DNA from: Nocardioides sp.
GTDB taxonomy: Bacteria > Actinomycetota > Actinomycetes > Propionibacteriales > Nocardioidaceae
Assembly (NCBI GenBank): GCA_025965125.1
Contig: JAOPXM010000148.1
Coordinates: 1 to 43,115 of the forward strand
Direction: 5' to 3'
Length of the DNA stretch: 43,115 nt
In this document: piece by piece, positions 1 to 43,115 of the stretch
Layout: every line of letters begins with the position of its first letter
How positions within the stretch are numbered: the stretch's first letter is position 1
The notes under the pieces: generated by a model
What the model saw: the letters and a program-made list of their open reading frames with translations, nothing else
Database searches by the model: none
Told to the model about the DNA's origin: nothing
Made by a program: the position numbers and the translations under genes

Positions 1-87
1 GCGCAGGGCATGGGTCCGAGGCGCGGGATGCGCAGGGCCGGTGGACCGGGCGCCCGGCGCGGTTTCCGTGGCGGTCGGCGCGGCTGA
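1..87 (+). CDS. possible 3' end of an upstream gene with an Arg/Gly-rich tail
   Basis: Reading from base 1 gives 28 codons and then TGA. The residues are almost all Gly and Arg (for example GARRGFRGGRRG at the end). Such RG-rich tails are known at the C-terminus of actinobacterial RNA-binding proteins and DEAD-box helicases, but no catalytic domain lies inside the window, so the product cannot be named. High-GC DNA readily gives Gly/Arg strings by chance, so this may not be coding. Confidence 0.25.
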   Translation, partial: AQGMGPRRGMRRAGGPGARRGFRGGRRG

Positions 88-107
88 CGGAGGATTAGGC
101 TGAGGGC

Positions 108-644
108 GTGACGTCAAGGCGCCCGGCCGGATCCGGCGACATCCCCATTCCGCTGCAGTGCACCGTGACCATCGAGGTGTCCGGTGACTACGCGCAGCTC
201 GAGCCGGTGCTCGGCGAGCTGGGTCGGCTCTTCGGGGAGCAGAACGTACAAGTGGTCGGTCGGGCGAGTCGGAGCACCGAGTGGGACGAGGATCGCGCTG
301 CTCAGTTCGTCGCCGAGCTCAAGATGCCGGCCTTGGTCGCCCTGCGGCACATCGCCGAGGGGGCACCCAAGGTCGGCGTCGCTCACGTCCAGGCCCAGAT
401 GACGAAGGCCGGACTGCCGATCACCCCGGGGACGCTTTCGTCGATCGGGTTCGCCGTCCGGCGGCTCGGAGGCTCTCCACCCTTCATCCGGGACGGCTAC
501 CAGCGGGCCTACCTGATGAAGCCGGACGTGGCCGGGCATCTGCTGACCGCGCTCGATGCCGAGGAGAAGCGACGTCAGGCCGCCGGACCGCACCACCCGC
601 CGGGCTGGGCCCCGAGAAGGCGCCCGCCGCGAGGTGCCCGATGA
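108..644 (+). CDS. unknown protein with a possible winged-helix C-terminal half
   Basis: 178 residues from a GTG start; an alternative start is not obvious. I do not recognise a family. Residues about 15-50 (TVTIEVSGDYAQLEPVLGEL) look like one beta strand and helix of a small alpha/beta unit. Residues about 75-140 have the rhythm of a winged helix: a helix LVALRHIAEGAP, a second helix around VAHVQAQMTKAG, a Leu/Ile-rich helix LSSIGFAVRRLGG, then a Tyr-containing wing ending in AYLMKPDVAGHLL. The tail is Pro/Arg-rich and low in complexity. The stop overlaps the next start as ATGA, so the two genes are probably co-translated. DNA binding is an inference from predicted shape only. Confidence 0.7.
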   Translation: MTSRRPAGSGDIPIPLQCTVTIEVSGDYAQLEPVLGELGRLFGEQNVQVVGRASRSTEWDEDRAAQFVAELKMPALVALRHIAEGAPKVGVAHVQAQMTKAGLPITPGTLSSIGFAVRRLGGSPPFIRDGYQRAYLMKPDVAGHLLTALDAEEKRRQAAGPHHPPGWAPRRRPPRGAR

Positions 645-988
645 CCACCTCCTCGCCCGGGGAGCAGGACTTCGAGATAACACTCGAGCGCGGCGGTGGC
701 TTCGCCGGGATCGCCAACCACCAGCAGCTCGGCCCGGTCGCCACCGATCAGCTCGAACCTGGGCTGCGCGAGGCCGTGGTAGGGCTGGGGCAGGCCGGCC
801 GCGAGGCGGCCGTGGCCGCCACCCCTCCAGAAGCCGGGATCCCCGACGGCATGTGGGTCCAGGTCGAGATCCGCTCTGGCGACGACGTGCGACGTGTCCG
901 GTGGCCGGAGCGGAGGCCGCCGTCCCCGGTGCTCGACGAGCTCTACAGGATCGTCGCCGGGCAGGGCCAGTGGCGCCGAGCGCTGTGA
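641..988 (+). CDS. emfourin-like protease-inhibitor family protein
   Basis: 115 residues. The N-terminal strand FEITLERGGGFAGI is the hallmark of the emfourin (M4in) family of small proteins; members bind thermolysin-like M4 metallopeptidases such as protealysin. The rest fits too: a central loop with PPEAGIPDGMWVQVEIRSGDD, then a C-terminal helix VLDELYRIVAG. No M4 peptidase gene is visible in the window, although the family is often found beside one, so the target (if any) may lie to the left or elsewhere. The ATG overlaps the stop of the upstream gene (ATGA). Family assignment rests on motif recall; inhibitory activity is not shown by the sequence. Confidence 0.6.
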   Translation: MTTSSPGEQDFEITLERGGGFAGIANHQQLGPVATDQLEPGLREAVVGLGQAGREAAVAATPPEAGIPDGMWVQVEIRSGDDVRRVRWPERRPPSPVLDELYRIVAGQGQWRRAL

Positions 989-1017
989 CACCCTGCCGGG
1001 CCCTGGGCGAGCAAACC

Positions 1018-1866
1018 TCAGTCGCCTTCGTAGGGTGCTGGTCCGCGGCTCAGGCCGTCGCTGTCTCGTTGTCGGCGATTCCGGCCTGACCGAGGACGGT
1101 CGGTTGTCCTGAGGTGCGCCTTGGCGGAGGACAAGGCAGGTCGCCGCCCGCGCAGGAGAGGGTGCACGAGCGCGTCCATGAGCGGCGTCGGCGGCACGCC
1201 GAGCTCGTCGGCCAGCAAGGCACGGTAGGCGTCGTACCGCCGGAGCCCCTCGAGCAGGTTTCCCTCCGCGATGTGCACGGTGATCAGTGCGCGCTGGGCA
1301 CTTTCCCGCAGCGGCTCGGCCACCACCGCGGCGTCCGCTGCCTCCACCGCCTGAGCGAAGTGACCCACGTCGGCAAGCCGCACAGACAACACCTCGAGGG
1401 CGTGCAGACGCAGCTGGCGCAGTCGCTCGCGCTCGACGAGCACCCAGTCCTGGTACCAGCCCGGCAGCAGCTCTCCGTGCAGCGCCGACCGGGGCGTGCG
1501 AAGGGCGAGGACGTCCGTGCGGGCCTCGAAGACCTGCCTCGCCCAGGCCTCGACCTCCTGGACGTCGACCGCCACGCCGCTCACGAGACGGACCGACGCC
1601 TGCGAGCAGTCCACCAGTCCGGGCGCGACCTTCTGCAGCCGCCACAACGTGGTGCGGAGGCTGCCCTGTGCCTGTTCCTCGGGAACGTCGGGCCACAGGG
1701 CCCCGGCCACGGCACTTCTGGCCCGTGCACCGTATAGCCCCAGGTGGGCAAGCAGTCGTTGGGCGCTCGGCGCCAGGTTGCCGGTGGGTTTCGGCTCCTG
1801 GGCCGGAGGGGCGAACTCGATGGAGAACCTGTCCAGCAGGGATATGCGTGCGCCCGAGGCATTCAC
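1018..1866 (-). CDS. SARP/AfsR-type transcriptional activator (wHTH plus BTAD)
   Basis: 282 residues from GTG at 1866, preceded by an AAGGGGGG ribosome site eight bases upstream; longer frames upstream lack one. Residues about 5-95 form an OmpR/PhoB-type winged helix: ISLLDRFSIEF strands, then SAVAGALWPDVPEEQAQGSLRTTLWRLQK, the usual SARP pattern with 'LWP' and 'LRTTLWRL'. Residues about 100-245 are a bacterial transcriptional activation domain made of TPR-like helices (LLPGWYQDWVLVERERLRQ, RALITVHIAEGN, GLRRYDAYRALLADELG). There is no NB-ARC domain, so this is the short SARP form. Such proteins activate nearby operons by binding direct repeats. It is divergent from the JmjC gene at 2081, which is a candidate target. 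The last 30 residues are basic and low in complexity. Confidence 0.85.
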   Translation of the reverse strand: MNASGARISLLDRFSIEFAPPAQEPKPTGNLAPSAQRLLAHLGLYGARARSAVAGALWPDVPEEQAQGSLRTTLWRLQKVAPGLVDCSQASVRLVSGVAVDVQEVEAWARQVFEARTDVLALRTPRSALHGELLPGWYQDWVLVERERLRQLRLHALEVLSVRLADVGHFAQAVEAADAAVVAEPLRESAQRALITVHIAEGNLLEGLRRYDAYRALLADELGVPPTPLMDALVHPLLRGRRPALSSAKAHLRTTDRPRSGRNRRQRDSDGLSRGPAPYEGD

Positions 1867-2080
1867 GCCAACCCCCCTTGCGCTAGAGCAAACCCTCCGC
1901 AGGTGCACGCGCCTTGTGACTTGCGCCGCACGCCCAGTAGTAGAAAGAGTGCCCCCGGCCAATCGGGGTGTCAATCGGCATTGAAAGCCCTCGGCGTCTC
2001 TTGCTGCCGATTCGCCGCGGGCGTACGTTGACGAGCAAGCCTTGGCAGGCAAGGAGGCTGGCAGGCGGGAGGAGTGGATC

Positions 2081-2995
2081 GTGGACGGCCAGCTCGATGA
2101 CTTCCCGGTCCGGGTCCGCGTCGTCGACGCCGACAGGCTCGATCGCGACTCGTTCGATCCCGCCGTTCCGTTGATCGTCCACGGCGTGCTCGATCGTGCT
2201 CGGGCCAAGTGGACCGATGACTGGCTCCTCGATCGCTTCGGTGACGATCGCTGCCAGGTGTCACTCGACTCCCGAACTGCGCGCCGGGCCCATGAGACGC
2301 AGGTGCCACTGGCCAGGTTCCTCGAGTCCATGAAGAAGGCCGACGGGGCCGCCGATGATGTGCCGGCGTACCTCTTTCATTCGTCGGTCGGGTCCGATGC
2401 GGCGGAGGACCTGTTGGACGACCTCGACATCCCGCAACCGATCGTGGAACTCGGGGTGCCTTCGTTGCACCGCTTCTTCGTCGGACCGGTGTTCTCGGGA
2501 ACGCTTCCCCACTTCCACACGCACGCGGTCAATGCGCTCTCCCGTGGCCGCAAGAGGTGGGCGATCTACGAGGGGAAGAATGCGCGGGTCACCGCGGCGT
2601 TGATGAGGAGGTCGCTCCGGGACTTCGGGAGTGGGTCGCAGGCGTACGACTGGTTCCAGTCCGAGTGCGCGACGTTGCGGCATCGACCGATGGTCCGGCT
2701 CTGGGAGTTCGTGCAGGAAGCCGGTGATCTGGTCTACATTCCCGGGGGTCTCATTCACGCGGTGGTCAACCTCGCGCCAGTGGTCGGCTTCACGGTGGAG
2801 TTCGAGCCCGAGGAGGCGGCCCTGGAGCCGATTGCCGTCGGTGCCGGCCAACGAGCCGCACGAGGTCCTTGGTCGGCGGGTCCGCGGCTGCCCGGTCCGC
2901 GATTGCCCGGTCCGCGATTTCCGGGTCCGCGATTGCCCGGTCTGCGGCCGGGCGTCCGGAACCCACGTGCCAGCTGGTATCGCGGGGGGATCTGA
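2081..2995 (+). CDS. JmjC/cupin-type 2-oxoglutarate oxygenase-like protein
   Basis: 304 residues from GTG at 2081, chosen because GGGAGGAG lies six bases upstream; a TTG 39 bases earlier has no ribosome site. The core (about 95-245) shows a JmjC double-stranded beta-helix: [25 protein letters not shown], then [19 protein letters not shown]. In JMJD6-type enzymes the first motif is HxD and the second supplies the distal His and a strand of the barrel. Here the first motif reads H144-F-H146 (then T-H148), as in some JmjC members with HxH, and the distal His is H226. So it may bind metal with three His, or be a non-classical member. Residues 267-291 are a Gly-Pro-Arg-Leu-Pro repeat (see repeat entry). 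Substrate unknown; protein or small-molecule hydroxylation is the family role. Divergent from the SARP-type regulator. Confidence 0.75.
2879..2950 (+). repeat. 15-bp in-frame tandem repeat, about 4.8 units
   Basis: Units start at 2879, 2894, 2909, 2924 and 2939. The unit is GGTCCGCGATTGCCC with few changes; units 2 and 4 are identical. Each encodes Gly-Pro-Arg-(Leu/Phe)-Pro, so the array adds a basic proline-rich tail to the JmjC-type protein without breaking the frame. Near identity at the DNA level suggests recent slippage expansion, so copy number may differ between strains. Confidence 0.9.
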
Positions 2996-3045
2996 GAAGG
3001 AGCGGGTGACCTCGCGAACTAGCCGTCGCCGCTTTCGGCCGGTGG

Positions 3046-4242
3046 TCAGGTCAGCATGCCTCGCCGCAGCGGCACCGGCCATCGCCCTCGCCGGCGGGTC
3101 CTCGCGCCCGCGCCGAGTGCGGCCTTGCTGCGTCGAGCCCGCCGGAGCTCGCGACGGAGGTCGGCAACCGTGTCGCGATGCTGCTGGTTCTCGTGGTGGA
3201 CACGGTCGAGGATCGTGATCAGCGCATCGACGCTCGAATCCAGGACGCGGCCGTCCTCCGGTCTGTCTCGCGCGGGGGTCCCTCCTGCGTCCTCCGCAGA
3301 GGGAACCAGCTCGGCGAGGTCGCCGACGACGTCCACGCCGGCGGTCCGCAGTCGCTTGACCATGGCTTCGGACTTGCGCACCGCGAAGGCGTGGTCCGCA
3401 CCGGTCAGGGCGAGCCTCGAGCCCTGCTGTCCCGCGAGGACCTGATTGGCGAAGTACCCCTTCACCATCCTGGAGTACGGCCCGTGGTGTGCGAGTCGGT
3501 CGCCGAGGACGGCGTTCATCCGGCGCAGCAGCTCGACCTGCTCCGCGCCGAGCGAGTCGTTCTTGCGCGCCGACCGGGTGTCGAACGACGAGGGGTCGAG
3601 CTCGAGGAGGCCCGCGAACCGCTCCCACAGCACGGCCGGTGGCGTTCCGCGAGGTGGCAGCGTCACCACATGCACGTGCTCGCGCGGCAGCCCGCCGCCC
3701 CAGCGGTCCAGCACGCCGGCGAAGTCCTGCACCGACCAAAACCAGTTGGTCCCCGACCTGTCGGCCCGAAGGCCGTCCATGAACTCGGAGAACGGCTGAT
3801 CGGTCCTGGTGTCCGTGCTCGTTGCTCGGTGGTCGTCGACCTGGCGGACCATGCCCTTGACGTTCTCCTGCCAGTGCGCCGGGATCTGCCGGGCGAGGTC
3901 CCGGGCGGTCACGATGACGTGGACCTCCCTCCGGGCGCCGAGATCGGCGATCGCCCTCCGCGCCTGTTCCTGCGAGGCTGGAGCGAACAGCTCGTGCGAG
4001 ATCAGCACGTCACCGCCCCAGTTCATGGCCTCGTCCACGAGGGCCCGCCAAGCACCTGGGATCCGGGCGCCCGCCGCGTGCTCTCCTCGAACGTCGAGGC
4101 AGGCCAGGTAGTGGCCGAGTGCGTCCCCGGGCAGCAACAGCCCCTGCTCGAGCGCCAGGTGGCGCCCGGACCACAGGACGTGTTGCAGGAAGCTCGTTCC
4201 GGTCTTGGGGCTCCCGACGTGCAAGAAGACGCGTTGCGGCAT
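3046..4242 (-). CDS. sulfotransferase-like protein (PAPS-type P-loop)
   Basis: 398 residues from ATG 4242. The N-terminus RVFLHVGSPKTGTSFLQHVLW is the 5'-phosphosulfate-binding loop of sulfotransferases (GSPKTGTSF at 10-18). Further matches are a 'VLISHELF' strand, then 'VHVIVTARDLARQIPAHWQE', the region that binds the 3'-phosphate (an Arg after a beta strand). After about residue 330 the chain becomes charged and helical, ending in an Arg-rich tail (about 380-398), which is unusual and might contact a membrane or nucleic acid. Family members move sulfate from PAPS to a sugar, lipid or small molecule. The neighbouring glycosyltransferase genes suggest a glycan or glycolipid acceptor, but that is inference. 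It is convergent with the JmjC gene. Confidence 0.8.
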   Translation of the reverse strand: MPQRVFLHVGSPKTGTSFLQHVLWSGRHLALEQGLLLPGDALGHYLACLDVRGEHAAGARIPGAWRALVDEAMNWGGDVLISHELFAPASQEQARRAIADLGARREVHVIVTARDLARQIPAHWQENVKGMVRQVDDHRATSTDTRTDQPFSEFMDGLRADRSGTNWFWSVQDFAGVLDRWGGGLPREHVHVVTLPPRGTPPAVLWERFAGLLELDPSSFDTRSARKNDSLGAEQVELLRRMNAVLGDRLAHHGPYSRMVKGYFANQVLAGQQGSRLALTGADHAFAVRKSEAMVKRLRTAGVDVVGDLAELVPSAEDAGGTPARDRPEDGRVLDSSVDALITILDRVHHENQQHRDTVADLRRELRRARRSKAALGAGARTRRRGRWPVPLRRGMLT

Positions 4243-4553
4243 GGTTCGAGCGTATGCCCGCGGACCTGGTTTCCGGTGTGCTCTGGTGCGCTCTCGGCAG
4301 GTCACAGAGCTCAGCCGGAGGTCTTGGATCGCGAGCTCCGAGGCACGGTTCCCCGACGCCGACGCCGACGCCGACGTGCGGCGCTGCCGGGCGAATCGTT
4401 GGGAGCGATTGGCCCCAGCAGAACTCCGGAGGAGCCGTGTCAGGACTCGCAGTGCCGAGTTGGGTTAGCCGTACGAGCGAGAGTGTCCTGCCGGGAGGGG
4501 GGGTACTGGCTGAGGATTGAGACGCCGGGTCGGCCGGCGCGAAAGGAGGAGTC
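4243..4553. other. divergent intergenic region with a short tandem repeat
   Basis: About 310 bases between the leftward sulfotransferase gene and the rightward CBS gene. I find no credible coding frame. It holds four exact copies of the hexamer CCGACG at 4353-4376 and ends in a strong ribosome site (GAAAGGAGG) for the CBS gene. Promoters for both genes should lie here, but I see no clear -35/-10 pair. Confidence 0.5.
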
Positions 4554-4982
4554 ATGACGACCGCCCGCGAGATCATGAGTGGGAGTGCCGAGTGTGCGCG
4601 CTTCGGCGAGTCCGTGGCGGACGCAGCTCGCAAGATGAGGGATCTGGATGTCGGGGCGCTGCCGATCTGTGGGTCCGACGACCGGTTGCACGGCATGATC
4701 ACCGACCGGGACATCGTGGTCACCTTTGTAGCCGAGGGCCGCGACCCGGCCTCGGTCGATGTAGAGGAGCTCAGCGCGGAGAAGCCGGTCACGATCGGGG
4801 CTGACGACTCTGTCAACGAGGCGCTCAAGACGATGGCGGAGCACGGCGTACGTCGCTTGCCCGTCATCGACGGGCACGAGCTGGTCGGGATGTTGTCCCA
4901 GGCCGACGTCGCGAAGAACCTCTCCGACGACCAGATCGGCGACCTGGTCGAGGCCATCTCCGCAGCACCCGCCAACAACTGA
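4554..4982 (+). CDS. CBS-pair domain protein
   Basis: 142 residues with an excellent ribosome site (GAAAGGAGG then AGTC). It is almost only a Bateman module: CBS 1 at about 7-62 (TAREIMSGSAECARFGESV, then LPICGSDDRLHGMITDRDIV) and CBS 2 at about 72-128 (VTIGADDSVNEALKTMAEHG, then RRLPVIDGHELVGMLSQADVA). Stand-alone CBS pairs bind adenine nucleotides such as AMP, ATP or SAM and act as energy or stress sensors. In actinobacteria this single-module type is common in stress and dormancy genes. There is no fused enzyme domain. The next gene begins three bases after its stop, so the two may be co-transcribed. Confidence 0.9.
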   Translation: MTTAREIMSGSAECARFGESVADAARKMRDLDVGALPICGSDDRLHGMITDRDIVVTFVAEGRDPASVDVEELSAEKPVTIGADDSVNEALKTMAEHGVRRLPVIDGHELVGMLSQADVAKNLSDDQIGDLVEAISAAPANN

Positions 4983-4985
4983 GCA

Positions 4986-5840
4986 ATGGGCGGTCTGCCT
5001 GGCCCCGGACGAGTCGTGGCGGTGACCATCGCCCACGGCCGGCACGATCACCTGGCGTTGCAGATGGAGTCGCTGGCCGCCGGCTCGCGACCGCCCGATG
5101 AGCACGTCGTCGTTGCGATGGACGACCACGAGTTGACTCGATGGCCGGCGTTCGTCGTGTCCATGCCCACGGCTGTCGGGGGACTGCCTCTAGCAGGGGC
5201 GCGCAACCTGGGGGTCGGCACCGCCCTGGACCTCGCCGCCGACGTGGTGATCTGCCTCGACGTCGACTGCCTGGTCGGCAACGACCTAGTTCGCGCTTAC
5301 GCAGAGGCCGTCCGGACAAACCCTGGGGTTGTGTGGTCCGGTCCGGTCACCTACTTGCCGCCTCCGCCGACGGGCGGCTATGACCTGCCCAGCCTGGCGT
5401 CGCTCGATGATCCTCACCCCGCCCGCCCGGCTCCGCCGCAGGGTCGCGTCGAGTTGGACGACCGACCCGATCTCTTCTGGTCTCTTTCGTTCGCCTGCTC
5501 AGCGTCGGCCTGGCGTCGGTCCGGTGGCTTCTGTGAGGAGTACGTGGGATATGGAGGCGAGGACACGGACTTCGCCCGGGCGGCGCTCGGCCGGGGCCTC
5601 AGGCTTGGTTGGGTGGGGAGCGCGCGTGCCTATCACCAGTGGCACCCGGTCTCGGATCCACCGGTGGAGCATCTCGACGACATCATCAGGAACGGGGCGA
5701 TCTTCCATGAGCGCTGGGGTTCCTGGCCCATGCAAGGGTGGTTGGAAGAGTTCGAACGCCGGGGTCTGGTGCGTCGGGAGGCTGGGATGTGGACACGCGA
5801 TGGCATGAACGGGTGTCGGACAGATACCGCGGATACCTGA
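4986..5840 (+). CDS. family 2 (GT-A) glycosyltransferase
   Basis: 284 residues. The N-terminus VVAVTIAHGRHDHLALQMESL is the first beta-alpha unit of GT-A enzymes; LDVDCLVG (about 93-100) contains the DxD metal/nucleotide motif; YVGYGGEDTDFARAALGRG (about 190-208) is the acidic 'ED' segment that supplies the catalytic base region. Together these mark a GT2/GT7C-type transferase that uses a nucleotide sugar. There is no membrane segment, so it is cytosolic. The start is three bases after the CBS gene stop and has no ribosome site of its own, which suggests translational coupling; a GTG at 5016 is an alternative. Acceptor and sugar cannot be told from sequence. Confidence 0.85.
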   Translation: MGGLPGPGRVVAVTIAHGRHDHLALQMESLAAGSRPPDEHVVVAMDDHELTRWPAFVVSMPTAVGGLPLAGARNLGVGTALDLAADVVICLDVDCLVGNDLVRAYAEAVRTNPGVVWSGPVTYLPPPPTGGYDLPSLASLDDPHPARPAPPQGRVELDDRPDLFWSLSFACSASAWRRSGGFCEEYVGYGGEDTDFARAALGRGLRLGWVGSARAYHQWHPVSDPPVEHLDDIIRNGAIFHERWGSWPMQGWLEEFERRGLVRREAGMWTRDGMNGCRTDTADT

Positions 5841-5848
5841 GTACTCAG
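5837..5848. repeat. 12-bp perfect palindrome across a stop codon
   Basis: CTGAGTACTCAG lies at the end of the glycosyltransferase gene and contains its TGA stop. It sits between convergent genes. It has no loop, so it is a weak terminator; it could be chance. Confidence 0.4.
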
Positions 5849-5937
5849 ACAGACGGAGGAGCCCTCGCAGTCATCACAGGGCCTCCACCGGCATCGGTCG
5901 CGCTGGCGGCCCCGATCCTGGCGCGGATGACGGAGCC

Positions 5938-6966
5938 TCAGGACTGACCAGCGACGGCCTGGACGGAGTCGGCGAAGCGTTGCGCGGCGCGTCCGTCACA
6001 CCATTCGGTCCACAGGCTGCCGTCCAGGCCAGACGCGTGTCCGAGCAGCTCGGACCATCCGTGCGTCGGCCACGACTCCCGGACCACGGCCGGCCAGTCG
6101 CCGTCGGCAAGGATGGCTGCCGTGACCCGCTGCTCGTCGTGTGGTCGCTCCTGCGGGAGCACCACGGCCGGGCGTTGGGCGGCGGCGATCTCGGCGAGCG
6201 CGTTCTGCCCGGCATGGGTGACCACGACATCGGCGGTGCGGATTGCCTCCCACGGGTCGTCTACCCAGGTGTCCTCGCTGCCCCCGAGCACGGTCCAGTG
6301 CCAGCTCGGCGTCTGCGCCCGCATCGAAGCGATGTCCGCACCGGTCACCGCGTGGCCGCCCGCCCCCCAGAGAAGCACCGCGCTTCCGGGCCTCGAGCCT
6401 CTTGGGTCGACGCCTCCGGAAGCCGGCGGTGCGTCGACGGGTGAGAAGCGCGACAGTGCACCGACCGCATGGACGCGCTCCTTGACGTCGTACGGGGTGC
6501 CGCGGAGCATGCCGTGGGCCGCGGACGGCCAGAAGCCGACCAAGAGGTCGGCGACGTCGAACCCCAGGAGGTGGGCCGGGTCGTCCCGGGTTCCCGGGAG
6601 GACCACTGTGACGACGCGCACGCCGTGCAGCCGGGCCAGCAGCTCGACCTCGACGGACACGTCGCACACCACGGCAGCAGGTGCGGCCCGATCGATCCAG
6701 CGGGCGATCTGAGCCATCCGACCGCGCAGCCCTGCGTGACCCACCGGAGCCCAGTGGAGCCGCCCGCGCGCGGTCGGCGCGTCCGCCTCGACTTCGGACG
6801 TCCGGTCGTCACGCGGCAGGTGTGCCCATTCGCCGACCCACCCCTCGGGCCTCGGCAACGAGGACAGCCCCGTCACCGACTCGCCCCGCATCTCGAGCTC
6901 CGCAGCCAGTTGGCAGGCACGGTGGAGATGTCCGCGTCCGACGTGGTGCACGTAGTAGCCGATCAT
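5938..6966 (-). CDS. GT-B glycosyltransferase, MurG/GT28-like
   Basis: 342 residues. It starts MIGYYVHHVGRGHLHRA, the glycine-rich loop of GT28/MurG-like enzymes where the acceptor and phosphate are bound (GxGH). Its C-terminal half carries VVTHAGQNALAEIAAAQRPAVVLPQ, the classic 'H-A-G-x-N-x-x-x-E' donor-binding motif for a nucleotide sugar. No membrane segment is seen, so it should be cytosolic or peripheral. ATG overlaps the stop of the upstream GT4 gene by four bases (ATGA), making it the last gene of the leftward P450-GT-GT-GT operon. Donor and acceptor are unknown. Confidence 0.85.
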   Translation of the reverse strand: MIGYYVHHVGRGHLHRACQLAAELEMRGESVTGLSSLPRPEGWVGEWAHLPRDDRTSEVEADAPTARGRLHWAPVGHAGLRGRMAQIARWIDRAAPAAVVCDVSVEVELLARLHGVRVVTVVLPGTRDDPAHLLGFDVADLLVGFWPSAAHGMLRGTPYDVKERVHAVGALSRFSPVDAPPASGGVDPRGSRPGSAVLLWGAGGHAVTGADIASMRAQTPSWHWTVLGGSEDTWVDDPWEAIRTADVVVTHAGQNALAEIAAAQRPAVVLPQERPHDEQRVTAAILADGDWPAVVRESWPTHGWSELLGHASGLDGSLWTEWCDGRAAQRFADSVQAVAGQS

Positions 6967-8030
6967 GCGGCGAGCTTCGGGCCGAGTGCTGTCCGGTACG
7001 TGAGCTCGTACTCGTCGACCATCCGCGTGAGCCCGCAGGCCCGCTCCGCATGCTGACGGACGACCTGCCGGTCCAAGACAGCAGCGGCCCTGATCGCGGC
7101 AGCGAGAGCCGAGAGGTCACCGGGTCTGACCAGGAGGCCGGCCGACTCCGACACCACCTCCGGCAACGCGCCGCGCGCGTACCCCGCGACTGGCGTGCCA
7201 CAGGCCATGGCCTCCGAGGCGACCAGGCCGTATGGCTCGTCCCAAGCGGGCGTCACGACCGCCACGGCGGCATCGCCCACCAGGCGCGCCAGGTCGGTGC
7301 GGCACAGGTGGCCGGCGTACCGGACGCCGTCACCCAGGCGGGGCACGATCACCTCCCGGAAGTAGGTGCGGTCATGCAACGGCCCAGCGAGCACGAGGGG
7401 CAGGCCAGCGCGCTGGCAGGCGTCGATCGCGTCGTGCGGCGCCTTCTCGGGCACGAGGCGGCCCGTCCACACCGCAGGACCACAACCCGGGCCGGGCGAC
7501 CACGCAGCCAGGTCCACCCCGTTTCGGATGACCGTGCTGGCAACCACGTGACTCCAGGAGCTGGCCGTGAAGGAACTCACCGCGGTGAAGGTCGAGCTCG
7601 CTGCCGACAGCACCAGGGCGGACTCGAGCCATGGCAGGGGCGGGGTGTGGAGGGTGGTGAGCACGGGGACAGGCAGCGCCGAGGCCATCGCCACCGGGAG
7701 GTGGTGGAGGCTGTTGTTGTGCACGATGTCGAAGTCGCGCGCGCCGTGGTGCAGCAAGGTGAGCATCAGGTCGAGATAAGCGTGGTGCTCGGCCATCCAC
7801 GTCGCACTTGGTGCATGGCGATCCGCCATGGCGGCCGCGCTGGGCTTGAACTCCGCCAGGGGGAGTACGCGGACCGGCAGAGCCGGGTCAGACCCGGGTG
7901 CCGCAAACAGCGTCACCGCGTGACCCCGGCGGGTGAGCTCACGGGCGAGCGTGTGGATGAGCGCCTCGAGCCCACCGGCGAAGGGCTCGCGGATCGGGTA
8001 TCTGCTCGAGCCCACCAGACAGATTCGCAT
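6963..8030 (-). CDS. GT4 family glycosyltransferase
   Basis: 355 residues. N-terminal GT-B loop FAGGLEALIHTLARELTRRG (about 18-35) and the retaining GT4 signature E265PYGLVASE273 (E-x7-E), followed by AMACGTPVAGYARGALPEVV. 'TGRLVPEKAPHDAI' near residue 189 is the sugar-nucleotide phosphate-binding Arg/Lys segment of this family. The gene begins one base after the previous stop and overlaps the next gene by ATGA, so translation is coupled. GT4 enzymes build lipid-linked sugars, exopolysaccharides or small glycosides; which applies here is not visible. Confidence 0.9.
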   Translation of the reverse strand: MRICLVGSSRYPIREPFAGGLEALIHTLARELTRRGHAVTLFAAPGSDPALPVRVLPLAEFKPSAAAMADRHAPSATWMAEHHAYLDLMLTLLHHGARDFDIVHNNSLHHLPVAMASALPVPVLTTLHTPPLPWLESALVLSAASSTFTAVSSFTASSWSHVVASTVIRNGVDLAAWSPGPGCGPAVWTGRLVPEKAPHDAIDACQRAGLPLVLAGPLHDRTYFREVIVPRLGDGVRYAGHLCRTDLARLVGDAAVAVVTPAWDEPYGLVASEAMACGTPVAGYARGALPEVVSESAGLLVRPGDLSALAAAIRAAAVLDRQVVRQHAERACGLTRMVDEYELTYRTALGPKLAA

Positions 8031-8031
8031 C

Positions 8032-9222
8032 TCAGTGACCCACCAGAGCGCCGTAGACGAGGTCGTGCTCGGCGGCGATCGCTCGGCGCTGTGCGCGCCG
8101 TTCTTCGACAGAGGTGCCGAGGTAGATCCGGGTCGAGTAGGCGTGCTGGATCGCGCGCGTCAGGGAGTCGGCGTCGAAGCGGTCCTCGTCGTGGTCGTAC
8201 TCGAGCACCGGTCCCTGCTCGCCGAAATAGCCGCAGGTCGGCGCTACCACGGTCGTTCCGAGGTCCCGACAGGCCTCGAGCCACCCGGAGTGCGTCCCGA
8301 ACCGATAGGGAAGTACGGAGACCTCGAGCCCGGCCAGGTAGCGCCACAGCTCGGCGTCGCTGAAGTAGTCGTGCACCCGAAGGTCGACCCGGCACTTGTC
8401 GGCGAGGGTACGAAGGAGGCGAGCCAGGTCGTTGTCGTGATGCGGCCCATCTGCCGCCATCACGTCGCGGTGGACGTCGACGCGCAGCACTGCCTCCGGG
8501 AGACCGGCGACGGAATCGACCAGCACCGGCAGAACCCTGTGGGGAGCCATGCTCGGTCGAAGGCTCTTGAGGTGCAGACCGACAGTGAAGGGGTGCGCGA
8601 CCCCGCGGTGGGCCCGGACGTGCCGCATCGCCCTGGCCGCATGCATGGTCTCGAAAGGGACCACGTGAGGGTGGGGGAGCACGATCGCCTCGCGGCCCCA
8701 GCGCGAGCGGATCTCCGCTGCCGCACCACCGGTCAGGGTGATGAGCTTGTCCGCTGCGGGCACCAGGATGTCGAGCTGTCGATCGTGCAGGTCACGGCTG
8801 GGGTGATGAGGATTGCGCAGGTCGTGGACCGTGTAGACCAACGGGCGGCTCACGCGCCGCAGCGCGGCGACCCAGGCTTCCAGGTCTGCCTCGGACCGGG
8901 CGTCGAAACCGAAATGGAGGTGGAAGAGGGCCACTTCGTCGGCGTGGGCGGCGACCCAGGCCGGGTCGAGCATGACCGGTGGCCACCACCGCTGCCCGGC
9001 CGGACGCCAGCTCTCGTCGGGGTCGGGGTCGGGCAGCCGGACCGGGCCCGTGCCGTTCTCGGCAGCCAGATGACGAACGTAGACGTGCCCCGCGGGCACC
9101 GAGGCCACCCTCGTCGGGCGGGTGGGGCCCCGGCGAGCACTCGAGGGGCCTCCGCCGGGAGCGGAGGCAGATCTCCTGAGCATGGCTGGCAGGTACCCGT
9201 CGCGTGGCCAGACGAACCTCAC
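8032..9222 (-). CDS. GT-B glycosyltransferase
   Basis: 396 residues from GTG at 9222, placed after GAGGG and 64 bases downstream of the P450 stop; an ATG at 9183 is a second choice. The N-terminal half has the GT-B pattern VALFHLHFGFDARSEADLEA, then PLVYTVHDLRNPHH, with 'KLITLTGGAAAEI' as the hinge-side strand. The C-terminal half has VSVLPYRFGTHSGWLEACRD, in which a Gly-Thr-His-Ser and a Glu stand where GT4 enzymes bind donor phosphate. It is divergent from textbook GT4, so I give only the fold. About the first 40 residues are Arg/Pro-rich and unaligned. It lies between the P450 and the GT4 gene in one operon. Confidence 0.75.
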   Translation of the reverse strand: MRFVWPRDGYLPAMLRRSASAPGGGPSSARRGPTRPTRVASVPAGHVYVRHLAAENGTGPVRLPDPDPDESWRPAGQRWWPPVMLDPAWVAAHADEVALFHLHFGFDARSEADLEAWVAALRRVSRPLVYTVHDLRNPHHPSRDLHDRQLDILVPAADKLITLTGGAAAEIRSRWGREAIVLPHPHVVPFETMHAARAMRHVRAHRGVAHPFTVGLHLKSLRPSMAPHRVLPVLVDSVAGLPEAVLRVDVHRDVMAADGPHHDNDLARLLRTLADKCRVDLRVHDYFSDAELWRYLAGLEVSVLPYRFGTHSGWLEACRDLGTTVVAPTCGYFGEQGPVLEYDHDEDRFDADSLTRAIQHAYSTRIYLGTSVEERRAQRRAIAAEHDLVYGALVGH

Positions 9223-9286
9223 CCCTCGGGGCGGAGAACGGGGTGGGCGCCGTCGAGACCGGGCGCTCGCCACGGGCCTCGAGGCG

Positions 9287-10534
9287 CTAGATGCTGCGGA
9301 CCCGAATCGGGAACCCACGCGTGGGAAGCGTCGGGATGCGGGTCGCGTCGTATGCCGTCCCGGCGGTCGGGTCGTACTCGACGGTCGCCAGCACGCGTGC
9401 GGTCTCGGCGAGCATCCTCGCTGTCAGGGGTTCTCCAGGGCACCGGTGCCCCGTCGCAGGGTCTCCGCCTCCTTGTGGGACGAATCCGTACGGGTCGGGC
9501 ATCAGCTCGGCGAAGCGCTCTGGCAGGAACTCGTCCGGCTCGCTCCACAGGTGCGGGTCGTGGTTGGTGGCGGGGACGTCGAGGACAAGCATGTTTCCGG
9601 GCTCTACCCGGACGCCATCGATCTCGGCGGCGCTGTGTGCGCGTCCGACGAGGGCCGGGACGAACGGGCAGGTCCGACGGACCTCGTGGCCGAAGGCGAA
9701 CCTGCGGTCCAGCGCCCTGTCCGCGTCGCGCAGGAGCGGTCGCCAGTGTGGGTAGATCGCGAGGTCCCGGGCAAGAAAGGTGCCCGGCCAGGCGACCGCC
9801 ACGGTCGGGCGCAGGATGTTGAGGAGCTCGACGCCGGCCACTCGCGCGTCGAGGTCGCGTCCAGGCCCGCTGGCGATCAGGGCCAGCACGCTGTCGGGTC
9901 GGGCGTCGAGCAGACCGTCCCGGACGTCCGCGACGAGCCGTCGCGCCCATCGGTTCGCCCAGATCCGCGCCAACCAGGCCCGTGGGTAGGCATTGCCGGC
10001 TCCGCCGAAGCCATCGACGATCGTGGCCAGCCGGCGGCTGGTCCGTCGTACGGTCCCGCCAGTGGTGTCGAGGCCCGCCCAGGCCTGCACGGCCGCGCCG
10101 TACACCTCGACGAGCTCGTCGAAGACCACGATCTCTCGACCCGGCCATTGCTGGACGCGCCGATCGAGATCGCGTCCGATGGCGGTGCCCAGGTCATCGA
10201 CTCGCTGTTCGGTCAGGATGTCGAGGAACATCCCCTTGCGTACCGCATGCTCCTCGCCGTCGAGGCCGTGCACCGCCCCCCGGCCGAAGAGCAAGTTGGC
10301 CAACGGCGCAGGGACGGCGCCCTCGCGCTCAACCACGGACGAGTCGTAGAACAAGCGTGCGCCGGCCCGCCCCCGGACGACGACGGCGCGACGACCGAGA
10401 AGCGAGGACGCGAAGACGTCCGCCCCGCCGTGATGGCTGCGCTCCTCGGGGAGGGCTCGGTATCCGTCGCGCCAGAGGTGCACGCTGAGATCAGGGGCCA
10501 TGTCTGCACCGGTACCCGGTCCGCGGCCCGTCAT
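9287..10534 (-). CDS. CYP152-type fatty-acid P450 (peroxygenase or decarboxylase)
   Basis: 415 residues, close to the length of BSbeta and OleT. Heme loop FVPQGGGDPATGHRCPGE with Cys365 is the CYP152 form. R242-P243 (NILRPTVAVAW) is the pair that holds the fatty-acid carboxylate in this family. F83 and H89 in LLFGRGAVHGLDG match Phe79 and His85 of OleT; BSbeta and SPalpha have Gln there. The family uses hydrogen peroxide directly to hydroxylate fatty acids at alpha/beta carbons, and OleT-type members also decarboxylate them to 1-alkenes. No ferredoxin or reductase gene is nearby, as expected for a peroxide user. Start ATG 10534 follows GGGGGA; a second ATG is at 10501. It leads an operon with three glycosyltransferases, which hints at modified lipids or glycolipids. 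Confidence 0.92.
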   Translation of the reverse strand: MTGRGPGTGADMAPDLSVHLWRDGYRALPEERSHHGGADVFASSLLGRRAVVVRGRAGARLFYDSSVVEREGAVPAPLANLLFGRGAVHGLDGEEHAVRKGMFLDILTEQRVDDLGTAIGRDLDRRVQQWPGREIVVFDELVEVYGAAVQAWAGLDTTGGTVRRTSRRLATIVDGFGGAGNAYPRAWLARIWANRWARRLVADVRDGLLDARPDSVLALIASGPGRDLDARVAGVELLNILRPTVAVAWPGTFLARDLAIYPHWRPLLRDADRALDRRFAFGHEVRRTCPFVPALVGRAHSAAEIDGVRVEPGNMLVLDVPATNHDPHLWSEPDEFLPERFAELMPDPYGFVPQGGGDPATGHRCPGEPLTARMLAETARVLATVEYDPTAGTAYDATRIPTLPTRGFPIRVRSI

Positions 10535-10615
10535 GTGAGTCCCCCGATCGAGAGGACGAAGGTGAACACGACCCACCAGTCGCTGACTTTGCGAGGCTGG
10601 TGATTGGACGCTCGC

Positions 10616-10830
10616 GTGAGCAGCGCTCTCGTTCTCATTGACATCCAGAACGACTCTTTCGCGATGACGAGCCGGCCCGCTGTCGTGACGTTGTGCGGAC
10701 CTGTAACGGGCTCGTGGAGCGGGCCCGCCGGGCCGGGATGCTGGTGGTCGAAGTGCGTCCGGCATCTCGGCCACCGCGGTCGATGCGTGCGCCCACGATG
10801 TGCGGGTCACGCTCGTCTCGGACGCCCCAC
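10616..10830 (+). pseudogene. degenerate isochorismatase-family hydrolase
   Basis: Three pieces of the family lie in three reading frames. From GTG 10616: SSALVLIDIQNDSF, the family N-terminus with the catalytic Asp region. From 10693 in another frame: LVERARRAGMLVVEVRP, the normal next helix and strand. From 10764 in a third frame: ISATAVDACAHDVRVTLVSDA, the C-terminal helix and strand. The middle part, including the lid and most of the core sheet, is deleted. So the gene has lost both its frame and its core. It is divergent from the P450 gene. Confidence 0.75.
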
Positions 10831-11244
10831 GGCGGCGGTCGGGCGAGGAGAGCTCGTCGCCAGGACCACTCGCGCAGAACTCGTATCCCTCACACCCGCC
10901 GGTCGGTCGGTCCTGTTGGAACTATGGCAGCGGATCGCGACCCTGCGTCACAACAGCCAGGCCCATGGGAGGTGGGAGTTCCGGTTCCAGGAGCACCGCT
11001 GGGAGAAGGGCGGCGCCCGTATCTGGCTCGATCGCACTACACCAGCGCCTGCTGAACCCTGCGACGCGTTCGGGCGGCCGCTCACCGTCGTCGGCCACCC
11101 GAACGGTCGGTGTTCCAAGGTCCGTTTGGCAATCCGCGCTGAAACCTTGGCGTTTCGTTGAATGTCAAGGAGGTGGGTGACTGTCAAGAGATGCTTGACT
11201 TGATGTGAACTCCGGTCGGACCAACTCCCCGAAAGGCAACTCTT
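10831..11244. other. non-coding stretch upstream of GH16
   Basis: About 410 bases. I find no recognisable protein in any frame; the first part may be the decayed tail of the isochorismatase gene. The right end holds repeated GTCAAG/CTTGAC motifs (see next entry) and a GAAAGG ribosome site for GH16. Confidence 0.5.
11163..11205 (+). promoter_or_regulatory. GTCAAG inverted repeat before the GH16 gene
   Basis: A perfect inverted repeat GTCAAG-agatg-CTTGAC lies at 11183-11199, with another TGTCAAG half at 11163-11169. The right arm overlaps a TTGACT -35-like hexamer at 11195-11200. The spacing to the GTG (about 45 bases) fits an operator over a promoter. The binding protein is unknown. Confidence 0.5.
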
Positions 11245-12420
11245 GTGTCTCCCATTCTCGGCAGGGCGACTGCCACGTTCGCAACCCCTATGCGTCGGAT
11301 CACGGTTGTCGTGGTCAGCCTTGTGTGCTCGGTCCTGGTGATATCGCCAGGAGTTGCCGACACCAAGAGTCGACTCACCATGGACCGGCCAACTCAGGTG
11401 AGCGAGAACAAGTACCGGCTGACCGGACGGGTGCCTGAGGGTTATCGCACCGTGGTCCTCCAGCGCCGGGCTGACGGGCACTGGGTGAAGAAGGCCCGGC
11501 TGCGTGTGGCGAAACGGGCATATCGCACGGACGTCCGGGCCAAGACGCAGGCCCAGACGTATCGCACGGTTGCGGGTCGTCTGCGCAGTCCGCAACGGAC
11601 GGTTCCCGCCGCTCCCGCGGTTCCCGCGCCGGGGGATCCTCAAGCGGACGCGTGCGGCGCTGCGCTGTTCGCTGCGGACGGGACGCGTCGGCAGTGCACG
11701 TTCGCAGACAACTTCGACGGGTCTCAACTGGACCGCACGAAGTGGGTGCCCCAGACGAACTTCATCACCGGTGACAAGAACGGGGCCTACGCGTGCTATC
11801 ACGACGATCCGGACAACATCTCGGTGTCCAACGGCGCCTTGCAGCTGACCGTGCGCCAGGAGCCGGAGCCGGTGCCGTGCGACCACGCGGGCATGGCTCC
11901 CTCACGGTTCACCGGAGGCGGGGTGTCGACCTACCATCTGTTCAGTCAGCGGTACGGCCGCTTCGAGGCGCGCTTCAAGAACAAGGCGACCAAGTCGCCG
12001 GGGTTGCAGGAGGCCTTTTGGCTGTGGCCCGACGACCGCGAGGGCATCCCGGTGCTCTGGCCGGAGGCGGGCGAGATCGACGTCGTCGAGACCTACTCCC
12101 AGTACTACCTCTTCGGGATTCCGTTCCTGCACTACAACCCTGACGACAACGGTGGCCCGATCCTGGGGATCAACACGGCGTGGAACTGCGGGGCGCCGCG
12201 TGGTGTCTGGAACACGTACGCGCTGGAATGGACGCCGCTGCTGTTGAAGATCACGGTCAACGGCGTGACCTGCCTGCTCAACACCTCGGCCAACCTGGCG
12301 TTCCAGCGCAAGTACATCGTGGCGCTGACCGCGGGGCTGGGCGTGACGACCAACGCTCACGCTGCAGGCACGCCGCTGCCGGCCACCATGAGCATCGACT
12401 ACGTCCACGTCTGGCAGTGA
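11245..12420 (+). CDS. secreted GH16 beta-glucanase-like hydrolase
   Basis: 391 residues from GTG 11245, preceded by GAAAGG at a spacing of eight. A Sec signal peptide lies at about 17-39 (RRITVVVVSLVCSVLVIS then GVADT); an ATG at 11290 would start exactly there. Residues 40-130 are a linker or a small beta domain ('NKYRLTGRVPEGYRTVVLQRR') rich in Pro/Ala at its end. The GH16 jelly roll covers 140-391, with the catalytic E277-I-D279-V-V-E282 motif: nucleophile E277, helper D279, acid/base E282. The family cleaves beta-1,3/1,4-glucans, agar or carrageenan; this one resembles bacterial laminarinases, but substrate is not fixed by what I see. It is alone, with its own operator-like promoter. Confidence 0.9.
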   Translation: MSPILGRATATFATPMRRITVVVVSLVCSVLVISPGVADTKSRLTMDRPTQVSENKYRLTGRVPEGYRTVVLQRRADGHWVKKARLRVAKRAYRTDVRAKTQAQTYRTVAGRLRSPQRTVPAAPAVPAPGDPQADACGAALFAADGTRRQCTFADNFDGSQLDRTKWVPQTNFITGDKNGAYACYHDDPDNISVSNGALQLTVRQEPEPVPCDHAGMAPSRFTGGGVSTYHLFSQRYGRFEARFKNKATKSPGLQEAFWLWPDDREGIPVLWPEAGEIDVVETYSQYYLFGIPFLHYNPDDNGGPILGINTAWNCGAPRGVWNTYALEWTPLLLKITVNGVTCLLNTSANLAFQRKYIVALTAGLGVTTNAHAAGTPLPATMSIDYVHVWQ

Positions 12421-12758
12421 CGAGGCGGTCGGGGACCCGTTCCCTGATCCTTGGCGTTCCCTGTTACTTCCTTGTTGTCGGCTCGACGCCGGAAAATGTC
12501 AGGGCTTCCTTGTCGGCCACCGTAGACCAAGTTATGGCGGTGGACTACGCTGGACATCTACTCGGTCGCGGGGTTGAGGTAGCACCGATCGCGCGACCGA
12601 GTGGCCCTCACGAGTACTGCGAACTGGCGACCGCAGCAGGCATCGACGCGCGCTGGTGACGCTGCTGACGCGGGCCGGTCTGGCCGCTGTGGTCATGGAC
12701 GCTCGCTCCTCTCTCATGTTCTGAAAGACGCAACGACTGCCGGATAGGTCGCTGCAGC
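12421..12758. other. convergent intergenic region without a gene
   Basis: About 340 bases between GH16 and the sigma-factor operon. Short frames exist, but none resembles a protein. It contains the long inverted repeat listed next. AT content is slightly higher around 12460-12520. Confidence 0.5.
12560..12602. terminator. 11-bp perfect stem, possible bidirectional terminator
   Basis: ACTCGGTCGCG at 12560-12570 pairs exactly with CGCGACCGAGT at 12592-12602, with 21 bases between. It stands between two convergent genes, where a shared terminator is expected. There is no U-tract, and the loop is long, so an operator or cruciform is also possible. Confidence 0.45.
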
Positions 12759-13781
12759 TCAGCGCGAGTTGGGGCCGTCGACCGTCGCAGGGAGTCCGAA
12801 CACCCGGTGTCCCTCAGGATCGAGGAACGCGATGATCTCCGCGATCCGGTCGTCTCGGAGGCCGATGACCTCCATGCCGTGCCAGGCGTAGGTGCGCGTC
12901 TCGTCGGACCACAGGTAGTGCGCGAAGGCCAACTGGCCATTGGCATGGCTCGGCAGCACGCGCCAGCGCTCTCCGACGAGTGGGGTCTTCCTGAGGAAGG
13001 CGGCGACGGCGTCGCGTCCGGCGTACCAGGTCCGGTACGGCGGCATCGCGATGATCGCGTCCTCGGTGAGCAGCTCGACGAGGGCGTCCACGTCGGCGCG
13101 CTCCCAGGCATCGACGTACCGGTGGACCAGGCTGCGCAGCTGCGCGTCGCCGATCGAGGCCAGGGTGGCTTGCTGGCTCAGTGCCGGAAGCTTCTCGTCG
13201 ACGGTCTTGTGTGCGCGCTGCAGCGCGCTGTAGACCGCCGCCGCAGACATGTCGAGCGCGTCGGCCACCTCGGCGCCGGAGAAGCCCAGCACGTCACGCA
13301 GGATCAGAACTGCGCGCTGCCGGGCGGGCAGGTGCTGCAAGGCTGCGACGAAGGCGACCTCGACGCTCTCGCGTTGTTCGTACCGTGCGTCCGGGGCGTG
13401 CTCCACCGCAACGAGCCGATCATCTGGGTACGGCTCCAGCCACACCGACTCGACCAACGGCTCGTCGAGCTCGCCGTGCGGGTCCCCGGCCGGACCGTAG
13501 TCGACGGGAAGCACCCGCCTGGGTCGGCGCTCTATCGCCTTGAGACAGGCATTCGTCGCGATCGTGTACAACCACGACCTCAGCGAGCTGCGGCCCTCGA
13601 AACGGGGCAGTCCCTTCCACGCGCGAAGCAGCGCCTCCTGCAGGGCATCCTCGGCATCCGGAGCCGACCCCAGCATGCGGTAGCAGTGCGCATGGAGCGC
13701 CGGACGATGTGCGGCGACCAGCGAGGCGTACGCGTCCTCGTTGCCTCCCTTGGCGGCCGCGAGCAGCTCAGCCTCGTTCAC
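12759..13781 (-). CDS. ECF sigma factor with C-terminal SnoaL-like domain
   Basis: 340 residues from GTG 13781, which follows GAGGGGACCTC; an ATG at 13796 overlaps the stop of the upstream gene and is the alternative. Sigma region 2 at about 8-85 (ALHAHCYRMLGSAPDAEDALQE, FEGRSSLRSWLYTIATNACL), region 4 at about 140-195 (LPARQRAVLILRDVLGFSGAEVADAL, then SAAAVYSALQRAHKTV). Residues about 210-325 form a SnoaL-like cone (LVHRYVDAWERADVDALVELLT), seen in SigG/SigJ-like ECF factors, where it can tune activity instead of an anti-sigma factor. No anti-sigma gene is adjacent. It is the last gene of a MFS-ABM-VOC-sigma operon, so it may control its own operon in response to a compound. Confidence 0.92.
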   Translation of the reverse strand: MNEAELLAAAKGGNEDAYASLVAAHRPALHAHCYRMLGSAPDAEDALQEALLRAWKGLPRFEGRSSLRSWLYTIATNACLKAIERRPRRVLPVDYGPAGDPHGELDEPLVESVWLEPYPDDRLVAVEHAPDARYEQRESVEVAFVAALQHLPARQRAVLILRDVLGFSGAEVADALDMSAAAVYSALQRAHKTVDEKLPALSQQATLASIGDAQLRSLVHRYVDAWERADVDALVELLTEDAIIAMPPYRTWYAGRDAVAAFLRKTPLVGERWRVLPSHANGQLAFAHYLWSDETRTYAWHGMEVIGLRDDRIAEIIAFLDPEGHRVFGLPATVDGPNSR

Positions 13782-13792
13782 GAGGTCCCCTC

Positions 13793-14179
13793 TCATCGGC
13801 CGTGCCCGTGCCTGGAAGCGCGCTTCGGCTGCCAGAACGCGATCTCGCCACCTTGGACCGTCGTGACCACGCTGCGCCACCCGTGTGGGCCTTCGCGTGG
13901 CTCGAGCAGCACGGTGGCGCCGAGGCGGCGGGCCCGGTCGGTGACCTCGCAGATCTGGCGCACCTCGACGTACGGCACCCAGACCGGACGGGGGGTCGCG
14001 CACTCCACGATTCCGCCGCCGATGTCGCCGAGCTCGAGAGCCAGGTAGGACGCGCGACCCGCGCCGACCAGTTCCTCCGGCCAGCCGCAGAGCTCGGCGT
14101 AGAAGCCACGAGCCTCGGCGAGATCCCTGGTGTGCAGCTCCAGGTGCACGACCGAGCCCGCGGACGCCGCGCTACTCAC
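13793..14179 (-). CDS. VOC (glyoxalase/bleomycin-resistance fold) protein
   Basis: 128 residues from GTG 14179, overlapping the upstream stop by eight bases. One long VOC module pair: VVHLELHTRDLAEARGFYAELCGWPEE (strand-helix with the metal-site His and the 'A..FY...G' pattern), then VPYVEVRQICEVTDRARRLGATVLLEPREG and a last strand with GGEIAFWQPK. Such proteins are binding or lyase proteins; many are drug-binding or isomerase-like. The His/Glu ligand set is not complete by eye, so I do not name a reaction. Its operon partners (MFS exporter, ABM-like protein, ECF factor) suggest handling of a toxic small molecule. Confidence 0.85.
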   Translation of the reverse strand: MSSAASAGSVVHLELHTRDLAEARGFYAELCGWPEELVGAGRASYLALELGDIGGGIVECATPRPVWVPYVEVRQICEVTDRARRLGATVLLEPREGPHGWRSVVTTVQGGEIAFWQPKRASRHGHGR

Positions 14180-14486
14180 CGAACACCCGGTACGAGCCGA
14201 CCCGGCGCATCGTGGTGACGACTGGTGGAGCTTCGAGACGGTCGTCGAGCCCTTCCAGGAAGCGGGCGAAGGCAGCAACACCCAGCAGTGGGCTGCGGTC
14301 ATCCTCTGAGTCGACCGACGCCAGGTGGACGAAGCTCACCCCGTCCTCCTGGACGAACGTCGCGTAGGCCAGCCCTGCCGGTTGCGTGGACTGGAGCTCG
14401 GCGTACACCGCCCGGACGAGGCCCTCGTTCTCCGCGACCCGGTCGGGCTTCACGACGTACCTCACCATCACCTGCGACTCGGACAT
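14172..14486 (-). CDS. small dimeric alpha-beta barrel (ABM-like) protein
   Basis: 104 residues. MVRYVVKPDRVAENEGLVRAVYAELQ, then GLAYATFVQEDGVSFVHLASVDS, then AAFARFLEGLDDRLEAPPVV is the beta-alpha-beta-beta-alpha-beta order of antibiotic-biosynthesis-monooxygenase/ferredoxin-like dimers. Members oxidise aromatic polyketides or act as simple stress proteins; no active-site residue can be assigned here. ATG overlaps the stop of the MFS gene (ATGA), so the two are translationally coupled. Confidence 0.75.
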   Translation of the reverse strand: MSESQVMVRYVVKPDRVAENEGLVRAVYAELQSTQPAGLAYATFVQEDGVSFVHLASVDSEDDRSPLLGVAAFARFLEGLDDRLEAPPVVTTMRRVGSYRVFGE

Positions 14487-15928
14487 CAGGAGACACCCTC
14501 GGGCTCGAGGACGGGTTCGGCCTCGGGCACGAGGTCGCCCGCGACCGTACGACGTGCCGGCAGACCCAGGGCCACGATCGCACCCAGCGCCGCGAATCCG
14601 GCGGCGACACCGATAGCCGGCGCGAACCCGTCGACGAACGCCTGCGCCGAGGCGTAGCCACCGGTTCCGGCGAAGACGGCCACGGCCACGCTGATCCCGA
14701 ACACCCCGCCCAGCTCGCGCATCGTGCTGTTGACGCCGGCCGCCTTCCCGATGGCATCGGGATCGACCGATCCGATCACGGAGTTCTGCGCGGCCGGGAT
14801 CGCCATCGACACGCCGACCCCCGCGACGATGAACGGCGCGAGCATCGAGGAGTAACCCAGGCCCGGTTCGGCGATGATCGCGAGCCACGCCATCCCGGTG
14901 GCCTGCAGCGCGAGGCCGGAGACCATCAGCGGACGTTCACCGATCCGGTCCGCGAGCGCGCCCGCGACCGGGGCGACGGTCAGGAACGTCGCGGTCCAGG
15001 GCAGCAGGCGCAGGCCGGCACCGAGCGGTCCGTGGCCGAGAGCTGTCTGCAGGAACTGGGCGTAGAAGAACACCGCAGTGAACAGCGAAGCGAAGGTGAG
15101 GAAGATCGCGGCGTTCCCGGCCGAGAACGCACGCGACCGGAACATGGTCATCGGCAGCATCGGCGCTCGCGCGCGCAGCTCCCACGCGATGAAGGCGGCG
15201 AAGAGAACGACTCCGGCCGTCAGGGTCCCCACCACCTCGGCGGAGTCCCAGCCGGCCTGGTTGCCGCGCACGAGACCCCAGACGACGCCGAGCGCGCCAC
15301 CCGACACCAGTGCCAGGCCGCCGAGGTCCAGGGCCGCGACCGGCCCGAAGCTCTCCTTGACCCGGGTGAGCACGAAGGGGACAGCGACCAGCCCGATCGG
15401 GACATTCACCCAGAAGATCCACTCCCAGCTGATCCCCTCCACCACGGCGCCGCCGACGAGCGGACCGCTGGCCACCGCCAGACCGGTGATCGCGCTGAAG
15501 ATCCCGATCGCCGCACCCCTCTTCTCGGCCGGGAAGGCCGCGCTGAGCAGCGCCAGACCCAGGGTGATGACCAGGGCGGCGCCGGCACCCTGGACGGCGC
15601 GACCCGCGATCAGCCAGCCGACGTCCGGGGCAAGAGCGCAGGCGGCCGAGGAGAGGGCGAAGATCACCAGCCCGGCGGCGTACAACCTGCGACGCCCGTA
15701 CCGGTCGCCCAGCGCCGCCGCCGTGATCAGGAGCACGGCGAAGCTGAGGTTGTAGGAGTTCACCGTCCACTCGAGCTGTTCCACGGAGGCGTCGAAGTCG
15801 AGCCGGATCGTGCTGAGCGCCGTGGACACCACCAAGGTGTCGAGCGCGGCCATCAACGAGCCGATTGCCGTGAGGACGACGACCCACCGGGTCGCCGCCT
15901 TGGAAGATTCGAGGGTGCTGGGGGCCAT
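14486..15928 (-). CDS. MFS drug exporter, DHA2 (14-TM) type
   Basis: 480 residues from ATG 15928, preceded by GAGGCAGG; an ATG at 15943 has no ribosome site. Strongly hydrophobic, with about 14 spans. Family signatures: LDTLVVSTALSTIRLDF (DHA2 motif D1, 'LDxTVVNVALP'-like), DRYGRRRLYAAG (motif A, loop 2-3), GRAVQGAGAALV (motif B with Arg), and GPLVGGAVVE (motif C, antiporter). It should pump drugs or a natural product out of the cell using the proton gradient. First gene of the MFS-ABM-VOC-sigma operon, and divergent from the oxidoreductase at 16151. Confidence 0.93.
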   Translation of the reverse strand: MAPSTLESSKAATRWVVVLTAIGSLMAALDTLVVSTALSTIRLDFDASVEQLEWTVNSYNLSFAVLLITAAALGDRYGRRRLYAAGLVIFALSSAACALAPDVGWLIAGRAVQGAGAALVITLGLALLSAAFPAEKRGAAIGIFSAITGLAVASGPLVGGAVVEGISWEWIFWVNVPIGLVAVPFVLTRVKESFGPVAALDLGGLALVSGGALGVVWGLVRGNQAGWDSAEVVGTLTAGVVLFAAFIAWELRARAPMLPMTMFRSRAFSAGNAAIFLTFASLFTAVFFYAQFLQTALGHGPLGAGLRLLPWTATFLTVAPVAGALADRIGERPLMVSGLALQATGMAWLAIIAEPGLGYSSMLAPFIVAGVGVSMAIPAAQNSVIGSVDPDAIGKAAGVNSTMRELGGVFGISVAVAVFAGTGGYASAQAFVDGFAPAIGVAAGFAALGAIVALGLPARRTVAGDLVPEAEPVLEPEGVS

Positions 15929-16065
15929 GTGTGCCTGCCTCATGTGTGCTTGGTTCGGCGACGCGAGTCGCCGCTTACCAAGTGAGATCCCGCCTGCCCT
16001 CCCAATCCATCGCTCGCGCCGACAGCAACCAGCGCAACGCCGGCCCCCGGGGCGCCCCCATTTCA

Positions 16066-16104
16066 GTCAACGGCGTTGACACAAACCGCTCAGGGGTTCA
16101 CTCT
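16066..16104 (+). promoter_or_regulatory. operator-like palindrome over a -35 hexamer
   Basis: GTCAACG-G-CGTTGAC (16066-16080) is a perfect 7-1-7 inverted repeat. Its right arm shares bases with TTGACA (16076-16081), a consensus -35 for the rightward oxidoreductase gene; ACTCTC at 16099 sits 17 bases on as a weak -10. A repressor on this site would block the promoter. The region is shared with the divergent exporter operon. Confidence 0.55.
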
Positions 16105-16150
16105 CTCCGGAGACACTCCAGCGCAAAAGCGTCGGGGGAGAGGAGCGGAC

Positions 16151-17242
16151 ATGGCCACGACCAGCACCGAGCGGGTCCGGGTTTTCCAGGTCGCGACCGG
16201 GAACGTCGGCTCCGAGATGATCAAGCGGATCGGGAAGCATCCGGACCTCGAGCTCATCGGAGTCCATTGCTACACACCCGAGAAGGTCGGCCGGGACGCC
16301 GGCGAGATCATCGGCACCGGGCCCATCGGCGTCATCGCAACAGGCACAGTCGAGGAGATCATCGCGGCCCGGCCGGACTGTGTGACCTTCCACGGAGTAT
16401 GGCCCGACTTCGACCTCTACGAGCGCGTCCTGGAGGCCGGCATCAACGTGGTGACAACTGCCGACTGGATCACCGGCCACCACCGCAACGCCAACTACCC
16501 CAACTCCGGCGGCAAGCAGCCCAGCGAGGTGCTCGAGGACGCTTGCCAGCGCGGCGGATCGACCTTCTACGGGACCGGCATGAACCCGGGCCTCGCACAG
16601 GTCCTCACCGTCGTCAACACGGCGAACATCGCGGAGATCGAGAACGTCATCTGCATCGAGTCGGTGGATGTGTCGTGCCACCACTCGGTCGACACGTGGG
16701 TCAACACAGGCTTCGGGCTGCCGGTCGATGACCCCGAGACAGTTCGCCGACTCGAGCTCGGCACCCGCGTCTTCGAGGACGGGGTGCGACTCATGGCCGA
16801 CTGCCTCGGCATGGAGCTCGACGAGGTCGTGTTCGAGCACGATCTCGGCGCCTGCACCAAGGACGTCGACCTCGGCTGGTACATGCTTCCCGCGGGGTCC
16901 CTCGGCGGGTGCTACCTGAAGTACGTCGGCAAGAGGGACGGCGTGTCGAAGGTCGAGCTGCATCTCGAGTGGCAGATGACCCAGCACACGGAACCGCACT
17001 GGGACATCAAGGGCGGATACGTGACCAAGATCCAGGGTGACCCGTGCGTGTACTCCAAGCAGCGGATCCTGCCGAAGCCCGGAACCGACTTCCGTGACGC
17101 GACAGCGTTGGCGGCGATGGGGATGACCGTGACTGGCATGCCCGCACTGAACGCCGTCCGTTCGGTGGTGGACGCTCCCGCCGGGTGCATCACCAGTGCC
17201 GACCTTCCGTTGCGCGCCTTCGCCGGCCGGTTCGTCCACTGA
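16151..17242 (+). CDS. DapB-like NAD(P)H-dependent oxidoreductase
   Basis: 363 residues from ATG 16151 with GAGAGGAG seven bases upstream; the frame opens earlier but lacks a ribosome site there. The N-terminus VRVFQVATGNVGSEMIKRI is a Rossmann dinucleotide loop (G-x-x-G) of dihydrodipicolinate-reductase-like enzymes; GVIATGTVEEIIAARPDCVTF and NVVTTADWIT follow in the family order. The C-terminal half (about 150-290) is the DapB-like catalytic domain with conserved 'GTGMNPGLAQ'. In actinobacteria this paralogue is described for amine/2,4-diaminopentanoate-type dehydrogenases and is not the lysine-pathway DapB; true substrate unknown. It is alone and divergent from the exporter operon. Confidence 0.8.
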   Translation: MATTSTERVRVFQVATGNVGSEMIKRIGKHPDLELIGVHCYTPEKVGRDAGEIIGTGPIGVIATGTVEEIIAARPDCVTFHGVWPDFDLYERVLEAGINVVTTADWITGHHRNANYPNSGGKQPSEVLEDACQRGGSTFYGTGMNPGLAQVLTVVNTANIAEIENVICIESVDVSCHHSVDTWVNTGFGLPVDDPETVRRLELGTRVFEDGVRLMADCLGMELDEVVFEHDLGACTKDVDLGWYMLPAGSLGGCYLKYVGKRDGVSKVELHLEWQMTQHTEPHWDIKGGYVTKIQGDPCVYSKQRILPKPGTDFRDATALAAMGMTVTGMPALNAVRSVVDAPAGCITSADLPLRAFAGRFVH

Positions 17243-17344
17243 CGTCGAAGGCCAATGGCGTCAGCGCCAGATGGTCTGGACGGGTCAGCCTGATTTTCGC
17301 CCCGATGCTGGCGCGAAACCGGGTGAGGTGTGCCAAGGTGCGCC

Positions 17345-18805
17345 ATGCCTTGGACACGGTCGATGAAGAATGCGGTTGCTGCAGGTGCGGTCACAGTCCT
17401 GTTTCTGGCTGCCGCCGCGACGGGGACTGCGGCCCGGGCAGACACCCCCTCGCCGCCCTCACCGACGGCGCCCTGTGACGCGCTCAGCCCGATCGCGATC
17501 CCGTGCGTCGCGCTGGGCAAGGTCACCGATGCGGTCGGCGCCGAGTGTCGTCGGGTCGGTGTGCCCGACGCACTCTGTGTACTCCCGCTGGCGCACAAGG
17601 TCACCCAGGCGGCACGGGACGCGTACCTGCAGTCCTGGGTGCACCAGGCAGCGAAGTTCCAGTACGCGCTCGGAGATTCCCTGCCGCTGCGAGACGCGCA
17701 GTGGCTGGGCACACACAACTCGTTCAACAGTCTCAGCGACTCCCTCACCTTGTCCCACGCCGACTCCAACCAGCAGCTGTCGCTGACCCAGCAGCTGGAC
17801 ATCGACGTCCGCTCGCTCGAGCTGGACCTGCACTACATTCCGCGACTCGAGCTCCTCGGCAGGCAGGCGGTCACCGTGTGCCACGGACAGGGACCTGAGG
17901 TGGGTGACCTCGGCTGCACCCTGGAACCGCTGTTCGCGAACACACTCCCGAAGATCGCCGCATGGCTGAACGCACCTGGCCACACCAACGAGGTCGTCCT
18001 GCTCTACCTCGAGGACGCGATGAAGAACTCGACGGCCTACGCGTCGGCGATCGCCACCCTGGACAGTGTGTTGCGCCGTCCCGACGGCAGCAGCCTCATC
18101 TACCATCCCGACCCCGGGCAGCGCGCGGCCAACGGCTGCGTCCCGCTGCCGCTCGGGGCCTCGCGCGACACCGTCCGTGCCTCCGGTGCCCGCGTCGTGC
18201 TCGTCGGGTCCTGTGCTCCCGGCTGGTCGGCCGACGTCTTCGACTGGAATGGCGTCCACGTCGAGAGCGGTTCGACCTCCGGTTACCAGCCCGCCCCGGC
18301 GTGCGACGCGACGTACGGCGCCGGCGTCTATGCCACCCAGCTGGTTCGCTACTTCGAGGACTCCACGCTGGTCTCGGCCCTGCTCGACCCGACCCGACCA
18401 CCCGCCGACCCGAAGGCGCTCACCCCGCAGAAGGTCCAGTCGATGACCGACTGTGGCGTGAACCTGTTCGGCTTCGACCAGCTGCTCCCCGAGGACGGCC
18501 GCATCCAGGCCTCGTTGTGGAGCTGGGCACCGGACGAGCCGCGTGTGGGGGCCGGAGGCTGCACGTTGCAGGGAGCCGACGGCCGCTGGGTCGCCGCGCC
18601 GTGCACGGACGCCCACCCGGCAGCGTGCCTGGCCGGCGGCACCTGGACGGTGACCCCGACCCCGGTGACGTTCGCCGAGGCTCCGGCGGCCTGCGCCGCC
18701 ATCGCCTCCACCTTCGCACTACCCCTGGCCGGGGACCAGAACGCCCGGCTGCACGCGGTGGCCGGCCCGGCAGGTGGCGCCTGGGTGCGGTACTCGATCA
18801 CCTAG
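17345..18805 (+). CDS. secreted PI-PLC-like TIM-barrel protein
   Basis: 486 residues from ATG 17345 (AAGGTG ten bases upstream). Signal peptide about 7-32 (MKNAVAAGAVTVLFLAAAAT, cut after ARA). The barrel (about 115-430) starts with AQWLGTHNSFNSL, the first catalytic-His strand of the phosphatidylinositol-specific phospholipase C fold (H124); the second is VTVCHGQG (H180). LDIDVRSLELDLHY matches the conserved D/E strand. Such secreted proteins cleave phospholipids or glycosyl-phosphatidyl bonds, but the family also holds inactive and sphingomyelinase-like members. The last 80 residues hold six Cys and a 'GADGRWVAAPC' pattern that looks like a lectin-like cap. Confidence 0.8.
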   Translation: MPWTRSMKNAVAAGAVTVLFLAAAATGTAARADTPSPPSPTAPCDALSPIAIPCVALGKVTDAVGAECRRVGVPDALCVLPLAHKVTQAARDAYLQSWVHQAAKFQYALGDSLPLRDAQWLGTHNSFNSLSDSLTLSHADSNQQLSLTQQLDIDVRSLELDLHYIPRLELLGRQAVTVCHGQGPEVGDLGCTLEPLFANTLPKIAAWLNAPGHTNEVVLLYLEDAMKNSTAYASAIATLDSVLRRPDGSSLIYHPDPGQRAANGCVPLPLGASRDTVRASGARVVLVGSCAPGWSADVFDWNGVHVESGSTSGYQPAPACDATYGAGVYATQLVRYFEDSTLVSALLDPTRPPADPKALTPQKVQSMTDCGVNLFGFDQLLPEDGRIQASLWSWAPDEPRVGAGGCTLQGADGRWVAAPCTDAHPAACLAGGTWTVTPTPVTFAEAPAACAAIASTFALPLAGDQNARLHAVAGPAGGAWVRYSIT

Positions 18806-18820
18806 GGGAGCCCCGATGGC

Positions 18821-19378
18821 TCAGGTCGTCGCCACGACCCGCCACGGCGGGACGAAACCGGCGCCGATCTGCGCGTCCCACGCCGTGAAGACGTCCATGA
18901 TCCCTTCCGCAGCCGCCTGGGTGAGACGGTTGTTCGGGCCCGAGGCGACCGCAAGCAACCCGTAGTAGAACAGCGAGCGAGTCTGGGCCTCGGCCGACTC
19001 CCGGTGGATCTCGAGCTCCCCGACGGCCGCCGCCAGGAACCGGTTCACGAGCTGCTTCACGCCAGGAACGCCCCGGCTCGCGAACTGATGGGCACCCTCG
19101 AGGACCGCCGTACGGGCCTCCGACATCTCGTCGCTGCCCGGGGGACTGCTCTCGAGCTCCAGCTTCGAGGCGTCGACCACGGCACGGAGCAAGTGCCCGA
19201 CGATCACGGTGCCCTGCTCGATCGTGTACGGAGACTCAGGAGCCTCGGGACCCATCAGGTAGGCCGCCAGCGCGTCCAGGAAGAGGAGCTCGGCGGCCGG
19301 AAGGCTGTCCAGACTCAGTCCCGCGAGTCCTTCTGCGCTGACTCGTTGCCAGTCCCTTTCGTGCGCGGCTGTGCTCAT
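18821..19378 (-). CDS. unknown helical protein after the deacetylase gene
   Basis: 185 residues from ATG 19378. I do not recognise it. It is acidic, with amphipathic helices (LPAAELLFLDALAAYL, IVGHLLRAVVDASKLELE, AVLEGAHQFAS) and no signal peptide. One segment, SLFYYGLLAVASGPNN, is hydrophobic but short. It sits 36 bases after the deacetylase gene on the same strand, so it may share that transcript. Its job is unknown; a regulator or structural partner of the deacetylase or glycosyltransferase is only guesswork. Confidence 0.7.
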   Translation of the reverse strand: MSTAAHERDWQRVSAEGLAGLSLDSLPAAELLFLDALAAYLMGPEAPESPYTIEQGTVIVGHLLRAVVDASKLELESSPPGSDEMSEARTAVLEGAHQFASRGVPGVKQLVNRFLAAAVGELEIHRESAEAQTRSLFYYGLLAVASGPNNRLTQAAAEGIMDVFTAWDAQIGAGFVPPWRVVATT

Positions 19379-19414
19379 GAAGCTCGTCCCGTCTCTCGAC
19401 TCATCCGGTCTCGA

Positions 19415-20179
19415 TCAGGATTCACGCTGCTCAGCGGTCACGAGTCTCAATCTGAGATCGACCCCTGGGTCAGCCCAGTGCTCGCTCAGGCGACCCACCG
19501 GAACGACCTGTCGGGCCCAGTGGTCGAGCAGCTCGCTGGTAGCACCCAGGGTGTTTCGCCAGGAGAGAGGGGCCGACGTGCGGTCCGTGTCGTGGAGCAG
19601 GACGGTGCCGCCCGGCTTCTGGCTGCGCAGGACGGTGCGTCTGATCGAATCCGGAGTGGCGGTCGATGTCCAGTCGCGTCCCCACGCGGTCCACAGGACG
19701 GTCCGCAGACGCGCAGCCCGCGCGGCGTTCAGGCCTTCGGCCGTGAGGACGCCGTACGGCGGCCGGTACCACCGAACCGACTTTCCGGTGATGTCCTCGA
19801 GGAGGTCCTTGGTGCGCTTGACCTCGTCGACCAGCCGGCCCGGGCGCTTGAAGGCAAGACATCGGTGGTCCCAGCCGTGGACCGCCACCTCGTGCCCGAG
19901 CTCGGTCATGTGCAGGACGAGGTCGGGGTACCTCGCGGCGTGCTCACCGAGGAGGAAGAAGGTCGCGAATCGGCCGTGGCGAGCCAGGAGCCTCAGGAAC
20001 AGGGGCGTGCTGACGGGGTCGGGACCGTCGTCGTAGGTCAAGGCCACGTGGGGGCGTCGGCTGATCCCTGCCAGTGTCGGGGTGAGGGTGCGTCGTACCC
20101 ATGGCAGGGAGGTGAGCGCCGGCGTCGTCTGGGCGGCAACGGCGAGCGCAGGAACCAGGGCGGCGGCCGAGCCTCTCAC
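19415..20179 (-). CDS. NodB-type polysaccharide deacetylase
   Basis: 254 residues from GTG 20179, overlapping the upstream stop by four bases (GTGA). Motif 1 is LTYDDGP (D50 base, D51 metal ligand), motif 2 is HGWDH (H101, H105), motif 3 is RPPYG (R139). So the metal triad D-H-H and the base are all present, and it should remove acetyl groups from N-acetylglucosamine in peptidoglycan, chitin-like or exopolysaccharide chains. The N-terminal stretch (about 1-25) is hydrophobic (AAALVPALAVAAQ), either a membrane anchor or an export signal. It is coupled to the GT28-like gene, which argues for one glycan-modifying unit. Confidence 0.92.
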   Translation of the reverse strand: MRGSAAALVPALAVAAQTTPALTSLPWVRRTLTPTLAGISRRPHVALTYDDGPDPVSTPLFLRLLARHGRFATFFLLGEHAARYPDLVLHMTELGHEVAVHGWDHRCLAFKRPGRLVDEVKRTKDLLEDITGKSVRWYRPPYGVLTAEGLNAARAARLRTVLWTAWGRDWTSTATPDSIRRTVLRSQKPGGTVLLHDTDRTSAPLSWRNTLGATSELLDHWARQVVPVGRLSEHWADPGVDLRLRLVTAEQRES

Positions 20180-21324
20180 GCGGGGATCTCGACCCGCTCC
20201 GGGAAGACGGCGTCGACCACATCGGCCCTCGGGCCCCACCCGGGGTCGGGCGCCGGGACCACGCGGGTCAGCGCTGCCTGGAGCTCGCGACGGAGCTCGA
20301 GCTCGTCCTTGGCCCACGGGATCAGCCCGGCATCGTGGAGGGCCTGGGCATTGGTCCGGCCGTGCCCGGGGATGCATCGGTAGGACAGGGTCGGCGTGCC
20401 CGCCGCGATCGCCTCGAGGGACGTGAAACCGCCGGCATTCTGGACGACGCAGTCGACGCTGCGCAGCAGGTCCGGCACGTCGTCACGCCAGCCCAGACGG
20501 ATGACACCCGCAGCCGAGCAGAGCCGTCGGTGCAGGGATCGATTCTCCCCGCAGAGCACGACGGGGGTGGCCAGTCCCGTCCTCGCGATGTCCCGCGCTG
20601 ATCGGAACAGCTCTCCGATGCCGAGGGACCCGCCCGTGACGAGGGCGAGCGGCTGGTCCGGTGGAAGTCCCAGCCGGGCGCGCAGCTCGCGTCTCGCCAG
20701 GACGTCCGTGGGACGTGGAGCGCCGTCGAGGGGGATGAGCGGGTCGATCACACGGGTGGTGCCGAATCGGCGCCGTGCCTGGGCTGCCGGGATCTCGTGC
20801 AGGGCCAGGTGCAGATCAACGGCTGGATGGACCCAGAGTGGGTGCACGGACATGTCCGTCAGGTAGGTGACCACGGGGACGCCCAGTCGGCCGGACTCGC
20901 GTAGCTGACCCAGTGCCTGGCTGGCGAACGGATGGGTCGAGATGATCACCTCCGGTCGGGCCGTGGAGATGCTCAGCAGCGGGTCGGCCGTCATCGCGAG
21001 CGCGCGCACGACGGCTCCGTGGAGCGTGTGTCCGGGCTCCAGGCGGTGGAGGAGTGTCTCCCACGTCCCTGGCACCGATCGCAGCTGCAGGAAGTACAAC
21101 CGCCTGAGCAGGGCGCCCAGCCGCCAGGGAAAGAAGTCCACGATGTCCCACGTGCGGGTGGTGTAGCCCCGCGCCCTGAACCGCGACGCGATCTCGCGCG
21201 CGGCGGCATCGTGGCCGGCTCCGAAGCTCCCCGAGACGATGTCGACCAGACCGGACCTCGTCCTTGGCGAGAGCTCGAGCACGTCGTACGTCGGGGGTCT
21301 CTCGGAACGTCTGTCGCTCTTCAC
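20176..21324 (-). CDS. MGDG-synthase/MurG-like GT28 glycosyltransferase
   Basis: 382 residues from GTG 21324 with GGTGGAG five bases upstream; frames from farther up lack a site. GLVDIVSGSFGAGHDAAARE (about 25-44) is the acceptor-binding loop of the MGDG-synthase-type GT28 N-domain (SGxxGxGH). The C-domain has VVQNAGGFTSLEAIAAGTPTLSYRCIPGHGRTNAQ, the donor-binding loop with N-x-x-G-x-x-S-x-x-E. The family joins a sugar from a nucleotide to diacylglycerol or a lipid carrier. No membrane segment is seen. It leads the GT28-deacetylase-unknown leftward unit. Confidence 0.9.
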   Translation of the reverse strand: MKSDRRSERPPTYDVLELSPRTRSGLVDIVSGSFGAGHDAAAREIASRFRARGYTTRTWDIVDFFPWRLGALLRRLYFLQLRSVPGTWETLLHRLEPGHTLHGAVVRALAMTADPLLSISTARPEVIISTHPFASQALGQLRESGRLGVPVVTYLTDMSVHPLWVHPAVDLHLALHEIPAAQARRRFGTTRVIDPLIPLDGAPRPTDVLARRELRARLGLPPDQPLALVTGGSLGIGELFRSARDIARTGLATPVVLCGENRSLHRRLCSAAGVIRLGWRDDVPDLLRSVDCVVQNAGGFTSLEAIAAGTPTLSYRCIPGHGRTNAQALHDAGLIPWAKDELELRRELQAALTRVVPAPDPGWGPRADVVDAVFPERVEIPA

Positions 21325-21399
21325 GTGTCTCCACCTCGGTAAGGGCCAGGAAGTCCTTGCGGTGGCCACGGAAATGGGCCGACGTGGAAGCAGTGCGAG

Positions 21400-21416
21400 G
21401 CACTCGGGACGAGTGC
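21400..21416 (-). terminator. 7-bp hairpin after the MFS gene
   Basis: GCACTCG-gga-CGAGTGC is a perfect stem 110 bases beyond the MFS stop, in the gap between two leftward genes. There is no U-run, as is common in actinobacterial terminators, so the call is tentative. Confidence 0.4.
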
Positions 21417-21525
21417 TCGGCGGGCTTCACAGTCTCTTCATGCGCCGCTGCCAGCGTTGCCGTGGTGCTTGTGGACCTGTTGTCCGTTGCCTGTGAATCG
21501 CCTGCTGTCAGCCCGACCCGTCTCA

Positions 21526-22788
21526 CTACTGGCTGGTGCGGCGCCGACTGAGTGTCGCAACCGCGCCGAGGATGGCAAGGACCACGACTGCGAGCGAGGT
21601 CATCGCCGTGGTGGAGCTGACGTAGCGCGTGAGGATGCCGATACCAACGGCGGGCAGGCTGAGCCCGAGGTAGCTGATGAGGAACAGTCCCGCCAGGGCC
21701 TCGCCGCGCTTCGCAGGTGCAGCCATCGAGGCGACCGCGCCGACCGCGGCCTTGAAGAGCAGTCCGGCGCCGATCCCGATGGTGACGCCGCCGACGAGGA
21801 AGGCAGGGAGGCTCGTGGCGCGCATGCCCAGGGTCAGCACGACCAGGCCGAGCGCCTGGGCGGTGAGGCCCGTGGCCAGTCTGGCGGTGGGGCGCATCCG
21901 GCTGGTGAGCGTCTGCGCGAGGGCGGCGGGTCCGAAGACCGCGAACACCACCAGCCCGGCCAGCGCCGGAGATGGGTGGTGGAGGGCGCCACCGACGAAG
22001 CCCGGCGCGACGGAGGTGAACACCCCGAACACGGCGAAGGACGCGAAGCCAGCGGCTGCGGCAGCGATGTACGCCGCCCGGTCGCCGTGGTCTGCGCTGA
22101 TCCGCTGTGGCCGGTAGGCGGGGCGGACCGGCTTCTCCTCGACGGTCTCGGGGGCCAGCGCCACGGCGACGATGCTGAGCAGCAGCAGTCCCGCGAAAAC
22201 CAGGTACGGGGTGCGGAGCGGGCCACTCACGTATTGGGCCAGCACCCCGGAGATCAGCGCACCAACTCCGATCCCGCCGATGTTGGCCGCGGTCGAGACC
22301 GCCTCGAACCGCAGCCCTGAGGCTTCGGGCCGGTGCCGGGTGTGCAGCTCGTGCAGGTGCGCGGTGGCCGTGGCGGTCAGCATGCCGACGCCGATCCCGC
22401 TGATCAGGCGGGCCACGATGAGCAGCGGGAGCGACGGGGTGCTCAGGAAGAGGGCCGCGGCGACCAGCTCCAGGCCGAGAGCGGGGATCAGGACCTTCTT
22501 GCGTCCCACCCAGTCCGAGACGTGGCCGGCGAGCAGGAGACTGGTGACCACCCCGACGGTGTAGGCCGCGAAGATCACGGTGATCATGAAGGTCGAGAAC
22601 CCGCTCCTGGCCTGGTACAGCGGATACAACGGTGCGGGGACGGTCGAGAACGCCATCGCTGTCATGAACGCCATGGCGACCAACCAGAACCCCAGGTGGT
22701 GCCGGGCCCGGTCGACGCGCTGAGGGGCGCTCGGCGAGGGCTCAGCCGGTGAGGGGGCGGTGACAGGTGGGCGCGTCAATGCGGACAT
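21526..22788 (-). CDS. MFS transporter, 12-TM type
   Basis: 420 residues from ATG 22788 (GAGGAG about 12 bases upstream, a little far). About 12 hydrophobic spans. Signatures: GHVSDWVGRKKVLIPAL (motif A), ISGIGVGMLTATATA (motif B/C region with glycines), and RMRPTARLATGL (second motif A-like loop with RxxxR). FSTVPAPLYPLYQARSGFS near the start is typical of sugar/drug-efflux MFS members. It is divergent from the LysR gene at 22914, the usual layout where the LysR protein controls the transporter. Substrate unknown. Confidence 0.92.
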   Translation of the reverse strand: MSALTRPPVTAPSPAEPSPSAPQRVDRARHHLGFWLVAMAFMTAMAFSTVPAPLYPLYQARSGFSTFMITVIFAAYTVGVVTSLLLAGHVSDWVGRKKVLIPALGLELVAAALFLSTPSLPLLIVARLISGIGVGMLTATATAHLHELHTRHRPEASGLRFEAVSTAANIGGIGVGALISGVLAQYVSGPLRTPYLVFAGLLLLSIVAVALAPETVEEKPVRPAYRPQRISADHGDRAAYIAAAAAGFASFAVFGVFTSVAPGFVGGALHHPSPALAGLVVFAVFGPAALAQTLTSRMRPTARLATGLTAQALGLVVLTLGMRATSLPAFLVGGVTIGIGAGLLFKAAVGAVASMAAPAKRGEALAGLFLISYLGLSLPAVGIGILTRYVSSTTAMTSLAVVVLAILGAVATLSRRRTSQ

Positions 22789-22863
22789 GGGATTCGGTTG
22801 CTCCTCGGCAGGTGACAAGACGGGGGTTGTCCGGCAACCCTCGCCCGCCGGAGTCATCAAATC

Positions 22864-22900
22864 CAACGAATGTTCTCGATGGAACCGATCGCGTTCGTTG
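22864..22900. promoter_or_regulatory. inverted repeat between LysR and MFS
   Basis: CAACGAA (22864-22870) and TTCGTTG (22894-22900) are perfect inverted arms 23 bases apart in the 125-base divergent gap, with a GTTC/GAAC pair between them (22872-22885). Tetrameric LysR regulators often bind two spaced sites, so this is the likely target of the neighbouring LysR protein. Confidence 0.5.
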
Positions 22901-22913
22901 ATAGCATGCGGGT

Positions 22914-23870
22914 GTGGAGCTGCGCCATCTGGAGTACTTCGTCGCCGTCGCCGAGGAGCGCAGCTTCACCGCTGCTGCGGCCCGGCTGCACGTCGTGCAG
23001 TCCGCGGTCTCGGCCGGCGTGAAGGCGCTCGAGCGTGAGCTCGGTTCCCGGCTCCTGGACCGCACACCCCGGCGCGTCGACCTGACCGACGCCGGGGCCA
23101 CACTCCTCCCCAGAGCCCAGGCGACGCTGGACGCTGCCCGCGACGCCCGCGACGCGGTCGAGGAGGTACGCGGCGGGCTGCGCGGAACCGTACGCGTGGG
23201 CACCATGACCTCGGTCGGGCTCCTCGACGTGCCGGGCGTGCTCGGTGAGTTCCACCGTCGGCACCCCGGGGTGCTGCTGCGTCTCAGTGCTGCCCCGTCC
23301 GGTTCGATGGGGCTGGTGGACGCCCTGGTCGAGCGCAGGCTCGACCTCGCCTTCGTGTCACTGCCCGGACACCCGCCACCGGGGGTGCAGCTGACGGAGC
23401 TCGCGCGCACGCCGATGGTCCTCGTGGTGCCCGTAGATCACCCGCTGGCCGACCGTAACCGGGTGCCGATCACCGACCTGGCTGACCTCGACTTCATCGA
23501 CTCACCGGTCGGCTACGGCAACCGCAGCGTCGCCGACCGGGCGTTCGAGGAGGCGGGGGTCCGGCGACGGGTGAGCATCGAGATCACGGACGTCGCCACC
23601 GCCCCGGCGTACATCCGCCACGGTCTCGGGATCGCCTTGCTGCCCCGGTTCGCCGTCGGCGAGGACGACGCGGTGGTCGCCCTCCGGGTGGCCGGCGCCG
23701 ACCTCGACTGGCCCATGTCCCTGGCCACGCCCGGGGACCGCACGCCGAGCCGCGCCACCGCCGCCCTGCTCGACCTCGTCCTTGCCACCCTTCGCGAACC
23801 TCACGATCTCAATCCGAGTCGAGACCTCAGCGACGACAGCGAGCCAGGAGCGCCGTCACGGGAACCGTGA
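22914..23870 (+). CDS. LysR-type transcriptional regulator
   Basis: 318 residues from GTG 22914. HTH at about 1-60 (MELRHLEYFVAVAEERSFTAAAARLHVVQSAVSAGVKALE, the standard 'LRxLxYFVAVAEExSFTxAAxxLxVxQ'); effector-binding domain 90-295 (two Rossmann-like lobes, 'GVLLRLSAAPSGSMGLVDALVERRLDLAFVSLP'). Divergent from the MFS gene, so it probably controls it; see the inverted repeat between them. Its last codons (GAPSREP) are part of a perfect hairpin that ends the gene (see terminator). Confidence 0.93.
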   Translation: MELRHLEYFVAVAEERSFTAAAARLHVVQSAVSAGVKALERELGSRLLDRTPRRVDLTDAGATLLPRAQATLDAARDARDAVEEVRGGLRGTVRVGTMTSVGLLDVPGVLGEFHRRHPGVLLRLSAAPSGSMGLVDALVERRLDLAFVSLPGHPPPGVQLTELARTPMVLVVPVDHPLADRNRVPITDLADLDFIDSPVGYGNRSVADRAFEEAGVRRRVSIEITDVATAPAYIRHGLGIALLPRFAVGEDDAVVALRVAGADLDWPMSLATPGDRTPSRATAALLDLVLATLREPHDLNPSRDLSDDSEPGAPSREP

Positions 23871-23879
23871 CGGCGCTCC
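23847..23879. terminator. 15-bp perfect hairpin containing the LysR stop codon
   Basis: GGAGCGCCGTCACGG (23847-23861), loop GAA, CCGTGACGGCGCTCC (23865-23879). The stem holds the last codons and the TGA of lysR (23868-23870). The SGNH gene ends on the other strand at 23901, so the same hairpin can serve both convergent genes. No U-run follows, as is usual here, but the stem is very stable. Confidence 0.85.
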
Positions 23880-23900
23880 GGCTGCGACCGGCAGTCCCGG

Positions 23901-25160
23901 TCAGTCCTGCAGCAGCGCCAGGTCGATGGCGTTGCCCATGGCCTCCATCCCGGCGTCATTGGGGTGGATGTGGTCGCCGGCGTCGTACTCAGCCCTCAGG
24001 GCGGCCGGGTCCGTCGGCGAGCGCATGACGCGGTCGAAGTCGATGACCCCGTCGAAGGCGCCGCTGGTGCGGATCCAGCGGTTGACCTCCTGACGGATGG
24101 CCTCACCCGCGGCGGTGAAGTAGCCATTGCCCCTGTCCGGCAGCAACGTGGCTCCGATCATCCTGACGTCGGCCGCGTGTGCCTCGTTGATCAGGCTCAG
24201 GTAGCCGTTGATGAGGTCCTGGGCCGTGAGGGGCCCGTTGTTCGGGCCGGCGTTGTTGCCGATGTCGTTGATGCCTTCGAGCAGGATCACGTCCGTGACC
24301 CCCGGCTGGCCCAGGGCGTCATGCCTGAACCGCTTGAGAGCACTGATGCCCTGCCACAGGTTGGGCACGTCGGTGAGCACGCGGTTGCCGCCGATGCCCG
24401 CGTCGACCACGCCCAGCCGCTGCGGGCCGGGCTCCGCGGCCAGTCGGCGCGCCAGGTGGTCGGGCCACCGGTGGTAGGTGCCTCGTGACGAGGCGTAGCC
24501 ATCGGTGATCGAGTCGCCGAACGCAACGACGGTGCCCTGCGCCGTGTGGGACTTCAGGTCCAGGCCGGCGAGGTAGTACCAGGAGGTCGTCCTGGTCGCA
24601 AAGCCGGCTGCGTCCTCGTCATCGGTGTGATCGCCCGCGGCGATGAAGGTGGTGTCGAAGGCGTCGGAGTGCCAGGTGGAGGTGCCGGTCGCGGTCGGCA
24701 GGTAGAGACTGACCAGCAGATTCTCCCCGGCGTCGACCGAGATCGGGATGGCATCGCTGACCAGCTCGGCACCAGCCGGGATCGTCACGCTGCCGGCGTG
24801 GTCGAACGTCACGGCTCGGGAGGTACCCGGCACCTCGGCGCCACCGGTGTCCTGCTCGGCGACCTCGACGGATGCCACGGTGAGGGGCGTGTCGCTGAAG
24901 CGGTTGGACAGAGTGATCCGGGGGTCCGATCCGGCGATGCTGCTGTGCACGACCATGCGGATGGTCTGGTTGTCGAAGCTCGGACCGCCGGTCGTCATGC
25001 TCGGCGACCAGGCGGCGATCCGTTGGCTCTGGGCGGGGTGGTTGTCAGGCCGGTTGACCGCGGTTGCCACCGGGACGGGGGCCAGCAGCATTGCCGCCCC
25101 GGCCAACGAGGCGACCAGCGATCGCAAGGCTGCGCGGCGAGTCGTGGGTTGTCTGTTCAT
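23901..25160 (-). CDS. secreted SGNH/GDSL-family esterase
   Basis: 419 residues; AAGGTGA five bases before ATG. Export signal with a twin Arg (TTRRAALRSLVASLAGAAMLLAPV, cut near ATA). The SGNH domain starts with VVAFGDSITDG (nucleophile S217) and goes on with GIGGN, LLEGINDIGNN (blocks with Gly and Asn) and DHIHPN (Asp-His of the catalytic pair). About 170 residues before block I form a beta-rich domain (VVHSSIAGSDPRITLSNRFSDTPLTVASVEVAE). Such enzymes remove acetyl or other acyl groups from plant and algal polysaccharides. It lies 65 bases after GH95 on the same strand, so it should deacylate the substrate of that enzyme. Confidence 0.92.
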   Translation of the reverse strand: MNRQPTTRRAALRSLVASLAGAAMLLAPVPVATAVNRPDNHPAQSQRIAAWSPSMTTGGPSFDNQTIRMVVHSSIAGSDPRITLSNRFSDTPLTVASVEVAEQDTGGAEVPGTSRAVTFDHAGSVTIPAGAELVSDAIPISVDAGENLLVSLYLPTATGTSTWHSDAFDTTFIAAGDHTDDEDAAGFATRTTSWYYLAGLDLKSHTAQGTVVAFGDSITDGYASSRGTYHRWPDHLARRLAAEPGPQRLGVVDAGIGGNRVLTDVPNLWQGISALKRFRHDALGQPGVTDVILLEGINDIGNNAGPNNGPLTAQDLINGYLSLINEAHAADVRMIGATLLPDRGNGYFTAAGEAIRQEVNRWIRTSGAFDGVIDFDRVMRSPTDPAALRAEYDAGDHIHPNDAGMEAMGNAIDLALLQD

Positions 25161-25225
25161 GGGGTCACCTTCTGAGGAATGGGAGGGACGAAGCGAGCCA
25201 CGAGGGCTGGACGATCAGCGGCCGC

Positions 25226-28099
25226 TCAGGCACGTGCGATCTTCCAGAGCTGGCTCGGGTCGCCCGTCGGGGTCTGGATCTCGACGAGGGCACCCCGCTG
25301 GCTCGATGCCCCGGTCACGCCGAGCACCTTGTCGGTGGCGCGGTGCCGGATCAGCGACTGGCCCGGCCCCGCATCCTCGACCCGCCAGTGCTGGCTGGTG
25401 TCACCGTCGAGCGGCCACTGGATGACGTCGGTGCCCTCCGCGGTCTGCCCGTCCGGAAGGTCGAGCACCAGTCCGGACCTGGTCGACTTCACCGTGACGT
25501 AGCCGTCGCCGGCATCGACGAAGTGCCAGGTCTGACTTGTCGAGAGGGCGTAGTCCCATTGGTCGATGTTGGCGCCGGCGTTCGAGCCACCGCCGTAGAT
25601 CTCCATGGCGAGGCCGCTGCGCGCGTTGATGACCATCATGCTCGGCGGCCCCGGCTGCGGGGGCGGGGGAGGCGGGTAGGGGACGCCTTGCGGCGTCAAC
25701 TTCACCGAGCCCCCGGCGCGCAGGCTGACCGTCTGCTTCCAGTCGCCCACGCGTACCTGGGTACGGCGCCCGCCGACGCTGTGCAGGGTGACGCTGGTCG
25801 GACGGCCGTCCTTCCAGTCCATGTCGAGCTTGAAGCCGCCGCGCACGCCCATCCCGCGCACACTGCCGTCCTTCCAGTGCTCGGGCACCGCCGGCATGAG
25901 GTCCACGACGCCCGGCATCGCGTGGACGAGCATCTCCATCATCGCCGCGGGCACGCCGTAGTTGGCGTCGATCTGGAAGACCTGGCCCTGGTAGCCGAAC
26001 GACGGCCCGAACATCATGTCGAAGAGGTTGATCGACGTGCCGTGGCGCACCCCTTCTGAGGGCCGCAGGACGCTCTGCAGCGAGAGGTAGGCACGGCGGG
26101 CGTCCTTCATTCGAGCCCAGCAGGCGGCCCGCCAGGCACAGCCCCAGCCCGGGCTGTCGTAACCGCGCGCCTCCAGCAGCTGGCGCACCCCCTCGACGTA
26201 CTCCGCCGGCTGGTTGTCGAGGCGGATCCGGTCGCCGGGGTACCAGCCGATCAGGGGAGACAGGTGCCGGTGCTGGGCGTCGCCGAGGTTGTCGGGGCTC
26301 ATCCACTCCTCCAGCCAGCCCGTCTTGGGGCTGACCTGGGGCAGGTAGAGCCGGCCCCGCATTTCCGTCGCCTTCGCTGCCAGCTCGCGGTCGCTCCCCA
26401 GGAGCCGCGACGCCTCGGCGAAGTTGCCGAAGAGCGCGTGCACGAGCTCCTGGTCGTAGGTGTTGCCCCTGCCGTCCTGCGGGCCGTGCTCGGGCGACCA
26501 CGCCTTGTCCCCGACCAGGACCGTGCGGGCCTGGTCGCCCTCGCCCACCGTCGTCTCGATCAGCCGGGTCTCCCAGAACTCCACGGCCCCCCGCAGCAGC
26601 GGCATCATCCGCGCCAGGAACTTCCGGTCGAGGGTGAACTCGTAGTGCTGCCACAGCTCGAGGCACAGCCAAGCGCCGCCGGCCGGGTGCCACCACCACC
26701 CGTTGCCGCCGTAGATGTTCGTCGAGATGGCCAGCGTCCACCCCGCGATGCGGTCGGAGGTGTTGCGGAATCGGTTGCGCGGGTCGTTGAACAGCTCCTG
26801 CGTCTGCCGCGACCACTCCGGCAGCTGAGCGAGGCAGTAGTCCAGCATCGGCTCGGCGAACTCCGCCAGCCCGAACCGGTGGGTGGGCCAGTAGTTCATC
26901 TGGATGTTGATGACGGTGTGGTAGTCACTCGACCACGCCGGGTTGTTGCCTTCCAGCCACAGGGCCTGGAGGTTCGTCGGCAGGCTGTCCCGGGAGCCGG
27001 TGATGGTGAGGTAACGGGCGAACTGCAGGTACGTGGCCTCGAGCTCAGGGTCCCGCGGGCCGTCGGGGTCGCCGTAGCTGGCGAGGCGCTCGCCGGTGTC
27101 GAGCGCCCGCTGCTCCCCGCTCGAGCTGCCGAGGTCGAGGTTGAACGAGTCGTAGGCGCGTCGGTAGTCGGCGACGTGCGTGCCGAGGAGCTGGGAGCCG
27201 GACGCGCGCAGTGCCATCCGCAGCTTGTCCCGGGCAATCGCCGAGACGTCCACCTTCGGCTCGCGGTAGCCGATCGAGGCATCGGGGCGGTAGTTGGTGC
27301 CACCGCTGATGACGATGACGACCTCCGTTGCCCCGGCGAAGGTGACCGCCGAACCGGCCATCGAGATCTTGCCGCTCACGGCGGCGGCGCCCGCGGTCGC
27401 GGCGTACTTGAGGCCGTTCCCCAGGTCATCGCTGAGGGTGACGCGGCGCCCGGGACCGTCGGCGGTGAGGATCTCGTCGCGCGTCGGCTCCAGGCTGACG
27501 GAGCCGGTGAGAGTCCCGCTGCGGGACCCGGTCTGGCTGAGCCGGAGCACCAGCACGTCGTCGGGGTGGCTGATGAAGCACTCGTGCCGGTAGCTCACCC
27601 CGGCGAGGGTGTACGTCGTCACGAGCACGCCGTTGCTGAGGTCCAGCGACCGGCGGTAGTCCGCGATCGCATCTGGCGTGTGGCCGGCCAGGCGGACCCG
27701 GGCCTTGGTGAGCAGCTGGAAGCTGCCGAAGTGCTCGCGGTCGTACGGGAACTGCCCGTCGCCGTCGAGCGAGTCGCTGACATCGCCGCTCCACATGGAG
27801 GCGTCCGCGATGAAGAAGGCCTGGCTGTCCGGGCCGCCGCCGACCATCGCGCCGAGCCGACCATTGCCGACCGGGAGCCCCTCCTCGATCATCTTCGCTT
27901 CTGCGGCGGGGGTTCGGTACCACATCTTCAGAGCCTGGGAGTCGGGCAGGAGCGTCGACTCCCCGGCCCGCGCTACCGCAGGGTGCGGCTCGAAGACCGG
28001 TACCGCTGCCACGAGTCCCATCAGGCCGGCCGCCTGAAGGATTCGCCGACGGTTCAGTGGGGTTGTTGCGAGACCAGGTTCGCCCGAGAGGCCGGCCAT
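25226..28099 (-). CDS. exported GH95-family glycosidase with a ricin-type lectin tail
   Basis: 957 residues; AAGGAG seven bases before ATG. Tat-like signal NRRRILQAAGLMGLVAAVPV (16-35). GH95 core to about 800: SPEHG with E537 (general acid), QIDANYG with D711, and INIQMNYWP with N398. Most GH95 enzymes read N-I-N here; this one reads V396-I-N, so the first Asn of the pair is missing. The segment 825-957 is a ricin-type (CBM13) trefoil with QxW repeats (QTWHF, QHWRV, QLWKI). GH95 members release L-fucose (alpha-1,2) or L-galactose by inversion. The fucose pathway beside it points to L-fucose, but this subgroup is not certain to be a fucosidase. It forms one unit with the SGNH gene. Confidence 0.9.
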   Translation of the reverse strand: MAGLSGEPGLATTPLNRRRILQAAGLMGLVAAVPVFEPHPAVARAGESTLLPDSQALKMWYRTPAAEAKMIEEGLPVGNGRLGAMVGGGPDSQAFFIADASMWSGDVSDSLDGDGQFPYDREHFGSFQLLTKARVRLAGHTPDAIADYRRSLDLSNGVLVTTYTLAGVSYRHECFISHPDDVLVLRLSQTGSRSGTLTGSVSLEPTRDEILTADGPGRRVTLSDDLGNGLKYAATAGAAAVSGKISMAGSAVTFAGATEVVIVISGGTNYRPDASIGYREPKVDVSAIARDKLRMALRASGSQLLGTHVADYRRAYDSFNLDLGSSSGEQRALDTGERLASYGDPDGPRDPELEATYLQFARYLTITGSRDSLPTNLQALWLEGNNPAWSSDYHTVINIQMNYWPTHRFGLAEFAEPMLDYCLAQLPEWSRQTQELFNDPRNRFRNTSDRIAGWTLAISTNIYGGNGWWWHPAGGAWLCLELWQHYEFTLDRKFLARMMPLLRGAVEFWETRLIETTVGEGDQARTVLVGDKAWSPEHGPQDGRGNTYDQELVHALFGNFAEASRLLGSDRELAAKATEMRGRLYLPQVSPKTGWLEEWMSPDNLGDAQHRHLSPLIGWYPGDRIRLDNQPAEYVEGVRQLLEARGYDSPGWGCAWRAACWARMKDARRAYLSLQSVLRPSEGVRHGTSINLFDMMFGPSFGYQGQVFQIDANYGVPAAMMEMLVHAMPGVVDLMPAVPEHWKDGSVRGMGVRGGFKLDMDWKDGRPTSVTLHSVGGRRTQVRVGDWKQTVSLRAGGSVKLTPQGVPYPPPPPPQPGPPSMMVINARSGLAMEIYGGGSNAGANIDQWDYALSTSQTWHFVDAGDGYVTVKSTRSGLVLDLPDGQTAEGTDVIQWPLDGDTSQHWRVEDAGPGQSLIRHRATDKVLGVTGASSQRGALVEIQTPTGDPSQLWKIARA

Positions 28100-28181
28100 G
28101 AGGTTTCTCCTTCTACAGGGGGGTGGGGTGTTACCGCCCGCCAATGTAGGTGAACCTCGTCACATAACCTAGATCCTATAT

Positions 28182-28190
28182 CGTATTACG
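28182..28190. promoter_or_regulatory. CGTATTACG site upstream of GH95
   Basis: A 4-1-4 palindrome about 83 bases before the GH95 ATG. With its flanks (TCGTATTACGG) it fits the FadR-family form TNGTNNNACNA at all but the last base. A nearly identical CGTATGACG stands in the promoter of the binding-protein operon at 29875. Both lie beside GntR/FCD genes, so both may be targets of one of these regulators. Confidence 0.5.
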
Positions 28191-28229
28191 GACACGACCG
28201 CTGAAAGTCTCGGGATTCTTCGATCGCCG

Positions 28230-28949
28230 TCACTGGGCGGCGTCCTTCAGCCGCTCGTACGACGCCTCGATGTGGGCCAGCATGGCCGCGGACGCCCGCT
28301 CGGGATCCTGCGCCGCGATCGCCTCAGCGACGCCGCGGTGCTCATCTATCGCCGGTGACGCGAAGGCGCGACCGTAGAACAGCCGGAACAGGTGGAGGTG
28401 GCAGTGGGTTCGCGCGAACGCGTTCTGCATCACCTGGTTGCCCGCCTGCTCCAGCACCATCGAGTGGAACCGCTGGTCGTGCGCGGTGAGGGTCTTGTAG
28501 CTCTCGTAGTCCGAGCCGCCCGGCAGGTCGGCCCCGGTGCGGAGCTCCTCCCGGAGTCGGCTCCGTCCGGCCTCGTCCGCGGTCGCCGCCGCTCGGGCGG
28601 CCGCCCAGGGCTCGAGCAGCCGGCGGAACTCATAGAGGTCCTCGAACTCCGATCGCGTCAGCAGTGGCGTGGTGAAGTACCCCCGCAGGGGCTCCTTGCG
28701 CACCAGGCTCGCTTCCTCGAGTCGGGCGAGGGCCTCTCGAACGGGGGTCGGCGACACATTGAGCTGCCGGGCGAGCTGGTCGATGTTGATCCTGGTGTGC
28801 GGCGGGATCGCGTGATCCATGATCAGCGCGGTCATCGACTCGTGGACGTCATCGGTGAGGCTGCGCCGCGACAGGGCCGACACCAACAGGCCGCTGCCGT
28901 CTCCGGGCGGGGCGCCGACCACGGGGGTGCCGCCTGGCTCGATGGTCAT
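28230..28949 (-). CDS. GntR family regulator with FCD domain (1)
   Basis: 239 residues from ATG 28949. Winged helix at about 35-95 (LIMDHAIPPHTRINIDQLARQLNVSPTPVREALARLEEASLVRK), then FCD helical effector domain at about 105-230 (FEDLYEFRRLLEPWAAARAAA, AHDQRFHSMVLEQAGNQ, HRGVAEAIAAQDPERASAAMLAHIE) with the His residues that hold a metal in the FCD pocket. FCD members sense small carboxylates such as uronates, fuconate or lactate. It sits directly before GH95 and probably controls it. Confidence 0.92.
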   Translation of the reverse strand: MTIEPGGTPVVGAPPGDGSGLLVSALSRRSLTDDVHESMTALIMDHAIPPHTRINIDQLARQLNVSPTPVREALARLEEASLVRKEPLRGYFTTPLLTRSEFEDLYEFRRLLEPWAAARAAATADEAGRSRLREELRTGADLPGGSDYESYKTLTAHDQRFHSMVLEQAGNQVMQNAFARTHCHLHLFRLFYGRAFASPAIDEHRGVAEAIAAQDPERASAAMLAHIEASYERLKDAAQ

Positions 28950-29089
28950 GGGCCCTCCATGTCGTCGCACTCCGTGCCGGACTCGCCAGTAGCCAGTCGG
29001 CGAGAGACTCTGCCGAGCGGCCACCCGGGGCCAACATCGAGTATGCAAGATCATAGATCGAACGCCGGCGTCGGGCGATGTGCGTCGGG

Positions 29090-29836
29090 TCAGGACTGCT
29101 GACCCTGCTCGTGCCGCGTCGGCCGGCGGCGATGCCACGAGCCGATGATGTGGCGGTTCATGGCGTCGGCCGCCCCGGCGTCGTCACCGGCGAGAATGGC
29201 GTCGCGGATCTCTCGGTGGGCGACGTTCGAGAGCTCCAGCTCGGCGCTCGACGGGTCGCCCACGTAGCGCATGCTCCGGTACGCCTCCTCGGTGAGGGTG
29301 TGGATGATTGCGCGGCCCAGGCGGTTGCCCGACGCGGCGAGGATGGAGTCGTGGAACGCGACGTCGGCCGCCAGATAGCGCTGCGGGTTGTCGAGCTCCT
29401 TCTCGAGCGTGGCCATCCGCTCGCAGATCAGGGTCCGTTCCTGCTCGGTGGCGCGCTCGGCGGCCTGGGCGGCCATCTGTGACTCGAGCGACCGGCGGAC
29501 GTCGACCAGGTCCTCGAGGATGGACAGCTCCGCGTCGTGGCGGACGACCGCGCTCAGGACCACGGGGGCCAACAGGTCCCAGTCGGGCAGGGGTCGTACG
29601 GTGGTGCCTTGCCCCTGCTGCACCTTCACCAGCCGCATCGTCTCGAGCGCCTTCACCGCCTCGCGGACGACCGTGCGGCTCACGCCGAAGGTGTCGCACA
29701 GGGCAGGTTCGGTCGGCAACAGGGTGTCGGCGCGAAAGTCTCCGCCGACGACCCGGTCCACCAGTTCCTCGACGACCGCGACCGCAAGGCGGGCGGGCCG
29801 GCGCGGCCAGTGGCGAAGTTCCGCTGGCTCGGTCAT
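29090..29836 (-). CDS. GntR family regulator with FCD domain (2)
   Basis: 248 residues. Winged helix at about 15-80 (ELVDRVVGGDFRADTLLPTEPALCDTFGVSRTVVREAVKALETMRLV), and FCD at about 105-235 (LVDVRRSLESQMAAQAAERA, DVAFHDSILAASGNRLGR, HREIRDAILAGDDAGAADAMNRHI). It differs from the first FCD gene in both domains, so it is not a recent copy. It is divergent from the sugar-binding lipoprotein gene and shares its 100-base promoter region, so it most likely represses the ABC operon. Confidence 0.93.
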   Translation of the reverse strand: MTEPAELRHWPRRPARLAVAVVEELVDRVVGGDFRADTLLPTEPALCDTFGVSRTVVREAVKALETMRLVKVQQGQGTTVRPLPDWDLLAPVVLSAVVRHDAELSILEDLVDVRRSLESQMAAQAAERATEQERTLICERMATLEKELDNPQRYLAADVAFHDSILAASGNRLGRAIIHTLTEEAYRSMRYVGDPSSAELELSNVAHREIRDAILAGDDAGAADAMNRHIIGSWHRRRPTRHEQGQQS

Positions 29837-29863
29837 GCCCGCATCTTAAGCAGACCGGAGGCG

Positions 29864-29892
29864 TTGACAGAAGACGTATGACGAATTACGTT
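29864..29892 (+). promoter_or_regulatory. promoter and operator of the sugar ABC operon
   Basis: TTGACA (29864-29869), 17 bases, then TACGTT (29887-29892). The spacer holds CGTATGACG (29875-29883), which fits TNGTNNNACNA at all but the first base, and an ACGTA...TACGT inverted repeat (29874-29891). A GntR protein bound here would cover both hexamers. The binding-protein ATG is at 29938. Confidence 0.65.
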
Positions 29893-29937
29893 CGACCTTG
29901 CGGTCACAGTGACCGTCGTCACGTCCAAGGAGTCCCC

Positions 29938-30993
29938 ATGAACTTCCGGCAACTTCGCAGCGGCGCGCTCGTCGCGGTCACCGTCGCCTCGCTGGCCCTG
30001 GCCGCCGGCTGCAGCAAGAACACCACCGCCAGCGGAAACGACGCCACGAGCGCCCTGACGGCCGACCAGGTGAAGATCGCCCTGGTGCCGGGTGGACCGC
30101 ACCCCTACTTCCAGCCCTGGAAGGCCGCGGGCCAGCAGGCCAAGCAGGAGTTCGGTCTCGGCGACGTGACCTTCAACGAGACCTCCGGCTGGGACCAGAC
30201 CAAGCAGAACGACGTGCTGAAGTCCCTCGCCGCGCAGGGATACAACGCGTTCGGCATCTTCGGGGTGTCGCCCGACAACATCAACTCCACCTTCCAGGAC
30301 CTCACCCGCCAGGGCTTCCAGGTCGCGTCGATCGCCTCCTGCCCGGCCGGGACCACCGACGACGCGTCGTTCTGCCTGGCGACCGACGTCGAAGCCGCGG
30401 CGTACAAGGCTGCGAAGGCCGCCATCGCGGCCATGGGCGGCCAGGGCAACCTCGTGCACCTCACGGGCAACAAGGTCGACTCGAACACCCAGCGCCGGAT
30501 GGACGGCGTGCAGAAGGCGGTCGACGAGACGAACGGCAAGGTGAAGCTGGTCCAGACCATCACCGACATCGACATCGACCTGCAGACGGCACAGCGCTCG
30601 GTCGCGGACCTGCTGGCTGCCCGCGGCACGGACATCCAGGGCATCGTGAACACCGCCTACAACCCGGCCGTGGCGTCGGCCGCAGCGGTGAAGCAGAGCG
30701 GCCTGCCGATCAAAGTGGTGGCCATCGACGACGACCCCACCATCCTGGCCGGGATCAAGGACGGGTCCGTGGCCGCGACCGTCGCGCAGAACCCCGTCGG
30801 GCAGGCGACCGTCGGGTCCTACGCGCTGATGAAGCTCGCCGAGGGGTGCACGATGACGACCCCCGGTGTCACCATCGACTCCGGTTCCTTCGTCGTCTCC
30901 AGTGACAACGTGGACTCGTACGACCAGGAGCGCCAGGCGGAGACGACCAAGCTGCGGCAGGACTTCGACGACAAGTACCTGAGCTGCTCGTGA
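29938..30993 (+). CDS. sugar-binding lipoprotein of an ABC importer
   Basis: 351 residues from ATG 29938, with AAGGAG seven bases before. Lipoprotein signal: basic start, hydrophobic core (ALVAVTVASLALAAG) and lipobox LAAGC, so it is anchored in the outer face of the membrane. The rest is a type I periplasmic-binding (RbsB-like) fold: VKIALVPGGPHPYFQPWKAA, AAQGYNAFGIFGVSPDNINS, and IKVVAIDDDPTILAGIKDG. Family members bind pentoses, hexoses, deoxyhexoses or autoinducer-like sugars. Its operon (permeases, ATPase, mutarotase, lactonase) points to L-fucose or a related 6-deoxy sugar or sugar acid. Confidence 0.92.
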   Translation: MNFRQLRSGALVAVTVASLALAAGCSKNTTASGNDATSALTADQVKIALVPGGPHPYFQPWKAAGQQAKQEFGLGDVTFNETSGWDQTKQNDVLKSLAAQGYNAFGIFGVSPDNINSTFQDLTRQGFQVASIASCPAGTTDDASFCLATDVEAAAYKAAKAAIAAMGGQGNLVHLTGNKVDSNTQRRMDGVQKAVDETNGKVKLVQTITDIDIDLQTAQRSVADLLAARGTDIQGIVNTAYNPAVASAAAVKQSGLPIKVVAIDDDPTILAGIKDGSVAATVAQNPVGQATVGSYALMKLAEGCTMTTPGVTIDSGSFVVSSDNVDSYDQERQAETTKLRQDFDDKYLSCS

Positions 30994-32081
30994 CGGCGAC
31001 CATCACAGCCGCACGCGCCTGGCTCGTCGACATCCCGGTCGAGACCGTCCGCACTGACGCGATGCAGTCCTTCCTGAAGCAGGAGACCATCTTCGTCGAG
31101 GTGCACACCGACGACGGCGCCTCGGGTCTCGGGTACTCCTACACCATCGGCACCGGCGGCTCGGCCGTTCTCGCGCTCCTGCAGGACACGTTGATCCCGC
31201 AGCTGGTGGGGCAGGACGCCGAGGCCGTCGAGGCGGTGTGGCGCACGAGCTACAACGCCACTCGCTCCACGGCCGTGGGCGCGGTGACGTCGCTGGCGCT
31301 GGCCGCTGTCGACACCGCGCTGTGGGACCGCCGTTGCCGGGTGGCGGGTCTCCCGCTGAGCGTCATGGCGGGAGGCGCCAGGACCGAGGTCCCCGTCTAC
31401 GACACCGAGATCGGCTGGCTCCACCTGTCGATCGAGGATCTGGTCGCCGGAGCCGACAAGGTGGTGGCTGCGGGGGCGAAGGGCGTCAAGATCAAGATCG
31501 GGAAGCCCTCGCCGGCCGAGGACGCCGAGCGGCTCCGGGCGGTTCGGGACGCGATCGGGCCGCACCGCGACCTCATGGTGGACGCGAACCAGGCGTTCAC
31601 GCTGGCCGAGGCCCTACGGCGCACCGCGCCGCTCGAGGAGGTGGGCGCGCTGTGGTTCGAGGAGCCACTGCCCGCCGACGACGTACGAGGTCATGAGCGG
31701 TTGGCCGCCCACACGTCCGTCGCGGTGGCCGTGGGCGAGTCGATGTACTCCCTGGGCCAGTTCGGTGAGTACCTCGGTCGCAGTGCCGCCGGCATCGTCC
31801 AGCCCGACGTCGCGCGGGTCGGCGGGATCACGCCCTGGCTCAAGGTGGCGCACCTGGCGGAGGCGCACAATGTCCAGGTGTGTCCGCACTTCCTCATGGA
31901 GCTACACGTCAGTTTGTGCGGAGCGATCCCGAACAGCCGCTACCTCGAGTACATCCCGCAGCTGCGCACCGTCACCACCGAGGAGCTCACGATCGTGGAC
32001 GGTCACGCGCTCGTGCCGACCACGCCGGGGCTAGGGATCGCGTGGGACCTGGACGCGCTCGACAACCTGCGAGTGGCCTGA
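30990..32081 (+). CDS. enolase-superfamily acid-sugar dehydratase, MR subgroup
   Basis: 363 residues from GTG, overlapping the upstream stop (GTGA). Catalytic sets of the mandelate racemase subgroup: K167-x-K169 (KGVKIKIG), metal ligands D198 (VDANQAF), E224 (WFEEP), E250 (VGES), and the D273-H300 dyad with the same 27-residue spacing as Asp270-His297 in mandelate racemase. So both bases are present. The RTDAMQSFLKQETIFVEVHTDDG start is like that of talarate/galactarate-type dehydratases. It shows none of the FucD signatures seen at 40221, so it should handle another acid sugar or epimer. It lies inside the ABC importer operon, which is odd. Confidence 0.88.
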   Translation: MTATITAARAWLVDIPVETVRTDAMQSFLKQETIFVEVHTDDGASGLGYSYTIGTGGSAVLALLQDTLIPQLVGQDAEAVEAVWRTSYNATRSTAVGAVTSLALAAVDTALWDRRCRVAGLPLSVMAGGARTEVPVYDTEIGWLHLSIEDLVAGADKVVAAGAKGVKIKIGKPSPAEDAERLRAVRDAIGPHRDLMVDANQAFTLAEALRRTAPLEEVGALWFEEPLPADDVRGHERLAAHTSVAVAVGESMYSLGQFGEYLGRSAAGIVQPDVARVGGITPWLKVAHLAEAHNVQVCPHFLMELHVSLCGAIPNSRYLEYIPQLRTVTTEELTIVDGHALVPTTPGLGIAWDLDALDNLRVA

Positions 32082-32082
32082 C

Positions 32083-33150
32083 ATGGGTGAAGCGACCTTG
32101 ACCTCCGCACCGGCTGCTCCGCCCCAGGAGGACAGCACCACACCGTCCGGCCTGCCGTGGTGGGCGAACCCGCGCGTCGGCCTGCTGGTCGTGATCGTCG
32201 CGCTGGTGATCCTGTTCTCGGCCCTGCGGCCGTCGTTCCTGAACGTCGACCTCACCCTCGTCCCGATGCAGGCCGACCTGAGCGTGTTCGCCATCGTCGG
32301 TCTCGCGCAGCTTGCGGTGCTGTCGCTGGGCCACATGAACCTCGCGGTCCCTCGGATGGCGGCCGTGTCCGCGTTTGCCGCGGGGCTGACCTACGACCGT
32401 CTGCACGCCCCGCTGGTCGTGGGACTCGCGGTCGCGCTGGTCGTCGGTGCCCTCATCGGCGCCCTCGCCGGCACCATCATCACAACCACCGGCGTGAACT
32501 CCTTCGTCGTCACGCTGGCTCTTGACTTCGGTCTGCTGGGCCTGGTGTCCCTGCTGTACGCCTGGGCGACCGACGGCGTTGCCTTCGCTGTCCACCCCGC
32601 CGGCATGGACGCCCTGCGCTTCGACACGATGAACAACTACTGCGCAGGGCCCGTGTGCGGGCCCCCGGTGCCGTTGGTCGTGCCGATCGCACTGGTCACC
32701 GTCGTGGCCGTGGGCGTGCTGTTCCGCCGCAGCCGGGTGGGGCGCGAGATGCTGATGACCGGCTCCAGCCTGCGAGCGGCCCGGCTCTCGGGCATCCCCG
32801 TCACCCGCCGCATCATCCAGGCGCACGCGCTGTCCGGGCTCCTGTGCGGACTGGCCGGCTTCCTGCTCGCCATCAACAACGGCGCCTTCTCGGCGACCAT
32901 CGGCGACCAGTTCCTCCTGCCGTCCTTCCTGGCACCGGTGCTCGGCGGGACCCTGCTCGCCGGCGGTGCCGTCAGCGTGCTCGGCACCGTGCTGGGCGCC
33001 ACCCTGACCTCCGTCATTCAGAAGGGGTTGAACCTGTTGCAGTTCCAGCTGGACCAGCTGCAGATCCTCATCGGAGTGGTGCTGCTCCTGGCCCTGTCCC
33101 TGGACCGGGTCCGGCACGTCCTCGCCGAGCGGCGGGGGGTCCGCAGATGA
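32083..33150 (+). CDS. sugar ABC permease (RbsC type), 1
   Basis: 355 residues with about 9-10 hydrophobic spans and the BPD_transp_2 pattern: AIVGLAQLAVLSLGHMNLAVPRMAAVSA (the conserved 'G.iDLSvG' loop appears as HMNLAVP), GTIITTTGVNSFVVTLALDFG, and the C-terminal LPSFLAPVLGGTLLAGGAVSVLG. A Pro-rich cytosolic start (about 25 residues) precedes the first span. It pairs with the next permease to form the channel. Confidence 0.93.
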   Translation: MGEATLTSAPAAPPQEDSTTPSGLPWWANPRVGLLVVIVALVILFSALRPSFLNVDLTLVPMQADLSVFAIVGLAQLAVLSLGHMNLAVPRMAAVSAFAAGLTYDRLHAPLVVGLAVALVVGALIGALAGTIITTTGVNSFVVTLALDFGLLGLVSLLYAWATDGVAFAVHPAGMDALRFDTMNNYCAGPVCGPPVPLVVPIALVTVVAVGVLFRRSRVGREMLMTGSSLRAARLSGIPVTRRIIQAHALSGLLCGLAGFLLAINNGAFSATIGDQFLLPSFLAPVLGGTLLAGGAVSVLGTVLGATLTSVIQKGLNLLQFQLDQLQILIGVVLLLALSLDRVRHVLAERRGVRR

Positions 33151-34133
33151 CCTCGACCACGGAAACCGCGGCCGTCGCCACGCAGCCCCGCCGGAGTCGC
33201 CTCCTCGGCACGGAGGTCATCCTCATCGCGATCTCCGTCATCGCGTTCGTGGTGCTGACCGTCACGACCGGGGGCAACCTGCTGCAGCCCGGCACGATCC
33301 GCGCGATCCTGCAGTACCTCGCCGTGCCGCTGGTCATCGGGCTGTCCCAGATGGTCGTGCTGGCGGTCGGCCAGATGAACCTGTCGGTCGGCGTGCTCAC
33401 CGGCCTGTCGTCCGTGGTGGCCGCCGGGCTCATGGTCGACAGCGGCCTGAGCCCCTGGATCGCCGTGCCCGCCGCGCTCCTGGTCGGGGCCGGGGTCGGC
33501 CTCGCCAACGGTGTGCTCGTGGTGCTCACCCGCATCAACGGCTTCATCGTCACCCTGGCGACCATGACGATCATCGCGGGCCTGCGGTACGGCGTGAACG
33601 GCACCGGGACCTACGAGGGCTACTCGCCCGGCCTGGTCAAGCTGGGCCGTGCCTCGGTACTCGGACTCCCGGTCGTGTTTCTCATCGCCCTGGTGGTCGC
33701 GATCGCGGTAGCCCTGTACTTCCGCAACACCTTCTCCGGCCGCCGGCTGCTGGCCAGCGGTGGCAACCCCGTCGCAGCCCGCCTGTCGGGCATCTCGAAC
33801 GACCGGAGCCTGGTGGTCGCGCACACGATCTCGGGACTCCTCGCCGGGATCGCGGGTGTCCTGGTGCTGATGCTGTCCGGATCGGTCAACGCCAGCATCG
33901 GTGACGACCTCCTCCTGCCGAGCTTCGCCGCGCCGATCATCGGAGGCGTCGTGCTGGCCGGGGGCGTGGTCAGCGTGCTCGGCACCTGTCTGGCGGCCTT
34001 CGTGGTCCGCCTGGTCGACGTCGCCCAGGCGCAGTACAACATCAACCCGCGCTGGGTCGACCTCGTGGTCGGCGGCGTGGTGCTCGGCGCCGTGCTGCTG
34101 AGCCACGGTCGCGAAGGAAAGGACGACTCATGA
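33147..34133 (+). CDS. sugar ABC permease (RbsC type), 2
   Basis: 328 residues; ATGA overlap with the upstream stop. Same family: LVIGLSQMVVLAVGQMNLSVGVLTGL (the loop after span 3), LTRINGFIVTLATMTIIAGLRYG, and LLLPSFAAPIIGGVVLAGGVVSVLGT near the end. Two different permeases, not one, in an RbsABC-type system suggest a heterodimeric channel. Confidence 0.94.
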   Translation: MTSTTETAAVATQPRRSRLLGTEVILIAISVIAFVVLTVTTGGNLLQPGTIRAILQYLAVPLVIGLSQMVVLAVGQMNLSVGVLTGLSSVVAAGLMVDSGLSPWIAVPAALLVGAGVGLANGVLVVLTRINGFIVTLATMTIIAGLRYGVNGTGTYEGYSPGLVKLGRASVLGLPVVFLIALVVAIAVALYFRNTFSGRRLLASGGNPVAARLSGISNDRSLVVAHTISGLLAGIAGVLVLMLSGSVNASIGDDLLLPSFAAPIIGGVVLAGGVVSVLGTCLAAFVVRLVDVAQAQYNINPRWVDLVVGGVVLGAVLLSHGREGKDDS

Positions 34134-35656
34134 GGCTGCGCGCCCAAGGCCTGGTCAAGATGTTCCCCGGGGTTCGGGCCCTGGACGGGGTGAACCTCGA
34201 CCTGCGACCGGGCACCGTGCACGCCCTGCTGGGGGAGAACGGCGCCGGCAAGAGCACGCTCATCAAGGTGCTGACCGGTGTGCACCGCCCCGATGCCGGG
34301 GTGGTCGAGGTCTCGGAAGACGATGCCACCTGGGCTCCGGTGACGTTCGGCAAGCCCCAGGACGCGACCGCCGCCGGGATCGGGGTCGTCCACCAGGAGC
34401 GCAATCTCGTGCCGCGTTTCTCGGTCGCCGAGAACATCGCCCTGCAGTCGATGCCCCGACGCCACGGGGTGGTCGACAAGTCCGCGATGCGGGCACTGGC
34501 GAGCCGGTGCCTGCAACAGCTCGACCTCCACCTCGACCTCAACCGTCCCGTGGCCGAGCTCTCGGTCGCCCAGATGCAGCTGGTCGAGGTCGCCAAGGCG
34601 CTGGCCACCGACAGCAGGGTGCTCCTGCTCGACGAACCCACGTCGACGCTGACCTCGCAGGAGGCGGACCGCCTCTACGCCGTCGTGCGTCGTCTGCGCG
34701 ACGACGGCGCCTGTGTGGTGCTGGTGACGCACAAGCTGGACGAAGTCTTCGCCATCGCCGACACCGTCACGGTTCTCCGCGACGGCCGTAGCGTGGCCGA
34801 AGGCCGTGCCCTGTCCGAGCTGTCCCGCTCGGACGTCATCGACCTGATGGTGGGTCGTTCCTTCGCCGACCTGCAGCCCGACCCCACGCCGCCCAAGGAC
34901 CGCTCCGGGATCGCAGCGCTCGAGCTGGCGCACGTGAGCACGTCCGTGGGCCACGAGGACGTCTCCCTCACCGTGCACCCTGGCGAGATCGTCGGCCTGT
35001 ACGGGCTGGTGGGTGCCGGGCGCAGCGAGCTCGCGCGGGCGTTGCTCGGGCTCGACGACATCACCAGCGGCAGCGTCCTGATCCGCGGGCAGGAGGCGAG
35101 GATCCGCTCGGTCGCCGACGCCCTCCACCGGTACGGCATGGGCTACGTGAGCGAGAACCGCAAGGAGGAGGGCGTCTTCCTCGAGCAGCCCGTCACCCGC
35201 AACGTCGCCGTCACCGTCTGGCGCCGCCTCAGCGCGTGGGGGATGGTGCGCGACCGGTCCGAGTCGGTCCTGCTCGACACCTATGTGGACCGTCTCGGCA
35301 TCCGGATCTCGGGCCACAAGCAGCTCGCCGGACAGCTCTCGGGCGGCAACCAGCAGAAGATCAGTCTGGCCAAGTGGCTGGCCGCGGACTGCTCCATCCT
35401 CGTCATCGACGAGCCGACGGTGGGCATCGACGTCCGCACCAAGGCGTCGTTCCACACGCTGATCGCCGAGCTGGCCGCGAAGGGACTCGCGATCCTGCTG
35501 ATCACCTCCGACCTCCCTGAGATGGTGACGCTCGCGGACCGCATCCTCGTCATGCACGACCGCCAGCTGGCGGGGGAGGTGGACAACGTGGCCCACGACT
35601 ACGCCGCCAGCAGCAGGCAGGTGGTCCGCTACATGCACGCCGAGCACGTGGCCTGA
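34130..35656 (+). CDS. sugar ABC ATPase with two ABC domains (RbsA type)
   Basis: 508 residues, ATGA overlap with the upstream stop. First domain: Walker A GENGAGKST (35-43), a signature loop (LSVAQMQLVEVAKAL) lacking the usual GG, Walker B VLLLDEPTSTL. Second domain: degenerate P-loop GLVGAGRSEL (no Lys-Ser, as in RbsA), intact LSGGNQQKISLAKWL and Walker B ILVIDEPTVGID. This is the normal RbsA/MglA pattern with one active site. It powers the two permeases. Confidence 0.95.
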   Translation: MRLRAQGLVKMFPGVRALDGVNLDLRPGTVHALLGENGAGKSTLIKVLTGVHRPDAGVVEVSEDDATWAPVTFGKPQDATAAGIGVVHQERNLVPRFSVAENIALQSMPRRHGVVDKSAMRALASRCLQQLDLHLDLNRPVAELSVAQMQLVEVAKALATDSRVLLLDEPTSTLTSQEADRLYAVVRRLRDDGACVVLVTHKLDEVFAIADTVTVLRDGRSVAEGRALSELSRSDVIDLMVGRSFADLQPDPTPPKDRSGIAALELAHVSTSVGHEDVSLTVHPGEIVGLYGLVGAGRSELARALLGLDDITSGSVLIRGQEARIRSVADALHRYGMGYVSENRKEEGVFLEQPVTRNVAVTVWRRLSAWGMVRDRSESVLLDTYVDRLGIRISGHKQLAGQLSGGNQQKISLAKWLAADCSILVIDEPTVGIDVRTKASFHTLIAELAAKGLAILLITSDLPEMVTLADRILVMHDRQLAGEVDNVAHDYAASSRQVVRYMHAEHVA

Positions 35657-35665
35657 GGAGACGGC

Positions 35666-35989
35666 ATGCAGCGGTTCGGATCCGTGGTCCGGCTCCGGCC
35701 CGAGATGGAGCAGGAGTACCTGCGTCTGCACCGGGCGGTGTGGCCCGACGTGCTGCGCCAGATCCAGGCGAGCGGCATCCGCAACTACACGATCTTCCTG
35801 CGTGACGGCGTGCTCTTCTCCTATTACGAGTACGCCGGGGATGACCACGAAGCCGACCTGGCGGCGATGGCCGCGGACCCGGCGACCCGGGACTGGTGGC
35901 GGCTCACCGATCCCTGTCAGCAGCCCGTCGAGGGCGCGGCCCCCGGGCAGCTCTGGGCGCCGATGGCCGAGGTGTTCCACACCGACTGA
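35666..35989 (+). CDS. rhaM: L-rhamnose mutarotase-type protein (6-deoxysugar anomerase)
   Basis: 107 residues with Y18, H22 and the W77-W78 pair at the positions reported for E. coli RhaM (Tyr18, His22, Trp76 region). This family interconverts alpha and beta anomers of L-rhamnose. Some members also take L-fucose, and the fucose genes around it make that possible here. A FucU-type mutarotase, the usual fucose enzyme, is not seen. It follows the ATPase gene by nine bases. Confidence 0.88.
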   Translation: MQRFGSVVRLRPEMEQEYLRLHRAVWPDVLRQIQASGIRNYTIFLRDGVLFSYYEYAGDDHEADLAAMAADPATRDWWRLTDPCQQPVEGAAPGQLWAPMAEVFHTD

Positions 35990-36033
35990 TGACGAGCTCG
36001 CGCGCGGAGGAGCGCGGAGAAGGGAGAGCCCTG

Positions 36034-36879
36034 ATGAGGATTGACGCTCACCACCACGTCTGGGACCTGGCCGTTCGGGACCAGGAGTGGACGCGCGGCA
36101 TCCCGGTGCTGCGACGCTCCTACCTGTTCGACGACCTCCGCCCGGAGCTCGTCGCCGGTGGGGTCCACGGCACCATCGTCGTCCAGACGGTGACGGCGCC
36201 CGAGGAGACGCCCGAACTGCTGAGCCTGGCCCAGCACCACCCGGAGATCCTCGGCGTCGTCGGGTGGGTGGACCTCACCGACCCGGACGTCGCGGGGCGC
36301 CTGACCGCCCTACGTTCCGGGGAGGGGGGCGAGTGGCTGGTCGGCGTGCGGCACCAGGTCCAGGGCGAGTCCGACCCGGAGTGGCTGCTCCGTCCCGACG
36401 TGCTTCGTGGCCTGGCGGCAGTGGCGCGGGCCGGGCTGGTCTACGAGCTGCTGGTCACCCATGACCAGCTGCCGCAGGCGGTCGCCGTCGTCCACCGGGT
36501 CCCCGGCCTGCGCTGGGTCCTGGACCACGCCGGCAAACCGCCGATCGCCGAGGCCACGCTCGAGCCGTGGCGTACCCACGTCTCGGCGCTGGCCGAGTCG
36601 ACCGATGTCGCCTGCAAGCTGTCGGGACTGCTCACCGAGGCCGGTGCCGACTGGGACGTCGACGACCTGCGTCCGTACGCCGAGCACGTGCTGGCGGCCT
36701 TCGGTGCGGACCGGGTCATGGCGGGCTCGGATTGGCCGGTGTGCCTGACGCACGCGTCCTATGCCCGTGCGCGCGAAGTGCAGGACGACCTGCTGAGCGG
36801 GCTGTCGGCCGCGGACACGGCGGCGGTCACGGGTGGCACCGCCGAACGCTGGTACGGGCTCAGCTCCCGGCCTCGGTGA
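36034..36879 (+). CDS. COG3618 amidohydrolase, likely L-fuconolactonase
   Basis: 281 residues; AGGGAG eight bases before ATG. TIM-barrel metal hydrolase: MRIDAHHHVW (H6 and H8, metal ligands), GVRHQVQGE, WVLDHAGKPP (third His), and MAGSDWPVC (catalytic Asp). COG3618 members hydrolyse fucono-, galactaro- or 2-pyrone-lactones. In the oxidative fucose pathway this step makes L-fuconate. It is the last gene of the rightward operon and overlaps the facing hydrolase gene by 20 bases at its end. Confidence 0.9.
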   Translation: MRIDAHHHVWDLAVRDQEWTRGIPVLRRSYLFDDLRPELVAGGVHGTIVVQTVTAPEETPELLSLAQHHPEILGVVGWVDLTDPDVAGRLTALRSGEGGEWLVGVRHQVQGESDPEWLLRPDVLRGLAAVARAGLVYELLVTHDQLPQAVAVVHRVPGLRWVLDHAGKPPIAEATLEPWRTHVSALAESTDVACKLSGLLTEAGADWDVDDLRPYAEHVLAAFGADRVMAGSDWPVCLTHASYARAREVQDDLLSGLSAADTAAVTGGTAERWYGLSSRPR

Positions 36880-37672
36880 GTCTCGCGGCGAAGGCCCGCT
36901 CGAAGAAGTCGACGACCGGGGCGACCCCGTCCGGTTCGACCCCTTCCAGGCCGTGGGGGTGGTGCGCGCATCCGGGCTTCACGATCTTGGCGACCGGTCC
37001 GCCGAGCTCCGCGTACATCCGGTAGAGCACCTCGGAGTTCTCCGCCGGGGGCGCGTCGAGATCGGCGTCGCCCCACACCAGCAGCAGCGGGATGCCGGCC
37101 TCCGCCGGCCGGGTGAGCTTTCCGATCGGGCTCGCCGCGACCAGCGCGGCGTCGTCGCGGGGGTCGATGTCCCAGATCTGCAGCATCTCCTCCCATTCCT
37201 TCACGCCGCCCGGGCCGACGCCCATGCCCTGCGCCCGTCCACCGGGCCAGCTGCGTAGGTCGGCCGCGACGTTGTCCAGGTAGATTGCCAGCGTGAACTC
37301 GGGGTGCAAGGCCGCCCACGACAACGCGTACAGGCCGCCACGGCTCAACCCGATGAGTCCGGCTCGGGGTGCGAAGCCCCATTCGGTGGTCAGGCGCTCG
37401 TGCGTCGCCTCCCACGCCTGCATGGCGACGGGGTCGCCGTACCGGTCACGGACATCGACGTACACCAGGTGCCAGCCGTCGTCGATCAGGGCCCGGTCCG
37501 CCGCGTCGAAGGGGCCGAGGAACTCGCCGCGCCAGATCCATGGCAGGCCGATGTCGGTGCGCCGCGGCCGCAACGGCGCGACCACGGTGGTGACGACCCC
37601 GTCGATCACAAACGTGTGGGTGGAGTAGGTGTCGGCGTACGTGTGGCCGGGGTAGGTGTCGGCGTCGGTCAC
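36860..37672 (-). CDS. alpha/beta-hydrolase, possible sugar esterase
   Basis: 270 residues from GTG 37672 (GTGA overlap with the regulator stop). The nucleophile elbow is GLSRGGLYA; the Asp and His follow in LLLVWGDADLD and GCAHHPHGLEG. No signal peptide, so it is cytosolic. The N-terminus has an odd repeat TYPGHTYADTYSTHT. It could take acetyl groups off imported sugar or sugar acid; this is inference from place. Its 3' end overlaps the lactonase gene by 20 bases, a tail-to-tail overlap in which both proteins end inside the other gene. Confidence 0.8.
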   Translation of the reverse strand: MTDADTYPGHTYADTYSTHTFVIDGVVTTVVAPLRPRRTDIGLPWIWRGEFLGPFDAADRALIDDGWHLVYVDVRDRYGDPVAMQAWEATHERLTTEWGFAPRAGLIGLSRGGLYALSWAALHPEFTLAIYLDNVAADLRSWPGGRAQGMGVGPGGVKEWEEMLQIWDIDPRDDAALVAASPIGKLTRPAEAGIPLLLVWGDADLDAPPAENSEVLYRMYAELGGPVAKIVKPGCAHHPHGLEGVEPDGVAPVVDFFERAFAARLTEAGS

Positions 37673-38424
37673 TGCGGATGGCTCCTGCTGTCGGTGGAGG
37701 TTTCGGTGGGGTTGTCGATCGGGGTGTCGATCGGGATCGTTGTCGCGCCCTCTCCGAGGCTGATCCTCAACCAGTCCTCGACTCCGGCGATGTGGGCGAT
37801 CGCCCAGGCCCGGGCCACGTCGGGCCGACCCTGCTGGATGGCGGTGGCCAGGGCGCGGTGCTCGCGCCGGGTTCGCTCCAGCGCGTCCGCCTGGGTGATG
37901 CCGCGCCAGATGCGGGCCCGCTGGGTGCGCCCGCCGACTCCGTCGATGAGCGAGCACAGCACCGGGTTGCCCGACGCCACGGCGATCAGGTGGTGGAACT
38001 CGATGTCATTGGCGACGATGGCCTCGATGCTCAGGTCATCGCTGAGAGCCTCGACGTTGGCGTCGAGTGCGGCTGCCTGGTCCGCGGTCAGCACCCGAGC
38101 GGCCATCTCCGCTGCGGCCGGCTCAAGAGCACGGCGTACCTCGAACAGGTGCAGCACGCTGGCGTCCTGGTGGAAGTCGATGACGAAGCTCATCGTCTCC
38201 AGCAGTACCTCGGGCTCCAGGCTGGTGACGAAGGTGCCGTCGCCACGTCGGACGTCGAGGATGCGCATCATGGACAGGCCGCGCACCGCCTCGCGCAACG
38301 ACCCCCTCGACAACCCCAGCGACTCGGCCAGGTCGGCTTCTCGCGGCAGCCGGTCGCCCGGCTTGAGCCGCCCGTCGAGGATCATCTCCTTGATCTGCTG
38401 GATGGCCTCGTCCGTCAACGCCAT
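37669..38424 (-). CDS. GntR family regulator with FCD domain (3)
   Basis: 251 residues from ATG 38424 after AGGAG. Winged helix at about 5-65 (IKEMILDGRLKPGDRLPREADLAESLGLSRGSLREAVRGLSMMRIL), FCD at about 90-215 (FEVRRALEPAAAEMAARVL, IEFHHLIAVASGNPVL, EHRALATAIQQGRPDVARAWAIAHI). The start is closest to the FadR/LldR-like type; effectors in this group are often uronates or lactate. It is part of the FAH-SDR-regulator-hydrolase leftward operon. The last 35 residues are Thr/Asp/Pro-rich and low in complexity. Confidence 0.92.
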   Translation of the reverse strand: MALTDEAIQQIKEMILDGRLKPGDRLPREADLAESLGLSRGSLREAVRGLSMMRILDVRRGDGTFVTSLEPEVLLETMSFVIDFHQDASVLHLFEVRRALEPAAAEMAARVLTADQAAALDANVEALSDDLSIEAIVANDIEFHHLIAVASGNPVLCSLIDGVGGRTQRARIWRGITQADALERTRREHRALATAIQQGRPDVARAWAIAHIAGVEDWLRISLGEGATTIPIDTPIDNPTETSTDSRSHPQ

Positions 38425-38440
38425 GGGCTGTCTCCTGTCC

Positions 38441-39196
38441 TCAGGGGCGAGGCCGCAGGCGCAGCCCGTCCATCCCACCGTCGACGGCGAGAACCGTCCC
38501 CGTAGTAGATCCCGATCGGGGGCTGGCCAGGTAGGCGACGGCGCCGGCAACCTCGTCGGCCGAGACCAGCCGGCCCTGCGGCTGGCGAGCGGCCAGGGCC
38601 GCGCGCTCCGCCTCGGGGTCGGCCGCCGACGCGAGCAGCCGCTCCACCCAGGGTGTCGCCGCGGTGCCGGGATTGACACAGTTGACCCGGATGCCCTCTG
38701 GCAGATGGTCAGCGGCCATGGCCCTGGTCAGCGCCATCACCGCCCCTTTGCTCGCGGAGTACAGCGCGCGCTGCGGCAGTCCCGCGGTGGCCGCGATGGA
38801 ACAGGTGTTCACGATGGCAGCCGACGGCGAGCGCCGCAGGTGGGGGAGCGCGGCCCGGCTCACCCGGACCATGCCGAGCACGTTGATGTCGAGGACCCGA
38901 TGCCACTCGTCGTCGCCGTTGTCCTCGATCGTGCCCTGGGCGCCGATCCCGGCGTTGTTGACGACGATGTCGAGTCGCCCGAAGGCCCCGATCACGGTCT
39001 CGACGCCCCGGCGCACACTCTCGTCGTCCGCCACGTCAGCGGTCACGCCCAGGGCGCCCTCGGGGGCCCCGTCGGGACGCAGGTCCAGCGCCGCCACCCG
39101 GGCGCCGGCCGCTTGCAGTTCGCGCACGACGGCAGCACCGATGCCCGAGGCACCTCCGGTGACGAGGGCGGTGAGCCCATCGAACTCCTGGGCCAT
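38441..39196 (-). CDS. SDR oxidoreductase, likely 2-keto-3-deoxy-L-fuconate dehydrogenase
   Basis: 251 residues. Start ATG 39196 follows AAGGGGG with good spacing and overlaps the upstream stop as TGATG; a GTG three bases before is possible. TGGASGIG (13-20) binds NAD(P); NNAG (80-83); S133, Y146 and K150 form the catalytic triad (YSASK). In the L-fucose route this oxidises 2-keto-3-deoxy-L-fuconate at C4; the neighbours on both sides are the next step and the dehydratase, which supports this. L-fucose dehydrogenase is a second option, but an aldo/keto reductase for that step is at 41501. Confidence 0.9.
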   Translation of the reverse strand: MAQEFDGLTALVTGGASGIGAAVVRELQAAGARVAALDLRPDGAPEGALGVTADVADDESVRRGVETVIGAFGRLDIVVNNAGIGAQGTIEDNGDDEWHRVLDINVLGMVRVSRAALPHLRRSPSAAIVNTCSIAATAGLPQRALYSASKGAVMALTRAMAADHLPEGIRVNCVNPGTAATPWVERLLASAADPEAERAALAARQPQGRLVSADEVAGAVAYLASPRSGSTTGTVLAVDGGMDGLRLRPRP

Positions 39197-40056
39197 CACT
39201 TGCCCCCTTCCCAGGCGCGCATCCGCTGACGCTGCCGGCCGAGACCGTCGATCTCGACCTCGACGACGTCGTCGGGGGCGAGGTACGGGAAGCGGCCGGA
39301 CAGCGCGACGCCCTGGGGGGTGCCGGTGAGGATCACGTCGCCCGGGTCCAGCACGGCGTACTGGCTCAGGTGGTGGACGATCTCGCCCACCCCGAAGATC
39401 ATGTCCGCGGAGCTGGAGTTCTGGCGAACCTCGCCGTTCACCCAGCTGCGCAGCCCCAGCTGGTCAGGTGCGACCTCGTCGGCGGTGACGAGCCAGGGGC
39501 CCAGGGGGGTGAACCCCGCGGCGATCTTGCCTTTGCTCCACTGTCCGCCCGAGACCTCGAGCTGGAAGGCGCGCTCGGACAGGTCGTTGGCGAGGACGAA
39601 ACCTCCGACGTGCGCGAGGCCCTCCTCGGGGGAGTCGAGGTAGCTCGCGCGGGTGCCGATGACGATGCCGAGCTCGACCTCCCAATCGGTCTTCTCGCTG
39701 CCGCGAGGGATGGTGACCTCGTCGTCGGGTCCCGCCACGCTGTTGGGCACCTTGAGGAACACGACCGGCTGCGCGGGGGGCTCGGCGCCGGACTCGGCCG
39801 CGTGGGCGGCGTAGTTCATGCCGATGCAGTAGATGGCGCCCGGCCGGGCGACCGGCGCTCCGATGCGCAGCTCGTCCGCTCCGGGCAGGCGCTCCAGCCG
39901 ACCGGCGGCCAGGGCGGCGCGCACGCGGCCCGGGCCGTCGGACTCCCAGAAGGCCGCGTCGAGGTCGGCAGCCACCCCGTCCAGCGTGTGGGCGACATCC
40001 TCGACGAGCACCACGGCACGTTCCTCGCCGGGTGGCCCCAGCCGCGCGAATTTCAT
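39196..40056 (-). CDS. FAH-family hydrolase, likely 2,4-diketo-3-deoxy-L-fuconate hydrolase
   Basis: 286 residues from ATG 40056. Metal ligands E126, E128 (DWEVELG) and D158 (ANDLSER), with GMNYAAHA upstream and GQWSKGKIAAGFTPLGPW downstream, the usual fold order of the fumarylacetoacetate hydrolase family. In the oxidative fucose pathway it splits the diketo acid into pyruvate and L-lactate. Only a TATAGG-like -10 lies seven bases from the ATG and there is just a weak GGGGTAGGG site, so the message may be leaderless. First gene of the leftward operon. Confidence 0.9.
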   Translation of the reverse strand: MKFARLGPPGEERAVVLVEDVAHTLDGVAADLDAAFWESDGPGRVRAALAAGRLERLPGADELRIGAPVARPGAIYCIGMNYAAHAAESGAEPPAQPVVFLKVPNSVAGPDDEVTIPRGSEKTDWEVELGIVIGTRASYLDSPEEGLAHVGGFVLANDLSERAFQLEVSGGQWSKGKIAAGFTPLGPWLVTADEVAPDQLGLRSWVNGEVRQNSSSADMIFGVGEIVHHLSQYAVLDPGDVILTGTPQGVALSGRFPYLAPDDVVEVEIDGLGRQRQRMRAWEGGK

Positions 40057-40220
40057 CCCTACCCCTATACGTAGATCCAATGTCTGGCCCTGCTGTTTGC
40101 GGCGCTGGAGCGCCACAGGCGTCTGTATGATTCCATCTTGACGCCCGAAACATCAGATGTCTAGGGTGTGAGAGTCATCTCCTCTCCGCCCTCCCAGATC
40201 GTTCCCGCCAAGGAGTTCTC
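40057..40220. promoter_or_regulatory. divergent promoter region of the fucose-acid operons
   Basis: Rightward: TTGACG (40138-40143), 18 bases, TAGGGT (40162-40167), about 55 bases before the FucD GTG; the ribosome site is AAGGAG. In the spacer stands ACATC-A-GATGT (40150-40160), a perfect 5-1-5 palindrome and likely operator. TGTATGATT (40124-40132) is like the CGTATNACG sites. GGCGC-tgga-GCGCC (40101-40114) is a small hairpin. Leftward: TATAGG-like -10 (on the other strand at 40063-40068) close to the FAH start. Confidence 0.6.
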
Positions 40221-41504
40221 GTGCCCCACGTCGTCTCGATGGAGATCACGGACGTCCGGTTCCCGACCTCCCAGTTGCTGGACGGGTCCGACGCCATGAA
40301 TCCCGATCCGGACTACTCCGCGGCGTACGTGCTGATCACCACCGACGACCCCGACGGACTCGTCGGCGCCGCCCTGGTGTTCACCATCGGCCGCGGCAAC
40401 GACGTGCAGTGCGCCGCCATCGAGGCCCTGGGCTCCTACATCGTCGGCCGCCCGGTCGACGAGCTGCTCGACGACATGGGAGGCGTGTGGCGGACCCTGG
40501 TCCACGACTCGCAGCTGCGGTGGCTCGGGCCGGAGAAGGGCGTCATGCACATGGCGGTCGGTGCGGTCGTGAACGCCCTGTGGGACCTCAAGGCCAAGCG
40601 CGCGGGTCTCCCGTTGTGGGACCTGCTCTCGCAGATGTCGCCGGAGGAGCTGGTCGACCTGGTCGACTTCCGCTACCTCGAGGACGCGCTCACCCGTCCG
40701 GAGGCGCTGGCGCTGCTGCGCGCGGCCGAGCCGGGGCGCGCAAGCCGCCGACGCGAGCTGCTGTCGGGCGGCTACCCGGCGTACACCACCACGCCCGGCT
40801 GGCTGGGCTACGACGACGCCAAGCTGGAGCGGTTGTGCCGTGAAGCGGTCGACGAGGGATATGCCCAGATCAAGCTCAAGGTCGGGCTCGACCTCGCCGA
40901 CGACGTCCGCAGGCTCGGAATCGCCCGACGAGCGGTCGGGCCCGATATCGCGATCGCGATCGATGCCAACCAGCGCTGGGAGGTGGCCGAGGCCGTCCGG
41001 TGGGTCGGCGAACTGGCTGAGTTCGACCTCGCCTGGGTGGAGGAGCCCACCAACCCCGACGACCTGCTGGCCCACGCCGCGATCCGGAAGGCGATCTCGC
41101 CGATCCCGGTCGCGACCGGCGAGCACATGGCCAACCGGGTGCTGGCCAAGCAGTTCCTGCAGGCCGAGGCCCTCGACGTCCTGCAGATCGACGCCACCCG
41201 GGTCGCCGGCGTCAACGAGAACCTGGCCATCCTGCTGCTCGCGGCCCGCTTCGGAGTGCGGGTGTGTCCCCACGCCGGGGGCGTGGGGCTGTGCGAGATG
41301 GTGCAGCACCTGTCGATGTTCGACTACGTGGCCGTCTCCGGCACCGCCGAGGGGCGGATGATCGAGTTCGTGGACCACCTGCACGAGCACTTCGTCACCC
41401 CGGCGGTCGTGAGCCGCGGCCACTACGTGGCGCCGACCGCTCCCGGCTCGGGGGCCGAGATCCTGCCCCTGTCCGTCAGCGAGTACCGGTGGGCCGGTCG
41501 GTGA
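40221..41504 (+). CDS. fucD: L-fuconate dehydratase (enolase superfamily)
   Basis: 427 residues from GTG 40221 with AAGGAG six bases before. FucD-specific opening: [20 protein letters not shown], then YSAAYV and FTIGRGNDV. Catalytic set at the same residue numbers as I recall for the Xanthomonas campestris enzyme: K218-x-K220, metal ligands D248 (IDANQRW), E274 (WVEEPTNP), E301 (TGEHMAN), D324 and H351 (CPHAGGVG). It removes water from L-fuconate to give 2-keto-3-deoxy-L-fuconate; family enzymes also take L-galactonate and D-arabinonate. It stands opposite the FAH/SDR operon, which carries the next two steps. Confidence 0.95.
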
Positions 41505-42445
41505 CCGCCGCCCTTCCCCCGGTGATGGGCCTGGGTGGCGCCTCACTGGGCAACCTCGGCACCGCGATGAGCGACGCCGAGGCCGCCGACCTCCTGGCGA
41601 CCGCCTGGGACGCCGGGGTCCGGCACTTCGACACCGCGCCCCACTACGGCCTCGGACTTTCCGAGCGGCGACTCGGCCGCTTCCTGGCCACGAAGCCTCG
41701 CGACGAGTTCGTGGTCTCGACCAAGGTAGGCAGGCTGCTGCGGCCCGTTGCGGGGTGGCAGGGGGAGCAGGACACCGAAGGCTTCGTGGTCCCCGGCGAC
41801 CTCCGGCGCGAGTGGGACTTCACCCCCGACGGCATTCGCACCAGCCTCGAGGAGTCCTGCGACAGGCTGGGGCTGGACGCGGTGGACATCGTCTACCTGC
41901 ACGACCCGGAGCGCTGGGACCTGGCCGCGGCGGTCACCTCTGGGTGGCCCGCGCTCGTCGGCCTGCGTGCGGCAGGAACCGTGGGCGCCATCGGGGTGGG
42001 CAGCATGGACACCGAGGCACTGCTCGCCGTGGCCAGGACCGGCGACGCCGACCTGCTGATGGTGGCGGGGCGCTACACGCTGCTCGACCAGTCGGTCCTG
42101 CCTGAGGTCGTCGACGTTTGCTCGAGGACCGGCACGCGGATGGTCGCCGCAGCGGTCTTCAACAGCGGGTTGCTCGCCGACACCACCAGCCCGACGACGT
42201 ACGACTACGGGGAGGTTCCAGCGGCGAAGCTCGAGACGGCGCGCCGGATCGCGGCGGTCTGCGCGGCTCACGGGGTGGACCTGCCAACCGCCGCCTTGCA
42301 CTACCCCCTGCGGGACGAAATGGTGCAGAGCGTGATCTTCGGCGCGGCACAGCCCTCCCAGGTACGGCAGAACGTGGACCGCCTCACCCGGCGGATCCCG
42401 CCCGGCCTGTGGTCTGACCTTGCCGAGCAGGGCCTGGTGCCGTAG
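41501..42445 (+). CDS. aldo/keto reductase, likely L-fucose (D-threo-aldose) 1-dehydrogenase
   Basis: 314 residues from GTG, overlapping the FucD stop (GTGA). AKR tetrad: D44 and Y49 ([11 protein letters not shown]), K75 (STKVG), H134 (YLHDPE). [13 protein letters not shown] and the [21 protein letters not shown] insert are like D-threo-aldose 1-dehydrogenases of the fucose pathway, which oxidise L-fucose to L-fuconolactone with NAD(P). Coupled translation with FucD supports that role; a different AKR substrate is possible. Confidence 0.9.
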
Positions 42446-42447
42446 CC

Positions 42448-43115
42448 GTGCGCGTCGCGCTGATGGTGACGTGCGTGAACGATGCAATGTTCCCGGAGAC
42501 GGGAAAGGCCGTGGTCACGCTGCTGCGCCGGCTCGGGGTCGAGGTCGAGTTCCCGGCCGCCCAGACCTGCTGCGCGCAGCCGATGATCAACACCGGCTAC
42601 CTCGACGAGGCGGTGCCGGTGGTGCGCACGTTCGTGGACGCCTTCGCGGCGTACGACGCGATCGTCACGCCGTCGGGCTCCTGCGCGGGCGCCGTGCGCC
42701 ACCAGCACGGAATCGTGGCGCGCCGCTCAGGTGATGCCCACCTCGCCGAGGCCGTGGACCGGACCTCGCCGCGGGTCTACGAGCTGACTGAGTTCCTGGT
42801 CGACGTGCTGGGGGTGGTCGACGTGGGCGCGTACTTCCCGCACCGGGTGACGTACCACCCGACCTGTCATTCCCTGCGGATGCTGGGGGTGGGGGATCGG
42901 CCGCGGCGGTTGCTGCAGGCGGTTCGGGGCCTGAGGTTGGTGGAGCTACCGGGGGCCGCAGAGTGTTGCGGGTTCGGGGGGACCTTCGCGGTGAAGAACG
43001 CGGACACCTCGGTGGCGATGGGTGCCGACAAGGCCCGTCACGTGCGGGAGACCGGTGCCGAGGTCCTGGTCGCGGGCGACAACTCGTGCCTGATGCACGT
43101 CGGGGGCATGCTCTC
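42448..43115 (+). CDS. lutA: LutA-like (Fe-S)-binding subunit of L-lactate oxidation, cut by the window end
   Basis: 222 residues are present from GTG 42448; the end is missing, about 20 residues by family length. Two CCG domains: C9, C41-C42 (TCCAQPMINTGY), C79 and then C140 (HPTCHSLRMLGVGD), C173-C174 (ECCGFGGTF), C214. LutA works with LutB and LutC to turn L-lactate into pyruvate. L-lactate is what the fucose route makes, so the placement makes sense. LutB and LutC would be expected just beyond the window. Confidence 0.92.
   Translation, partial: MRVALMVTCVNDAMFPETGKAVVTLLRRLGVEVEFPAAQTCCAQPMINTGYLDEAVPVVRTFVDAFAAYDAIVTPSGSCAGAVRHQHGIVARRSGDAHLAEAVDRTSPRVYELTEFLVDVLGVVDVGAYFPHRVTYHPTCHSLRMLGVGDRPRRLLQAVRGLRLVELPGAAECCGFGGTFAVKNADTSVAMGADKARHVRETGAEVLVAGDNSCLMHVGGML

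Follow-up and report, generated by a model that had tools for sequence, protein, structure and literature searches.

A putative route-3 L-fucose catabolic island of Nocardioides sp. encoding FucD and a second enolase-superfamily enzyme

L-Fucose can be degraded by a non-phosphorylating pathway, "route 3" (FucM-A-B-C-F-G), described from Xanthomonas, Herbaspirillum and Acidovorax in the available text of PMC11199699. In Bifidobacterium kashiwanohense, GH95, GH29, a mutarotase, a lactonase, an SDR, FucD and an ABC importer are reported from one locus (PMC6817895, in the part available), and for SAR202 the accessible portion of PMC10444878 proposes several COG4948 enzymes for the parallel non-phosphorylative oxidation of fucose and rhamnose. 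The window analyzed here is a stretch of 43,115 nucleotides from Nocardioides sp., and its positions 23901-43115 hold an island (Table 1) that is probably a route-3 L-fucose catabolic locus, in which ENO2 would serve as an additional aldonate dehydratase, not orthologous to FucD.

Gene content and predicted route

Pfam searches identified within the island a GH95 fucosidase, an SGNH esterase, a CUT2-type importer, a RhaM-fold mutarotase, a lactonase, an AKR, FucD, an SDR, an FAH hydrolase and the start of LutA, along with three GntR/FCD regulators (FCD1, FCD2 and FCD3). All families that a preliminary description of this DNA had named for release, uptake, mutarotation and oxidation are therefore present, and its three FCD regulators each carry both PF07729 and PF00392. 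Genes, families, conserved residues, gene order and co-occurrence are direct observations, from which we infer the substrates, the sequence of reactions in this strain and the role of ENO2.

Table 1. Features of the island, in window coordinates
Feature	Position	Strand	Basis and remarks
SGNH/GDSL esterase	23901..25160	-	PF13472 1.5e-27; no NCBIfam family match; export-signal-like N-terminus by eye
GH95 alpha-L-fucosidase with ricin-type lectin domain (RicinB)	25226..28144	-	PF22124 3.9e-112; best solved relative 7znz (GH95 alpha-1,2-fucosidase), 351 bits
ATCCTATA	28173..28180		part of the TCCTATAGGA palindrome of Kribbella ENO2 loci; only copy in window
CGTATTACG	28182..28190		CGTATKACG site upstream of GH95; one of two in window
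FCD1, GntR/FCD regulator	28230..29138	-	PF07729, PF00392; true start probably within ORF
FCD2, GntR/FCD regulator	29090..29836	-	PF07729, PF00392; divergent from importer operon
CGTATGACG, putative operator	29875..29883		upstream of binding protein; in 2 of 3 near relatives (L132, L153), differs in L131
Sugar-binding protein, ABC importer	29938..30993	+	PF13407 (Peripla_BP_4) 1.8e-39 in ORF 29308-30993; ATG start
ENO2, second enolase-superfamily (mandelate racemase subgroup) enzyme	30990..32081	+	PF13378 1.5e-66; between binding protein and permeases
ABC permease 1	32083..33150	+	PF02653 (BPD_transp_2)
ABC permease 2	33147..34133	+	PF02653 (BPD_transp_2), matched in longer ORF
ABC ATPase, two ABC domains	34130..35656	+	PF00005 (ABC_tran), 2 stretches
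Mutarotase, L-fucose type (FucM), RhaM fold	35657..35989	+	PF05336 2.9e-30
L-fucono-1,5-lactonase, COG3618 type	35986..36879	+	PF04909 (Amidohydro_2); sole solved-structure match 4dlf, 152 bits; NF052480 227 bits, under its 400 cut-off
ORF with GLSRGG motif	36863..37690	-	perhaps alpha/beta hydrolase, by eye
FCD3, GntR/FCD regulator	37669..38430	-	PF07729, PF00392; start estimated from domain match
SDR, L-KDF 4-dehydrogenase (FucF) by context	38441..39199	-	PF13561
FAH-type 2,4-diketo-3-deoxy-fuconate/rhamnonate hydrolase (FucG/LRA6)	39196..40116	-	PF01557 (FAA_hydrolase); NF053535 242 bits, under its 500 cut-off
ACATCAGATGT, putative FCD3 operator	40150..40160		between FAH and FucD; sole exact copy in genome
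FucD, L-fuconate dehydratase	40221..41504	+	MR_MLE; 625 bits to 2hne (solved L-fuconate dehydratase), residues 3-424 of 427
AKR, L-fucose 1-dehydrogenase by context	41504..42445	+	PF00248 (Aldo_ket_red) 2e-49; no solved relative at E 1e-30
LutA, cut by contig end	42448..43115	+	PF02754 (CCG domain)

Five proteins have the nearest solved relative that the pathway would predict: FucD (2hne), the mutarotase (7byu), the lactonase (4dlf), the hydrolase (8gsr) and GH95 (7znz). The mutarotase scores 121.6 bits to 7byu, "L-fucose mutarotase", versus 35.6 to YiiL, and an L-rhamnose reading of the importer operon was set aside because this mutarotase is of the L-fucose type. The SDR is closer to 4dqx (173 bits) than to the L-KDF dehydrogenase entries 8y4j and 8y46 (about 128 bits), and its assignment follows family and gene order. 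The minus-strand ORF between the lactonase and FCD3, overlooked in the preliminary description, carries a GLSRGG that by eye resembles a nucleophile elbow; searched as the longer ORF 36860-37957 it matched nothing in Pfam or the PDB, and NCBIfam gave no match either.

Of what route 3 calls for, the island has a FucD-family dehydratase, an SDR and FAH end rather than an aldolase, an L-fucose mutarotase and an L-fucono-1,5-lactonase, with the AKR as candidate L-fucose 1-dehydrogenase. GH95 would free L-fucose, the SGNH esterase may strip acyl groups, and the freed sugar would be taken up via the ABC importer. The FucM-type mutarotase, the AKR dehydrogenase and the lactonase would lead to L-fuconate, which FucD would dehydrate; the SDR and the FAH hydrolase would then yield pyruvate and L-lactate, and LutABC would convert the lactate to pyruvate. 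As in the preliminary description, no L-fucose isomerase was seen: PF02952 matched nothing in the genome, which is 92% complete (a control search was positive in 3 of 14 genomes), and neither L-fuculokinase nor fuculose-phosphate aldolase was found among the genes read within the island.

The pathway is the published route 3, known and common. Across 80 named FucD loci, 79 of them actinobacterial by their titles and one (L087) from Rudaea, an AKR-type gene accompanies FucD in 70, an SDR in 64, the lactonase in 63, FAH in 60 and an FCD3-type regulator in 59. The preliminary description had considered such a set notable in an actinobacterium. This view is not supported, because FucD with AKR, SDR, FAH and lactonase is widespread there and the Bifidobacterium fum locus already brings fucosidases together with an importer, a mutarotase and oxidative enzymes.

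Lactate oxidation genes and putative operators

The last 127 nt of the window contig (C138) recur exactly at one other place in the genome, the end of contig C166, which carries the rest of LutA followed by LutB, a LutC with a LUD domain and a regulator of the IclR type. The adjacency of lutA, lutB and lutC that LutABC lactate oxidation calls for is thus found across this overlap, LutB scoring 431 bits to TIGR00273, slightly below the cut-off of 444.8. In the preliminary description, the oxidative route from L-fucose to pyruvate and L-lactate, and on to lactate oxidation, had been made to depend on lutB and lutC lying past 43115. Both are there, through the unique overlap, therefore this point does not speak against the proposed route, which is supported by the downstream lutBC and by the five solved relatives above.

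Among genomes with FucD, lut genes lie within the fucD cluster in 4/8 from the genus and in 0/4 from elsewhere in the family; LutA occurs in one of the 80 named FucD loci, at 35% identity, and in 2 of 25 ENO2 loci (L132, L153). This is a local trait, and LutABC beside route 3 is a small addition. FMN_dh was detected within about 3.5 kb in 3/25 ENO2 loci (L148, L151, L030) versus 1/76 FucD-only loci, which suggests that actinobacteria have joined a lactate oxidizer to oxidative fucose breakdown on more than one occasion, LutABC in some and perhaps an FMN-dependent dehydrogenase elsewhere. The available text of a rhamnose-regulon paper (PMC3870299) contains no "lut" word.

An operator common to all island promoters was not found: the FAH-FucD region carries ACATC-N-GATGT, and the binding-protein and GH95 regions carry CGTATKACG. 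The latter occurs twice in the window against a mean expectation of 0.28, a number reached by 3 of 100 shuffles. ACATC-N-GATGT is present in 37 of 41 FAH-FucD intergenic regions. In the window alone, ACATCNGATGT with one mismatch permitted is seen once, which 48 of 100 shuffles match and which is not above chance; the case for it is made because of the 37/41 orthologous regions and the sole exact copy in the genome, not the window count. Upstream of ENO2 operons, TCCTATAGGA was found in 11 of 35 regions, comprising 10/10 Kribbella loci and L152. The putative operators of ENO2 and FucD differ within the window, and this was counted against placing ENO2 in a shared system.

ENO2, a second enolase-superfamily enzyme

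The preliminary description had overlooked this second MR_MLE gene. As a single sequence ENO2 is nearest to 2og9 (225 bits) and 5xd7 (222 bits) among solved structures, and its family profile scores 292, 287 and 286 bits with 2og9, 5xd7 and 2pp0, respectively. That these best scores fall on TarD-like and anhydrogalactonate cycloisomerase structures, not on FucD, was counted against a fucose-dehydratase reading. An orthologue of FucD was rejected, with a 2hne score of 98.6 bits, versus 225 for 2og9, and about 32% identity to FucD by profile comparison, as was TarD itself (L-talarate/galactarate dehydratase), the curated model giving 294 bits at a cut-off of 500.

In an alignment of 26 family members, the other 25 being 59-79% identical to the window copy, K167, K169, D198, N200, E224, E250, D273 and H300 are invariant. 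The residues taken as the KxK, three metal ligands and His-Asp dyad of the mandelate racemase subgroup are therefore kept in 26/26. At the position aligned with K169, 2pp0 has Lys and 2pp3 has Ala; opposite H300, 5xd7 has His and 5xd9 has Asn. Of these, 2pp3 and 5xd9 are presumably catalytic mutants. Moreover, TIGxG and GW[LIF] are found in 26/26 ENO2 and 20/20 FucD sequences, versus 0/8 and 1/8, respectively, of other MR_MLE proteins, and the motifs of the two families align mutually in the profile comparison.

Across two samples, FucD is also present in 60 of the 61 genomes with ENO2; by sample, the figures are 51/52 in the order sample (81/293 overall) and 10/10 in the class sample (98/394 overall), counts which ignore kinship, Kribbella alone supplying 37 of the 52. 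ENO2 was found in 7 of 137 genera in the class sample and in 8 genera of the order sample. Both genes lie on one strand in G187, G138 and G577, as well as in G437 and G510, genomes of 1.2 and 1.5 Mb. The available text of an acI-genome paper (PMC5301498) holds no word containing "fuc".

In other actinobacteria, too, ENO2 is found next to fucose genes. Its surroundings were surveyed in 25 chosen loci, four of which (L027, L030, L072, L083) are biased towards FucD because they were recruited through it. A lactonase match is present in 15 of them, GH29 in 9 and GH95 in 2; since FucD-only loci also carry GH29 (19/76) and GH95 (4/76), linkage to fucosidases does not set ENO2 apart. PF01120 accounts for 11 of 115 neighbouring proteins; these are ORFs without an assignment, 280-999 aa long, that a home-made caller placed within 7 kb of ENO2, with at least one from 24/25 loci. 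No fucose genes were found in 4/25 loci (L136, L145, L146, L149), and L148 has just a weak FCD match and FMN_dh. The repeated pairing of two distinct enolase-superfamily enzymes in fucose loci marks ENO2 as an enzyme family with a short list of candidate substrates.

The likeliest role of ENO2 in L-fucose catabolism is that of a second aldonate dehydratase. Its KxK lysine and His/Asp dyad would remove the proton at C2 and expel the oxygen at C3 of a fuconate-like acid poorly handled by FucD, the product entering the shared SDR/FAH/Lut end. Perhaps, and we suggest this tentatively, the substrate is other than plain L-fuconate, ENO2 being for example a lyase for a substituted fuconate that cleaves off a group O-linked at C3, much as the cycloisomerase does in opening an ether at that carbon. 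If this is true, cells could use methylated or 3-linked fucose, with FucD and ENO2 feeding one SDR-FAH-lactate end.

It is also conceivable that ENO2 is a redundant second L-fuconate dehydratase, retained by chance or for flux. The loop motifs shared with FucD would fit, and so would Kribbella kalugense (G081), in which FAH and lactonase lie beside ENO2 and SDR and AKR beside FucD elsewhere, as if the two loci served a single pathway. Yet both genes are kept even at 1.2 and 1.5 Mb, therefore plain redundancy is unlikely, and the single ENO2 genome of 61 without FucD does not suggest that the two are interchangeable. Rather less probable is an L-rhamnonate dehydratase in a joined fucose and rhamnose system, where the SDR step would remove the C4 difference between the two sugars, so that they meet at the same diketo acid and share the hydrolase and lactate oxidizer. 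L-KDR and L-KDF do yield the same 2,4-diketo acid according to the available text of PMC11199699, the island hydrolase is closest to 8gsr, an L-2,4-diketo-3-deoxyrhamnonate hydrolase (200 bits), and the binding protein weakly matches RhaS (33.9 bits, cut-off 342.25). However, the mutarotase in the ENO2 operon belongs to the L-fucose and not the L-rhamnose type, ENO2 reaches 95 bits on the L-rhamnonate dehydratase model against a cut-off of 393, and the 25 commonest neighbour families listed include alpha-L-fucosidase and no rhamnosidase. Moreover, the island has one SDR, while the C4 epimers need opposite stereoselectivity (PMC11199699, same text).

For a 3,6-anhydro-L-galactonate cycloisomerase, which would give the island a red-algal side function, one could cite 5xd7 as second-best solved relative and a weak GH16 domain at 11245-12420. 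We consider this highly improbable: the TarD-like 2og9 and 2pp0 score about equally with the family profile, and the loci of Leifsonia and genus g73 carry fucosidases instead. The agar/anhydrogalactose reading was set aside because agarases are absent from the 25 neighbour families listed as the commonest.

Comparison with described systems

The second aldonate dehydratase that we favour for ENO2 has its nearest solved relatives in TarD/GalrD and the 3,6-anhydro-L-galactonate cycloisomerase, with which it shares the catalytic residues of the mandelate racemase subgroup; TIGxG and GWL are found in ENO2 and are absent from 2og9, 2pp0 and 5xd7 in the alignments. More than one enolase-superfamily enzyme in non-phosphorylative sugar oxidation is also seen in SAR202, yet strain JH545 is reported to carry 80 COG4948 genes and to lack fucosidase families in the accessible portion of PMC10444878, whereas the island has two enolase-superfamily genes together. 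In the available part of PMC6817895, the Bifidobacterium fum locus resembles the island in joining GH95, mutarotase, lactonase, SDR, FucD and ABC importer in an actinobacterium. It differs in its LacI-type regulator and in an aldolase through which 1,2-propanediol is formed, and neither an FAH hydrolase nor LutABC nor another enolase-superfamily gene appears in the fum gene table as available.

The island shares its enzyme families with route 3 as given in the available text of PMC11199699, and its mutarotase, lactonase, dehydratase and hydrolase each have the expected nearest solved relative. That text discusses an SDR-type FucA from Burkholderia, and the island has an AKR instead. To route 3, the island adds LutABC and ENO2, as well as GH95 and a CUT2-type importer in the same island.

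Enzymes of the island

The window is an entire contig of a host genome of 3.98 Mb (257 contigs, 92% complete). The gene families named in the preliminary description were borne out by Pfam, and its L-fuconate dehydratase (FucD) scored 625 bits against the solved L-fuconate dehydratase 2hne over residues 3-424. The closest solved relatives of the lactonase, the FAH hydrolase and GH95 are 4dlf, 8gsr and the alpha-1,2-fucosidase 7znz, respectively; that of the mutarotase is 7byu, annotated as L-fucose mutarotase, and L-rhamnose mutarotases score far lower. The lactonase (227 bits, cut-off 400) and the FAH hydrolase (242 bits, cut-off 500) fell below the cut-offs of their best-matching NCBIfam models, and no solved relative of the AKR was found at E 1e-30. 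Only its family and gene position place the SDR (173 bits to 4dqx, about 128 bits to 8y4j and kin) among the L-KDF 4-dehydrogenases. Most likely, L-fucose would be released, imported, mutarotated, oxidised and delactonised; FucD would then dehydrate the product, and oxidation and hydrolysis would follow, giving pyruvate and L-lactate, the latter being oxidised in turn.

Features of the window and of contig C199 of the same genome
Feature	Position	Strand	Remark
BTAD regulator, JmjC/cupin protein, several glycosyltransferase-like ORFs, P450-like ORF	1018-10810		link to fucose island not obvious
GH16 domain	11245-12420	+	weak, 33 bits
SnoaL-like domain fused to ECF-type sigma factor	12759-14003	-	
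CGTATGACG			binding-protein promoter, putative operator
CGTATTACG			GH95 promoter
ATCCTATA	28173		GH95 promoter, part of TCCTATAGGA palindrome
ENO2	30990-32081	+	inside importer operon
ORF with GLSRGG motif	36863-37690	-	between lactonase and FCD3 regulator; Pfam, PDB and NCBIfam gave no match; may be an esterase belonging to the island
ACATC-N-GATGT	40150		single copy in host genome
FucD	40221-41504		
LutA	to 43115		truncated by contig end
Additional LUD-domain gene	C199: 128-670		at contig start

A second enolase-superfamily protein and its company

The preliminary description missed a second enolase-superfamily protein (mandelate racemase subgroup), here ENO2. It was rejected as a FucD (98.6 bits to 2hne versus 225 bits to 2og9) and as a TarD, with a model score of 294 that did not pass the cut-off of 500. 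All 26 aligned ENO2 sequences keep both KxK lysines, the acidic metal ligands and the His-Asp pair; K169 aligns with a position at which 2pp0 and 2pp3 differ, and H300 with one at which 5xd7 and 5xd9 differ, differences that we infer to reflect catalytic mutants. Two loop motifs, TIGxG and GW[LIF], each occur in 26/26 ENO2 and 20/20 FucD sequences, where they align with each other, and in 0/8 and 1/8, respectively, of other superfamily members. The eight proteins compared were a non-random set of available sequences, and one is truncated at the edge of its locus.

FucD accompanied ENO2 in 51 of 52 genomes of the order sample (293 genomes; exception G241) and in 10/10 of the class sample (394 genomes). 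The window's genome is the only one in both ENO2 lists, therefore 60 of 61 distinct genomes carry FucD. Hypergeometric probabilities, which ignore kinship, were 1.6e-34 for the order, where Kribbella supplies 37 of the 52, and for the class 6e-7 by genome and 3.5e-5 by genus.

In three genomes (G187, G138, G577), binding protein, ENO2, two permeases and ATPase are followed on the same strand by pathway genes including FucD. G437 and G510 (L151, L152), genomes of 1.2 and 1.5 Mb, have retained FucD, ENO2 and an importer of the fucose type. There FucD comes before binding protein-ENO2-permeases-ATPase, and mutarotase and lactonase are divergently oriented. Close by, the smaller genome also encodes a KDPG/KHG-type aldolase, a PfkB kinase and an FMN-dependent dehydrogenase. 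Among the Kribbella loci that were read, the regulator FCD1, mostly also FAH, lies opposite the ENO2 genes, which are either binding protein-ENO2-permeases-ATPase-lactonase or ENO2, accompanied by lactonase in some loci and not in others; K. kalugense, the one Kribbella checked, has FucD-SDR-AKR apart from the ENO2 locus. Four of five loci of another genus (L154, L155, L156, L160) and both Leifsonia loci show ENO2, then its own AKR and FCD regulator; GH29 is present in all of these, and a lactonase match in all except L155.

Across 25 chosen ENO2 loci, four of which (L027, L030, L072, L083) were found via FucD, there was a lactonase match in 15, GH29 in 9 and GH95 in 2, and fucose genes were not found in four (L136, L145, L146, L149). 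Because FucD-only loci also hold GH29 (19/76) and GH95 (4/76), the fucosidases show a fucose setting and no special bond to ENO2. The best reading of ENO2 is that of a second aldonate dehydratase, which would feed into the lower half of the pathway. L-KDF and L-KDR lead to the same diketo acid, according to an excerpt of PMC11199699, so this lower half could serve more than one deoxy sugar. The acid taken by ENO2 may be L-fuconate, a C3-substituted fuconate, an epimer, L-rhamnonate or L-galactonate.

Putative operators and the lactate oxidation end

ACATC-N-GATGT was found in 37 of the 41 intergenic regions between FAH and FucD, that of the window being one of these 37. Sites of the CGTATGACG/CGTATTACG type were observed twice in the window against 0.28 expected. 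The TCCTATAGGA palindrome recurs upstream of the ENO2 operon in 10/10 Kribbella loci (L133-L135, L137-L143) and in L152, and is perhaps a local FCD operator. The promoter motifs in the window differ, thus its FCD regulators probably read different operators, and perhaps answer different signals. In G138 and G577, FucD lies on the importer strand and the operator split of the window was not seen.

LutB and LutC, which the preliminary description proposed to look for beyond 43115, are indeed present. The last 127 nt of the window's contig occur exactly once elsewhere, at the end of contig C166, the pattern that adjacent contigs of an assembly graph would give; starting from this overlap, C166 carries the rest of LutA, LutB, LutC and an IclR regulator. 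The end of C199 does not overlap that of the window's contig. FucD clusters elsewhere hold Lut genes as FucD-LutA-LutB-LutC (G577), a few genes downstream of FucD (G028) or on the SDR-FAH side (G163), and in G138 LutA comes after FucD, at a contig end. The order sample includes 8 genomes of the genus that carry FucD, and the regions read in all 8 gave Lut genes in 4 (the window, G028, G138, G163); the regions read in the FucD genomes of other genera of the family gave 0/4; among named FucD loci, 1/80 had a LutA-like match (35% identity). An FMN-dependent dehydrogenase lies within about 3.5 kb of ENO2 in three loci (G437, G104, Rhodoglobus L030) and at 7.9 kb in L136. This family is that of L-lactate dehydrogenase and includes other 2-hydroxyacid oxidases too; its presence near ENO2 fits the same need as that of the Lut genes.

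Comparison with known fucose pathways

FucD was detected in 98/394 genomes of the class sample and 81/293 of the order sample, and 80 FucD loci had AKR (70), SDR (64), lactonase (63), FAH (60) and an FCD3-type regulator (59). The core of FucD-AKR, SDR-FAH and an FCD regulator is ordinary in the phylum. The preliminary description had considered the full set in an actinobacterium notable; yet a single locus that combines fucosidases, importer, mutarotase and oxidative enzymes is already published for Bifidobacterium kashiwanohense (excerpt of PMC6817895), and, with the core so common, the full set is therefore not new. The pathway is ordinary in kind and extended by lactate oxidation, with one conserved enzyme, ENO2, that merits assay. 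Compared with the B. kashiwanohense locus, as far as that excerpt describes it, the differing features of the window's island are its hydrolase end and LutABC.
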